DNA from: Siphonodentalium dalli
Lineage: Eukaryota > Mollusca > Scaphopoda > Gadilida > Siphonodentaliidae
Direction of reading: 5' to 3'
Assembly (NCBI GenBank): GCA_032622095.1
Contig: CP136062.1
Location: forward strand, 62,001-126,000
Length of the DNA stretch: 64,000 nucleotides
In this document: positions 1 through 64,000 of the stretch, piece after piece
Numbering within the stretch: position 1 is the stretch's first letter
Layout of the letters: each line of letters opens with the position of its first letter
Program-made: the position numbers and the translations under genes
The notes under the pieces: generated by a model
What the model saw: the letters and a program-made list of their open reading frames with translations, nothing else
The model's database searches: none
What the model was told of the DNA's origin: nothing

Positions 1-1180
1 AAATTCGTATCCGGGGCAAGATACAGTCACATAGCAAATTTCAAGTCGATAGCTCCACCCGTTTCCGAGATCTCGTCTGCGCATGCGCGAAGCTGGCGTC
101 GCACAGGCTCGGCGACCAGATAAAATTCGTACTCGGGGCAAGATACATTCACATACCAAGTTTCAAGTCGATAGCTCCTCCCGTTTCCGAGATCTCGTCT
201 GCGCATGCGCTGCACGGGCGTCGCACGGGCTCGCCAATACGACAACGACCACCGCCTGGTCAAACTACACACACATACCAAGTTTCGTCCCGATCGGTCG
301 AGAATCGTAGATTTGTATTAAGGACAGACAGAGAGACAGTCAGACAAACAGACAGACAGAGTCTTCAAAATATATATGAGATAATCAGGGCAGCAATGAT
401 TCATATAACCCACAGGGAGCCTCAATACAGAGTGTCGTCTGCTCCGGTCTATGTGGGACTCTCTGTGTTACATATAATTAATCAGGCTATCTATACAGAT
501 ATATAACATAATCAGGGCAGCAACGATTCATATAACCCACAGGGAGCCTCACTACAGAGTGTCGTCTGCTCCGGTCTATTGGGGACTCTCTGTGTTACAT
601 ATAATTAGTCAGGCTATATATATACAGATATATATAACATCATCAGGGTCGCATCGATTCATATAACCCACATGGAGCCTCACGACAGAGTGTCGTCTGC
701 TCCAGACTATGTGGGACTCTCTGTGTTACATATAATTAGTCAGGCTATCTATACAGATATATATAGCATCATGAGGGCAGCAACGATTTATATAACCCAC
801 AGGGAGCCTCACTACAGAGTGTCGTCTGCTGCCGTCTATGTGGGTCTCTCTGTAATACATATAATTAGTCAGGCTATCTATACAGATATATATAACACCA
901 CGAGGACAGCAGCGATTCATATAACCCACAGTGAGCCTCACTACAGAGTGTCGTCTGCTCCGGTCTATGTGAGGCTCTCTGTGTTACATATAATTATTCA
1001 GGCTATATACACAGATGTGTAACATAATCAGGGCAGCAAGGATTCATATAACCCACAGGGAGCCTCACTACAGAGCGCCGTCTGATCCAGTGTATGTGGG
1101 ACACTCTGTGTTACATATAATCGATTCATATAACCCACAGGGAGCCTCAATACAGAGTGTCGTCTGCTCCGGTCTATGTG
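1..1180 (+). repeat. Composite block: B monomers then A monomers
   Basis: The window opens inside a B array with a unit length of 122 bp (first unit 1-122). It ends in a GACA/CAGA microsatellite (about 323-361) and a TCTTCAAAATATATATGAGA tail, then switches to 129-bp A monomers from about 362. The A array is interrupted at about 1180, in the middle of a monomer, by a new B block. This is a non-CTAG junction and looks like a recombination break. Confidence 0.9.
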
Positions 1181-3820
1181 TGAGATACATTCACATAGCA
1201 AATTTCAAGTCGATAGCTCCACCCGTTTCCGAGATCTCGTCTGCGCATGCGCGAAGCTGGCGTCGCACGGGCTCGGCGACCGATAAAATTCGTATCCGGG
1301 GCAAGATACATTCACATACCAAGTTTCAAGTCGATAGCTCCTCCCGTTTCCGAGATCTCGTCTGCGCATGCGCTGCACGGGCGTCGCACGGGCTCGCCAA
1401 TACGACAACGACCACCGCCTGGTCAAACTACACACACGTACCAAGTTTCGTCCCGATCGGTCGAGAATCGTAGATTTGTATTAAGGACAGACAGAGAGAC
1501 AGTCAGACAAACAGACAGACAGAGGTCTTCAAACTATATATGAGATAATCAGGGCAGCAATGATTCATATAACCCACAGGGAGCATCAATACAGAGTGTC
1601 GTCTGCTCCGGTCTATGTGGGACTCTATGTGTTACATATAATTAATCAGGCTATCTATACAGATATATAACATAATCAGGGCAGCAACGATTCATATAAC
1701 CCACAGGGAGCCTCACTACAGAGTGTCGTCTGCTCCGGTCTATGTGGGACTCTCTGTATTACATATAATTAGTCAGGCTATATATATACAGATATATATA
1801 ACATCATCAGGGCCGCATCGATTCATATAACCCACAGGGGGCCTCACGACAGAGTGTCGTCTGCTCCAGACTATGTGGGACTCTCTGTGTTACATATAAT
1901 TATTCATGATATCTATACAGATATATGCAACATCATGAGGGCAGCAACGATTCATATAACCCACAGGGAGGCTCATTACAGAGTGTCGACTGCTCCGGTC
2001 TATGTGGGGCTCTCCGAGTTACATATAATTATTCAGGCTATCTATACAGATGTATAACATAATCAGGGCAGCAATGATTCATATAACCCATAGGGGGGCT
2101 CACTACAGAGTGCCGTCTGGTCCAGACTATGTGGGACTCTCTGTGTTACATATAATTAGTCAGGCTATCTATACAGATATATATAGCATCATGAGGGCAG
2201 CAACGATTCATATAACCCACAGGGAGCCTCAATACAGAGTGTCGTCTGCTCCCGCCTATGTGGGGCTCTCTGTAATACATATAATTAGTCAGGCTATCTA
2301 TACAGATATATAACATCATCAGGACAGCAACGATTTATATAACCCACAGGGAGCCTCAATACAGAGTGTCGTCTGATCCAGACTATGTGGGACTCTCTGT
2401 GTTACATATAATTAGTCAGGCTATCTATACAGATATATATAACATCGTCAGGGCAGCAGCGATTCATATAACCCACAGGGAGCCTCAGTACAGAGTGTCG
2501 TCTGCTTCCGTCTATTTGGGTCTCTCTGTAATACATATAATTAGTCAGGCTATCTATACAGATATATATATAACATCATGAGGGCAGCAACGATTCATAC
2601 AACCCACAGGGAGCCTCACTACAGTGTGTCGTCTGCTACGGTCTATGTGGGACTCTATGTGTTACATATCATTAGTCAGGCTTTCTATACAGATATATAT
2701 AACATAATCAGGGCAGCAAGGGTTCATATAACCCACAGGGAGCCTCACTACGGAGTGTCGTCTGCTCCCGTCTATGTTGGACTCTCTGTGTTACATATAA
2801 TTAATCAGGCTATCTATACAGATATATAACATAATCAGGGCAGCAACGATTCATATAACCCACAGGGAGCCTCACTACAAAGTGTCGTCTGCTCCCGTCT
2901 ATGTGGGAATCTCTGTGTTACATATAATTAGTCAGGCTATATATATACATATATATATATAACATCATCAGGGCCGCATCGATTCATATAACCCACATGG
3001 AGCCTCACGACAGAGTGTCGTCTGCTCCAGACTATGTGGGACTCTCTGTGTTACATATAATTAGTCAGGCTATCTATACAGATATATATAGCATCATGAG
3101 GGCAGCAACGATTTATATAACCCACAGGGAGCCTCACTACAGAGTGTCGTCTGCTGCCGTCTATGTGGGTCTCTCTGTAATACATATAATTAGTCAGGCT
3201 ATCTATACAGATATATATAACACCACGAGGACAGCAGCGATTCATATAACCCACAGTGAGCCTCACTACAGAGTGTCGTCTGCTCCGGTCTATGTGAGGC
3301 TCTCTGTGTTACATATAATTATTCAGGCTATATACACAGATGTGTAACATAATCAGGGCAGCAAGGATTCATATAACCCACAGGGAGCCTCACTACAGAG
3401 CGCCGTCTGATCCAGTCTATGTGGGACACTCTGTGTTACATATAATCGATTCATATAACCCACAGGGAGCCTCAATACAGAGTGTCGTCTGCTCCGGTCT
3501 ATGTGGGACTCTCTGTGCTACATGATTAGTCAGGCTATATATACAGATATATATAACATGATCAGGGCAGCAACGATTCATATAACCCACAGGGAGCCTC
3601 AATACAGAGTGTCGTCTTCTCCGGTCTATGTGTGACTCTATGTGTTACATATAATTAGTCAGGCTATATATACAGCTATATATAACATAATCAGGGCAGC
3701 AACGATTCATATAACCCACAGGGAGCCTCACTACAGAGTGTCGTCTGCTCCGGTCCATGTGGGGCTCTCTGTGTTACATATAATTAGTCAGGCTATATAT
3801 ACAAATATATATAACACTAG
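1181..3820 (+). repeat. Composite block: B monomers then a long A array
   Basis: B units run from about 1181 to 1475, followed by a (GACA)n-type tail to about 1543. From there to 3820 lies the longest A array of the window, about 17-18 monomers of 129 bp. The segment 2997-3347 is almost identical to 672-1022 (offset 2325). The array ends with ATATATATAACACTAG, where the first C block begins. Confidence 0.9.
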
Positions 3821-6800
3821 AACGTGACCCGACTTCGTCCGGGCTTTGACCTTGAATTGACCCATCCAAAACACTCAGTGGACAAAAGTAGCCCTATGTA
3901 TAAAATTTCGTCGAAATCCCATCAAAATTGGCGATTTGACCTTGAATTGACCAGATTTCAAGGTCAAGGTCACGTCGCACGGGCAAATGAATATGCTTAT
4001 GAGACTCCCCATAGGAAAGTACCCCCACATACCAAGTTTCATCGAAATCCCGTGATATTCGGGCGTTTGACCTTGAAATGACCCAATGTTAAGGTCAATG
4101 TCACGTCGCACGGGCAAATTAATATGCCCATGCCACCTCCGGCCGAAAATACCCCCACATACCAAGTTTCATCGAAATCCCGTGATATTCGGGCGTTTGA
4201 CCTTGAAATGACCCGATTTCAAGGTCAATGTCACGTTGCACGGACAAATTAATAGGCCCATGCCAACCCCGGCCGAAAATACCCCCACACACCAAGTTTC
4301 ATCGAAATCGGCTAGGCCGTTTTCGAGTTCATCGCGAACACACACACACACACAGACAGATCTTCCAAAATATAAAATAGACTAGAAGGTGACCCGACTT
4401 CGTCCGGGCTTTGACCTTGACTTGTCCATTTTGAAGGTCAAGGTCAAGTGGGATCGCGATTTGACCAGTCCAAAACACTACCCGGACAAAAGTACCCGAC
4501 AAACGTGCCCGTCGAAATCCATCCGGTTTTACCCGATTTGACCTTGAATTGATGATTTTGAAGGTCAAGGTCAGGTCGGGGTAACGATTTGACCCGTCGA
4601 AAACACTCAGTGGACAAAAGTAACCCTATGTATAAAATTTCGTCGAAATCCCATCAAAATTGGCGATTTGACCTTGAATTGACCCGATTTCAAGGTCAAG
4701 GTCACGTCTCACGGGCAAATGAATATTCTTGTGAGACTCCCCATACGAAAGTACCCCCACATACCAAGTTTCATCGAAATCCCGTGATATTCGGGCGTTT
4801 GACCTTGAAATGACCCGATGCCAAGTTCAAGGTTACGTCGCACGGGCAAATTAATAGGTTTATGCCACTCTCCGGCCGAAGGTACCCCCACATACCAAGA
4901 TTCATCGAAATCCCGTGATATTCGGGCGTTTGACCTTGAAACGACCCAATTTCAAGGTCAAGGTCACATCGCACGGACAAATTAATAGGCCCATGCCACC
5001 CCCCGGCCGAAAATACCCCCACATACGAAGTTTCATCGAAATCGGGTCGGCCGTTTTCGAGTTCATCGCGAACACACACACACAGACACACACACACACA
5101 GATCTTCCAAAATATATATTAGACTAGCCGATGAGCCCGACATTGTCCGGGCTATTCAAAAACCAAATTTCCAAGTCGATAGCTCCACCCGTTTCCGATA
5201 TCTGGTCTGCGCATGCGCGAAGCTGGCGTCGCACGGGCTCGGCGACCAGATAAATTTCGTATCCGGGGAAAGATACATTCACATAGCAAATTTCAAGTCG
5301 ATAGCTCCACCCGTTTCCGAGATCTCGTCTGCGCATGTGCGAAGCTGGCGTCGCACGGGCTCGGCGACCCGATAAAATTCGTATCCGGGGCAAGATACAG
5401 TCACATAGCAAATTTCAAGTCGATAGCTCCACCCGTTTCCGAGATATCGTCTGCGCATGCGCGAAGCTGGCGTCGCACAGGCTCGGCGACCAGATAAAAT
5501 TCGTACTCGGGGCAAGATACATTCACACACCAAGTTTCAAGTCGATAGCTCCTCCCGTTTCCGAGATCTCGTCTGCGCATGCGCTGCACGGGCGTTGCAC
5601 GGGCTCGCCAATACGACAACGACCACCGCCTGGTCAAACTACACACACATACCAAGTTTGGTCCCGACCGGTCGAGAATCGTAGATTTGTATTAAGGACA
5701 GACAGAGAGACAGTCAGACAAACAGACAGACAGAGGTCTTCAAAATATATATGAGATAATCAGGGCAGCAATGATTCATATAACCCACAGGGAGCCTCAA
5801 TACAGAGTGTCGTCTGCTCCGGTCTATGTGGGACTCTCTGTGTTACATATAATTAATCAGGCTATCTATACAGATATATAACATAATCAGGGCAGCAACG
5901 ATTCATATAACCCACAGGGAGCCTCACTACAGAGTGTCGTCTGCTCCGGTCTATTGGGGACTCTCTGTGTTACATATAATTAGTCAGGCTATATATATAC
6001 AGATATATATAACATCATCAGGGCCGCATCGATTCATATAACCCACAGGGAGCCTCACGACAGAGTGTCGTCTGCTCCAGACTATGTGGGACTCTCTGTG
6101 TTACATATAATTAGTCAGGCTATCTATACAGATATATATAGCATCATGAGGGCAGCAACGATTCATATAACCCACAGGGAGCCTCACCACAGAGTGTCGT
6201 CTGCTGCCGTCTATGTGGGTCTCTCTGTAATACATATAATTAGTCAGGCTATCTATACAGATATATATAACACCACGAGGACAGCAGCGATTCATATAAC
6301 CCACAGTGAGCCTCACTACAGAGTGTCGTCTGCTCCGGTCTATGTGAGGCTCTCTGTGTTACATATAATTATTCAGGCTATATACACAGATGTGTAACAT
6401 AATCAGGGCAGCAAGGATTCATATAACCCACAGGGAGCCTCACTACAGAGCGCCGTCTGATCCAGTCTATGTGGGACACTCTGTGTTACATATAATCGAT
6501 TCATATAACCCACAGGGAGCCTCAATACAGAGTGTCGTCTGCTCCGGTCTATGTGGGACTCTCTGTGCTACATGATTAGTCAGGCTATATATACAGATAT
6601 ATATAACATGATCAGGGCAGCAACGATTCATATAACCCACAGGGAGCCTCAATACAGAGTGTCGTCTTCTCCGGTCTATGTGTGACTCTATGTGTTACAT
6701 ATAATTAGTCAGGCTATATATACAGCTATATATAACATAATCAGGGCAGCAACGATTCATATAATCCACAGGGAGCCTCACTACAGAGTGTCGTCTGCTC

Positions 6801-6870
6801 CGGTCCATGTGGGGCTCTCTGTGTTACATATAATTAGTCAGGCTATATATACAAATATATATAACACTAG
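3821..6870 (+). repeat. Composite block C-B-A, 3050 bp
   Basis: C occupies 3821-5127 in two sub-units that meet at CTAG 4382-4385. Each sub-unit starts with a GTGACCCGACTTCGTCCGGG motif and ends with a CA-rich microsatellite and CTTCCAAAATATA...GACTAG. B follows at 5128-5752, starting GATGAGCCCGACATTGTCCG, then A at 5753-6870. C monomers contain a short perfect stem-loop (for example arms 4197-4209 and 4216-4228) built from TTGACCTTGAAAT and its complement. Confidence 0.9.
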
Positions 6871-9800
6871 AACGTGACCCGACTTCGTCCGGGCTTTGAC
6901 CTTGAATTGACTCATCCAAAACACTCAGTGGACAAAAGTAGCCCTATGTATAAAATTTCGTCGAAATCCCATCAAAATTGGCGATTTGACCTTGAATTGA
7001 CCAGATTTCAAGGTCAAGGTCACGTCGCACGGGCAAATGAATATGCTTATGAGACTCCCCATAGGAAAGTACCCCCACATACCAAGTTTCATCGAAATCC
7101 CGTGATATTCGGGCGTTTGACCTTGAAATGACCCAATGTTAAGGTCAATGTCACGTCGCACGGGCAAATTAATATGCCCATGCCACCTCCGGCCGAAAAT
7201 ACCCCCACATACCAAGTTTCATCGAAATCCCGTGATATTCGGGCGTTTGACCTTGAAATGACCCGATTTCAAGGTCAATGTCACGTTGCACGGACAAATT
7301 AATAGGCCCATGCCAACCCCGGCCGAAAATACCCCCACACACCAAGTTTCATCGAAATCGGCTAGGCCGTTTTCGAGTTCATCGCGAACACACACACACA
7401 CACATACAGACAGATCTTCCAAAATATAAAATAGACTAGAAGGTGACCCGACTTCGTCCGGGCTTTGACCTTGACTTGTCCATTTTGAAGGTCAAGGTCA
7501 AGTGGGATCGCGATTTGACCAGTCCAAAACACTACCCGGACAAAAGTACCCGACAAACGTGCCCGTCGAAATCCATCCGGTTTTACCCGATTTGACCTTG
7601 AATTGATGATTTTGAAGGTCAAGGTCAGGTCGGGGTAACGATTTGACCCGTCGAAAACACTCAGTGGACAAAAGTAACCCTATGTATAAAATTTCGTCGA
7701 AATCCCATCAAAATTGGCGATTTGACCTTGAATTGACCCGATTTCAAGGTCAAGGTCACGTCGCACGGGCAAATGAATATTCTTGTGAGACTCCCCATAC
7801 GAAAGTACCCCCACATACCAAGTTTCATCGAAATCCCGTGATATTCGGGCGTTTGACCTTGAAATGACCCGATGCCAAGTTCAAGGTTACGTCGCACGGG
7901 CAAATTAATAGGTTTATGCCACTCTCCGGCCGAAGGTACCCCCACATACCAAGTTTCATCGAAATCCCGTGATATTCGGGCGTTTGACCTTGAAACGACC
8001 CAATTTCAAGGTCAAGGTCACATCGCACGGACAAATTAATAGGCCCATGCCACCCCCCGGCCGAAAATACCCCCACATACGAAGTTTCATCGAAATCGGG
8101 TCGGCCGTTTTCGAGTTCATCGCGAACACACACACACAGACACACACACACACAGATCTTCCAAAATATATATTAGACTAGCCGATGAGCCCGACATTGT
8201 CCGGGCTATTCAAAAACCAAATTTCCAAGTCGATAGCTCCACCCGTTTCCGATATCTGGTCTGCGCATGCGCGAAGCTGGCGTCGCACGGGCTCGGCGAC
8301 CAGATAAATTTCGTATTTGGGGAAAGATACATTCACATAGCAAATTTCAAGTCGATAGCTCCACCCGTTTCCGAGATCTCGTCTGCGCATGTGCGAAGCT
8401 GGCGTCGCACGGGCTCGGCGACCCGATAAAATTCGTATCCGGGGCAAGATACAGTCACATAGCAAATTTCAAGTCGATAGCTCCACCCGTTTCCGAGATA
8501 TCGTCTGCGCATGCGCGAAGCTGGCGTCGCACAGGCTCGGCGACCAGATAAAATTCGTACTCGGGGCAAGATACATTCACACACCAAGTTTCAAGTCGAT
8601 AGCTCCTCCCGTTTCCGAGATCTCGTCTGCGCATGCGCTGCACGGGCGTCGCACGGGCTCGCCAATACGACAACGACCACCGCCTGGTCAAACTACACAC
8701 ACATACCAAGTTTCGTCCCGACCGGTCGAGAATCGTAGATTTGTATTAAGGACAGACAGAGAGACAGTCAGACAAACAGACAGACAGAGGTCTTCAAAAT
8801 ATATATGAGATAATCAGGGCAGCAATGATTCATATAACCCACAGGGAGCCTCAATACAGAGTGTCGTCTGCTCCGGTCTATGTGGGACTCTCTGTGTTAC
8901 ATATAATTAATCAGGCTATCTATACAGATATATAACATAATCAGGGCAGCAACGATTCATATAACCCACAGGGAGCCTCACTACAGAGTGTCGTCTGCTC
9001 CGGTCTATTGGGGACTCTCTGTGTTACATATAATTAGTCAGGCTATATATATACAGATATATATAACATCATCAGGGCCGCATCGATTCATATAACCCAC
9101 AGGGAGCCTCACGACAGAGTGTCGTCTGCTCCAGACTATGTGGGACTCTCTGTGTTACATATAATTAGTCAGACTATCTATACAGATATATATAGCATCA
9201 TGAGGGCAGCAACGATTCATATAACCCACAGGGAGCCTCACTACAGAGTGTCGTCTGCTGCCGTCTATGTGGGTCTCTCTGTAATACATATAATTAGTCA
9301 GGCTATCTATACAGATATATATAACACCACGAGGACAGCAGCGATTCATATAACCCACAGTGAGCCTCACTACAGAGTGTCGTCTGTTCCGGTCTATGTG
9401 AGGCTCTCTGTGTTACATATAATTATTCAGGCTATATACACAGATGTGTAACAAAATCAGGGCAGCAAGGATTCATATAACCCACAGGGAGCCTCACTAC
9501 AGAGCGCCGTCTGATCCAGTCTATGTGGGACACTCTGTGTTACATATAATCGATTCATATAACCCACAGGGAGCCTCAATACAGAGTGTCGTCTGCTCCG
9601 GTCTATGTGGGACTCTCTGTGCTACATATGATTAGTCAGGCTATATATACAGATATATATAACATGATCAGGGCAGCAACGATTCATATAACCCACAGGG
9701 AGCCTCAATACAGAGTGTCGTCTGCTCCGGTCTATGTGTGACTCTATGTGTTACATATAATTAGTCAGGCTATATAATATACAGCTATATATAACACTAG
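6871..9800 (+). repeat. Composite block C-B-A, second copy of the ~3.05-kb unit
   Basis: C is 6871-8181 (internal CTAG near 7439), B 8182-8806, A 8807-9800. It matches the preceding block almost base for base at an offset of about 3050-3054 bp until about 9640. There the A array is shorter and ends early with CACTAG. Differences are scattered single substitutions and microsatellite length changes. Confidence 0.9.
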
Positions 9801-10486
9801 CCGATGAGCCCGACGTTGTCCGGGGTATTCAAAAACCAAATTTCAAGTCGATAGCTCTACCCAGCCCGAAATTTCAAGTCGATAGCTCTACCCGTTTCCG
9901 AGATCTGGTCTGCGCATGCGCGAAGCTGGCATCGCACGGGCTCGGCGACCCGATAAAATTCGTATCCGGGGCAAGATACATTCACATAGCAAATTTCAAG
10001 TCGATAGCTCCACCCGTTTCCGAGATCTCGTCTGCGCATGCGCGAAGCTGGTGTCGCACGGGCTCGGCGACCCGATAAAATTCGTATCCGGGGCAAGATA
10101 CATTCACATAGCAAATTTCAAGTCGATAGCTCCACCCGTTTCCGAGATCTCGTCTGCGCATGCGCGAAGCGGGCGCCGCACGGGCTCGCCAATACGACAA
10201 CGTTCGCCGCCTGGTCAAACTACACACACGTACCAAGTTTCGTCCCGATCGGTCGAGAATCGTAGATTTGTATAAATGACAGACAGACAGACAAACAAAC
10301 AAACAAACAAACAAACATACATACAGACAGAGGTCTTCAAAATATATATGAGATAATCAGGGCAGCAACGATTCATATAACCCACAGGGAGCCTCACTAC
10401 AGAGTGTCGTCTGCTCCGGTCCATGTGGGGCTCTCTGTGTTACATATAATTAGTCAGGCTATATATACAAATATATATAACACTAG
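9801..10486 (+). repeat. Short composite block B-A
   Basis: This begins with the B start motif GATGAGCCCGACGTTGTCCG right after CTAG at 9800. It contains a local duplication of AAATTTCAAGTCGATAGCTC (about 9838 and 9870), three B units, and an (ACAA)n/(CAGA)n tail at about 10275-10330. One A monomer (10349-10486) ends in CACTAG. Near-copies occur at 14646-15327 and 18135-18816. Confidence 0.88.
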
Positions 10487-12452
10487 AAGGTGACCCGACT
10501 TCGTCCGGGCTTTGACCTTGAATTGACCCATCCAAAACACTCAGTGGACAAAAGTAGCCCTATGTATAAAATTTCGTCGAAATCCCATCAAAATTGGCGA
10601 TTTGACCTTGAATTGACCAGATTTCAAGGTCAAGGTCACGTCGCACGGGCAAATGAATATGCTTATGAGACTCCCCATAGGAAAGTACCCCCACATACCA
10701 AGTTTCATCGAAATCCCGTGATATTCGGGCGTTTGACCTTGAAATGACCCAATGTTAAGGTCAATGTCACGTCGCACGGGCAAATTAATATGCCCATGCC
10801 ACCCCCGGCCGAAAATACCCCCACATACCAAGTTTCATCGAAATCCCGTGATATTCGGGCGTTTGACCTTGAAATGACCCGATTTCAAGGTCAATGTCAC
10901 GTTGCACGGACAAATTAATAGGCCCATGCCAACCCCGGCCGAAAATACCCCCACACACCAAGTTTCATCGAAATCGGCTAGGCCGTTTTCGAGTTCATCG
11001 CGAACACACACACACACACAGACAGACAGATCTTCCAAAATATAAAATAGACTAGAAGGTGACCCGACTTCGTCCGGGCTTTGACCTTGACTTGTCCATT
11101 TTGAAGGTCAAGGTCAAGTGGGGTCGCGATTTGACCAGTCCAAAACACTACCCGGACAAAAGTACCCGACAAACGTGCCCGTCGAAATCCATCCGGTTTT
11201 ACCCGATTTGACCTTGAATTGATGATTTTGAAGGTCAAGGTCAGGTCGGGGTAACGATTTGACCCGTCGAAAACACTCAGTGGACAAAAGTAACCCTATG
11301 TATAAAATTTCGTCGAAATCCCATCAAAATTGGCGATTTGACCTTGAATTGACCCGATTTCAAGATCAAGGTCACGTCGCACGGGCAAATGAATATTCTT
11401 GTGAGACTCCCCATACGAAAGTACCCCCACATACCAAGTTTCATCGAAATCCCGTGATATTCGGGCGTTTGACCTTAAAATGACCCGATGCCAAGTTCAA
11501 GGTTACGTCGCACGGGCAAATTAATAGGTTTATGCCACTCTCCGGCCGAAGGTACCCCCACATACCAAGTTTCATCGAAATCCCGTGATATTCGGGCGTT
11601 TGACCTTGAAATGACCCAATTTCAAGGTCAAGGTCACATCGCACGGACAAATTAATAGGCCCATGCCACCCCCGGCCGAAAATACCCCCACATACGAAGT
11701 TTCATCGAAATCGGGTCGGCCGTTTTCGAGTTCATCGCGAACACACACACACAGACACACACACACACAGATCTTCCAAAATATATATTAGACTAGCCGA
11801 TGAGCCCGACATTGTCCGGGCTATTCAAAAACCAAATTTCCAAGTCGATAGCTCCACCCGTTTCCGATATCTGGTCTGCGCATGCGCGAAGCTGGCGTCG
11901 CACGGGCTCGGCGACCAGATAAATTTCGTATCCGGGGCAAGATACATTCACATAGCAAATTTCAAGTCGATAGCTCCACCCGTTTCCGAGATCTCGTCTG
12001 CGCATGTGCGAAGCTGGCGTCGCACGGGCTCGGCGACCCGATAAAATTCATATCCGGGGCAAGATACATTCACATAGCAAATTTCAAGTCGATAGCTCCA
12101 CCCGTTTCCGAGATCTCGTCTGCGCATGCGCGAAGCGGGCGCCGCACGGGCTCGCCAATACGACAACGTTCGCCGCCTGGTCAAACTACACACACGTACC
12201 AAGTTTCGTCCCGATCGGTCGAGAATCGTAGATTTGTATAAATGACAGACAGACAGACAAACAAACAAACAAACAAACAAACATACATACAGACAGAGGT
12301 CTTCAAAATATATATGAGATAATCAGGGCAGCAACGATTCATATAACCCACAGGGAGCCTCACTACAGAGTGTCGTCTGCTCCGGTCCATGTGGGGCTCT
12401 CTGTGTTACATATAATTAGTCAGGCTATATATACAAATATATATAACACTAG
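10487..12452 (+). repeat. Composite block C-B-A, 1966 bp
   Basis: C is 10487-11796 (internal CTAG at 11052-11055), B 11797-12314, A 12315-12452 (a single monomer). The following C start repeats this sequence at an offset of 1966 bp, which is exactly this block's length. That indicates a tandem duplication of the whole block. Confidence 0.88.
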
Positions 12453-14645
12453 AAGGTGACCCGACTTCGTCCGGGCTTTGACCTTGAATTGACCCATCCA
12501 AAACACTCAGTGGACAAAAGTAGCCCTATGTATAAAATTTCGTCGAAATCCCATCAAAATTGGCGATTTGACCTTGAATTGACCAGATTTCAAGGTCAAG
12601 GTCACGTCGCACGGGCAAATGAATATGCTTATGAGACTCCCCATAGGAAAGTACCCCCACATACCAAGTTTCATCGAAATCCCGTGATATTCGGGCGTTT
12701 GACCTTGAAATGACCCAATGTTAAGGTCAATGTCACGTCGCACGGGCAAATTAATATGCCCATGCCACCCCCGGCCGAAAATACCCCCACAAACCAAGTT
12801 TCATCGAAATCCCGTGATATTCGGGCGTTTGACCTTGAAATGACCCAATTTCAAGGTCAAGGTCACATCGCACGGACAAATTAATAGGCCCATGCCACCC
12901 CCCGGCCGAAAATACCCCTACATACGAAGTTTCATCGAAATAGGGTCTGCCGTTTTCGAGTTCATCGCGAACACACACACACAAACACACACACACACAG
13001 ATCTTCCAAAATATATATTAGACTAGCCGATGAGCCCGACATTGTCCGGGCTATTCAAAAACCAAATTTCCAAGTCGATAGCTCCACCCGTTTCCGATAT
13101 CTGGTCTGCGCATGCGCGAAGCTGGCGTCGCACGGGCTCGGCGACCAGATAAATTTCGTATCCGGGGCAAGATACATTCACATAGCAAATTTCAAGTCGA
13201 TAGCTCCACCCGTTTCCGAGATCTCGTCTGCGCATGTGCGAAGCTGGCGTCGCACGGGCTCGGCGACCCGATAAAATTCATATCCGGGGCAAGATACAGT
13301 CACATAGCAAATTTCAAGTCGATAGCTCCACCCGTTTCCGAGATATCGTCTGCGCATGCGCGAAGCTGGCGTCGCACAGGCTCGGCGACCAGATAAAATT
13401 CGTACTCGGGGCAAGATACATTCACATACCAAGTTTCAAGTCGATAGCTCCTCCCGTTTCCGAGATCTCGTCTGCGCATGCGCTGCACGGGCGTCGCACG
13501 GGCTCGCCAATACGACAACGACTACCGCCTGGTCAAACTACACACACATACCAAGTTTGGTCCCGACCGGTCGAGAATCGTAGATTTGTATTAAGGACAG
13601 ACAGAGAGACAGTCAGACAAACAGACAGACAGAGGTCTTCAAAATATATATGAGATAATCAGGGCAGCAATGATTCATATAACCCACAGGGAGCCTCAAT
13701 ACAGAGTGTCGTCTGCTCCGGTCTATGTGGGACTCTCTGTGTTACATATAATTAATCAGGCTATCTATACAGATATATAACATAATCAGGGCAGCAACGA
13801 TTCATATAACCCACAGGGAGCCTCACTACAGAGTGTCGTCTGCTCCGGTCTATTGGGGACTCTCTGTGTTACATATAATTAGTCAGGCTATATATATACA
13901 GATATATATAACATCATCAGGGCCGCATCGATTCATATAACCCACAGGGAGCCTCACGACAGAGTGTCGTCTGCTCCAGACTATGTGGGACTCTCTGTGT
14001 TACATATAATTAGTCAGACTATCTATACAGATATATATAGCATCATGAGGGCAGCAACGATTCATATAACCCACAGGGAGCCTCACTACAGAGTGTCGTC
14101 TGCTGCCGTCTATGTGGGTCTCTCTGTAATACATATAATTAGTCAGGCTATCTATACAGATATATATAACACCACGAGGACAGCAGCGATTCATATAACC
14201 CACAGTGAGCCTCACTACAGAGTGTCGTCCGTTCCGGTCTATGTGAGGCTCTCTGTGTTACATATAATTATTCAGGCTATATACACAGATGTGTAACATA
14301 ATCAGGGCAGCAAGGATTCATATAACCCACAGGGAGCCTCACTACAGAGCGCCGTCTGATCCAGTCTATGTGGGACACTCTGTGTTACATATAATCGATT
14401 CATATAACCCACAGGGAGCCTCAATACAGAGTGTCGTCTGCTCCGGTCTATGTGGGACTCTCTGTGCTACATATGATTAGTCAGGCTATATATACAGATA
14501 TATATAACATGATCAGGGCAGCAACGATTCATATAACCCACAGGGAGCCTCAATACAGAGTGTCGTCTGCTCCGGTCTATGTGTGACTCTATGTGTTACA
14601 TATAATTAGTCAGGCTATATAATATACAGCTATATATAACACTAG
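12453..14645 (+). repeat. Composite block C-B-A with shortened C
   Basis: C is only 12453-13026 here, because one sub-unit is fused directly to the end of the second. B is 13027-13650 and A 13651-14645. The B-A part equals the 8182-9800 part at an offset of 4845 bp. The block ends with AACACTAG. Confidence 0.88.
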
Positions 14646-15327
14646 CCGATGAGCCCGACGTTGTCCGGGGTATTCAAAAACCAAATTTCAAGTCGATAGC
14701 TCTACCCAGCCCGAAATTTCAAGTCGATATCTCTAACCGTTTCCGAGATCTGGTCTGCGCATGCGCGAAGCTGGCATCGCACGGGCTCGGCGACCCGATA
14801 AAATTCGTATCCGGGGCAAGATACATTCACATAGCAAATTTCAAGTCGATAGCTCCACCCGTTTCCGAGATCTCGTCTGCGCATGCGCGAAGCTGGTGTC
14901 GCACGGGCTCGGCGACCCGATAAAATTCGTATCCGGGGCAAGATACATTCACATAGCAAATTTCAAGTTGATAGCTCCACCCGTTTCCGAGATCTCGTCT
15001 GCGCATGCGCGAAGCGGGCGCCGCACGGGCTCGCCAATACGACAACGTTCGCCGCCTGGTCAAACTACACACACGTACCAAGTTTCGTCCCGATCGGTCG
15101 AGAATCGTAGATTTGTATAAATGACAGACAGACAGACAAACAAACAAACAAACAAACATACATACAGACAGAGGTCTTCAAAATATATATGAGATAATCA
15201 GGGCAGCAACGATTCATATAACCCACAGGGAGCCTCACTACAGAGTGTCGTCTGCTCCGGTCCATGTGGGGCTCTCTGTGTTACATATAATTAGTCAGGC
15301 TATATATACAAATATATATAACACTAG
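14646..15327 (+). repeat. Short composite block B-A, second copy
   Basis: Near-copy of 9801-10486, including the internal AAATTTCAAGTCGATA duplication. The (ACAA)n tail is shorter. The single A monomer ends with ATATATATAACACTAG. Confidence 0.87.
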
Positions 15328-18134
15328 AAGGTGACCCGACTTCGTCCGGGCCTTGACCTTGAATTGACCCATCCAAAACACTCAGTGGACAAAAGTAGCC
15401 CTATGTATAAAATTTCGTCGAAATCCCATCAAAATTGGCGATTTGACCTTGAATTGACCAGATTTCAAGGTCAAGGTCACGTCGCACGGGCAAATGAATA
15501 TGCTTATGAGACTCCCCATAGGAAAGTACCCCCACATACCAAGTTTCATCGAAATCCCGTGATATTCGGGCGTTTGACCTTGAAATGACCCAATGTTAAG
15601 GTCAATGTCACGTCGCACGGGCAAATTAATATGCCCATGCCACCCCCGGCCGAAAATACCCCCACATACCAAGTTTCATCGAAATCCCGTGATATTCGGG
15701 CGTTTGACCTTGAAATGACCCGATTTCAAGGTCAATGTCACGTTGCACGGACAAATTAATAGGCCCATGCCAACCCCGGCCGAAAATACCCCCACACACC
15801 AAGTTTCATCGAAATCGGTTAGGCCGTTTTCGAGTTCATCGCGAACACACATACACACACAGACAGACAGATCTTCCAAAATATATAATAGACTAGAAGG
15901 TGACCCGACTTCGTCCGGGCTTTGACCTTGACTTGTCCATTTAGAAGGTCAAGTGGGGTCGCGATTTGACCAGTCCAAAACACTACCCGGACACTCAGTG
16001 GACAAAAGTAACCCTATGTATAAAATTTCGTCGAAATCCCATCAAAATTGGCGATTTGACCTTGAATTGACCCGATTTCAAGGTCAAGGTCACGTCGCAC
16101 GGGCAAATGAATATTCTTGTGTGACTCCCCATACGAAAGTACCCCCACATACCAAGTTTCATCGAAATCCCGTGATATTCGGGCGTTTGACCTTCAAATG
16201 ACCCGATGCCAAGTTCAAGGTTACGTCGCACGGGCAAATTAATAGGTTTATGCCACTCTCCGGCCGAAGGTACCCCCACATACCAAGTTTCATCGAAATC
16301 CCGTGATATTCGGGCGTTTGACCTTGAAATGACCCAATTTCAAGGTCAAGGTCACATCGCACGGACAAATTAATAGGCCCATGCCACCCCCCGGCCGAAA
16401 ATACCCCTACATACGAAGTTTCATCGAAATAGGGTCTGCCGTTTTCGAGTTCATCGCGAACACACACACACAGACACACACACACACAGATCTTCCAAAA
16501 TATATATTAGACTAGCCGATGAGCCCGACATTGTCCGGGCTATTCAAAAACCAAATTTCCAAGTCGATAGCTCCACCCGTTTCCGATATCTGGTCTGCGC
16601 ATGCGCGAAGCTGGCGTCGCACGGGCTCGGCGACCAGATAAATTTCGTATCCGGGGCAAGATACATTCACATAGCAAATTTCAAGTCGATAGCTCCACCC
16701 GTTTCCGAGATCTCGTCTGCGCATGTGCGAAGCTGGCGTCGCACGGGCTCGGCGACCCGATAAAATTCATATCCGGGGCAAGATACAGTCACATAGCAAA
16801 TTTCAAGTCGATAGCTCCACCCGTTTCCGAGATATCGTCTGCGCATGCGCGAAGCTGGCGTCGCACAGGCTCGGCGACCAGATAAAATTCGTACTCGGGG
16901 CAAGATACATTCACATACCAAGTTTCAAGTCGATAGCTCCTCCCGTTTCCGAGATCTCGTCTGCGCATGCGCTGCACGGGCGTCGCACGGGCTCGCCAAT
17001 ACGACAACGACTACCGCCTGGTCAAACTACACACACATACCAAGTTTGGTCCCGACCGGTCGAGAATCGTAGATTTGTATTAAGGACAGACAGAGAGACA
17101 GTCAGACAAACAGACAGACAGAGGTCTTCAAAATATATATGAGATAATCAGGGCAGCAATGATTCATATAACCCACAGGGAGCCTCAATACAGAGTGTCG
17201 TCTGCTCCGGTCTATGTGGGACTCTCTGTGTTACATATAATTAATCAGGCTATCTATACAGATATATAACATAATCAGGGCAGCAACGATTCATATAACC
17301 CACAGGGAGCCTCACTACAGAGTGTCGTCTGCTCCGGTCTATTGGGGACTCTCTGTGTTACATATAATTAGTCAGGCTATATATATACAGATATATATAA
17401 CATCATCAGGGCCGCATCGATTCATATAACCCACAGGGAGCCTCACGACAGAGTGTCGTCTGCTCCAGACTATGTGGGACTCTCTGTGTTACATATAATT
17501 AGTCAGACTATCTATACAGATATATATAGCATCATGAGGGCAGCAACGATTCATATAACCCACAGGGAGCCTCACTACAGAGTGTCGTCTGCTGCCGTCT
17601 ATGTGGGTCTCTCTGTAATACATATAATTAGTCAGGCTATCTATACAGATATATATAACACCACGAGGACAGCAGCGATTCATATAACCCACAGTGAGCC
17701 TCACTACAGAGTGTCGTCCGTTCCGGTCTATGTGAGGCTCTCTGTGTTACATATAATTATTCAGGCTATATACACAGATGAGTAACATAATCAGGGCAGC
17801 AAGGATTCATATAACCCACAGGGAGCCTCACTACAGAGCGCCGTCTGATCCAGTCTATGTGGGACACTCTGTGTTACATATAATCGATTCATATAACCCA
17901 CAGGGAGCCTCAATACAGAGTGTCGTCTGCTCCGGTCTATGTGGGACTCTCTGTGCTACATATGATTAGTCAGGCTATATATACAGATATATATAACATG
18001 ATCAGGGCAGCAACGATTCATATAACCCACAGGGAGCCTCAATACAGAGTGTCGTCTGCTCCGGTCTATGTGTGACTCTATGTGTTACATATAATTAGTC
18101 AGGCTATATAATATACAGCTATATATAACACTAG
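15328..18134 (+). repeat. Composite block C-B-A, part of the 3489-bp repeat
   Basis: C is 15328-16515 (internal CTAG ends at 15896), B 16516-17140, A 17141-18134. The second C sub-unit carries a deletion after about 15950 relative to the other copies. From 13964 to about 15880 the window matches 17453 to about 19370 at an offset of 3489 bp, which defines a third duplication length. Confidence 0.88.
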
Positions 18135-18816
18135 CCGATGAGCCCGACGTTGTCCGGGGTATTCAAAAACCAAATTTCAAGTCGATAGCTCTACCCAGCC
18201 CGAAATTTCAAGTCGATATCTCTACCCGTTTCCGAGATCTGGTCTGCGCATGCGCGAAGCTGGCATCGCACGGGCTCGGCGACCCGATAAAATTCGTATC
18301 CGGGGCAAGATACATTCACATAGCAAATTTCAAGTCGATAGCTCCACCCGTTTCCGAGATCTCGTCTGCGCATGCGCGAAGCTGGTGTCGCACGGGCTCG
18401 GCGACCCGATAAAATTCGTATCCGGGGCAAGATACATTCACATAGCAAATTTCAAGTTGATAGCTCCACCCGTTTCCGAGATCTCGTCTGCGCATGCGCG
18501 AAGCGGGCGCCGCACGGGCTCGCCAATACGACAACGTTCGCCGCCTGGTCAAACTACACACACGTACCAAGTTTCGTCCCGATCGGTCGAGAATCGTAGA
18601 TTTGTATAAATGACAGACAGACAGACAAACAAACAAACAAACAAACATACATACAGACAGAGGTCTTCAAAATATATATGAGATAATCAGGGCAGCAACG
18701 ATTCATATAACCCACAGGGAGCCTCACTACAGAGTGTCGTCTGCTCCGGTCCATGTGGGGCTCTCTGTGTTACATATAATTAGTCAGGCTATATATACAA
18801 ATATATATAACACTAG
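18135..18816 (+). repeat. Short composite block B-A, third copy
   Basis: Matches 14646-15327 at an offset of 3489 bp with only scattered substitutions. It ends in CACTAG. Confidence 0.87.
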
Positions 18817-21020
18817 AAGGTGACCCGACTTCGTCCGGGCTTTGACCTTGAATTGACCCATCCAAAACACTCAGTGGACAAAAGTAGCCCTATGTATAAA
18901 ATTTCGTCGAAATCCCATCAAAATTGGCGATTTGACCTTGAATTGACCAGATTTCAAGGTCAAGGTCACGTCGCACGGGCAAATGAATATGCTTATGAGA
19001 CTCCCCATAGGAAAGTACCCCCACATACCAAGTTTCATCGAAATCCCGTGATATTCGGGCGTTTGACCTTGAAATGACCCAATGTTAAGGTCAATGTCAC
19101 GTCGCACGGGCAAATTAATATGCCCATGCCACCCCCGGCCGAAAATACCCCCACATACCAAGTTTCATCGAAATCCCGTGATATTCGGGCGTTTGACCTT
19201 GAAATGACCCGATTTCAAGGTCAATGTCACGTTGCACGGACAAATTAATAGGCCTATGCCAACCCCGGCCGAAAATACCCCCACACACCAAGTTTCATCG
19301 AAATCGGTTAGGCCGTTTTCGAGTTCATCGCGAACACACATACACACACAGACAGACAGATCTTCCAAAATATATAATAGACTAGAAGGTGACCCGACTT
19401 CGTCCGGGCTTTGACCTTGACTTGTCCATTTAGAAGGTCAAGGTCAAGTGGGGTCGCGATTTGACCAGTCCAAAACACTACCCGGACAAAAGTACCCGAC
19501 AAACGTGCCCGTCGAAATCAATCCGGTTTTACCCGATTTGACCTTGAATTGATGATTTTGAAGGTCAAGGTCAGGTCGGGGTAACGATTTGACCCGTCGA
19601 AAACACTCAGTGGACAAAAGTAACCCTATGTATAAAATTTCGTCGAAATCCCATTAAAATTGGCGATTTGACCTTGAATTGACCAGATTTCAAGGTCAAG
19701 GTCACGTCGCACGGGCAAATGAATATGCTTATGAGACTCCCCATAGGAAAGTACCCCCACATACCAAGTTTCATCGAAATCCCGTGATATTCGGGCGTTT
19801 GACCTTGAAATGACCCGATGTCAAGGTCAAGGTCACGTCGCACGGGCAAATTAATAGGTTTATGCCACTCTCCGGCCGAATGTACCCCCACATACCAAGT
19901 TTCATCGAAATCCCGTGATATTCGGGCGTTTGACCTTGAAATGACCCAATGTCAAGGTCAAGGTCACGTCGAACGGACAAATTAATAGGCCCATGCCACC
20001 CCCCCGGCCGAAAATACCCCCACATACGAAGTTTCATCGTAATCGGGTCGGCCGTTTTCGAGTTCATCGCGAACACACACACACAGACACACAAGCACAC
20101 AGATCTTCCAAAAATATATAATAGACTAGCCGATGAGCCCGACGTTGTCCGGGCTATTCAATAACCAAATTTCCAAGTCGATAGCTCCACCCGTTTCCGA
20201 TATCTGGTCTGCGCATGCGCGAAGCTGGCGTCGCACGGGCTCGGCGACCAGATAAATTTCGTATCCGGGGCAAGATACATTCACATAGCAAATTTCAAGT
20301 CGATAGCTCCACCCGTTTCCGAGATCTCGTCTGCGCATGTACGAAGCTGGCGTCGCACGGGTTCGGCGACCCGATAAAATTCATATACGGGGCAAGATAC
20401 ATTCACATAGCAAATTTCAAGTCGATAGCTCCACCCGTTTCCGAGATCTCGTCTGCGCATGCGCGAAGCTGGCGTCGCACGGGATCGGCGACCAGATAAA
20501 ATTCGTACTCGGCGCAAGATACATTCACATACCAAGTTTCAAGTCGATAGCTCCACCCGTTTCCGAGATCTCGTCTGCGCATGCGCTGCACGGGCGTCGC
20601 ACGGGCTCGCCAATACGACAACGACCACCGCCTGGTCAAACTACACACACGTACCAAGTTTCGTCCCGATCGGTCGAGAATCGTAGATTTGTATTAAGGA
20701 CAGACAGACAGACAGTCAGACAAACAGACAGACAGAGGTCTTCAAAATATATATGAGATAATCAGGGCAGCAATGATTCATATAACCCACAGGGAGCCTC
20801 AATACAGAGTGTCGTCTGCTCCGGTCTATGTGGGACTCTCTGTGTTACATATAATTAGTCAGGCTATATATACAGATATATATAACATCATCAGGGCAGC
20901 ATCGATTTATATAACCCACAGGGAGCCTCACTACAGAGTGTCGTCTGCTCCGGTCTATGTGGGACTCTCTGTGTTACATATAATTAGTCAGGCTATATAT
21001 ACAGATATATATAACACTAG
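18817..21020 (+). repeat. Composite block C-B-A, last full copy
   Basis: C is 18817-20129 (internal CTAG ends at 19385), B 20130-20755, A 20756-21020 (two monomers). It has more private substitutions than earlier copies (for example around 19970 and 20340), as expected for the edge of a satellite that is homogenised less often. Confidence 0.87.
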
Positions 21021-22034
21021 CAGGTTAGCTCGCCACCGGCGGCTTGTCCGAAACATGACATTGTTTTATATTTTTTTTGAATTTTTAGCTCCACGCGTTT
21101 CAATAAGTAAAATTTGTACCCGGTAGCTCCACCCGTTTCCGAGATCTGGTCTGCGAATCTGGCTTCGCACGGGCTCGGCGACCCGATAAAATTTGTACCC
21201 GGCGCAAGATACATTCACATAGCAAATTTCAAGTCGATAGCTCCACCCGTTTCCGAGATCTCGTCTGCGGGCGTCGCACGGGCTCGCCAATACGACAACG
21301 ACCACCGCCTGGTCAAACTACACACACGTACCAAGTTTCGTCCCGATCGGTCGAGAATCGTAGATTTGTATTAAGGACAGACAGACAAACAGACAGACAG
21401 AGGTCTTCAAAATATATATGAGACTAGCATCGCACGGGCTCGCCAATACGACAACGACCACCGCCTGGTCAAACTACACACACGTACCAAGTTTCGTCCC
21501 GATCGGTCGAGAATCGTAGATTTGTATGAAGTACAACACACACACACAAACATAAATATATAAGAGAGATATGTAAATTAGATAGATTGTATCAAAATAT
21601 ATAGGAGAGATATGTAAATGATCTACACGCCATTACTGGTGTTTGTCAAAGTTTAGTGGGGTATATCAATACTCATTCACGATCATATCATTGAGGTCCG
21701 GAGGGTGTGGGCTATCTCTCGAATACAAGGAGTTCTCAAAATATATAGAAGAGATAATCAGGGCAGCAACGATTCATATAACCCACAGGGAGCCTCACTA
21801 CAGAGTGTCGTCTGCTCCGGTCTATGTGGGACTCTCTGTGTTACATATAATTAGTCAGGCTATATATACAGATATATATAACATAATCAGGGCAGCAACG
21901 ATTCATATAACCCACAGGGAGCCTCAATACAGAGTGTCGTCTGCTCCGGTCTATGTGGGACTCTCTGTGTTACATATAATTAGTCAGGCTATATATACAG
22001 ATATATATAACATCATCAGGGCAGCAACGATTCA
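21021..22034 (+). repeat. Degenerate satellite edge: diverged B-type units and a last A array
   Basis: After CTAG at 21020 a diverged starter (CAGGTTAGCTCGCCACCGGC) leads into shortened B units ending in (GACA)n and AGACTAG at 21427. A second truncated B tail follows (21428-21530) with a CA microsatellite. About 200 bp of less repetitive sequence separates it from the final A monomers (about 21755-22034). The array stops within a monomer, after GCAACGATTCAT. Confidence 0.85.
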
Positions 22035-22129
22035 TCGTGATTTCAATGTGCACATTGCATTTTTTCCATGAATTGGACCGTAAAAGTCTAAACTTTAAAT
22101 GTGGCCTGTGTTTTGTTTATTAAATCGAC

Positions 22130-22395
22130 ATGCCGTTTTGTCCGGGTTATTTTTAATCTTACGACATATTTTCGGGGTTGTTTTTAATCTTTATGGCGTA
22201 TTTTCCGGGCTCTCTTGAATTTTTATGGCATATCTGCTGGGTTGTTTTTAATCTTACGACGTATTTTCGGGGTTCGTTTTTAATCTTTATGGCGTATTTT
22301 CCGGGTTGTTTTTAATTGTTATGGCATATTTTCCGGGCTGACTTGAATTTTTATGCCATATCAGCTGGGTTGTTTTTAATCTTTGTACCAAATTT
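22130..22395 (+). repeat. ~36-bp tandem repeat directly upstream of the NIDO exon
   Basis: Seven or eight imperfect copies of a unit like TTTTCCGGGTTGTTTTTAAT followed by CTTTATGGCGTA. The last copy (GGGTTGTTTTTAATCTTTG) runs into the polypyrimidine tract and acceptor TTTTGTTTTGCAG at 22405. The repeat is intronic and supplies much of the T-rich tract before the splice site. Confidence 0.85.
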
Positions 22396-22405
22396 TGTTT
22401 TGCAG

Positions 22406-22619
22406 AGTGTATCATTCCAGTTAGTGCTGGCTTCAGACGGAACTCATTCGTATGCCGGATTCCTTTACAGAGAATCTACCTTGACAAGGATACCCGGGAG
22501 ACATTACATCATAGGGTACTACCAAACACCACAAGATGCCAATAAAAACTTCTTCAATCACCCTCGTTCTAATTCTGTGTGGGCGCTTAAAATGCATGAG
22601 TCCTACGATAGAACAATTG
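22406..22619 (+). CDS. Internal exon, NIDO-like domain segment of a NIDO-AMOP-VWD protein
   Basis: 71 codons plus one base. The acceptor is TTTTGTTTTGCAG and the donor G|GTGAGT. The peptide starts SVSFQLVLASDGTHSYAGF and continues FLYREST... with later FFNHPRSNSVWALK. The pattern 'FQ-VLA-DG-S-A-F-Y' followed by a Gly- and Asn-rich stretch is typical of the middle of NIDO domains (nidogen, Mesh, MUC4), which are extracellular. Phase is 0 at the start and 1 at the end; the spare G joins the next exon's AT as an Asp codon. An open frame continues past the donor to 22741, but that part is a 72-bp tandem duplication of the exon end and soon stops, so I place the end at 22619. The N-terminal part of the domain must lie in an exon before the window. 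The family call rests on pattern recognition only. Confidence 0.72.
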
Positions 22620-22745
22620 GTGAGTATGATAGAATAACTAGTAATTATGTGTGGGCGCTCAAAATGTATGACTCCTATGATAGAACAATCAGCGAGTATG
22701 ATAGAATAACTAGTAATTATGTGTGGGCGCCCAAAATATGATAGA
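22579..22745 (+). repeat. 72-bp tandem duplication of the NIDO exon 3' end and its splice donor
   Basis: GTGGGCGCTT at 22579, GTGGGCGCTC at 22651 and GTGGGCGCCC at 22723 mark three copies spaced by exactly 72 bp. Each contains the last ~41 nt of the exon, the donor and ~30 nt of intron. The donor is GGTGAGT in copy 1. In copy 2 it has changed to AGCGAGT. In copy 3 a short deletion has brought an intact GTGAGT close to a stop codon. Confidence 0.88.
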
Positions 22746-22798
22746 AGTGAGTATATGACAAATACATTTGTCTCAAAATATGAAAATATGATGCTGGA

Positions 22799-22937
22799 TA
22801 TATGGGAGACTTTCATATATAAGAGAATGCATTGGCTTACAAGGTCAAGGTAAATATTGTTATGGCATTTATTGCATTCTCTTATATATGGGAGGCTTCC
22901 TATGAGAGACTCGCATATACAAGAGAATGCATTAGCA
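22799..22937. repeat. Foldback element with AGAGAATGCAT arms
   Basis: TATATAAGAGAATGCATT (about 22817-22834) is followed by its complement GCATTCTCTTATATATGGGA (about 22873-22892), then by a second direct copy ACAAGAGAATGCATTAGC. This can form a cruciform and may be a small foldback element. The family was not recognised. Confidence 0.6.
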
Positions 22938-23348
22938 CATGGTTTTCACAAAATTTCAGGAAGCTCCTGTCATCAAAGGGATAACGCTGTTTAAACAAGA
23001 AATTCAATTAATTGAGGAAAAACACCCACTGTCCTGAGTGGTACTATTGATAAGCTATGGGGGGGGGGGGTCTACCACTTCGCATGCAAAATAACACGAA
23101 TGACACCAACAGCTTGGATGTGTGAGAATAATCCACCATATATGGTAGATATTCAACCAGACTGTGCTTAAGTTTCTCAATTGGTGACTGATGTACATAT
23201 ACAGTACACACAAATAGTAATAACAATTAACGTTGTGATTTTGAAATTAACCATGCTAGAATATTGACGGTAAGGTGGTGTTAACTACTACGAGCATAAT
23301 AATAGTACTATTCTTTTATAATATATGTGGGCATGATGTATGGAAATA
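22938..23348. other. Intron sequence without recognised features
   Basis: AT-rich, with a run of 12 G at 23059-23070. No exon-like open frame with splice sites was seen. Confidence 0.6.
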
Positions 23349-23836
23349 TTAAAGGTACTCAATCCGATAAAACTCATCTCAATTACTATTTCAATGGCTT
23401 CGGGGGTCAAAAATATTTGATTCGAGTCGAGGAAGTCACCCATCAAAGCTCAGATTTGTTAGATATGATCAGATATCGATTTTAGAAATCTATTATTGTT
23501 CATTATCGGGAATTCTTTCTGGCCCAGAAGACATTCAAAATTGCGTACCCTGATTATAGAGTTATTCATCCTTGTCTGTTTGAATAGAGTTTTGGCGTAA
23601 AATCTCGAGCAGGTTACCAAATTGACGGCAGTTATTAGTACTCATCTCGAGCAATTAACAAATTTCAAAAATCAATATCTAATAACTCTGAGCTTTGTTT
23701 GATGGTTTCCTCGACTCGAATCAAATATTTTTTACCCCCAAAGCCAAAGAAATAGTAATATAGGACACTCTGATCGGATTGTTGTTGTTGGAATCTGTTG
23801 AGATGTGGACCCTCTTTTTGGATTGAGTACCTTTAA
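23349..23836. mobile_element. 488-bp palindromic MITE-like element flanked by TTAA
   Basis: The ends are TTAAAGGTACTCAATCC at 23349 and its exact reverse complement ending at 23836. The inverted similarity continues inward: GATTCGAGTCGAGGAAG on the left pairs with CTTCCTCGACTCGAATC-like sequence on the right, and CTCAGA with TCTGAG. The outermost TTAA on each side could be a target-site duplication of the piggyBac type, with termini starting AGGTACTC. It has no coding capacity. The superfamily assignment is tentative. Confidence 0.65.
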
Positions 23837-23889
23837 AGGACAAACCAATAGTTACAATACAATTATAACTGGTTTTTTTTAATTAAGAG

Positions 23890-24330
23890 CAAGAAGAGCT
23901 AATTGTGCTTAAGCACAATAAGGGATATTCCTTATTGCGCTTATAAGCTCAATAAGGGAATCTCTATTGTGCTTAAGCGCAATAAGGGAATATTTAATTG
24001 CGCTTAAGCGCAATGAAGAATATTCAAATTTCGCTGATAAAGCCTAATAATGAATCTCTTATTAAAGAATAATATATTATATATAGTACATAAACTCCTT
24101 ATAATACAGATGGTGTAGTCCATCTCCATTCTCCATGGCACAATGGGTGGAACAAATATAGGATTATTCTACTATTTGCAGAAGGGTGATCTAATGAGAG
24201 ATATATTAATTGTGTTAAAGTGGAATGGGAAGTAATTGCGGTTAAGCATAATAAGGAATGTCTTATTGCATTCTCATTGGGCTTAAGCGCAATTAGAGAT
24301 TCCTTAAGTTATTGCGGTTAATCGAAATTG
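23890..24330. repeat. Cluster of short perfect palindromes (TTGCGCTTAAGCGCAA type)
   Basis: Repeated self-complementary words TTGTGCTTAAGCACAA and ATTGCGCTTAAGCGCAAT occur between about 23903 and 24015, separated by AAGGGAATAT-like spacers. A weaker series follows at about 24230-24330 (GGGCTTAAGCGCAATTAG). No coding content. Confidence 0.75.
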
Positions 24331-24659
24331 TCTATTAAATGTCAATTTTGATTCCCATAGAGATCATCAATGATGTCTATGCGCAAGGGCGACGTGCCAA
24401 TCTTCTCTATTGGGATTCCAATTGTTGGCTCATTAAATATGCACATATGCTTAAGATACAGTCGCGCATGAAGCGCGCTCCCGTAAGTCGGGTTTTGGAT
24501 CCCAGTTAATGAAAATATTATTGAAATAATCGGTTTTCCCCAATAAACAACCATATATTCAATAAACATGTTTTGGAGCAGAATTAGGCAGTCCATATTG
24601 GACGCCATCATGGAATTTATTTTTTTTGGTTTAATTTTCACACATATTTATTAGTTATG
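24331..24659. other. Intron sequence without recognised features
   Basis: A 99-codon open frame on the minus strand (24342-24641) has no recognisable domain and no supporting signals. I treat it as chance. Confidence 0.55.
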
Positions 24660-25200
24660 TGGATGGAGTTCTCATTAAACCTCACATCCTTATATTGGTT
24701 ACAGTATTGCCCAAAGTAATTGACCACTTAACCACATCAGAATTATTGGTAATTTTTCAAGATTTAAAATCCTGAAAAATTACCAATAATTATGCTGTGG
24801 TTAAGTGGTCAATTACTTTGGACATTACTGTACGAGGATTGAGTTATCATTACACCTCAAATCCTTATATTGGTCACAGTAATGCCCAAAGTAATTGACC
24901 ACTTAACCACAGCAGAATTATGGGTATTTTTTCAGCATTTAAAATCCTGACAAATTACCCATTATTATGCTGTGGTTAAGTGGTCAATTAATTTGTACAT
25001 TACTGTATGAGGATTGAGTTATCATTACACCTCAAATCCTTATATTGGTTACAGTAATGCCCAAAGTAATTGACCACTTAACCACAGCAGAATTATGGGT
25101 ATTTTTTCATCATTTAAAATCCTGACAAATTACCAATAATTATGCTGTGGTTAAGTGGTCAATTACTTTTGACATTACTGTATGAGGATGGAGTTAAACC
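24660..25200. mobile_element. Three tandem copies of a foldback MITE (period 175 bp)
   Basis: Each copy (about 24700-24832, 24876-25007, 25051-25182) begins ACAGTAATGCCCAAAGTAAT and ends with the near reverse complement ending ATTACTGTA. Long arms include TGACCACTTAACCACAGCAG. The termini TA-CAGT...ACTG-TA fit a Tc1/mariner-type non-autonomous element with TA target duplication. The ~43-bp spacer (GAGTTATCATTACACCTCAA...) is amplified with the element. That suggests unequal crossing over after a single insertion rather than three insertions. Confidence 0.78.
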
Positions 25201-26160
25201 TCACATGAGTGTGTTGGGGATTTGGACCTTGACTTGGGATCTTTTGTTTTTAACGCGACAAATGCGCATACACCTTATACACAAATTTCTTATGTAACCA
25301 GAGTTTTTCTTGGATAAGATGAGTTTGAAGCCTGCTTACATTTCAAAATGTCGTCAGTTTTATATTGTCTGCAGCGGAACTCAACGCGTTGAAGCAAAAG
25401 TTACAAAAGATAAAATGTGTATGTAACGAGACTATAATACAACTGAAAAAATAAATTCAGGGAGGGGTGGGCGATACAGGGAACTAAGGGTTGAACCGAT
25501 ATAAATTTGTAGAGCAATAACGACCAATGTTGACACTTTATGCATCTGAACTCAGAGATCAACTCTACTGTTGCAACAAGGTTGGTTATATGGACTCGGA
25601 GAAAAAGTGGTTTGTATCGATGAACTGACATAAATTAGTGGAGCGATGTTGCATCGCGACTGTACTAAAGCAGCAATGATATCAAATTGGGGGGGGGGGG
25701 GGGGTATGAAATTATCTATCTCTATAGATGGCACCAGGATTATATAGAAAGGAATAGCAATTGATATACGTATACGGTATACTATAGTAATACCATAGAC
25801 AAATAAGTGCAAGTATCACATGATAAAATATTACGTAACGTGACTATACCGATGAAAGAAATAAATAAATTGGACCGGGTTTAGAGGTTGGGTTGGTTAT
25901 GGAATTGGATATGGAATTCATACCGATGGAACGATACAAATTAGTGGAGCGATAAAGACCAATGTTGACATTTAGTCAGGCTACGCGGGAGAAAATAGGG
26001 GTTGATACGATGGACCGAAATAAATTTGTCGGGTGATAATGTCCAATGTTGACCTATAAAGTAACGCGACTGTACTGTCGGATAATTATCAGGTGTAACC
26101 GGTCAAATATGGACTCTAGTGAACAATATAGAACAGCTCAGAAAACATTCGCAGGGTGCT
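25201..26160. repeat. Degenerate ~200-bp repeats with a 17-G run
   Basis: The phrases ATAAATT(A/T)GT(A/G)GAGCGATAA, GACCAATGTTGACA and GTAACG(T/C)GACT recur at about 25500, 25630, 25940 and 26030, which indicates old tandem or dispersed copies. A run of 17 G lies at 25688-25704. No exon was recognised. Confidence 0.6.
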
Positions 26161-26710
26161 AAAATTTATTTAACACCGCATTTGCCATTAAAATTGATTT
26201 ATATCGATAAAACTGTCATTTTTCAAAATTTTAAGCTGAGACTTGGAGTGTGTGGGTGGGATACCTACATATTCCTAAAATGACAGAGTACAGCACGTAA
26301 TTATGTTTTAGATGGAAGAAATGAATTTTTTTCAATGATAAAATTTAACATGGAATTTACCATTAACATCGATTTATGTCGATAAAACTGTCTTTTTTCA
26401 AACCTTTAGGCTGAGACTTGGTGCATGTGCGTGTGTTACATATATGTTCCTAAAATGACAGAGTCCATCGCGTAATTATGTTTTAGATGGAAGAAATTGA
26501 ATTTTTTTTCGATGATAAATTTTAACATGGAATTGTCCCATTCAATTTCAAATCTATTTATGTCGATAAAACTGCTATTTTTCAAAAATTTAAGCCGAGA
26601 CTCGGTGTTTCTGCGTGGAATACCTATATATTCCGAAAACGGCAGGGTTAAGCACGTAATTATCTTTTAGATGGAAGAAATTGATTTGTTTCGATGATAA
26701 AAATCCAGCG
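26161..26710. repeat. Three tandem copies of a ~180-bp unit
   Basis: The landmark AT(A/G)TCGATAAAACTG is at 26201, 26376 and 26560 (spacings 175 and 184). Each copy also carries GCTGAGACTTGG, CCTAAAATGACAGAG and TTTTAGATGGAAGAAAT. Divergence between copies is moderate. No coding signal. Confidence 0.85.
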
Positions 26711-27061
26711 TAAAATAATCGCCAATGGAGTCTTCGCTTCGCATGGTTGGCAATTATCACGATACACAGGGAACACTTTGACGTTCGTACTCATTTTTCA
26801 CCAATTTTTGTACCTGGCTTTCCAATCCTAAGTTTCAAGGGGAAATGTCTAATTTTACTCTATTTGTCGTTATATACATATTATACATATTTATCACATA
26901 ATTTGGCCATAAAAGCAGTTTCATAATTATCGGTAATAGACACGTTTAATATCAGCGCGTGCGATGACGTCACGGCGTTCTTCAGATAACTTGCGATCGC
27001 TGTAGTGTATGATTGTTGTTGTCGATGAATATTTCGCGTTGCTTCGGGTTTATTTGATCAT
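26711..27061. other. Intron sequence without recognised features
   Basis: Contains a TGACGTCA word near 26965 and otherwise low-complexity AT-rich DNA. Nothing assignable. Confidence 0.5.
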
Positions 27062-27238
27062 GTGATAAAAGGTATCTCACACTCGTCCTATTTTATACGT
27101 AATTTATCAACCTCGTCCTCTAAATTATATTTGAGCCTCGGTAAACCTCGGCTCAAATCGAATTTAGTGAACTCGGTTGATAAATTCCGTATAAAATAGG
27201 AACTCATGTGAGATCCTCTATTTATCACACCATTTATT
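27062..27238. mobile_element. 177-bp perfect-ended foldback element
   Basis: GTGATAAAAGGTATCTCACA at the left pairs with TGTGAGATCCTCTATTTATC at the right. Inner arms CCTATTTTATACG and CGTATAAAATAGG, and TTTATCAACC with GGTTGATAAA, also pair. The centre holds GAGCCTCGGTAAACCTCGGCTC, itself a palindrome. It is most likely a MITE. No coding capacity. Confidence 0.75.
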
Positions 27239-27706
27239 ATTCATTTTCATAAAAATAAAAAAAAAGAAGCCGAAGATGACATGTTTAAACTGTTTGAAGC
27301 ACGAATTTGGCGATAACTTATCAGAGTACGTTATACTTGTGATAGTTACGTTACGCTCACGTGTTCCAATATCCTATTGCGATAATCGCTTAACCCTTCA
27401 GTTTTCAACGGCATTTCAATTGGTTGAAATTAAAATTTCTCAAGTTCCAGCTCAACACGAATCTAGTGACCTAATTGGTAGAAATACTTTAGCAGTAATT
27501 CTTAGTTTTATAAGTCATAACTCTAATTTTATTGACGATACGAGCTCAACATCATAATATGTCACTGTTTATGGCGGTGTTATCCAAACGTGTGCTTTGA
27601 TAATGGTTATAATTTTATTTTGCGATCAAACGTCAGTGCAGCCCAGCAGAAACGCATAGGTACTAGTTCAATTCAGCAGAAACGCATAAGTCCTACGATT
27701 ATAGTA
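27239..27706. other. Intron sequence with one unassigned open frame
   Basis: A 93-codon ATG frame at 27276-27557 (+) starts MTCLNCLKHEF. I recognise no domain, no splice context and no initiation context, so I do not call it a gene. A short repeat CAGCAGAAACGCATA occurs twice at about 27645 and 27673. Confidence 0.5.
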
Positions 27707-27744
27707 CACCCACTGAACGCGCTTCGCGCGTTGGTCAGTGGGTG
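27707..27744. repeat. Strong 38-bp hairpin
   Basis: CACCCACTGA and TCAGTGGGTG form the outer stem, and ACGCGC with GCGCGT the inner stem around TTC. The surroundings are AT-rich, so the GC-rich hairpin stands out. It may be the remnant of a short inverted-repeat element. Confidence 0.7.
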
Positions 27745-27939
27745 AAAAAACAGATGATAAACGTTTTTCTGACACGATAAACAAGTAAATGAGATGTAGA
27801 AATTCACAATGCACTAAAAAATTTATGAAAAATCATTTATAACTGAAATTTACAAGAAAAATAAGAATGAAATGTATCCCGATTTTGAACATTTTAATTT
27901 ATGTTTGTCAAATTCACATAATCCCTCTGACTTGTAAGT

Positions 27940-28022
27940 AACCCACAGAGAGCCCCACATAGAGTGGAGCAGACGGCACTCTATGGTGCATCCTTCCATC
28001 TGTGTGGGGCTCCCTGTGGGAT
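27940..28022. repeat. Dispersed foldback element related to the A satellite monomer (copy 1)
   Basis: Left arm ACCCACAGAGAGCCCCACA (27941-27959) pairs with TGTGGGGCTCCCTGTGGG (28003-28020). The loop holds GGAGCAGACGGCACTC, the complement of the A monomer core GAGTGTCGTCTGCTCC. This is therefore the same family as the 129-bp satellite unit, in reverse orientation. Confidence 0.8.
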
Positions 28023-28073
28023 GTGTGCATGTGTATCCAGGCCTGATTTGTAAGTACAATGTGTATGTACCAT

Positions 28074-28180
28074 ACAGTATTGTCCTAAATAATCGACTCC
28101 TTAACCATATTTCTGCTGAGTGGTTGATCTGTGTTCACCTGGGTTTGTGGTGAATGGTATCCGTTAAATAACCTCACCAT
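28074..28180 (+). mobile_element. Truncated copy of the CAGT-ended foldback MITE
   Basis: ACAGTATTGTCCTAAATAAT followed by CGACTCCTTAACCA matches the left arm of the element seen at 30284 and 63767. The right arm is absent or decayed. Confidence 0.55.
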
Positions 28181-28915
28181 GAAGTAACCAGTCTATACTA
28201 TAGATCACACCATGAAGTAACCAGTCTATAATATAGGTCATACCATGAAGTAACCAGTCTATCCTATAGGTCACACCATGAAGTAACCAGTCTATACTAT
28301 CGATCACACCATGAAGTAACCAGTCTATACTATAGATCACACCATGAAGTAACCAGTCTATAATATAGGTCATACCATGAAGTAACCAGTCTATACTATA
28401 GATCACACCATGAAGTAACCAGTCTATACTATAGATCACAACATGAAGTAACCAGTCTATACTATAGATCACACCATGAAGTAACCAGTCTATAATACAG
28501 GTCATACCATGAAGTAACCAGTCTATACTATAGATCACACCATGAAGTAACTAGTCTATACTATAGATCACACCATGAAGTAACCAGTCTATAATATAGG
28601 TCACACCATGAAGTAACCAGTGTATACTATAGATCACACCATGAAGTAACCAGTCTATAATATAGGTCACACCATGAAGTAACCAGTCTATAATATAGGT
28701 CACACCATGAAGTAACCAGTCTATACTATAGATCACACCATGAAGTAACTAGTCTATACTATAGATCACACCATGAAGTAACCAGTCTATAATATAGATC
28801 ACACCATGAAGTAACCAGTCTATACTATAGATCACACCATGAAGTAACCAGTCTATACTATAGATCACACCATGAAGTAACCAATCTATACTATCAGTCA
28901 CAACATGAAGTAACC
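28181..28915. repeat. 33-bp minisatellite ending 36 bp before the AMOP exon
   Basis: About 22 copies of a 33-bp unit (CACCATGAAGTAACCAGTCT followed by ATACTATAGATCA) with small variations. The unit length is a multiple of three, so the minus strand is open for over 100 codons (IDWLLHG repeats). I regard that as a by-product. The array stops at about 28915, just before the pyrimidine tract of the acceptor at 28951. Confidence 0.95.
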
Positions 28916-28951
28916 ATTCTATTTATATACATTTCTCCCTCGGTATTTCAG

Positions 28952-29190
28952 ATAAAACGGGCGTCATCATCTTGAAACTCACCCCACAGTCGCATCATGT
29001 TAATTATGGCGCACTGTGTAGGACATGGTACAGGGAAGAAAATGCAAAGCCAGAAAGAAGATTGTATAGCTATTATAGTCGACGGATGATATGTCCATGT
29101 TGGGAGCGGTGGATTATACTCGATTATCGTCTCATCTATACCGGATCCGGATGTTACATATTTCATTCTCCTTTCTACCCATATACAAAG
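28952..29190 (+). CDS. Internal exon, N-terminal half of the AMOP domain
   Basis: 239 nt. The acceptor is CCCTCGGTATTTCAG and the donor AAAG|GTAAAT. Two bases (AT) complete the codon begun by the NIDO exon. The peptide has GVIILKLTP, then LCRTWYREE, ICPCWERW and TGSGCYIFHSPF, ending PYTK in phase 0. The order 'C-x-x-WY-x-E-E ... CPC ... C' is the signature of the first half of an AMOP domain, an extracellular cysteine-rich domain of Mesh, MUC4, SUSD2 and isthmin. The next exon supplies the CC motif, giving about ten cysteines in total. Two further near-copies of the last ~90 nt plus donor follow downstream. The frame stays open through the second copy, so an alternative donor at 29334 would add exactly 48 codons. 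I chose 29190 because copy 1 alone keeps the CPC motif continuous with the upstream exon. Confidence 0.78.
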
Positions 29191-29590
29191 GTAAATATTA
29201 TATATATTGAGGGAATCACTCCCCCACCCCTATATATGATATGTTGGGAGCGGTGGATTATACTCGAGTATCATCTCATTTATACAGGATCCGGATGTTA
29301 CATATTCCATTCTCCTTTCTACCCATATACAAAGGTAAATATTATATATATTGAGAGAATCACTCCCCTCCATATATGATATGTTGGGAGCGGTGGAGTG
29401 CACTCGATTATCGTCTCATTTATACAGGATCTGGATGTTACATATTCCATTCTCCTTTCTGCCCATATACAAAGGTAAATATTATATATACTGAGAGAAT
29501 CACTCCCCCTACATATGATATGTTAATTGGGAGCGGTGTAGTGAACTCGATTATCATCTCATTTATGCATGATTTGGAGGTTACATATTG
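29094..29590 (+). repeat. Tandem duplication (144 and 140 bp) of the AMOP-1 exon 3' half with splice donor
   Basis: Copies of TGTTGGGAGCGGTGGA...CATATACAAAGGTAAATATT end (exon edge) at 29190, 29334 and 29474. A fourth, decayed copy starts near 29520 with an AATT insertion and no recognisable donor. Copies 2 and 3 lack the CCATGT that encodes Pro-Cys of the CPC motif. The intronic part ATTATATATATTGAG(G/A)GAATCACTCCCC is duplicated too. Confidence 0.92.
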
Positions 29591-29854
29591 TTACATAGGT
29601 TACATCCTGATGGTACATATAGAATACATGCATTGTGTTTCTGAATAATGAATTTAAACCAAGATAGGGATTGCCGATTTACCCAACAAGCTTTCAAGTT
29701 AGCGAGTCATAACTTTTTTCATTATAATTACCATGTTGTTTGCGCCGTTCATCGATGATAGAGCACATGAGTGTATTTTGCACTAATCCATGGCTCAAAT
29801 TCATTCATTTGTGTAACAGAATGAAAAAGAGAGGTTTGGAAGTCGGACCGAAAG
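29591..29854. other. Intron sequence without recognised features
   Basis: AT-rich sequence between the exon-edge duplications and the 5S-like remnant. No repeats or exon signals recognised. Confidence 0.5.
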
Positions 29855-29945
29855 TTGGCAGCGCCCGGAATTCTAAGCCGGTCACCCATCCAAGGATTTA
29901 CAAAGTTCGACGTTGAAGAGAAGTAATCTTTACAACGCGTAACCC
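29855..29945 (-). pseudogene. 5S rRNA-like remnant (5S pseudogene or head of a 5S-derived SINE)
   Basis: On the minus strand the sequence reads CTTGGATGGGTGACCGGCTT and then AGAATTCCGGGCGCTG. This matches the conserved 3' half of animal 5S rRNA, including the GGATGGGTGACCG internal promoter box (box C). Upstream of it CAACGTCGAACTTTG resembles the 5S stretch around CAACGTCGGGC. The 5' third is poorly conserved, so this is not an intact 5S gene. Whether it is a retroposed 5S copy or belongs to a SINE3-type element cannot be decided here. Confidence 0.65.
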
Positions 29946-29997
29946 TTTAATCAATAGACAATAGTCTATTGCTGAATGATATTGGGTATAGAGGTTT

Positions 29998-30081
29998 AAC
30001 CCACAGGGAGCCTCACACATATGGAAGCATGCACTATGGAGTGTCGTCTGCTCCAGTCTATGTGGGGCTCTCTATGGGTTA
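29998..30081. repeat. Dispersed foldback element related to the A satellite monomer (copy 2)
   Basis: AACCCACAGGGAGCCTCACA pairs with TGTGGGGCTCTCTATGGGTT, with CATATGGAAGCATGCACTAT between them. The core GAGTGTCGTCTGCTCCAGTC matches A monomers in the same orientation. It sits alone in the intron, over 8 kb from the satellite. Confidence 0.82.
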
Positions 30082-30283
30082 GACTGAATGATATATAGTA
30101 TATAGGTTTGTCATCCAGAGTGCTGTAAAAAGTGCCCAATGACATTTGAATTTAATTCCACACCCCTTGATGTGAGGTGCATGTTTTCAACATCCTAGCC
30201 ATTGCAGACATACTGCTGTACACCACATGTGGAATACAAACCGGAACTACTTCAAGTTGACTTTATTGCCAAGAGCGACGACG

Positions 30284-30439
30284 TACAGTAATGCCCTAAG
30301 TAATCGACACCATAACCATAGCAGAATTATGGGTAACTTTTCAGGATTTAGTCAGAAATATGGCTTCGCTGAGAGCTTTCCGATAAATGGCAACAAGCCT
30401 GCGGTGGTTAAGGGGTCGATTACTTAGGGCAAAACTGTA
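30284..30439. mobile_element. CAGT-ended foldback MITE, single copy
   Basis: Begins TACAGTAATGCCCTAAGTAA, ends TTACTTAGGGCAAAACTGTA. The arms contain CATAACCATAGCAGAATTAT and the partly matching GCGGTGGTTAAGGGGTCGAT. The interior has GAGAGCTTTCCGATAAATGG, which is shared with the copies at 37373 and 63767. A TA target duplication is consistent with Tc1/mariner. Confidence 0.72.
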
Positions 30440-30761
30440 CATTACATCAACGGTCCACATCTGATGATCCCCCGATAATTACCTACAATAAAGGTAGTTA
30501 TCGTATCAATGGTAGTCACAGTCTTGAATTAAACTTTAATATCCGACATAATGATGTGGAGTAAATACAGAACACATCTCTGCACAACTTGCATTATAAT
30601 CTAGAATCGTAAATCAACCTTGTTGCGAAGGGTGCATTGTGAAATATATTCTTGCACCAGCTGCAACTCATACGATAACAAGATTATCGATTAAGATGTT
30701 CTGTGTTCTGTCGATTTCTGTTCTAGAGTTATCTTTTTTTGTTTTTGCATATGAATTTTGC
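30440..30761. other. Intron sequence without recognised features
   Basis: AT-rich. The words TTCTGTTCTAGAGTTATC and TTTTTTGTTTTTGCATATG just before 30762 resemble the intron part of the following duplicated unit. Confidence 0.5.
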
Positions 30762-30917
30762 TATGAGAATGAGATCGTGATGAGAATTATCTTTCTTTGT
30801 TTGTAGGCATATTGCTATCGGATTGAGATTCTGATTAGAAGTGCTCCTGGAGCTGGTGGTCTTATTACATGCTATGAGAATGAGATCGTGATTAGAGTTA
30901 TCTTTCTTTGTTTGTTT
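30762..30917 (+). repeat. Echo of the AMOP-2 exon 5' end with its splice acceptor (copy a)
   Basis: TATGAGAATGAGATCGTGAT plus TTCTTTGTTTGTAG and the exon start GCATATTGCTATCGG to TTATTACA (exon-like part 30807-30869) match 35173-35284. A second copy of the intronic part follows directly (30870-30917) but loses the AG. The exon-like part is open and reads as ILIRSAPGAGGLIT like the true exon, but the second Cys pair is changed (CC to YC). No donor follows, so it is a broken partial exon. Confidence 0.88.
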
Positions 30918-31622
30918 TGTTTTATTGCGGTATCAAAGGATACCGAATTAAAATGGCTAATTACCCGAGTAATAACAAATCTGTGGTCGAAATTTACCAC
31001 GCTCGCTGCATATTTTCCCGGAAGTGGAGAGTGGGCGTGTCAGTCGGAAGTACATTAGCGAATCATGTATTGTATATAAACTGAACGATTGGATGAAATA
31101 AAAAGTGATTAAATAAATTAGAAAAGAACTTTATTACTTTGATCACATTAATTCGTGATAAAACAACAACGAATGATTATAGTGAATTAACAAAAATAAT
31201 TCAGAAATAGTGACAAATTGTAACTGACCTACAAATGGCAGCTTTTGATTGGTCTAAGAAAATTCCCGCGAAATATGAATCTCTGTCATTGTTCTTTTGG
31301 ACACAATACATGATTCGCCGATAGGTGCAGTCGCACTAAGTTTTACCCACCCTATAAAATTGTCCCACCCAATTAGAAGAATAATTATTAAAAACCAAAA
31401 ATATATTCAACAATGCAGGTTTATACAGTAGTACATGTATTCATTTAACGCATGATATGTATCTGTCCTATTTATTTTGTTCGCTTACATGTGTTTGTCC
31501 ATGTATTTGTCAAATGCGAGAATTGTGTTGTATGCATGATTGTGTTATTTTAGTTATCAATATTTACATAAAATATATTTCGGCCAACAAAGGAGTGTTA
31601 GTTTTAAATTTGTGCCACTCGG
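30918..31622. other. Intron sequence without recognised features
   Basis: AT-rich spacer between two partial exon copies. A 67-codon open frame at 31457-31660 is not recognised and runs into the exon copy; I do not call it. Confidence 0.5.
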
Positions 31623-31700
31623 GTAATTGTAGGCATGTTGTTATCGGATTGAGATTCTGATTAGAAGTGCTCCTGGAGCTGGTGGTCTTATTACACAAGA
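31623..31700 (+). repeat. Echo of the AMOP-2 exon 5' end with acceptor AG (copy b)
   Basis: Following AATTGTAG at 31632, the exon-like part 31633-31695 (GCATGTTGTTATCGG... to TTATTACA) keeps the CC motif and the frame ILIRSAPGAGGLIT. It then diverges into a stop after four codons. Unlike copy a, the upstream intron part beyond TTGTAG is not conserved. Copies a and b are closer to each other (RIEILI) than to the true exon (QNEILI). Confidence 0.85.
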
Positions 31701-31756
31701 AAACTAAGATGCATGCATCAGGTCGGCCGTGAACTATCTACCATAGAATTGTTGTA

Positions 31757-32640
31757 GCTATCGATTATACATTTTGAAACACCTGTCTGTATGTATGTAT
31801 GTGTGTATGTATGACTGCATGTGTGTATGTGTTATAGACTCTAACACTGCTCGAATTTGGTATTTAACGTGTCAACTTGACCTCGCTCATAGGCATGTTT
31901 CTGGACCTTGACCGATCCGACTAAAAATTTGTGTGTAGGACTACTTCGATCCCGGGAGCAATATCGACGGGTCCAATTTCACGTGGGACCATGTTCTCGA
32001 ACGTGCTGATATAGGCATGTTTCTGGACCAATTGAATAATAGTTTGGCCAGACGCTGTATATACTGGGTACTGTCCAGATGGAGGCGATCACAAAAAAAT
32101 CCCTAACTAGCCCGAACGAAGTCGAGTACATCAGCTAGTCTAATATATATTTTGGACATTTGTCTGTCTGTTTGTCTGTTAGCTATGGCCGGGAAAACTG
32201 CCTGACAGATTTGACGAAATTTGATACCTAGGGGAAATTATTTCCAGGGAGTATTTTGGACGGGTCAAATCTTGATCCCGACCTGACTTTGACATTCAAA
32301 AAGATCAATTCAAGGTTAAATCTGATAAAACGTAAGTATTTCAACGAAATTTGATACCTACTGTTACTTTTGTCCCAGGAGTGTTTCGGGTGGGTCAAAT
32401 CATGACCCTGACCTGATCTTGACATTCAAAAGTGTCAATTCAAGGTCAAATCGGGTAAAGCCGGGCGGATTTCGACGGGTACTTTTGTCGTGACTTTTGT
32501 CCGGGGGGTGTTTTGGACGGGTCAAATCGTGACCCCGACATGACCTTCACCTTTAAAATAGTCAATTCAAGGTTAAATCGCGCAATTCTCCGAAAATCAG
32601 AGGGGAACATCCCGGACGAAGTCGGGTCCACCAGCTACTA
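31757..32640 (-). mobile_element. Two head-to-tail microsatellite-tailed elements of the satellite C family, minus strand
   Basis: Read on the minus strand, one element starts near 32640 with GGACCCGACTTCGTCCGGGA. It contains TTGACCTTGAATTGAC-type cores and ends in (ACAG)n, CCAAAATATATATTAGACTAG near 32134. A second starts GTACTCGACTTCGTTCGGGC and ends in a (CATA)n/(ACAG)n tail near 31760. These are dispersed relatives of the C blocks of the 5' satellite and show the element's natural ends: GACCCGAC...TCCGGGC at the start, a microsatellite plus AAAATATAT...CTAG at the end. Confidence 0.78.
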
Positions 32641-34150
32641 TTATATATTTCTAGATTTAGTTACTAACTAAATACCTGTATATTCTACAAAGAAATGTTT
32701 GACAAATATATCTGTATCAATATTGCCATGCGGGTCATTAAAATAGATACGACGAAACAAATTTTGAAGGGTGCATGTATCAGGTAAATTTTTATATTTC
32801 AAATGATGACAGGAATGCGGAAAGTTAATACTGGCTATCCGCATGAAGAGATATACATGTATATAAAAACAAAAATAGAAGATGACTGCTGGCGACAATG
32901 TTTTCAAAAAAAATTCAAAACATTCGATAGCTCCCATCTAATTGTCAGCCGAAGATCAATATGAAGTTTGGTGACTATCAGATGAGGGATATGTCTGTAC
33001 AGTTGCTAAACAATTCAGTCATGCAAAAGAGGATCAAAGAGTAAGATACCAAATTGCTGCCTGTGGTAATGTTTTTTAACGAAATTCGGGAAAATTAGAT
33101 TACTCTCACGCTGGTTATCCAGAAGATCATTGTGGAATCTGGTGACGATCGGACAAGGGGTGTCGTCTGTAGGATCAACCAAATTATTTAGCCATAAAAA
33201 TAGTAAAATTGAAGATCACCGCTGGCAGTGATGTCTTCACAAGGACAGTTTGAGAACAAAATATGGCTCACATCTAGCGGTGACCCAAAATATCCACATG
33301 AGAAAAAGTTCTCCAATAAAAGCTGGCTGCAGGGTGCGCCAATTGATTCAAATTCGAAATTTAGCATGGTGTACTGCTTGTGGCCATGTTTTCCCCGCAA
33401 ATTTGATAGACTGATGGACAAAACCACTGAATCCGTTGAATCAATATACATGTATACATGGATTAATTTATATGCATTGTTATACACAGTACTGGTATAT
33501 AAAGGTACTGAAAATAACTATATTACTAGTATACATAAAATAAACCATATATCATGGCTATGGGTTCATGACAGCTGAGAACTTGGTGTGAATTAAAGAG
33601 TGGTGGTTTCTCAAGCATATCTAACCCTCCACGTTAGTAAAAATGCCATTAAATGTCATAAGTATAATCTAGCTTGAGGACAGACCTTAATTCAACCAGG
33701 TCCTCGCGCGATGTATGGTCGATCACATGATGATCTAGGGGGGATTAGAATTGTTGTATAAAAACAGCACTGCGTGTAAATATAAAATAAAATAGTGCTA
33801 CATCTTATTACAGATTATTGCCATATATAATCAGTGATTATACAGACAGTCTGACAAAATAAAGTTTCAGTGACACTCTATTCGAAGAGGGGAATAATTT
33901 CATCTGTTACAGTCAATGGAGCAATTATGAATCTGGAAAGGTGAAATTTCTAAGTAATACTAGATATCGACATAACGCGATAACATATAACATAAATGCA
34001 ATATGGCCGCTGGCGACCATTTTTTCCTATGAAATTAAAAAAATATTTGATATCTCTCATCTGATAGATCAATATCAAGATAAATATGAAGTTTGGTGAT
34101 GATCGGATGAGTGAAGTGGACTGTGGTATGTGCTAAACGGTTTGGTAATG
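32641..34150. repeat. Degenerate ~170-bp dispersed repeats in intron
   Basis: The phrases GCTGGCGACAATGTTTTC, GATCAATATGAAGTTTGGTGA, GATCGGA(T/C)(A/G)AG and GCTAAAC(A/G)(A/G)TT recur in diverged form at about 32890-33020, 33050-33185, 33215-33420 and 34010-34140. They look like old copies of a repeat with low conservation. Open frames of about 100 codons on either strand (33188-33578) are not recognised. Confidence 0.55.
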
Positions 34151-34455
34151 CTTAAAAAGATTCTTACCTTAATATTTTTATGTTCACTTTATAAACTTCA
34201 CTGAGTCATCCTTGTCATGTATTGAGTTTGATATCTTTTGTTAACAGTTTATAAATTATGTATGTCTCATGTTTGTTATTTTAATTTATGTGTTTATTAT
34301 CATTAAATAAAGTTGCATTCCTTAAAAAGATGCTTACCTCAATGTTTTTATGTTTACTTTATAAACTCCACTGAGTCATCTTTGTCATGTATTGAATTTG
34401 ATATCTTTTGTTAACAGTTTATAAATTATGTATGTCTCGTGTTCGTTATTATATT
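34151..34455. repeat. Two-copy tandem duplication, period 170 bp
   Basis: CTTAAAAAGAT(T/G)CTTACCT begins at 34151 and 34321. Both copies continue through GAGTCATC(C/T)TTGTCATGT and TTTTGTTAACAGTTTATAAA to TATGTATGTCTC. Identity is high over about 130 bp. Confidence 0.88.
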
Positions 34456-35172
34456 ATATACACTTTATAGTGTGTTTTCAGAACGAAAAAAAAATGAATA
34501 AAATCAACAAATTTGTAAATTTAAAAACAATTCAAACGTTGTTGTATTCCATGTCCCAGCCCGGACATATACACCAATTTTCAATAATATTCATTGAGAA
34601 ACAACGGACAAAACGCTATATAACACCCGTATACATATTTTATTCCGAGCCGGACTCATCCTCGGGTACATGTTATAGTAGGTACCGAATTGACACACGT
34701 CGACTGGGGCGAGTTGGCCCTGGGGCGATTATGCCGATTCCGGCACCTTCTATAATTTACCGTATGTATCCGTTTACGCGTAGTTTACTTTAGAAAGTTC
34801 CGCAATTAATACCGTAAATAGAGCGACCATATTTGACAGAGAATGCCTCTGTTATTGATTATCAAGTTGCTATACATTAAAAACGACACATTCACATGCT
34901 CGTTCAAGCGCAGTAGTCTATTTTCCCCATGTTAAAGGACATCCACAAATACTAAATAACGCTAACCTACTGCCGAATGTTTTACACGACAACTGTTAAC
35001 ATATTTGGGCTGAATTCATCTGACGCGGTATTATTCCTCAAAATAAACAACAAAACCATCGTTACTTGGAAATGTAGTTTGGGCTAACATTTACATAAAT
35101 CCTCCACATCATTTATTCGACACACACGTCAGATGAAAAGCAGACATGAAGTAAACGGCCAAATTGGCCGAA
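34456..35172. other. Intron sequence without recognised features
   Basis: Contains an open frame to 34793 (+, up to 121 codons) without a recognisable domain. The rest is AT-rich and non-repetitive. Confidence 0.5.
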
Positions 35173-35221
35173 ATGATATGAGAATGAGATCGTGATTAGA
35201 GTTATCTTTCTGTGTTTGTAG

Positions 35222-35429
35222 GCATGTTGCTATCAGAATGAGATTCTAATTAGAAGTGCTCCTGGAGCTGGTGGTCTTATTACACGAAATCCAATGTTTG
35301 ACCGAAATGGATGGATGCAAAACGATGTCATTCCTAAAGAAAACTGCTGCGAGAAATCCAACAACTGCCGCCTGTACTACCAGGTGCGACCAATCGGGTG
35401 GTGTTATCGCCGACCAACTTTCAGAATCA
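35222..35429 (+). CDS. Internal exon, C-terminal half of the AMOP domain
   Basis: 208 nt. Acceptor TGTGTTTGTAG, donor ATCA|GTAAGT. Begins in phase 0 with A-C-C-Y-Q, then ILIRSAPGAGGLITRNPMF, ENCCEKSNNCRLYYQVRP and GWCYRRPTFRI. It ends in phase 1. The order 'CCY-x(3)-LI-x(4)-GGx... CC-x(2)-S-x-x-C-x-x-Y-x-x-RP-x(3)-C' is the classic C-terminal half of AMOP. In Mesh, MUC4 and SUSD2 the VWD domain follows within a few residues; here too the spare A joins TT of the VWD exon to give an Ile codon. This is the most recognisable exon of the gene. The 5' side (with acceptor) and the 3' side (with donor) are both duplicated in neighbouring intron DNA. Confidence 0.88.
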
Positions 35430-35840
35430 GTAAGTCAGTATTGTGTCGTGTAATCTGCAACCAACTTTCAGAATCAGTAAGTCAGTATTGTGTCGTGTAA
35501 TCTCCAACCAACTTTCAGAATCAGTAAGTCAGTATTGTGTCGTGTAATCTCCAACCAACTTTCAGAATCAGTAAGTCTCCAACCAACTTTCAGAATCAGT
35601 AAGTCAGTATTGTGTCGTGTAATCTCCAACCAACTTTCAGAATCAGTAAGTCAGTATTGTGTCGTGTAATCTCCAACCAACTTTCAGAATCAGTAAGTCA
35701 GTATTGTGTCGTGTAATCTCCAACCAACTTTCAGAATCAGTAAGTCAGTATTGTGTCGTGTAATCTCCAACCAACTTTCAGAATCAGTAAGTCAGTATTG
35801 TGTCGTGTAATCTCCAACCAACTTTCAGAATATCAAAATC
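35414..35840 (+). repeat. 47-bp tandem repeat made of the AMOP-2 exon end and its splice donor
   Basis: CCAACTTTCAGAATCAGTAA occurs at 35414 (the true exon end), 35461, 35508, 35555, 35583, 35630, 35677, 35724 and 35771, with a partial copy at 35818. Spacing is 47 bp except for one shortened 28-bp unit. Each unit holds 16 nt of exon, the full donor GTAAGT and ~25 nt of intron. Each also contains CTTTCAG|AATCA|GTAAGT, which mimics a 5-nt micro-exon with acceptor and donor. Confidence 0.95.
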
Positions 35841-37372
35841 AGAGTCCGTTCAAGATCAAAATTTGGGCTTAGATCCACCCATTTTCACCAATGTTATGGT
35901 CGTTGTCGACATATAATTACCAATTATTTTGTTTTGCAGGTGATAAATTCAGTTTAAGTTAGTTATCTGATTGCTGAAAATCCAGTCATGGTCAAATTTG
36001 GGTTTGGTCAGCCCATTTTTAGTCAAGCTTGAGTTTTTGCCATGGGCTGGCGTCCGTCGTTCGTGCATGCATTGGTCTATCAAAAATTTCCTTTGGCTAA
36101 CCCAACTGGCCCCATCCCTCATCCGATACCAAACTTCACATGGATATTCAGGGTAACCTCTAGATGGTAACCACCAATTTTTAGCTTGACGCTGAAGGTG
36201 TTTTTGTTATCACTCGGAATATGCAATTTTTCGAAAGATTCTGACAGAGCTTTCAAAGCTAATTTACGGCGTTTCCAGGAGAATTTCGAACCAGTTTTTT
36301 TCCGTTTCCTGACAGTTCGATGCGCTTTACCATTTTATGATGTGTGTGCGATAAAGTATTCCATAACTTGGCCATGAAAAGCATAAGAAATAAGAAATGT
36401 TAGTATTTTCGTCCAGCTTTTGCCATATTTCTCCGACAGTGCTCTGAGGTCGAGCGAGATTATATATGACAAACTGCAGATTGTAACGGAATGCTAGACA
36501 GAATGACAAATAGCGGAACATAATTTGCAATAAAGTGGGACGGCCAATATCAGAAAGAAGTTAGCACGTAGAGGGCTTATTTTGGCATCAATAGAAGCAC
36601 CATATTTGCCCTAATTAAATATATTAACCCCCGCCAATCATAGGACACTCATATTTTTCATTATTCGGCCAACAATTTATCTACACTAAATAATGTTGAA
36701 ACCAAGGCTGCGTGACAGCTGCATAATTGCTTTTTAACAGTGAAAAATGTATGCCCATAAGAAAACTTTGAATGAAAATAAAGCTTAGGAGGATGTCAAA
36801 GTGGGTTTTTTTTCGGATTTTGGAAAAAAAATGTCGAAAAACTGTTGATGTAAAAGTGCGAAAACAAAACGACGAAAATTATGCGAAACCGACTGGCCAT
36901 AAACGATCGGTAATGTTGGAACCACAACATAGGCCTATGATTTACAACGGAAAAATCGAGATGAGGCCCAAGCGCCAGCGGTCCAGCAAAGCATCATGGA
37001 TCCGACATGGAACAAGCCCACACCACATGGAATGCTAAGCCAGACATAGAGTCATGTATCCTCCTATGTTCATATTTTAATATTGTGATGTTTATCATCA
37101 CACATGTTTATATATTTATTCAATAAAGAATCAAGAAAAATATATATACTTCACTCTTATATCAGTCAATAGGATCCACAAATGGAACTAGGTTTGACTT
37201 GGGAAATTCCCTTGCTAAAAATAGCAAAATATAACAGGAAGTCTGAGCACGTGCTCTCCGTGGGATTTCCTATTACGAATTTTCCAAATTAACTTACCAT
37301 TAACTTAATAAAACTGATAATTATGTTTTTGTATTAACTTAGTTGTTTAAGACTTAAATTTAATAGCTGATA
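35841..37372. other. Intron sequence with degenerate dispersed repeats
   Basis: 35845-36180 contains diverged phrases (ATTTGGGCTTAGATCCACCC and ATTTGGGTTTGGTCAGCCCA; CCATCCCTCATCCGATACCA) related to the degenerate repeats at 32.9-34.1 kb. An 88-codon frame at 36772-37038, rich in Lys and Arg, has no recognisable domain and no splice context. Nothing else assignable. Confidence 0.5.
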
Positions 37373-37502
37373 TACAGCAATGCCTTAAATAATTGAGAGC
37401 TTTCCGATGAATGGCAACAAGCCATATTGCCGACTAAATCCTGAAAAGTTACCCATAATTCTGCTGCGGTTAAGGAGTCGATTATTTAGGGCATTACTCT
37501 AT
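37373..37502. mobile_element. CAGT-ended foldback MITE, rearranged copy
   Basis: Starts TACAGCAATGCCTTAAATAA and ends GATTATTTAGGGCATTACTC followed by TA. The left arm is shortened and joined to the interior GAGAGCTTTCCGATGAATGG. The right arm (CTGCTGCGGTTAAGGAGTCG) is complete. Confidence 0.7.
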
Positions 37503-38240
37503 ATTGTATACCAGTACTCTAAAATGCGACTAATGATCGGTCAATCTGAGATAATGGCGAAACACAAAAATTATCAGATGCGATGCCGATCATATCGACA
37601 CCACAGACATTATTGAAGGAGACAAAGCTGTCATATTGACGAAAACAAATACGTCTGAAAAATACGGTGACAATGACGAAAAATTTATGAAAACTTGCAA
37701 TGTTATGGAATGTGATAAAATTATGACGAAAACACTGCTCATTTATTTTTTCCATATACGAAAATCATTTTGACATGACCCCTAATAAAATAGCATCTAT
37801 TACACAACATACTTGTATTCATCACAGTGAAGCGACTGTTTGGTACATCTATATACCAATTAACCCTTACACGGGAAGGTAGTACGAAAAATGGAAAAAC
37901 TACCTTCGACATCAATGGATAGAATTTACATTTGTTGATGAATTCATACGCTAGCAAAGAACACGTTATGTATAACACGACGGAGTGAGCTACTTCGCTT
38001 TCATTTCCATATACGATATGACTGTACGTTGAACCTGTATAAATGCTGCACTGAACACGACGCTGATTTATTATAAGCTTAAAGTAGACTCGGTATTTAC
38101 AAAAATAATTTCTATTTCCGCTGATTTATTCCATATAATCGGGATTATTTTGTATAAAGATGTAGGACTAGACACAAGGAATGTATTTGTGTGCTAAAAT
38201 ATTTCCACTTCTGATCAACATAACGAGGTAACAGATTGGT
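37503..38240. other. Intron sequence without recognised features
   Basis: AT-rich, non-repetitive, up to the edge of the VWD array. Short open frames on both strands are not recognised. Confidence 0.5.
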
Positions 38241-41200
38241 GTAGATAGATACTCATTTAATGATCTCATTTATTAATATTACAGTTGTATTGTGGGGTGA
38301 TCCACATATCGAGACGACAGATGGACGTATATACTCATTTAACGATCTCATGTATTAATATTACAGTTGTATTGTGGGGTGATCCACATATCGAGACGAC
38401 AGATGGACGTAGATACTCATTTAACGGTCTCATGTATTAATATTACAGTTGTGTTGTGGGGCGATCCACATATCGAGACGACAGATGGACGTAGATACTC
38501 ATTTAATGATCTCATGTATTAATATTACAGTTGTATTGTGGGGTGATCCACATATCGAGACGACAGATGGACGTAGATACTCATTTAATGATCTCATGTA
38601 TTATTATTACAGTTGTATTGTGGGGTGATCCACATATCGAGACGACAGATGGACGTAGATACTCATTTAATGATCTCATGTATTAATATTACAGTTGTAT
38701 TGTGGGGTGATACACATATCGAGTCGACAGATGGACGTAGATACTCATTTAGTGATCTCATGTATTAAAATTACAGTTGTATTATGGGATGATCCACATA
38801 TCGAGACGACATATGGACGTAGATACTCATTTAATGATCTCATGTATTAATATTACAGTTGTATTATGGGGTGATCCACATATCGAGACGACAGATGGAC
38901 GTAGATACTCATTTAATGATCTCATGTATTAATATTACAGTTGTATTGTGGGGTGATCCACATATCGAGTCGACAGATGGCTTAGATACTCATTTAACGG
39001 TCTCATGTATTATTACAGTTGTATTGTGGGGTGATCCACATATCGAGACGACAGATGGACGTAGATACTCATTTAATGATCTCATGTATTAATATTACAG
39101 TTGTATTGTGGTGTGATCCACATATCGAGACGACAGATGGACGTAGATACTCATTTAATGATCTCATGTATTAATATTACAGTTGTATTGTGGGGTGATC
39201 GACATGTCGAGACGACAGATGGACGTAGATACTCATTTAATGATCTCATGTATTAATATTACAGTTGTATTGTGGGGTGATCCACATATCGAGTCGACAG
39301 ATGGACGTAGATACTCATTTAATGATCTCATGTATTATTATTACAGTTGTATTGTGGGGTGATACACATATCGAGACGACAGATGGACGTAGATACTTAT
39401 TTACAGTCCCATGTACTAATATTACAGTTGTATTGTGGGGTGATCCACATATCGAGACGACAGATGGACGTAGATATTCATTTAACGGTCTCATGTATTA
39501 TTATTACAGTTGTATTGTGGGGTGATCCACATATCGAGACGACAGATGGACGTAGATACTCATTTAATGATCTCATGTATTAATATTACAGTTGTATTGT
39601 GGGGTGATCCACATATCGAGACGACAGATGGACGTAGCTACTCATTTAATGATCTCATGTATTATTACAGTTGTATTGTGGGGTGATCCACATATCGAGA
39701 CGACAGATGGACGTATATACTCATTTAATTATCTCATGTATTAATATTACAGTTGTATTGTGGGGTGATCCACACATCGAGACGACAGATGGACGTAGAT
39801 ACTCATTTAACGATCTCATGTATTAATATTACAGTTGTATTGTGGGGTGATCCACATATCGAGTCGACAGATGGACTTAGATACTCATTTAATGATCTCA
39901 TGTATTATTACAGTTGTATTGTGGGGTGATCCACATATCGAGACGACAGATGGACGTAAATATTCATTTAATGATCTCATGTATTAATATTACAGTTGTA
40001 TTGCGGGGTGATCCACATATCGAGACGACAGATGGACGTAGATATTCATTTAATGATCTCATGTATTAATATTACAGTTGTATTGTGGGGTGATCCACTT
40101 ATCGAGACGACAGATGGACGTAGATACTCATTTAACGGTCTCATGTATTAATATTACAGTTGAATTGTGGGTTGATCCACATATCGAGACGACAGATGGA
40201 CGTAGATACTCATTTAATGATCTCATGTATTAATATTACAGTTGTGTTGTGGGGTGATCCACATATCGAGTCGACAGATGGACGTAGATACTCATTTAAC
40301 GGTCTCATGTATTATTACAGTTGTATTGTGGGGTGATCCACATATCGAGACGACAGATGGACGTAGATACTCATTTAATGATCTCATGTATTAATATTAC
40401 AGTTGTATTGTGGGGTGATCCACATATCGAGACGACAGATGGACGTAGATACTCATTTAATGATCTCATGTATTAATATTACAGTTGTATTGTGGGGTGA
40501 TCCACATATCGAGACGACAGATGGACGTAGATACTCATTTAATGATCTCATGTATTAATATTACAGTTGTATTGTGGGGTGATCCACATATCGAGACGAC
40601 AGATGGACGTAGATACTCATTTAATGATCTCATGTATTAATATTACAGTTGTATTGTGGGGTGATCCACATATCGAGTCGACAGATGGACGTAGATACTC
40701 ATTTAATGATCTCATGTATTATTATTACAGTTGTATTGTGGGTGATCCACATATCGAGACGACAGATGGACGTAGATACTTATTTACAGTCCCATGTACT
40801 AATATTACAGTTGTATTGTGGGGTGATCCACATATCGAGACGACAGATGGACGTAGATATTCATTTAACGGTCTCATGTATTATTATTACAGTTGTATTG
40901 TGGGGTGATCCACATATCGAGACGACAGATGGACGTAGATACTCATTTAATGATCTCATGTATTAATATTACAGTTGTATTGTGGGGTGATCCACATATC
41001 GAGACGACAGATGGACGTAGCTACTCATTTAATGATCTCATGTATTATTACAGTTGTATTGTGGGGTGATCCACATATCGAGACGACAGATGGACGTATA
41101 TACTCATTTAATTATCTCATGTATTAATATTACAGTTGTATTGTGGGGTGATCCACACATCGAGACGACAGATGGACGTAGATACTCATTTAATGATCTC

Positions 41201-44200
41201 ATGTATTATTATTACAGTTGTATTGTGGTGTGATCCACATATCGAGACGACAGATGGACGTAGATACTCATTTAACGATCTCATGTATTATTATTACAGT
41301 TGTATTGTGGGGTGGTCCACATATCGAGACGACAGATGGACGTAGATACTCATTTAATGATCTCATGTATTATTATTACAGTTGTATTGTGGGGTGATCC
41401 ACATATCGAGACGACATATGGACGTAGATACTCATTTAATGGTCTCATGTATTAATATAACAGTTGTATTGTGGGGTGATCCACATATCGAGACGACAGA
41501 TGGACGTAGATTCTCATTTAATGATCTCATGTATTAATATTACAGTTGTATTGTGGGGTGATCCACATATCGAGTCGACAGATGGACGTAGATACTCATG
41601 TAATGATCTCATGTATTATTATTACAGTTGTTTTGTGGGGTGATCCACATATCGAAACGACAGATGGACGTAGATACTTATTTACAGTCCCATGTATTAT
41701 TACAGTTGTATTGTGGGGTGATCCACATATCGAGTCGACAGATGGACGTAGATACTCATGTAATGATCTCATGTATTATTATTACAGTTGTATTGTGGGG
41801 TGATCCACATATCGAGACGACAGATGGACGTAGCTACTCATTTAATGATCTCATGTATTATTACAGTTGTATTGTGGGTTGATCCACATATCGAGACGAC
41901 AGATGGACGTAGATATTCATTTAACGGTCTCATGTATTATTTTTACAGTTGTATTGTGGGGTGATCCACATATCGAGACGACAGATGGACGTAGATACTT
42001 ATTTACTGTCTCGTGTATTATTATTACAGTTGTATTGTGGGGTGATCCACATATCGAGACGACAGATGGACGTAGATACTCATTTAATGATCTCATGTAT
42101 TATTATTACAGTTGTATTGTGGGGTGATCCACATATCGAGACGACAGATGGACGTAGATACTCATTTAATGATCTCATGTATTATTATTACAGTTGTATT
42201 GTGGTGTGATCCACATATCGAGACGACAGATGGACGTAGATACTCATTTAACGATCTCATGTATTATTATTACAGTTGTATTGTGGGGTGGTCCACATAT
42301 CGAGACGACAGATGGACGTAGATACTCATTTAATGATCTCATGTATTATTATTACAGTTGTATTGTGGGGTGATCCACATATCGAGACGACATATGGACG
42401 TAGATACTCATTTAATGGTCTCATGTATTAATATAACAGTTGTATTGTGGGGTGATCCACATATCGAGACGACAGATGGACGTAGATTCTCATTTAATGA
42501 TCTCATGTATTAATATTACAGTTGTATTGTGGGGTGATCCACATATCGAGTCGACAGATGGACGTAGATACTCATGTAATGATCTCATGTATTATTATTA
42601 CAGTTGTTTTGTGGGGTGATCCACATATCGAAACGACAGATGGACGTAGATACTTATTTACAGTCCCATGTATTATTACAGTTGTATTGTGGGGTGATCC
42701 ACATATCGAGTCGACAGATGGACGTAGATACTCATGTAATGATCTCATGTATTATTATTACAGTTGTATTGTGGGGTGATCCACATATCGAGACGACAGA
42801 TGGACGTAGCTACTCATTTAATGATCTCATGTATTATTACAGTTGTATTGTGGGGTGATCCACATATCGAGACGACAGATGGACGTAGATACTCATTTAA
42901 TGATCTCATGTATTAATATTACAGTTGTATTGTGGGGTGATCCACATATCGAGACGACAGATGGACGTAGATACTCATTTAATGATCTCATGTATTAATA
43001 TTACAGTTGTATTGTGGGGTGATCCACATATCGAGTCGACAGATGGACGTAGATACTCATTTAATGATCTCATGTATTATTATTACAGTTGTATTGTGGG
43101 GTGATCCACATATCGAGACGACAGATGGACGTAGATACTCATTTAATGATCCCATGTACTAATATTACAGTTGTATTGTGGGGTGATCCACACATCGAGA
43201 CGACAGATGGACGTAGATATTCATTTAACGGTCTCATGTATTATTTTTACAGTTGTATTGTGGGGTGATCCAAATATCGAGACGACAGATGGACGTAGAT
43301 ACTCATTTAATGATCTCATGTATTAATATTACAGTTGTATTGTGGGGTGATCCACATATCGAGACGACAGATGGACGTAGCTACTCATTTAATGATCTCA
43401 TGTATTATTACAGTTGTATTGTGGGGTGATCCACATATCGATACGACAGATGGACGTATATACTCATTTAATTATCTCATGTATTAATATTACAGTTGTA
43501 TTGTGGGGTGATCCACACATCGAGACGACAGATGGGCGTAGATACTCATTTAACGATCTCATGTATTAATATTACAGTTGTATTGTGGGGTGATCCACAT
43601 ATCGAGTCGACAAATCGACTTAGATACTCATTTAATGATCTCATGTATTATTACAGTTGAATTGTGGGGTGATCCACATATCGAGACGACAGATGGACGT
43701 AAATATTCATTTAATGATCTCATGTATTAATATTACAGTTGTATTGCGGGGTGATCCACATATCGAGACGACAGATGGACTTAGAAACTCATTTAATGAT
43801 CTCATGTTTTATTATTACAGTTGTATTGTGGGGCGATCCACATATCGAGACGACAGATGGACGTAGATACTCATTTAATGATCTCATGTATTATTATTAC
43901 AGTTGTATTGTGGGGTGATCCACATATCGAGACGACAGATGGACGTAGATACTCATTTAATGATCTCATGTATTATTATTACAGTTGTATTGTGGGGTGA
44001 TCCACATATCGAGACGACAGATGGACGTAGATACTTATTTACTGTCTCATGTACTAATATTACAGTTGTATTGTGGGGTGATCCACATATCGAGACGACA
44101 GATGGACGTAGATACTTATTTACTGTCTCATGTACTAATATTACAGTTGTATTGTGGGGTGATCCACATATCGAGACGACAGATGGACTTAGATACTCAT

Positions 44201-47200
44201 TTAACGGTCTCATGTATTAATATTACAGTTGTATTGTGGGGTGATCCACATATCGAGACGACAGATGGACGTAGAACTTATTTACTGTCTCGTGTTCTAA
44301 TATTACAGTTGTATTGTGGGGTTATTCACATATCGAGACGACAGATGGACTTAGATACTCATTTAACGGTCTCATGTATTAATATTACAGTTGTATTGTG
44401 GGGTGATCCACATATCGAGACGACAGATGGACGTAGATACATATTTACTGTCTCGTGTACTTATATTACAGTTGTATTGTGGGGTGATCCACATATCGAG
44501 ACGACAGATGGACGTAGATACCCATTGAATGATCTCATGTATTAATATTACAGTTGTGTTGTGGGGTGATCCACATATCGAGTCGACAGATGGACGTAGA
44601 TACTCATTTAACGGTCTCATGTATTATTACAGTTGTATTGTGGGGTGATCCACATATCGAGACGACAGATGGACGTAGATACTCATTTAATGATCTCATG
44701 TATTAATATTACAGTTGTATTGTGGGGTGATCCACATATCGAGACAACAGATGGACGTAGATACTCATTTAATGATCTCATGTATTATTATTACAGTTGT
44801 ATTGTGGGGTGATCCACATATCGAGTCGACATATGGACGTAGATACTCATTTAATGATCTCATGTATTATTATTATAGTTGTATTGTGGGGTGATCCACA
44901 TATCTAGACGACAGATGGACGTAGATACTTATTTACTGTCTCATGTACTAATATTACAGTTGTATTGTGGGGTGATCCACATATCGAGTCGACATATGGA
45001 CGTAGATACTCATTTAATGATCTCATGTATTATTATTATAGTTGTATTGTGGGGTGATCCACATATCTAGACGACAGATGGACGTAGATACTTATTTACT
45101 GTCTCATGTACTAATATTACAGTTGTATTGTGGGGTGATCCACATATCGAGACGACAGATGGACTTAGATACTCATTTAACGGTCTCATGTATTAATATT
45201 ACAGTTGTATTGTGGGGTGATCCACATATCGAGACGACAGATGGACGTAGATACTTATTTAATGATCTCATGTATTATTATTACAGTTGTATTGTGGGTT
45301 GATCCACATATCGAGACGACAGATGGACGTAGATACTCATTTAATGATCTCATGTATTATTATTACAGTTGTATTGTGGTGTGATCCACATATCGAGACG
45401 ACAGATGGACGTAGATACTCATTTAACGATCTCATGTATTATTATTACAGTTGTATTGTGGGGTGGTCCACATATCGAGACGACAGATGGACGTAGATAC
45501 TCATTTAATGATCTCATGTATTATTATTACAGTTGTATTGTGGGGTGATCCACATATCGAGACGACATATGGACGTAGATACTCATTTAATGGTCTCATG
45601 TATTAATATAACAGTTGTATTGTGGGGTGATCCACATATCGAGACGACAGATGGACGTAGATTCTCATTTAATGATCTCATGTATTAATATTACAGTTGT
45701 ATTGTGGGGTGATCCACATATCGAGTCGACAGATGGACGTAGATACTCATGTAATGATCTCATGTATTATTATTACAGTTGTTTTGTGGGGTGATCCACA
45801 TATCGAAACGACAGATGGACGTAGATACTTATTTACAGTCCCATGTACTAATATTACAGTTGTATTGTGGGGTGATCCACATATCGAGACGACAGATGGA
45901 CGTAGCTACTCATTTAATGATCTCATGTATTATTACAGTTGTATTGTGGGGTGATCCACATATCGAGACGACAGATGGACGTAGATACTCATTTAATGAT
46001 CTCATGTATTAATATTACAGTTGTATTGTGGGGTGATCCACATATCGAGACGACAGATGGACGTAGATACTCATTTAATGATCTCATGTATTAATATTAC
46101 AGTTGTATTGTGGGGTGATCCACATATCGAGTCGACAGATGGACGTAGATACTCATTTAATGATCTCATGTATTATTATTACAGTTGTATTGTGGGGTGA
46201 TCCACATATCGAGACGACAGATGGACGTAGATACTCATTTAATGATCCCATGTACTAATATTACAGTTGTATTGTGGGGTGATCCACACATCGAGACGAC
46301 AGATGGACGTAGATATTCATTTAACGGTCTCATGTATTATTTTTACAGTTGTATTGTGGGGTGATCCAAATATCGAGACGACAGATGGACGTAGATACTC
46401 ATTTAATGATCTCATGTATTAATATTACAGTTGTATTGTGGGGTGATCCACATATCGAGACGACAGATGGACGTAGCTACTCATTTAATGATCTCATGTA
46501 TTATTACAGTTGTATTGTGGGGTGATCCACATATCGATACGACAGATGGACGTATATACTCATTTAATTATCTCATGTATTAATATTACAGTTGTATTGT
46601 GGGGTGATCCACACATCGAGACGACAGATGGGCGTAGATACTCATTTAACGATCTCATGTATTAATATTACAGTTGTATTGTGGGGTGATCCACATATCG
46701 AGTCGACAAATCGACTTAGATACTCATTTAATGATCTCATGTATTATTACAGTTGAATTGTGGGGTGATCCACATATCGAGACGACAGATGGACGTAAAT
46801 ATTCATTTAATGATCTCATGTATTAATATTACAGTTGTATTGCGGGGTGATCCACATATCGAGACGACAGATGGACTTAGAAACTCATTTAATGATCTCA
46901 TGTTTTATTATTACAGTTGTATTGTGGGGCGATCCACATATCGAGACGACAGATGGACGTAGATACTCATTTAATGATCTCATGTATTATTATTACAGTT
47001 GTATTGTGGGGTGATCCACATATCGAGACGACAGATGGACGTAGATACTCATTTAATGATCTCATGTATTATTATTACAGTTGTATTGTGGGGTGATCCA
47101 CATATCGAGACGACAGATGGACGTAGATACTTATTTACTGTCTCATGTACTAATATTACAGTTGTATTGTGGGGTGATCCACATATCGAGACGACAGATG

Positions 47201-50200
47201 GACGTAGATACTTATTTACTGTCTCATGTACTAATATTACAGTTGTATTGTGGGGTGATCCACATATCGAGACGACAGATGGACTTAGATACTCATTTAA
47301 CGGTCTCATGTATTAATATTACAGTTGTATTGTGGGGTGATCCACATATCGAGACGACAGATGGACGTAGAACTTATTTACTGTCTCGTGTTCTAATATT
47401 ACAGTTGTATTGTGGGGTTATTCACATATCGAGACGACAGATGGACTTAGATACTCATTTAACGGTCTCATGTATTAATATTACAGTTGTATTGTGGGGT
47501 GATCCACATATCGAGACGACAGATGGACGTAGATACATATTTACTGTCTCGTGTACTTATATTACAGTTGTATTGTGGGGTGATCCACATATCGAGACGA
47601 CAGATGGACGTAGATACTCATTTAATGATCTCATGTATTAATATTACAGTTGTGTTGTGGGGTGATCCACATATCGAGTCGACAGATGGACGTAGATACT
47701 CATTTAACGGTCTCATGTATTATTACAGTTGTATTGTGGGGTGATCCACATATCGAGACGACAGATGGACGTAGATACTCATTTAATGATCTCATGTATT
47801 AATATTACAGTTGTATTGTGGGGTGATCCACATATCGAGACGACAGATGGACGTAGATACTCATTTAATTATCTCATGTATTATTATTACAGTTGTATTG
47901 TGGGGTGATCCACATATCGAGTCGACATATGGACTTAGATACTCATTTAATAATCTCATGTATTATTATTACAGTTGTATTGTGGGGCGATCCACATATC
48001 GAGACGACAGATGGACGTAGATACTCATTTAATGATCTCATGTATTATTATTATAGTTGTATTGTGGGGTGATCCACATATCTAGACGACAGATGGACGT
48101 AGATACTTATTTACTGTCTCATGTACTAATATTACAGTTGTATTGTGGGGTGATCCACATATCGAGACGACAGATGGACTTAGATACTCATTTAACGGTC
48201 TCATGTATTAATATTACAGTTGTATTGTGGGGTGATCCACATATCGAGACGACAGATGGACGTAGATACTTATTTAATGATCTCATGTATTATTATTACA
48301 GTTGTATTGTGGGTTGATCCACATATCGAGACGACAGATGGACGTAGAACTTATTTACTGTCTCGTGTTCTAATATTACAGTTGTATTGTGGGGTGATTC
48401 ACATATCGAGACGACAGATGGACTTAGATACTCATTTAACGGTCTCATGTATTAATATTACAGTTGTATTGTGGGGTGATCCACATATCGAGACGACAGA
48501 TGGACGTAGATACTTATTTACTGTCTCGTGTACTTATATTACAGTTGTATTGTGGGGTGATCCACATATCGAGACGACAGATGGACGTAGATACTCATTT
48601 AATGATCTCATGTATTATTATTACAGTTGTATTGTGGGGTGATCCACATATCGAGACGACAGATGGACGTAGATACTCATTTAATGATCTCATGTATTAT
48701 TATTACAGTTGTATTGTGGGGTGATCCACATATCGAGACGACAGATGGACGTAGATACTCATTTAATGATCTCATGTATTATTATTACAGTTGTATTGTG
48801 GGGTGATCCACATATCGAGACGACAGATGGACGTAGATACTCATTTAACGATCTCATGTATTATTATTACAGTTGTATTGTGGGGTGATCCACATATCGA
48901 GACGACAGATGGACGTAGCTACTCATTTAATGATCTCATGTATTATTACAGTTGTATTGTGGGGTGATCCACATATCGATACGACAGATGGACGTATATA
49001 CTCATTTAATTATCTCATGTATTAATATTACAGTTGTATTGTGGGGTGATCCACACATCGAGACGACAGATGGGCGTAGATACATATTTAACGATCTCAT
49101 GTATTAATATTACAGTTGTATTGTGGGGTGATCCACATATCGAGTCGACAAATGGACTTAGATACTCATTTAATGATCTCATGTATTATTACAGTTGAAT
49201 TGTGGGGTGATCCACATATCGAGACGACAGATGGACGTAAATATTCATTTAATGATCTCATGTATTAATATTACAGTTGTATTGCGGGGTGATCCACATA
49301 TCGAGACGACAGATGGACGTAGATATTCATTTAATGATCTCATGTATTAATATTACAGTTGTATTGTGGGGTGATCCACTTATCGAGACGACAGATGGAC
49401 GTAGATACTCATTTAATGATCTCATGTATTAATATTACAGTTGTGTTGTGGGGTGATCCACATATCGAGTCGACAGATGGACGTAGATACTCATTTAACG
49501 GTCTCATGTATTATTACAGTTGTTTTGTGGGGTGATGCACATATCGAGACGACAGATGGACGTAGATACTCATTTAATGATCTCATGTATTAATATTACA
49601 GTTGTATTGTGGGGTGATCCACATATCGAGACGACAGATGGACGTAGATATTCATTTAATGATCTCATGTATTAATATTACAGTTGTATTGTGGGGTGAT
49701 CCACATATCGAGTCGACATATGGACTTAGATACTCATTTAATAATCTCATGTATTATTATTACAGTTGTATTGTGGGGCGATCCACATATCGAGACGACA
49801 GATGGACGTAGATACTCATTTAATGATCTCATGTATTATTATTATAGTTGTATTGTGGGGTGATCCACATATCTAGACGACAGATGGACGTAGATACTTA
49901 TTTACTGTCTCATGTACTAATATTACAGTTGTATTGTGGGGTGATCCACATATCGAGACGACAGATGGACTTAGATACTCATTTAACGGTCTCATGTATT
50001 AATATTACAGTTGTATTGTGGGGTGATCCACATATCGAGACGACAGATGGACGTAGATACTTATTTAATGATCTCATGTATTATTATTACAGTTGTATTG
50101 TGGGTTGATCCACATATCGAGACGACAGATGGACGTAGATACTCATTTAATGATCTCATGTATTATTATTACAGTTGTATTGTGGTGTGATCCACATATC

Positions 50201-53200
50201 GAGACGACAGATGGACGTAGATACTCATTTAACGATCTCATGTATTATTATTACAGTTGTATTGTGGGGTGGTCCACATATCGAGACGACAGATGGACGT
50301 AGATACTCATTTAATGATCTCATGTATTATTATTACAGTTGTATTGTGGGGTGATCCACATATCGAGACGACATATGGACGTAGATACTCATTTAATGGT
50401 CTCATGTATTAATATAACAGTTGTATTGTGGGGTGATCCACATATCGAGACGACAGATGGACGTAGATTCTCATTTAATGATCTCATGTATTAATATTAC
50501 AGTTGTATTGTGGGGTGATCCACATATCGAGTCGACAGATGGACGTAGATACTCATGTAATGATCTCATGTATTATTATTACAGTTGTTTTGTGGGGTGA
50601 TCCACATATCGAAACGACAGATGGACGTAGATACTTATTTACAGTCCCATGTACTAATATTACAGTTGTATTGTGGGGTGATCCACATATCGAGACGACA
50701 GATGGACGTAGCTACTCATTTAATGATCTCATGTATTATTACAGTTGTATTGTGGGGTGATCCACATATCGAGACGACAGATGGACGTAGATACTCATTA
50801 AATGATCTCATGTATTAATATTACAGTTGTATTGTGGGGTGATCCACATATCGAGACGACAGATGGACGTAGATACTCATTTAATGATCTCATGTATTAA
50901 TATTACAGTTGTATTGTGGGGTGATCCACATATCGAGTCGACAGATGGACGTAGATACTCATTTAATGATCTCATGTATTATTATTACAGTTGTATTGTG
51001 GAGTGATTCACATATCGAGACGACAGATGGACGTAGATACTCATTTAATGATCTCATGTATTATTATTACAGTTGTATTGTGGGTTGATCCACATATCGA
51101 GACGACAGATGGACGTAGATACTCATTTAATGATCTCATGTATTATTATTACAGTTGTATTGTGGTGTGATCCACATATCGAGACGACAGATGGACGTAG
51201 ATACTCATTTAACGATCTCATGTATTATTATTACAGTTGTATTGTGGGGTGGTCCACATATCGAGACGACAGATGGACGTAGATACTCATTTAATGATCT
51301 CATGTATTATTATTACAGTTGTATTGTGGGGTGATCCACATATCGAGACGACATATGGACGTAGATACTCATTTAATGGTCTCATGTATTAATATAACAG
51401 TTGTATTGTGGGGTGATCCACATATCGAGACGACAGATGGACGTAGATTCTCATTTAATGATCTCATGTATTAATATTACAGTTGTATTGTGGGGTGATC
51501 CACATATCGAGTCGACAGATGGACGTAGATACTCATGTAATGATCTCATGTATTATTATTACAGTTGTTTTGTGGGGTGATCCACATATCGAAACGACAG
51601 ATGGACGTAGATACTTATTTACAGTCCCATGTACTAATATTACAGTTGTATTGTGGGGTGATCCACATATCGAGACGACAGATGGACGTAGCTACTCATT
51701 TAATGATCTCATGTATTATTACAGTTGTATTGTGGGGTGATCCACATATCGAGACGACAGATGGACGTAGATACTCATTAAATGATCTCATGTATTAATA
51801 TTACAGTTGTATTGTGGGGTGATCCACATATCGAGACGACAGATGGACGTAGATACTCATTTAATGATCTCATGTATTAATATTACAGTTGTATTGTGGG
51901 GTGATCCACATATCGAGTCGACAGATGGACGTAGATACTCATTTAATGATCTCATGTATTATTATTACAGTTGTATTGTGGGGTGATCCACATATCGAGA
52001 CGACAGATGGACGTAGATACTCATTTAATGATCCCATGTACTAATATTACAGTTGTATTGTGGGGTGATCCACACATCGAGACGACAGATGGACGTAGAT
52101 ATTCATTTAACGGTCTCATGTATTATTTTTACAGTTGTATTGTGGGGTGATCCAAATATCGAGACGACAGATGGACGTAGATACTCATTTAATGATCTCA
52201 TGTATTAATATTACAGTTGTATTGTGGGGTGATCCACATATCGAGACGACAGATGGACGTAGCTACTCATTTAATGATCTCATGTATTATTACAGTTGTA
52301 TTGTGGGGTGATCCACATATCGATACGACAGATGGACGTATATACTCATTTAATTATCTCATGTATTAATATTACAGTTGTATTGTGGGGTGATCCACAC
52401 ATCGAGACGACAGATGGGCGTAGATACTCATTTAACGATCTCATGTATTAATATTACAGTTGTATTGTGGGGTGATCCACATATCGAGTCGACAAATCGA
52501 CTTAGATACTCATTTAATGATCTCATGTATTATTACAGTTGAATTGTGGGGTGATCCACATATCGAGACGACAGATGGACGTAAATATTCATTTAATGAT
52601 CTCATGTATTAATATTACAGTTGTATTGCGGGGTGATCCACATATCGAGACGACAGATGGACTTAGAAACTCATTTAATGATCTCATGTTTTATTATTAC
52701 AGTTGTATTGTGGGGCGATCCACATATCGAGACGACAGATGGACGTAGATACTCATTTAATGATCTCATGTATTATTATTACAGTTGTATTGTGGGGTGA
52801 TCCACATATCGAGACGACAGATGGACGTAGATACTCATTTAATGATCTCATGTATTATTATTACAGTTGTATTGTGGGGTGATCCACATATCGAGACGAC
52901 AGATGGACGTAGATACTTATTTACTGTCTCATGTACTAATATTACAGTTGTATTGTGGGGTGATCCACATATCGAGACGACAGATGGACGTAGATACTTA
53001 TTTACTGTCTCATGTACTAATATTACAGTTGTATTGTGGGGTGATCCACATATCGAGACGACAGATGGACTTAGATACTCATTTAACGGTCTCATGTATT
53101 AATATTACAGTTGTATTGTGGGGTGATCCACATATCGAGACGACAGATGGACGTAGAACTTATTTACTGTCTCGTGTTCTAATATTACAGTTGTATTGTG

Positions 53201-56200
53201 GGGTTATTCACATATCGAGACGACAGATGGACTTAGATACTCATTTAACGGTCTCATGTATTAATATTACAGTTGTATTGTGGGGTGATCCACATATCGA
53301 GACTACAGATGGACGTAGATACATATTTACTGTCTCGTGTACTTATATTACAGTTGTATTGTGGGGTGATCCACATATCGAGACGACAGATGGACGTAGA
53401 TACTCATTTAATGATCTCATGTATTAATATTACAGTTGTGTTGTGGGGTGATCCACATATCGAGTCGACAGATGGACGTAGATACTCATTTAACGGTCTC
53501 ATGTATTATTACAGTTGTATTGTGGGGTGATCCACATATCGAGACGACAGATGGACGTAGATACTCATTTAATGATCTCATGTATTAATATTACAGTTGT
53601 ATTGTGGGGTGATCCACATATCGAGACGACAGATGGACGTAGATACTCATTTAATGATCTCATGTATTATTATTACAGTTGTATTGTGGGGTGATCCACA
53701 TATCGAGTCGACATATGGACTTAGATACTCATTTAATAATCTCATGTATTATTATTACAGTTGTATTGTGGGGCGATCCACATATCGAGACGACAGATGG
53801 ACGTAGATACTCATTTAATGATCTCATGTATTATTATTATAGTTGTATTGTGGGGTGATCCACATATCTAGACGACAGATGGACGTAGATACTTATTTAC
53901 TGTCTCATGTACTAATATTACAGTTGTATTGTGGGGTGATCCACATATCGAGACGACAGATGGACTTAGATACTCATTTAACGGTCTCATGTATTAATAT
54001 TACAGTTGTATTGTGGGGTGATCCACATATCGAGACGACAGATGGACGTAGATACTTATTTAATGATATCATGTATTATTATTACAGTTGTATTGTGGGT
54101 TGATCCACATATCGAGACGACAGATGGACGTAGAACTTATTTACTGTCTCGTGTTCTAATATTACAGTTGTATTGTGGGGTGATTCACATATCGAGACGA
54201 CAGATGGACTTAGATACTCATTTAACGGTCTCATGTATTAATATTACAGTTGTATTGTGGGGTGATCCACATATCGAGACGACAGATGGACGTAGATACT
54301 TATTTACTGTCTCGTGTACTTATATTACAGTTGTATTGTGGGGTGATCCACATATCGAGACGACAGATGGACGTAGATACTCATTTAATGATCTCATGTA
54401 TTATTATTACAGTTGTATTGTGGGGTGATCCACATATCGAGACGACAGATGGACGTAGATACTTATTTAATGATCTCATGTATTATTATTACAGTTGTAT
54501 TGTGGGGTGATCCACGTATCGAGACGACAGATGGACGTAGATACTCATTTAATGATCTCATGTATTATTATTACAGTTGTATTGTGGGGTGATCCACATA
54601 TCGAGACGACAGATGGACGTAGATACTCATTTAACGATCTCATGTATTATTATTACAGTTGTATTGTGGGGTGATCCACATATCGAGACGACAGATGGAC
54701 GTAGCTACTCATTTAATGATCTCATGTATTATTACAGTTGTATTGTGGGGTGATCCACATATCGATACGACAGATGGACGTATATACTCATTTAATTATC
54801 TCATGTATTAATATTACAGTTGTATTGTGGGGTGATCCACACATCGAGACGACAGATGGGCGTAGATACATATTTAACGATCTCATGTATTAATATTACA
54901 GTTGTATTGTGGGGTGATCCACATATCGAGTCGACAAATGGACTTAGATACTCATTTAATGATCTCATGTATTATTACAGTTGAATTGTGGGGTGATCCA
55001 CAAATCGAGACGACAGATGGACGTAAATATTCATTTAATGATCTCATGTATTAATATTACAGTTGTATTGCGGGGTGATCCACATATCGAGACGACAGAT
55101 GGACGTAGATATTCATTTAATGATCTCATGTATTAATATTACAGTTGTATTGTGGGGTGATCCACTTATCGAGACGACAGATGGACGTAGATACTCATTT
55201 AATGATCTCATGTATTAATATTACAGTTGTGTTGTGGGGTGATCCACATATCGAGTCGACAGATGGACGTAGATACTCATTTAACGGTCTCATGTATTAT
55301 TACAGTTGTATTGTGGGGTGATGCACATATCGAGACGACAGATGGACGTAGATACTCATTTAATGATCTCATGTATTAATATTACAGTTGTATTGTGGGG
55401 TGATCCACATATCGAGACGACAGATGGACGTAGATACTCATTTAATGATCTCATGTATTATTATTACAGTTGTATTGTGGGGTGATCCACATATCGAGTC
55501 GACATATGGACTTAGATACTCATTTAATGATCTCATGTTTTATTATTACAGTTGTATTGTGGGGTGATCCACATATCGAGTCGACATATGGACTTAGATA
55601 CTCATTTAATGATCTCATGTTTTATTATTACAGTTGTATTGTGGGGCGATCCACATATCGAGACGACAGATGGACGTAGATACTCATTTTATGATCTCAT
55701 GTATTATTATTACAGTTGTATTGTGGGGTGATCCACATATCGAGACGACAGATGGACGTAGATACTTATTTACTGTCTCATGTACTAATATTACAGTTGT
55801 ATTGTGGGGTGATCCACATATCGAGACGACAGATGGACTTAGATACTCATTTAACGGTCTCATGTATTAATATTACAGTTGTATTGTGGGGTGATCCACA
55901 TATCGAGACGACAGATGGACGTAGATACTTATTTAATGATCTCATGTATTATTATTACAGTTGTATTGTGGGGTGATCCACATATCGAGACGACAGATGG
56001 ACGTAGAACTTATTTACTGTCTCGTGTTCTAATATTACAGTTGTATTGTGGGGTGATTCACATATCGAGACGACAGATGGACTTAGATACTCATTTTATC
56101 GGTCTCATGTATTAATATTACAGTTGTATTGTGGGGTGATCCACATATCGAGACGACAGATGGACGTAGATACTTATTAACTGTCTCGTGTACTTATATT

Positions 56201-59200
56201 ACAGTTGTATTGTGGGGTGATCCACATATCGAGACGACAGATGGACGTAGATACTCATTTAATGATCTCATGTATTAATATTACAGTTGTGTTGTGGGGT
56301 GATCCACATATCGAGTCGACAGATGGACGTAGATACTCATTTAATGATCTCATGTATTATTATTACAGTTGTATTGTGGGGTGATCCACATATCGAGTCG
56401 ACATATGGACTTAGATACTCATTTAATGATCTCATGTATTATTATTACAGTTGTATTGTGGGGTGATCCACATATCGAGTCGACATATGGACTTAGATAC
56501 TCATTTAATGATCTCATGTTTTATTATTACAGTTGTATTGTGGAGCGATCCACATATCGAGACGACAGATGGACGTAGATACTCATTTAATGATCTCATG
56601 TATTATTATTACAGTTGTATTGTGGGGTGATCCACATATCGAGACGACAGATGGACGTAGATACTTATTTAATGGTCTCATGTATTATTATTACAGTTGT
56701 ATTGTGGGGTGATCCACATATCGAGACGACAGATGGACGTAGATACTTATTTACTGTCTCATGTACTAATATTACAGTTGTATTGTGGGGTGATCCACAT
56801 ATCGAGACGACAGATGGACTTAGATACTCATTTAACGGTCTCATGTATTAATATTACAGTTGTATTGTGGGGTGATCCACATATCGAGACGACAGATGGA
56901 CGTAGATACTTATTTAATGATCTCATGTATTATTATTACAGTTGTATTGTGGGGTGATCCACATATCGAGACGACAGATGGACGTAGAACTTATTTACTG
57001 TCTCGTGTTCTAATATTACAGTTGTATTGTGGGGTGATTCACATATCGAGACGACAGATGGACTTAGATACTCATTTAACGGTCTCATGTATTAATATTA
57101 CAGTTGTATTGTGGGGTGATCCACATATCGAGACGACAGATGGACGTAGATCCTTATTTACTGTCTCGTGTACTTATATTACAGTTGTATTGTGGGGTGA
57201 TCCACATATCGAGACGACAGATGGACGTAGATACTCATTTAATGATCTCATGTATTATTATTACAGTTGTATTGTGGGGTGATCCACATATCGAGACGAC
57301 AGATGGACGTAGATACTCATTTAATGATCTCATGTATTATTATTACAGTTGTATTGTGGGGTGATCCACATATCGAGACGACAGATGGACGTAGATACTC
57401 ATTTAATGATCTCATGTATTATTATTACAGTTGTATTGTGGGGTGATCCACATATCGAGACGACAGATGGACGTAGATACTCATTTAACGATCTCATGTA
57501 TTATTATTACAGTTGTATTGTGGGGTGATCCACATATCGAGACGACAGATGGACGTAGATACTCATTTAATGATCTCATGTATTATTATTACAGTTGTAT
57601 TGTGGGGTGATCCACATATCGAGACGACATATAGACGTAGATACTCATTTAATGATCTCATGTATTAATATAACAGTTGTATCGTGGGGTGATCCACATA
57701 TCGAGACGACAGATGGACGTAGATACTAATTTAATGATCTCATGTATTATTACAGTTGTATTGTGGGGTGATCCACATATCGAGACGTCAGATGGACGTA
57801 GATACTCATTTAATGGTCTCATGTATTAATATTACAGTTGTATTGTGGGGTGATCCACATATCGAGACGACAGATGGACGTAGATATTCATTTAATGGTC
57901 TCATGTATTATTATTACAGTTGTATTGTGGGTTGATCCACATATCGAGACGACAGATGGACGTAGCTACTCATTTAATGATCTCATGTATTATTACAGTT
58001 GTATTGTGGGGTGATCCACATATCGAGACGACAGATGGACGTAGATACTCATTTAATGATCTCATGTATTAATATTACAGTTGTATTGTGGGGTGATCCA
58101 CATATCGAGACGACAGATGGACGTATATACTCATTTAATGATCTCATGTATTAATATAACAGTTGTATTGTGGGGTGATCCACATATCGAGACGACATAT
58201 GGACGTAGATACTCATTTAATGATCTCATGCATTATTATTACAGTTGTATTGTGGGGTGATCCACATATCGAGACGACAGATGGACGTAGCTACTCATTT
58301 AACGGCCTTATGTATTAATATTACAGTTGTATTGTGGGGTGATCCACATATCGAGTCGACAGATGGACGTAGCTACTCATTTAACGGTCTTATGTATTAA
58401 TATTACAGTTGTATTGTGGGGTGATCCACATATCGAGACGACAGATTGACGTAGATACTCATTTAACGGTCTCATGTATTAATATTACAGTTGTATTGTG
58501 GGGTGATCCACATATCGAGACGACAGATGGACGTAGATACTCATTTAACGGTCTTATGTATTAATATTACAGTTGTATTGTGGTGTGATCCACATATCGA
58601 GACGACATATGGACGTAGCTACTCATTTAATGATCTCATGTATTAATATTACAGTTGTATTGTGGGGTGATCCACATATCGAGACGACAGATGGACGTAG
58701 ATACTCATTTAACGGCCTCATGTATTATTACTGTTGTATTGTGGGGTGATCCACATATCGAGACGACAGATGGACGTAGATACTCATTTAATGATCTCAT
58801 GTATTATTATTACAGTTGTATTGTGGGGTGATCCACATATCGAGACGACAGATGGACGTAGATACTCATTTAATGGTCTCATGTGTTAATATTACAGTTG
58901 TATTGTGGGGTGATCCACATATCGAGACGACAGATGGACGTAGATACTCATTTAATGATCTCATGTATTATTATTACAGTTGTATTGTGGGGTGATCCAC
59001 ATATGGAGACGACAGATGGACGTAGATACTCATTTAACGATCTCATGTATTATTATTACAGTTGTATTGTGGGGTGATCCACATATCGAGACGACAGATG
59101 GACGTAGATACTCATTTAATGATCTCATGTATTATTATTACAGTTGTATTGTGGGGTGATCCACATATGGAGACGACAGATGGACGTAGATACTCATTTA

Positions 59201-61514
59201 ACGGTCTCGTGTATTAATATTACAGTTGTATTGTGGGTTGATCCACATATCGAGACGACAGATGGACGTAGATACTCATTTAATGATCTCATGTATTATT
59301 ACAGTTGTATTGTGGGGTGATCCACATATCGAGACGACAGATGGACGTAGATACTCATTTAATGATCTCATGTATTAATATTACAGTTGTATTGTGGGGT
59401 GATCCAAATATCGAGACGACAGATGGACGTAGATACTCATTTAATGATCTCATGTATTATTATTACAGTTGTATTGTGGGGTGATCCACATATGGAGACG
59501 ACAGATGGACGTAGATACTCATTTAACGATCTCATGTATTATTATTACAGTTGTATTGTGGGGTGATCCACATATCGAGACGACAGATGGACGTAGATAC
59601 TCATTTAATGGTCTCATGTGTTAATATTACAGTTGTATTGTGGGGTGATCCACATATCGAGATGACAGATGGACGTAGATATTCATTTAACGGGGTCTCA
59701 TGTATTATTATTACAGTTGTATTGTGGGTTGATCCACATATCAAGACGACAGATGGACGTAGCTACTCATTTAATGATCTCATGTATTATTACAGTTGTA
59801 TTGTGGGGTGATCCACATATCGAGACGACAGATGGACGTAGATACTCATTTAATGATCTCATGTATTAATATTACAGTTGTATTGTGGGGTGATCCACAT
59901 ATCGAGACGACAGATGGACGTAGATACTCATTTAACGGTCTCATGTATTAATATTACAGTTGTATTGTGGGGTGATCCACATATCGAGACGACAGATGGA
60001 CGTAGATACTCATTTAACGATCTCATGTATTATTATTACAGTTGTATTGTGGGGTGATCCACATATCGAGACGACAGATGGACGTAGATACTCATTTAAT
60101 GGTCTCATGTATTAATATTACAGTTGTATTGTGGGGTGATCCACATATCGAGACGACAGATGGACGTAGATATTCATTTAACGGGGTCTCATGTATTATT
60201 ATTACAGTTGTATTGTGGGTTGATCCACATATCAAGATGACAGATGGGCGTAGCTACTCATTTAATGATCTCATGTATTATTACAGTTGTATTGTGGGGT
60301 GCTCCACATATCGAGACGACAGATGGACGTAGATACTCATTTAATGATCTCATGTATTAATATTACAGTTGTATTGTGGGGTGATCCACATATCGAGACG
60401 ACAGATGGACGTAGATACTCATTTAACGGTCTCATGTATTAATATTACAGTTGTATTGTGGGGTGATCCACATATCGAGACGACAGATGGACGTATATAC
60501 TCATTTAATGATCTCATGTATTAATATAACAGTTGTATTGTGGGGTGATCCACATATCGAGACGACATATGGACGTAGATATTCATTTAATGATCTCATG
60601 CATTATTATTACAGTTGTATTGTGGGGTGATCCACATATCGAGTCGACAGATGGACGTAGCTACTCATTTAACGGCCTTATGTATTAATATTACAGTTGT
60701 ATTGTGGGGTGATCCACATATCGAGACGACAGATGGACGTAGATACTCATTTAACGGTCTCATGTATTAATATTACAGTTGTATTGTGGGGTGATCCACA
60801 TATCGAGACGACAGATGGACGTAGATACTCATTTAACGGTCTTATGTATTAATATTACAGTTGTATTGTGGTGTGATCCACATATCGAGACGACAGATGG
60901 ACGTAGCTACTCATTTAATGCTCTCATGTATTAATATTACAGTTGTATTGTGGGGTGATCCACATATCGAGACGACAGATGGACGTAGATACTCATTTAA
61001 CGGTCTCATGTATTATTACAGTTGTATTGTGGGGTGATCCACATATCGAGACGACAGATGGACGTAGATACTCATTTAATGATCTCATGTATTATTTATT
61101 ACAGTTGTATTGTGGGGTGATCCACATATCGAGACGACAGATGGACGTAAATATTCATTTAATGATCTCATGTATTAATATTACAGTTGTATTGTGGGGT
61201 GATCCACATATCGAGACGACAGATGGACGTAGATATTCATTTAATGAGCTCATGTATTAATATTACAGTTGTATTGTGGGGTGATCCACTTATCGAGACG
61301 ACAGATGGACGTAGATACTCATTTAACGGTCTCATGTATTAATATTACAGTTGTATTGTGGGATGATCCACATATCGAGACGACAGATGGACGTAGATAT
61401 TCATTTAATGATCTCATGTATTAATATTACAGTTGTATTGTGAGGTGATCCACATATCGAGACGACAGATGGACGTAGATACTCATTTAATGATCTCATG
61501 TATTAATATTACAG
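38241..61514 (+). repeat. ~280-copy array of an 82-bp unit: splice acceptor plus start of the VWD exon
   Basis: Starts at about 38241 inside a unit. The first acceptor-like AG is at 38284, the second at 38366 (spacing 82), and the last is the real one at 61514. 23,230 bp divided by 82 gives about 283 units; some are 79 bp (TATTATTACAG variant) and a few 81-85. Each unit has TATTAATATTACAG or TATTATTATTACAG, then TTGTATTGTGGGGTGATCCA and on to GACGTAGATACTCATTTAA(T/C)G. This encodes VLWGDPHIETTDGRRYSFN, the start of the VWD exon. About 20 nt of intron-like DNA (ATCTCATGTATTAATATTAC) follow and end in the next AG. No unit except the last is followed by the rest of the exon or by a strong donor. 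Groups of variant units recur in the same order at offsets of about 976-980, 1384, 3096, 4806 and 5786 bp, so the array has higher-order structure. Confidence 0.97.
43657..49400 (+). repeat. Higher-order blocks in the VWD array (3096- and 5786-bp offsets)
   Basis: The ordered variant series at 43657-44545 (GAATTGTGGGGTGAT start, AAATATTCATTTAATG, TTAGAAACTCA, then CTTATTTACTGTCTCATGTA units and a GTAGAACTTATTT unit) recurs at 46753-47641 and again at 52539-53427. The longer stretch 46753 to about 49400 recurs at 52539 to about 55190. Only isolated substitutions separate the copies, for example the CCCATTGAATG variant at 44521. Confidence 0.9.
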
Positions 61515-61757
61515 TTGTATTGTGGGGTGATCCACATATCGAGACGACAGATGGACGTAGATACTCATTTAATGGTTTCGGCGAGTATCATCTCCTTAAA
61601 GTAGACAACAGCACGACTCAGATTGATATCCAAGCGAGAACAGGGTTTGCGCTGTCGAAGAACAACACTAAGGTTAATGCCACAGTGTTTACGGCGTGTG
61701 CCGGAAGCGATAATAACGGAGCCAGTTTCCACGTGGAACTCTCATCAAATAGAACAT
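61515..61757 (+). CDS. Internal exon, start of the von Willebrand factor D domain
   Basis: 243 nt. The acceptor TATTAATATTACAG is that of the last array unit; the donor is ACAT|GTGAGT. Entering in phase 1, the peptide reads IVLWGDPHIETTDGRRYSFN and then GFGEYHLLKV, with QARTGFALSKNNTKVNATVF and ending SSNRT in phase 1. 'GDPH-x(2)-T-x-DG-x-x-Y-x-FNG-x-GEY-x-LL' is the hallmark start of the VWD domain in MUC4, SUSD2 and Mesh. The GDPH tetrapeptide is the known Asp-Pro autocleavage site in several mucin VWD domains; whether it cleaves here is unknown. N-glycosylation sequons NST, NNT, NAT and NRT are visible. The first ~62 nt are shared with the upstream array; everything after TTTAATGG is unique in the window. 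This sequence makes the domain call firm. Confidence 0.92.
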
Positions 61758-62100
61758 GTGAGTTAATTAGTTAGTTTATGATGCCGATATTTTGTCATTT
61801 GGTAACTACTAACTTTTTTTATTTTTTTGGGTGGTAAAATTGAATTTATTTGGTAAAATATGTTTCAGTGTAAATTTTATTCTTTTGTATGTATTTTTGG
61901 GGAGGGAGTGGGAGGGGGTCATCGAGGGGTAAATGATTTTAGGTATAAATTAATTATTTTATATGTATTTGGAGGGGATTTTGAGGGGTGTACCATTTGT
62001 AGGTATAAACTATATAAATTCATTTAAATGCATTTTTGTGGGGGTTGAATGTTTTTGGTAAAATCAGTTCTTTTGAGTACATATTGAGCGATCATTCAAG
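61758..62100. repeat. Degenerate T- and G-rich repeats in the intron after the VWD-1 exon
   Basis: The phrases TTTTATATGTATTTGGAGGG, GAGGGGT(A/G)TA and AGGTATAAA(C/T)TA recur two to three times with a period near 80-90 bp (about 61875, 61955, 62030). Old tandem repeat, no coding signal. Confidence 0.6.
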
Positions 62101-62471
62101 CATTTAACATGTCATTTTATTTGTTCATCAGCGATGATTATCTATGTGATTGGGCATGGTATTTAAATGTCATTTTATTTTTTCATCAGCGATGGTTATT
62201 CATGACATTTAATGTGTAGTTTAATTTTTCCACAGGGATTGTTATCTATGTGATCGGTTATGGCATTTAATATCTCATTTTATTTTGTCATCAGCGATCG
62301 TTATTCATGACTTTTGATGCGTCAATTGTTTTCCTGCAGCCATAATTGTTGCTTTGTGGCTACATATAACATCTCATTTTATGTTTTTTCTTCAACAATG
62401 CTCAATTTATGTTTTTTCTTTGGCAATGTTTATTCATGACATTTACCATCTCGTTTTATGTTTTTCCTCAG
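62101..62471 (+). repeat. Echoes of the VWD-2 exon acceptor and first exon bases
   Basis: Acceptor-like TCATCAG or CCACAG followed by CGATGATTATCTATGTGAT-type sequence occurs with exon-like starts at 62132, 62190, 62236, 62295 and 62340. Weaker copies without AG lie near 62396 and 62424. Spacings alternate 58, 46, 59, 45, so the basic unit is a ~104-bp dimer. The true exon (62472) begins CGATGATAATCTTTGTGAATG, which is clearly related. Copies have diverged much more than those of the VWD-1 array. Confidence 0.8.
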
Positions 62472-62600
62472 CGATGATAATCTTTGTGAATGACCAGGAC
62501 AAAACAACAAATTTCTACAATAGTCAGGATTTTAATTACACTGAAACAAACATCATGGCGAAGCGCGTTAACGATTCCATCATCATGGTGCTTAATTCAG
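62472..62600 (+). CDS. Internal exon, second part of the VWD domain
   Basis: 129 nt. Acceptor TTTTTCCTCAG, donor TCAG|GTAAAG. Entering in phase 1 it completes a Ser codon. It reads MIIFVNDQDKTTNFYNSQDF, then NYTETNIMAKRVNDSIIMVLNS, ending in phase 1. In MUC4 and SUSD2 the corresponding stretch is 'L-x-V-x-L-N-x-Q...F... (hydrophobic) ... S-V-I-M-L-x-S-G', which this pattern resembles. Sequons NYT and NDS are visible. The rest of the VWD domain, and any sushi or membrane segment, must lie beyond the window. The exon call depends on frame continuity with the VWD-1 exon and on good splice sites. Confidence 0.72.
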
Positions 62601-63050
62601 GTAAAGTTACTATACTGCGTAATTGTGCTGGTACTGGAATCAGTCCATCTGTGTGTCCTTCTGTCCATGGATGCAACTTTGTCCGAGCTTATATTGTTTA
62701 ATTGTTCAGTGTATTTTTTTTAAACTTGGCACAGATATTTAATACCATGGGAATTGGTATACTTGGGAACATGACGTCCGTCTGACTTTTTTTAGTGGAG
62801 TTATTCCCCTTTTTCAATCTTTTATTCAAATTGAAGAATCTATATCTTCTTGTATTCTATAAGATAGGATACTACTTCAACTGACCATTTATTTTAGGAA
62901 GAATAACATTTAAAAAATTAAATTCGTCCCCCCGCTCCCTGACAAGTTGCATGTAAATATAGCAATATATTTATATTGGACTAATATGCACTCCATATTT
63001 GGAAACAATTCTTTTGTTATCTTGGGATAGACGTGTCCTCCTAGAAAAGA
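62601..63050. other. Intron sequence without recognised features
   Basis: Starts with the donor GTAAAG. GAATCAGTCCATCTGTGTGT and AACTTGGCACAGATATTTAA resemble common invertebrate repeat phrases, but no element ends were found. Confidence 0.5.
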
Positions 63051-63051
63051 T

Positions 63052-63715
63052 TGTAGTCCGTAAATATGTAGTCCATTGTAGTTCGTAAATATGTAGTCCG
63101 TCAATATGTAGTCCGTTGTAGTCCGTAAATATGTAGTCCATTGTAGTCCGTAAATATGTAGTCCATTGTAGTTCGTAAATATGTAGTCCGTTGTAGTTCG
63201 TAAATACGTAGTCTGTAAATATGTAGTCCGTTGTAGTTCGTAAATACGTAGTCCATTGTAGTCCGTAAATATATAGTCCATTGTAGTCCGTAAATATGTA
63301 GTCCGTTGTAGTCTGTAAATATGTAGTCCGTAAATATGTAGTCCGTAAATATGTAGTCTGTAAATATGTAGTCTGTAAATATGTAGTCTATAAATATGTA
63401 ATCTCTAAATATGTAGTCTGTAAATATGTAGTCTGTAAATATGTAGTCTGTAAATATGTAGTATATATGTAGTCTGTAAATATGTAGTCTGTAAATATGT
63501 AGTCTGTAAATATGTAGTCTGCAAATATGTAGTCCATTGTAGTCCGTAAATATGTAGTCCGTTGTAGTCCGTAAATATGTAGTCCATTGTAGTCCATAAA
63601 TATGTAGTCTGTAAATATTTAGTCCGTCAATATGTAGTCTGTAAATATGTAGTCTGTATATATGTAGTCTGTAAATATGTAGTCCATTGTAGTCCGTAAA
63701 TATGTAGTCCGTCGG
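63052..63715. repeat. 15-bp minisatellite with 10-bp insert variants
   Basis: About 40 units of TAGTCCGTAAATATG (15 bp), many joined to a 10-bp TAGTCCATTG or TAGTCCGTTG. Both CCG and CTG versions occur, and CTG units are grouped in the middle (63350-63530). The period allows long minus-strand open frames of TDYIF/NGLHIY repeats, which I read as artefacts. Confidence 0.95.
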
Positions 63716-63766
63716 CTTTTCAAAGAGACTGGATAGGATAACTTTATTTACAATATACACTACACA

Positions 63767-63890
63767 TACAGTAATGTCCTAAATAATCAACTCCTTAACC
63801 ACAGCGGAATTATGGGTAACTTTTCAGGATTTCAGGATTTGGTCGGAAATATGGCTTGTTGCCATTCATCGGAAAGCTCTCAGTGAGATA
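63767..63890 (+). mobile_element. CAGT-ended foldback MITE, incomplete copy
   Basis: TACAGTAATGTCCTAAATAA and CTCCTTAACCACAGCGGAAT form the left arm; the interior GCCATTCATCGGAAAGCTCT is present. The right arm is not seen. The same interior phrase returns at 63977-64000, so the element is interrupted or nested, or continues beyond the window. Confidence 0.65.
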
Positions 63891-63911
63891 TCCAAGCCTG
63901 GACATAGTGTG

Positions 63912-63976
63912 TATAACCCATGGAGAGACCCACATAGGCTGGAGCAGAGGACACTCCGTAGTGCATGCTTCCATCT
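63912..63976. repeat. Half of the dispersed foldback element related to the A monomer (copy 3)
   Basis: AACCCATGGAGAGACCCACA, GGAGCAGAGGACACTCCG and TAGTGCATGCTTCCAT match the reverse orientation of the copy at 29998-30081. The right arm is replaced by MITE interior sequence (TTGTTGCCATTGATTGGAAA), so one element has landed in or recombined with the other. Confidence 0.7.
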
Positions 63977-64000
63977 TGTTGCCATTGATTGGAAAGCTCT

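Follow-up and report, generated by a model that had tools for sequence, protein, structure and literature searches.

Tandem copies across six exon borders of one gene, including a 286-copy acceptor array

Introduction

Minisatellites that carry splice sites, known as mirages, have been described in amphioxus in Adh3 and in the globin genes BflGb6 and BflGb9 (PMC3087553, excerpts). In the same excerpts splicing of the globin and Adh3 genes is reported as undisturbed and the length of the arrays as variable; the mechanism is called unclear, and it is proposed that new introns may arise from mirages (PMC3087553). The domain set NIDO, AMOP and vWD is found together in MUC4, according to an extract of PMC5354666. 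Here we describe a gene in which arrays of this sort were found at several exon borders.

Methods

The window, i.e. the whole stretch of DNA that was analysed, comprised 64,000 nt; the gene region studied was 22406–62600 on the + strand. All positions are those of the window.

In the per-event null model, 16 events, with unit sizes as observed, were placed at random in the array-collapsed 14.4-kb region in 40,000 runs. Exon-internal and whole-exon placements were disallowed, exon spacing was approximated and one clear lag was taken per locus. The per-event null replaced a coverage null because coverage counts extra copies too; the coverage run had missed NIDO 3', probably through culling of self-hits, and had collapsed the VWD-1 array out of register.

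Results and discussion

Gene and surroundings

The DNA of the window is animal-like. Five exons were placed on the + strand with AG/GT at each border (Table 1). Joined, they give 344 codons without a stop or frameshift, and the phases agree at all four introns. The Pfam NIDO model matched the first exon alone (1.3e-5, 25.7 bits against a cut-off of 25) and scored 21.8, under the cut-off, in the joined protein. In the joined protein the Pfam VWD model matched residues 223–324, over the last two exons (3.5e-6), and the last exon alone gave no Pfam VWD match. A PDB sequence search returned two matches, both to the Fc fragment of IgG binding protein and within the VWD region. The 109-residue joined region of both middle exons matched no Pfam family even at E 10, and the Pfam AMOP model did not place either exon in the AMOP domain family; their cysteine pattern is one that we take to be that of AMOP, and the labels AMOP-1 and AMOP-2 follow from this.

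Table 1
Exons, border arrays and adjoining features of the gene
Feature	Positions	Strand	Description
32-bp intronic array	22130–22396	+	Ends ~10–22 nt upstream of the NIDO exon; adjoins, no span
NIDO exon	22406–22619	+	Acceptor TTTTGCAG, donor GTGAGT; phase-consistent; Pfam NIDO on exon alone
NIDO 3' border array	22570–22737	+	Unit of 72 bp, of which 50 nt exonic and 22 nt intronic; 21-bp pair nested within
33-bp × 22.7 intronic array	28175–28922	+	Stops 30 nt before the AMOP-1 exon; adjoins
AMOP-1 exon	28952–29190	+	Phases; Pfam match absent
AMOP-1 3' border array	29097–29589	+	144/140 bp; three GTAAAT donors; fourth copy cut before donor
AMOP-2 5' border copies	30724–30915	+	Faint partial copy; full 111-bp copy, 30759–30869; left half of next copy, 30869–30915
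Insert in second AMOP-2 5' copy	30916–31626	+	~711 bp; 12-bp inverted match AATTACCCGAGT near ends
Right half of split AMOP-2 5' copy	31627–31696	+	
AMOP-2 exon	35222–35429	+	Phases
AMOP-2 3' border array	35398–35831	+	Ten copies of 47 bp, one of them only 28 bp long; GTAAGT donor in nine
VWD-1 5' border array	38246–61574	+	286 full 82-bp copies, 22 nt intron + 60 nt exon
VWD-1 exon	61515–61757	+	Pfam VWD 3.9e-6 on exon alone; phases; first 60 nt inside last array unit
VWD-2 5' border array	62094–62492	+	~55-bp units, 104-bp dimers
VWD-2 exon	62472–62600	+	Phases; joined VWD match extends to residue 324 of 344

Upstream of the gene, the window is largely tandem satellite from position 1 to about 22,060, a mosaic of 122-, 129-, 130- and 131-bp arrays that recur in larger blocks of ~3 kb. 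A short element is present at 29981–30095, 27939–28020 and 63911–63974, both within introns and past the gene, and has sequence in common with the 129-bp satellite (65 matches in 1–22060); the satellite looks as if it had grown from such an element. Two further arrays lie at 24661–25196 (175 bp × 3, with inverted repeats of 65–66 nt, 88–92% complementary, inside the units) and at 63050–63712, 3' of the VWD-2 exon (15/25 bp; TGTAGTCCGTAAATA).

Copies across six borders

Tandem copies lie across six of the ten exon borders: NIDO 3', AMOP-1 3', AMOP-2 5', AMOP-2 3', VWD-1 5' and VWD-2 5'. The first-pass annotation had listed the same six, and each was recovered in its place. At two further acceptors, those of NIDO and AMOP-1, adjacent intronic arrays end ~10–30 nt short without spanning the border; this leaves just the two VWD donors free of any detected array over a distance of 30 nt. 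At the score used, 16 tandem loci were found in the array-collapsed region and none in two first-order Markov resamples of it. None of the 16 is exon-internal or covers an exon. The earlier statement was that the arrays at the six borders all span the border and that none is purely exonic; for AMOP-2 5', where the 111-bp pair is displaced, it is a faint 54-bp repeat that crosses the working acceptor.

Unit sizes and copy identities differ between the borders (VWD-2 ~75–87%, AMOP-1 79–93%, NIDO 91%, AMOP-2 5' 93–96%, AMOP-2 3' 93–98% for the longer matches and VWD-1 a mean of 96% to the working copy). As had been proposed, they point to separate events, probably of different age.

The border copies are contiguous exon and intron in genomic order. 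Template switching from partly spliced RNA, which had been put forward as their source, would account for the involvement of borders and for copies that end near an exon edge, such as the last AMOP-2 3' copy, 2 nt short of it. No alignment ends exactly at an exon edge, however, and no 24-mer of the four exon–exon junctions was found in the window at fewer than 7 mismatches, so that we consider this origin hardly credible.

NIDO, AMOP-1 and AMOP-2 borders

The NIDO 3' array had been given as three 72-bp copies. The unit size held; two copies are full and the third is partial. An inner 21-bp pair within the full copies also crosses the donor, and in the second copy GCGAGT replaces GTGAGT, so that GT is lost. 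At AMOP-1 3', the expected three to four copies of 144/140 bp were found as 3.5 copies at offsets of 144, 140 and 143, with a donor in three and 94 nt of the unit exonic.

For AMOP-2 5', two displaced copies had been reported. They are indeed displaced, 3.5–4.5 kb upstream of the exon, and are better described as a 111-bp tandem duplication of which the second copy is split by an insert. The insert of ~711 bp landed only slightly 5' of the duplicated acceptor's AG, at a distance of a few bases. The working acceptor itself is crossed by an inner repeat spaced by 54 bp (35174–35200 and 35228–35254), which is faint (22 of 27 positions match). The AMOP-2 3' array, noted before as 47 bp in about ten copies, has just this number.

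VWD-1 and VWD-2 borders

The VWD-1 5' array, previously put at about 280 copies of 82 bp, extends over 23 kb as assembled and holds 125 distinct units among its full copies. AG is kept in 285 of the 286, one upstream copy having lost it. Since the working copy is identical to the array consensus, the first 60 nt of the VWD-1 exon appear to evolve with the array. Exact 400-base stretches recur at offsets of 3,096, 8,882, 4,806, 976 and 5,786, a pattern that block duplication would leave and that suggests turnover. A scan of viral contigs with a piece of the 82-bp unit gave no exact matches.

The array might have been inflated by assembly, or the gene might be decaying. Long blocks of nearly identical sequence are difficult to assemble and the whole gene is not in view; against this, the five joined exons have no stop or frameshift and the number of distinct units argues against simple copying. 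We regard this reading as very improbable.

The copies have no clear codon-position bias (0.025, 0.033 and 0.032). The acceptor core AG/TTG is the least variable five-site window of the unit, with 1 variant compared with 55 on average, and random five-site sets matched this low variability in 0.45% of draws. The intron part of the unit is more variable than the exon part (0.065 versus 0.029). Both contrasts are weakened by block duplications that copies share, which make the copies non-independent, and by a small number of common variants.

At VWD-2 5', the dimers of ~104 bp noted previously are present, with underlying units of ~55 bp; six upstream copies lie ~55 bp apart and five of them keep CAG, in windows chosen by the analyst.

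Reading frame of the extra sites

The extra NIDO donors at +21 and +93 are in frame and open, as is the extra AMOP-1 donor at +144; in-frame variants are therefore possible on the predicted frame. The third AMOP-1 donor runs into a stop, and all eight extra AMOP-2 3' donors shift the frame or run into a stop. Every one of the 285 upstream VWD-1 copies, all of which were checked, runs into a stop ahead of position 61515, and the last copy is the only one that reads through the exon.

These results bear on whether selection keeps the arrays, either because clusters of donors or acceptors raise exon recognition or because they supply in-frame alternative ends. The three open donors speak for it, together with the nearly complete retention of AG and the constancy of the acceptor core in the VWD-1 array. 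Its weight is reduced by the stopped or frame-shifting sites at the other borders, and also by the sequence of the alternative NIDO donors: the usual donor consensus is GTRAGT, from which their GTAATT departs further than the working GTGAGT. Selection of this kind seems improbable to us.

Possible preference for borders

Six of the 16 events were at borders, where uniform placement gives an expectation of 1.07 and a probability of 0.00045 for at least six; this count scores AMOP-2 5' as a border event though it is displaced from the border, and it is favoured because AMOP-2 5' and VWD-2 5' were recognized with exon queries. For the four border loci found without exon queries, the probability of at least four was 0.018. 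The observed 8 of 10 borders spanned by an array or within 30 nt of one was reached in 0 of 20,000 simulations. When the number of events was doubled, tripled or quadrupled, the probability of at least six rose to 0.02, 0.10 or 0.26; it was lowered by leaving out five loci judged by eye to be transposable-element-like. With an exposed target of 5 or 3.5 kb and all 16 loci it was 0.08 or 0.30. The stretch from 22,040 to 38,240 is rich in inverted-repeat pairs of the kind that mobile elements have (19 pairs, partly overlapping), and a shorter old target is therefore plausible. In the coverage test, 4 of 10 edges were within tandem loci, which was not significant (P = 0.23–0.31). The preference for borders is thus less sure than the repeats themselves, the pattern having been chosen post hoc in one gene.

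It had been suggested that the recurrence hints at a mechanism which targets splice junctions. The excess over the expected count stands in its favour and the shorter targets and the coverage test stand against it; such a mechanism is possible. In its general form, a mutational process would favour splice borders, for instance through transcription-linked breaks or through repair near spliceosome-bound nascent RNA. Besides the excess and the simulated borders, nested events of differing unit size at NIDO 3', AMOP-2 5' and VWD-2 5' would fit such a process, but unequal exchange of the ordinary kind would also produce these as soon as two copies are present. The GC skew of the units (−0.16 to 0.38) and their G-runs give a mixed picture, so that the R-loop-linked breaks proposed earlier are not indicated. 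In no case among the six units was folding clearly better than that of the shuffled sequences (z = −0.76 to 1.55). With the pattern drawn post hoc from a single gene, we consider a border-favouring process unlikely. Doubtful to about the same degree is the wider proposal that the borders of this genome are true tandem-duplication hot spots tied to splicing or transcription, recurring across genes, with acceptor arrays of intact AG maintained as a reservoir of splice sites.

DNA secondary structure was also considered as a driver and was rejected as unsupported on the same shuffles.

Proposed explanation

The arrays are best explained, with a probability of roughly 0.7, as mirage-type minisatellites: ordinary tandem duplications of DNA that were tolerated as the exon-proximal site survives and were then expanded by unequal exchange. 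Short tandem duplications with units of ~21 to 144 bp would arise repeatedly in this repeat-rich gene. An exonic tandem duplication alters the protein. A duplication across a border would leave the exon-proximal site and the whole exon untouched, with the surplus copies on the intron side; because exon body and exon-proximal site stay intact, it would be expected to do no more harm than a duplication within the intron. Splicing would keep the exon-proximal site, most plausibly through recognition of the exon as a unit between its acceptor and the nearby donor, and products of the decoy sites would mostly contain stop codons. Once two copies were present, unequal exchange and block duplication could expand some arrays, that of VWD-1 to its present size, and expansion would homogenize the first 60 nt of the VWD-1 exon with the array.

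Tolerance of changes that keep one working site had been among the earlier suggestions. It fits the anatomy best, and the intact exon-proximal borders and consistent intron phases support it. By itself it predicts no excess of borders over intron, yet more border events than expected were counted and most borders are affected. Nor does bare neutrality predict the conservation of AG/TTG or the greater variation of the intron part in the VWD-1 array. What the sequence shows directly is the anatomy, the contiguity of the copies, the retention of the sites and the effects on reading frame; the route of mutation, the choice of splice site and the neutrality of the copies are put forward as the probable, not the observed, parts of the tandem-duplication reading.

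Comparison with known systems

As in the amphioxus mirages described in excerpts of PMC3087553, the repeats span 5' or 3' borders, hold many AG/GT copies, leave the exon–intron structure in place and appear to evolve in concert. A unit of exon and intron across one border is present at all six borders, at the working AMOP-2 5' border in the form of the faint 54-bp repeat only. The splice dinucleotide is kept, working sites included, in 285 of 286 copies at VWD-1, 9 of 10 at AMOP-2 3', 3 of 4 at AMOP-1 3' and 6 of 7 at VWD-2. Unlike the amphioxus cases, six borders of one gene are involved here and one array has 286 copies in 23 kb, against BflGb6 haplotypes of 6 and 3 units (PMC3087553).

Internal tandem repeats at exon–intron boundaries, which can alter intron structure, are likewise described for human segmental-duplication genes, where, according to an extract, they came to light because recent paralogs differ in copy number, and where transcripts were changed (PMC2812944). 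A tandem duplication in potato RdRp also carries splice signals (PMC4974935, in part); in contrast to that case no new intron is evident here, the extra sites lying within existing introns, and the joined five exons require no added intron. Intron 1 of earthworm metallothionein likewise has a large minisatellite in a repeat region of 10–19 kb, and the portion of PMC12783039 consulted does not describe the repeats as copies of exon borders.

A full-text search of open-licence literature, by the passages it returned, yielded neither a larger border array nor another gene with six affected borders. The present case makes it testable whether splice borders duplicate more often than introns, and how splicing selects one acceptor among 286 near-identical ones. 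The kind of repeat is already known as the mirage; six borders in one gene and an acceptor array of 286 copies look new.

Follow-up and report, generated by a model that had tools for sequence, protein, structure and literature searches.

How a gene can be spliced across an intron that carries hundreds of copies of its own terminal splice site is the question raised by a locus of the scaphopod Siphonodentalium dalli (assembly GCA_032622095.1). The window, i.e., the whole stretch of DNA that was analysed, comprises 64,000 nt (contig CP136062.1, positions 62,001 to 126,000 of the forward strand) and contains 0 N bases. Based on its letters, the original prediction had described ~280 tandem copies of an intron-exon boundary in front of an exon encoding a VWD domain, and had held that no class of such repeats was known.

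An acceptor array built from its host exon

TRF reported one single array with a period of 82 bp, 286.2 copies, 93% matches and 1% indels, and parsing yielded 286 units followed by a 17-bp tail, in line with the predicted copy number. The boundaries required adjustment: the start at 38241 had been placed 5 bp early, and the end given as 61514 becomes 61574 when the first 60 bp of the real exon are counted in. Unit lengths were 82 bp in 214, 79 bp in 31 and 81 bp in 27 of the 286 cases. Each unit joins 22 bp of intron end (ATCTCATGTATTAATATTACAG) to the first 60 bp of exon C (Table 1), which bears out the proposal of a unit in which the 3′ splice site is followed by the opening bases of the host gene's VWD exon, albeit with 60 rather than ~62 exonic bases. 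Alignment to the consensus showed the AG to be kept in 285/286 units, with the exact string CAGTT present in 280/286, and the last copy runs on through the remainder of exon C into the gtgagt donor. Traces of block copying are evident within the array, in that 21 consecutive units recur exactly at a lag of 38. A generic intronic satellite, whose unit would be unrelated to host exons, is ruled out, as 60 of the 82 bp are host exon.

Tandem repeats across exon-intron boundaries were named 'mirages' in the Adh3 gene of amphioxus, according to the available excerpts of PMC3087553. The array before exon C has the core property of this class, i.e., a tandem unit lying across an exon-intron boundary. 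It also retains a splice signal in many of its units (the AG mentioned above), and both 5′ and 3′ boundaries are hit in the window gene, namely two donors and two acceptors. The notion that no such class had been described is thereby contradicted. The same excerpts report mirages at the 5′ and 3′ boundaries of the amphioxus globin genes BflGb6 and BflGb9, where regular splicing is undisturbed, while PGBD5 and troponin C feature as further amphioxus cases in the portion available of PMC3902484. The exon C array is thus a mirage, a known but obscure kind of repeat, of a size far above that of the published cases consulted.

Table 1 Features of the window gene, its array and the background mirages
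Feature	Position	Strand	Remarks
Exon A	28953..29191	+	acceptor ttcag, donor gtaaat; frame open, splice dinucleotides present; matched in two paralogs on C7
Donor mirage of exon A	29097..29589	+	140-bp unit x3.5 (TRF); real end of the exon forms the first copy
Copy of exon B start	30807..30869	+	tgtag acceptor; 93.7% identity; 4.4 kb upstream of the real start
Second remote copy of exon B start	31633..31696	+	tgtag acceptor; 93.8% identity
Exon B	35222..35429	+	phase 0 start; 1 nt left over at end
Donor mirage of exon B	35401..35831	+	47-bp unit (TRF); ACCAACTTTCAGAATCA/GTAAGT in nine exact copies, of which the real donor is the first
Relic, older copy of exon C start	38212..38262	+	76.5% match; upstream of first array acceptor
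Giant acceptor mirage of exon C	38246..61574	+	286 units of ~82 bp; TRF and unit parsing
Exon C (VWD)	61515..61757	+	acceptor very probably the productive one; gtgagt (61758) as donor
Degenerate acceptor mirage of exon D	62094..62412	+	five copies, AG kept in 4/5
Exon D	62472..62600	+	frame carries on from exon C (T/CG ATG ATA)
L049			acceptor mirage, 2 copies
L079			donor mirage, degenerate
L080			acceptor mirage, 2 degenerate copies
L083, fn3 exon	C6:187833318-187834109		donor mirage, six or more 59-bp copies of the exon end with GTAAGT, extending past the examined piece
L103, sodium-channel exon	C4:83265046-83265765		acceptor mirage, three decayed decoys, AG in 2/3

The splice dinucleotides of exons A, B, C and D were checked in the window, and the reading frame runs from B through C to D, with exon B leaving 1 base, exon C opening with 2 and leaving 1, and exon D opening with CG. 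The joined exons matched the Pfam VWD domain (E 2.2e-6), and exons A-D joined gave no Pfam match to AMOP at E 0.1; we take exon A to hold an AMOP-like part, and exons A-C would then presumably read as AMOP-VWD. Four distant paralogs (L009-L012) possess a single acceptor before the VWD exon, at an intron position and phase identical to those of the window gene, and among 280 acceptors tested only 61515 gives an open frame. For these reasons, 61515 is, as judged by sequence comparison, very probably the real acceptor of exon C, and the last copy of the array the productive one, as had been proposed.

Paralogs, origin and turnover of the array

With exon C as query, a six-frame search retrieved four close copies of the gene, i.e., the one in the window, one on the minus strand at C2:14.09 Mb, and two at C7:714 kb and C7:599 kb. 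In the C2:14.09 Mb copy, the first array unit lies at 14153883 and exon C at 14090378, resulting in a span of 63,565 bp, or ~775 units as estimated by length. The sequence examined comprised 51.2 kb adjoining exon C and 2.6 kb at the far end, and two 250-bp spot samples from the middle were both array sequence. At least 22 of 625 units of this array have lost the AG. Each of the C7 copies has one exon C acceptor, so that copy number varies among the paralogs from 1 and 1 to 286 and ~775 acceptors. The same exon behind such different numbers of acceptors in one genome constitutes a natural series, which makes measurable how far exon definition overrides identical upstream 3′ splice sites and what mis-splicing costs.

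At C7:599 kb, it is the acceptor of exon B that has been amplified instead, in 111-bp units (x25.0 and x8.2). Overall, there are 34 matches to exon B, the last of which is the real exon; the array holds 31 exact acceptors, and 30 decoys reach a stop codon after 21-36 codons. By coordinates alone, repeats also lie near the distant VWD exons L011 and L012. An isolated ~100-bp piece of the 82-bp satellite, in its short TATTATTACAG variant, was located far from any array at C5:150536001-150536100 (L003).

The relic at the head of the window array reads TGATCAACATAACGAGG..AACAGATTGG..TAGATACTCATTTAATG. Local scores against exon C were 56 in the window, 57 at C7:714 kb and 41 at C7:599 kb, values reached by 0/500 shuffles in each, and of the four close paralogs, all tested by alignment, three carry the relic ahead of the acceptor. 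This argues that a direct repeat flanked the exon C junction already in their ancestor. Given the position of the relic upstream of the first array acceptor, an older junction duplication came before the array and left a direct repeat able to seed it. The tandem array may thus have grown from a segment straddling the junction of the intron and exon C: direct repeats flanking this junction would have given rise to tandem copies through unequal exchange or replication slippage, and block duplication would then have enlarged the array.

Between the window and C2:14.09 Mb, the flanking sequences are 95.9% identical in intron B-C (2,414 bp) and 98.5% identical in intron C-D, yet the two arrays have 13 unit types in common and no shared run of identical units exceeding 4. 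Array turnover is therefore much faster than point mutation. Within the window array, decoy variant types per site amounted to 1.25, 1.00 and 1.05 at codon positions 1, 2 and 3, a flat profile indicating that decoys are free of coding constraint.

Choice among identical acceptors

Over positions -22 to +60, ten decoys match the real site in every letter, and its 23-mer recurs in 99. It is only downstream, in the remaining part of exon C and its donor, that the real site and the identical decoys differ; if exon C is spliced as supposed, downstream context (exon definition) must hence select the real site. The donor motif GTRAGT was absent from the 23,269 bp of the window array, the first instance being that at 61758 after exon C, and was likewise absent from 51,122 bp of the paralogous array at C2:14.09 Mb; the looser, donor-like GT[AG]NGT occurs 12 times in the window array. 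All 279 decoys tested, namely those containing CAGTT, end in a stop codon within 3-113 codons.

Decoys, with no GTRAGT donor between them, would accordingly supply an AG but no exon, and U1 at the 61758 donor may help U2AF/U2 to settle on the closest upstream acceptor. A message spliced to a decoy would run into a stop codon and would probably be degraded. From these sequence features we infer exon definition to be the best explanation of acceptor choice. In the cis-competition of duplicated splice sites by Reed and Maniatis in 1986, exon sequence and proximity are said to decide among identical sites; there, two sites competed in a construct, whereas here there are hundreds, in a genome.

We assign a probability of roughly 0.74 to the following reading: the array is a giant mirage that arose by tandem duplication and is tolerated via exon definition, being most likely neutral ballast kept by tolerance and fast turnover and not a regulator. 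What would render it tolerable is that only the last copy leads on to the remainder of exon C and its donor. Selection against decoys was not seen in the unit alignment, where the AG is as invariant as the other constant columns; in small mirages elsewhere in the genome (Table 1), the decoy AG was lost in 1/1 (L049) and 1/3 (L103) cases.

Array growth would also be without splicing consequence if the gene copy were dead or weakly used, a reading that we regard as unlikely. The window and C2:14.09 Mb copies sit in repeat-rich DNA, and with 0 synonymous and 2 nonsynonymous changes between them in exons B+C, too few for a constraint test, constraint on these two copies specifically is not supported; dN/dS of exons B+C ranges from 0.21 to 0.41 across the five paralog pairs with a C7 member. 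However, the window copy keeps an open frame through exons B, C and D, which join without a shift; its B+C product equals in length those of C2:14.09 Mb and C7:714 kb, and that of C7:599 kb is one residue longer.

Still less credible, in our assessment, is a co-opted regulator, in which the array would provide a stock of poison acceptors or delay transcription and splicing, and so tune gene output. Stop codons reached from every decoy tested, well-kept acceptor strings (CAGTT as counted above) and the long arrays of both C2 copies would agree with such a role. Yet the C7 paralogs manage without an exon C array, array content differs between copies whose flanks are 96-98% identical, and constancy is not peculiar to the AG, which is matched by other unit columns in the window and is missing from at least 22 of 625 units in the paralogous array.

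Junction repeats elsewhere and relation to known systems

The exon C array is not the only junction repeat of the window gene (Table 1). Copies of the exon A end are located at 29241, 29381 and 29515, and the upstream copies of the exon D start score 48-74, as compared to a maximum of 42 among 200 shuffles. The exon B donor motif, repeated in the window, is single in the copies at C2:14.09 Mb, C7:714 kb and C7:599 kb. In a self-comparison test, a repeat crossed the junction in 11/13 family exons, the rows being paralogs that are not independent and represent five distinct junctions.

As a background sample, we inspected 35 exons each from fn3 and Ion_trans, two families unrelated to that of the window gene (70 exons in all); several of these exons share a gene, and their match edges only approximate the junctions. 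Junction-spanning tandem copies were found in at least five of the 70 (L049, L079, L080, L083 and L103). The best PDB match of L103 was a sodium channel (E 1.9e-21). Since at least 5/70 exons of unrelated families show such smaller mirages, the habit is genome-wide, with smaller cases common. Several further candidates were set aside: repeats at L099 and L101 are intronic, inspection of L022, L031 and L092 revealed no junction repeats, and the 74-76% matches at L020, L033 and L034 were taken as similar fn3 coding repeats. At L029, a repeat lies ~90 bp from the match edge.

TRF arrays with periods of 30-200 bp occupied 5.57% of 100,000 non-exon bases versus 0.59% of 23,220 exon-core bases. Mirages were present at no fewer than 5 of at most 140 background junctions (3.6%), versus the 5.57% of flanking bases in arrays, and targeting of repeats to junctions is rejected on present data. 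Because junctions are hit no more than intron DNA overall, mirages are most simply traced to ordinary tandem duplication that splicing tolerates. Plain neutrality does, though, leave the excess of junction repeats in the VWD gene family (11/13 versus at least 5/70) without explanation. We give little credence to a reading in which a genome-wide mirage process continually deposits decayed copies of exon starts and exon ends in introns, with the array turned into a working element here: its hundreds of identical acceptors would load and stall the splicing machinery until definition of the terminal exon releases the gene. If this were true, introns would grow by such a general route in a second animal lineage. 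Most improbable of all is an assembly artefact, with the array short or missing in the animal: assembly is difficult where blocks of as many as 21 units are identical, but a pure artefact would not produce differing array content at two C2 loci, an unrelated acceptor array in a C7 paralog and a lone ~100-bp fragment on C5.

Returning to the tolerated giant mirage, it resembles its amphioxus counterparts, as far as the available excerpts describe them, in spanning an intron-exon boundary and in carrying AG signals. In contrast, BflGb6 is reported there to have 6 and 3 units of 150-160 bp in two haplotypes (PMC3087553), compared with 286 and ~775 units of 82 bp in the exon C arrays, whose 23.3 kb and ~63.6 kb exceed the few-unit minisatellite size that serves as a loose criterion for mirages. 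Relative to the amphioxus cases consulted, satellite size is what is new; mirages of satellite size, or outside amphioxus, were not found in the literature searched, where most subscription papers were out of reach. Tandem duplication that takes in splice signals likewise underlies the Rogers model of intron gain and the potato RdRp case, as given in the available portion of PMC4974935; unlike there, no new intron is seen here, and an existing intron lengthens and leaves the exon as it was. With the gigantic introns of Drosophila kl-3 and kl-5 (PMC6508621), the locus has in common large satellite DNA within an intron of a coding gene; unlike the exon C array, the satellite unit in kl-3 and kl-5 carries no indication, in the excerpts available, of including a splice site of the host gene.

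Mirages thus occur in this 2.23-Gb genome (9 contigs), a sodium-channel exon included, and growth to satellite size is possible. In the same genome, molluscan haemocyanin (PF14830) and GFP (PF01353) had 0 matches each, in searches whose controls gave no hit either, and C1q had 10. They have been proposed as a path to new introns (PMC3087553, in excerpt), and the presence of relics in introns suggests decayed mirages to be one source of intron sequence.

Other tandem repeats accompany the gene copies. Positions 1-22035 of the window form a mosaic of 122-, 129-, 130- and 131-bp units, the order of which recurs in blocks of ~3-4 kb. An intronic array of 33-bp units (28175-28922, x22.7) stops ~30 bp short of the exon A acceptor and does not span the junction; a related array (x56) is present in the C7:714 kb paralog (L016 997-2710). 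The intron after exon D holds a TGTAGTCCGTAAATA array at 63050-63712, and a similar one lies 3′ of exon D at C2:14.09 Mb. Finally, ACAACAACT-rich repeats near the latter copy (L061 and L062; C2:14211001 and 14221001) would encode threonine runs.
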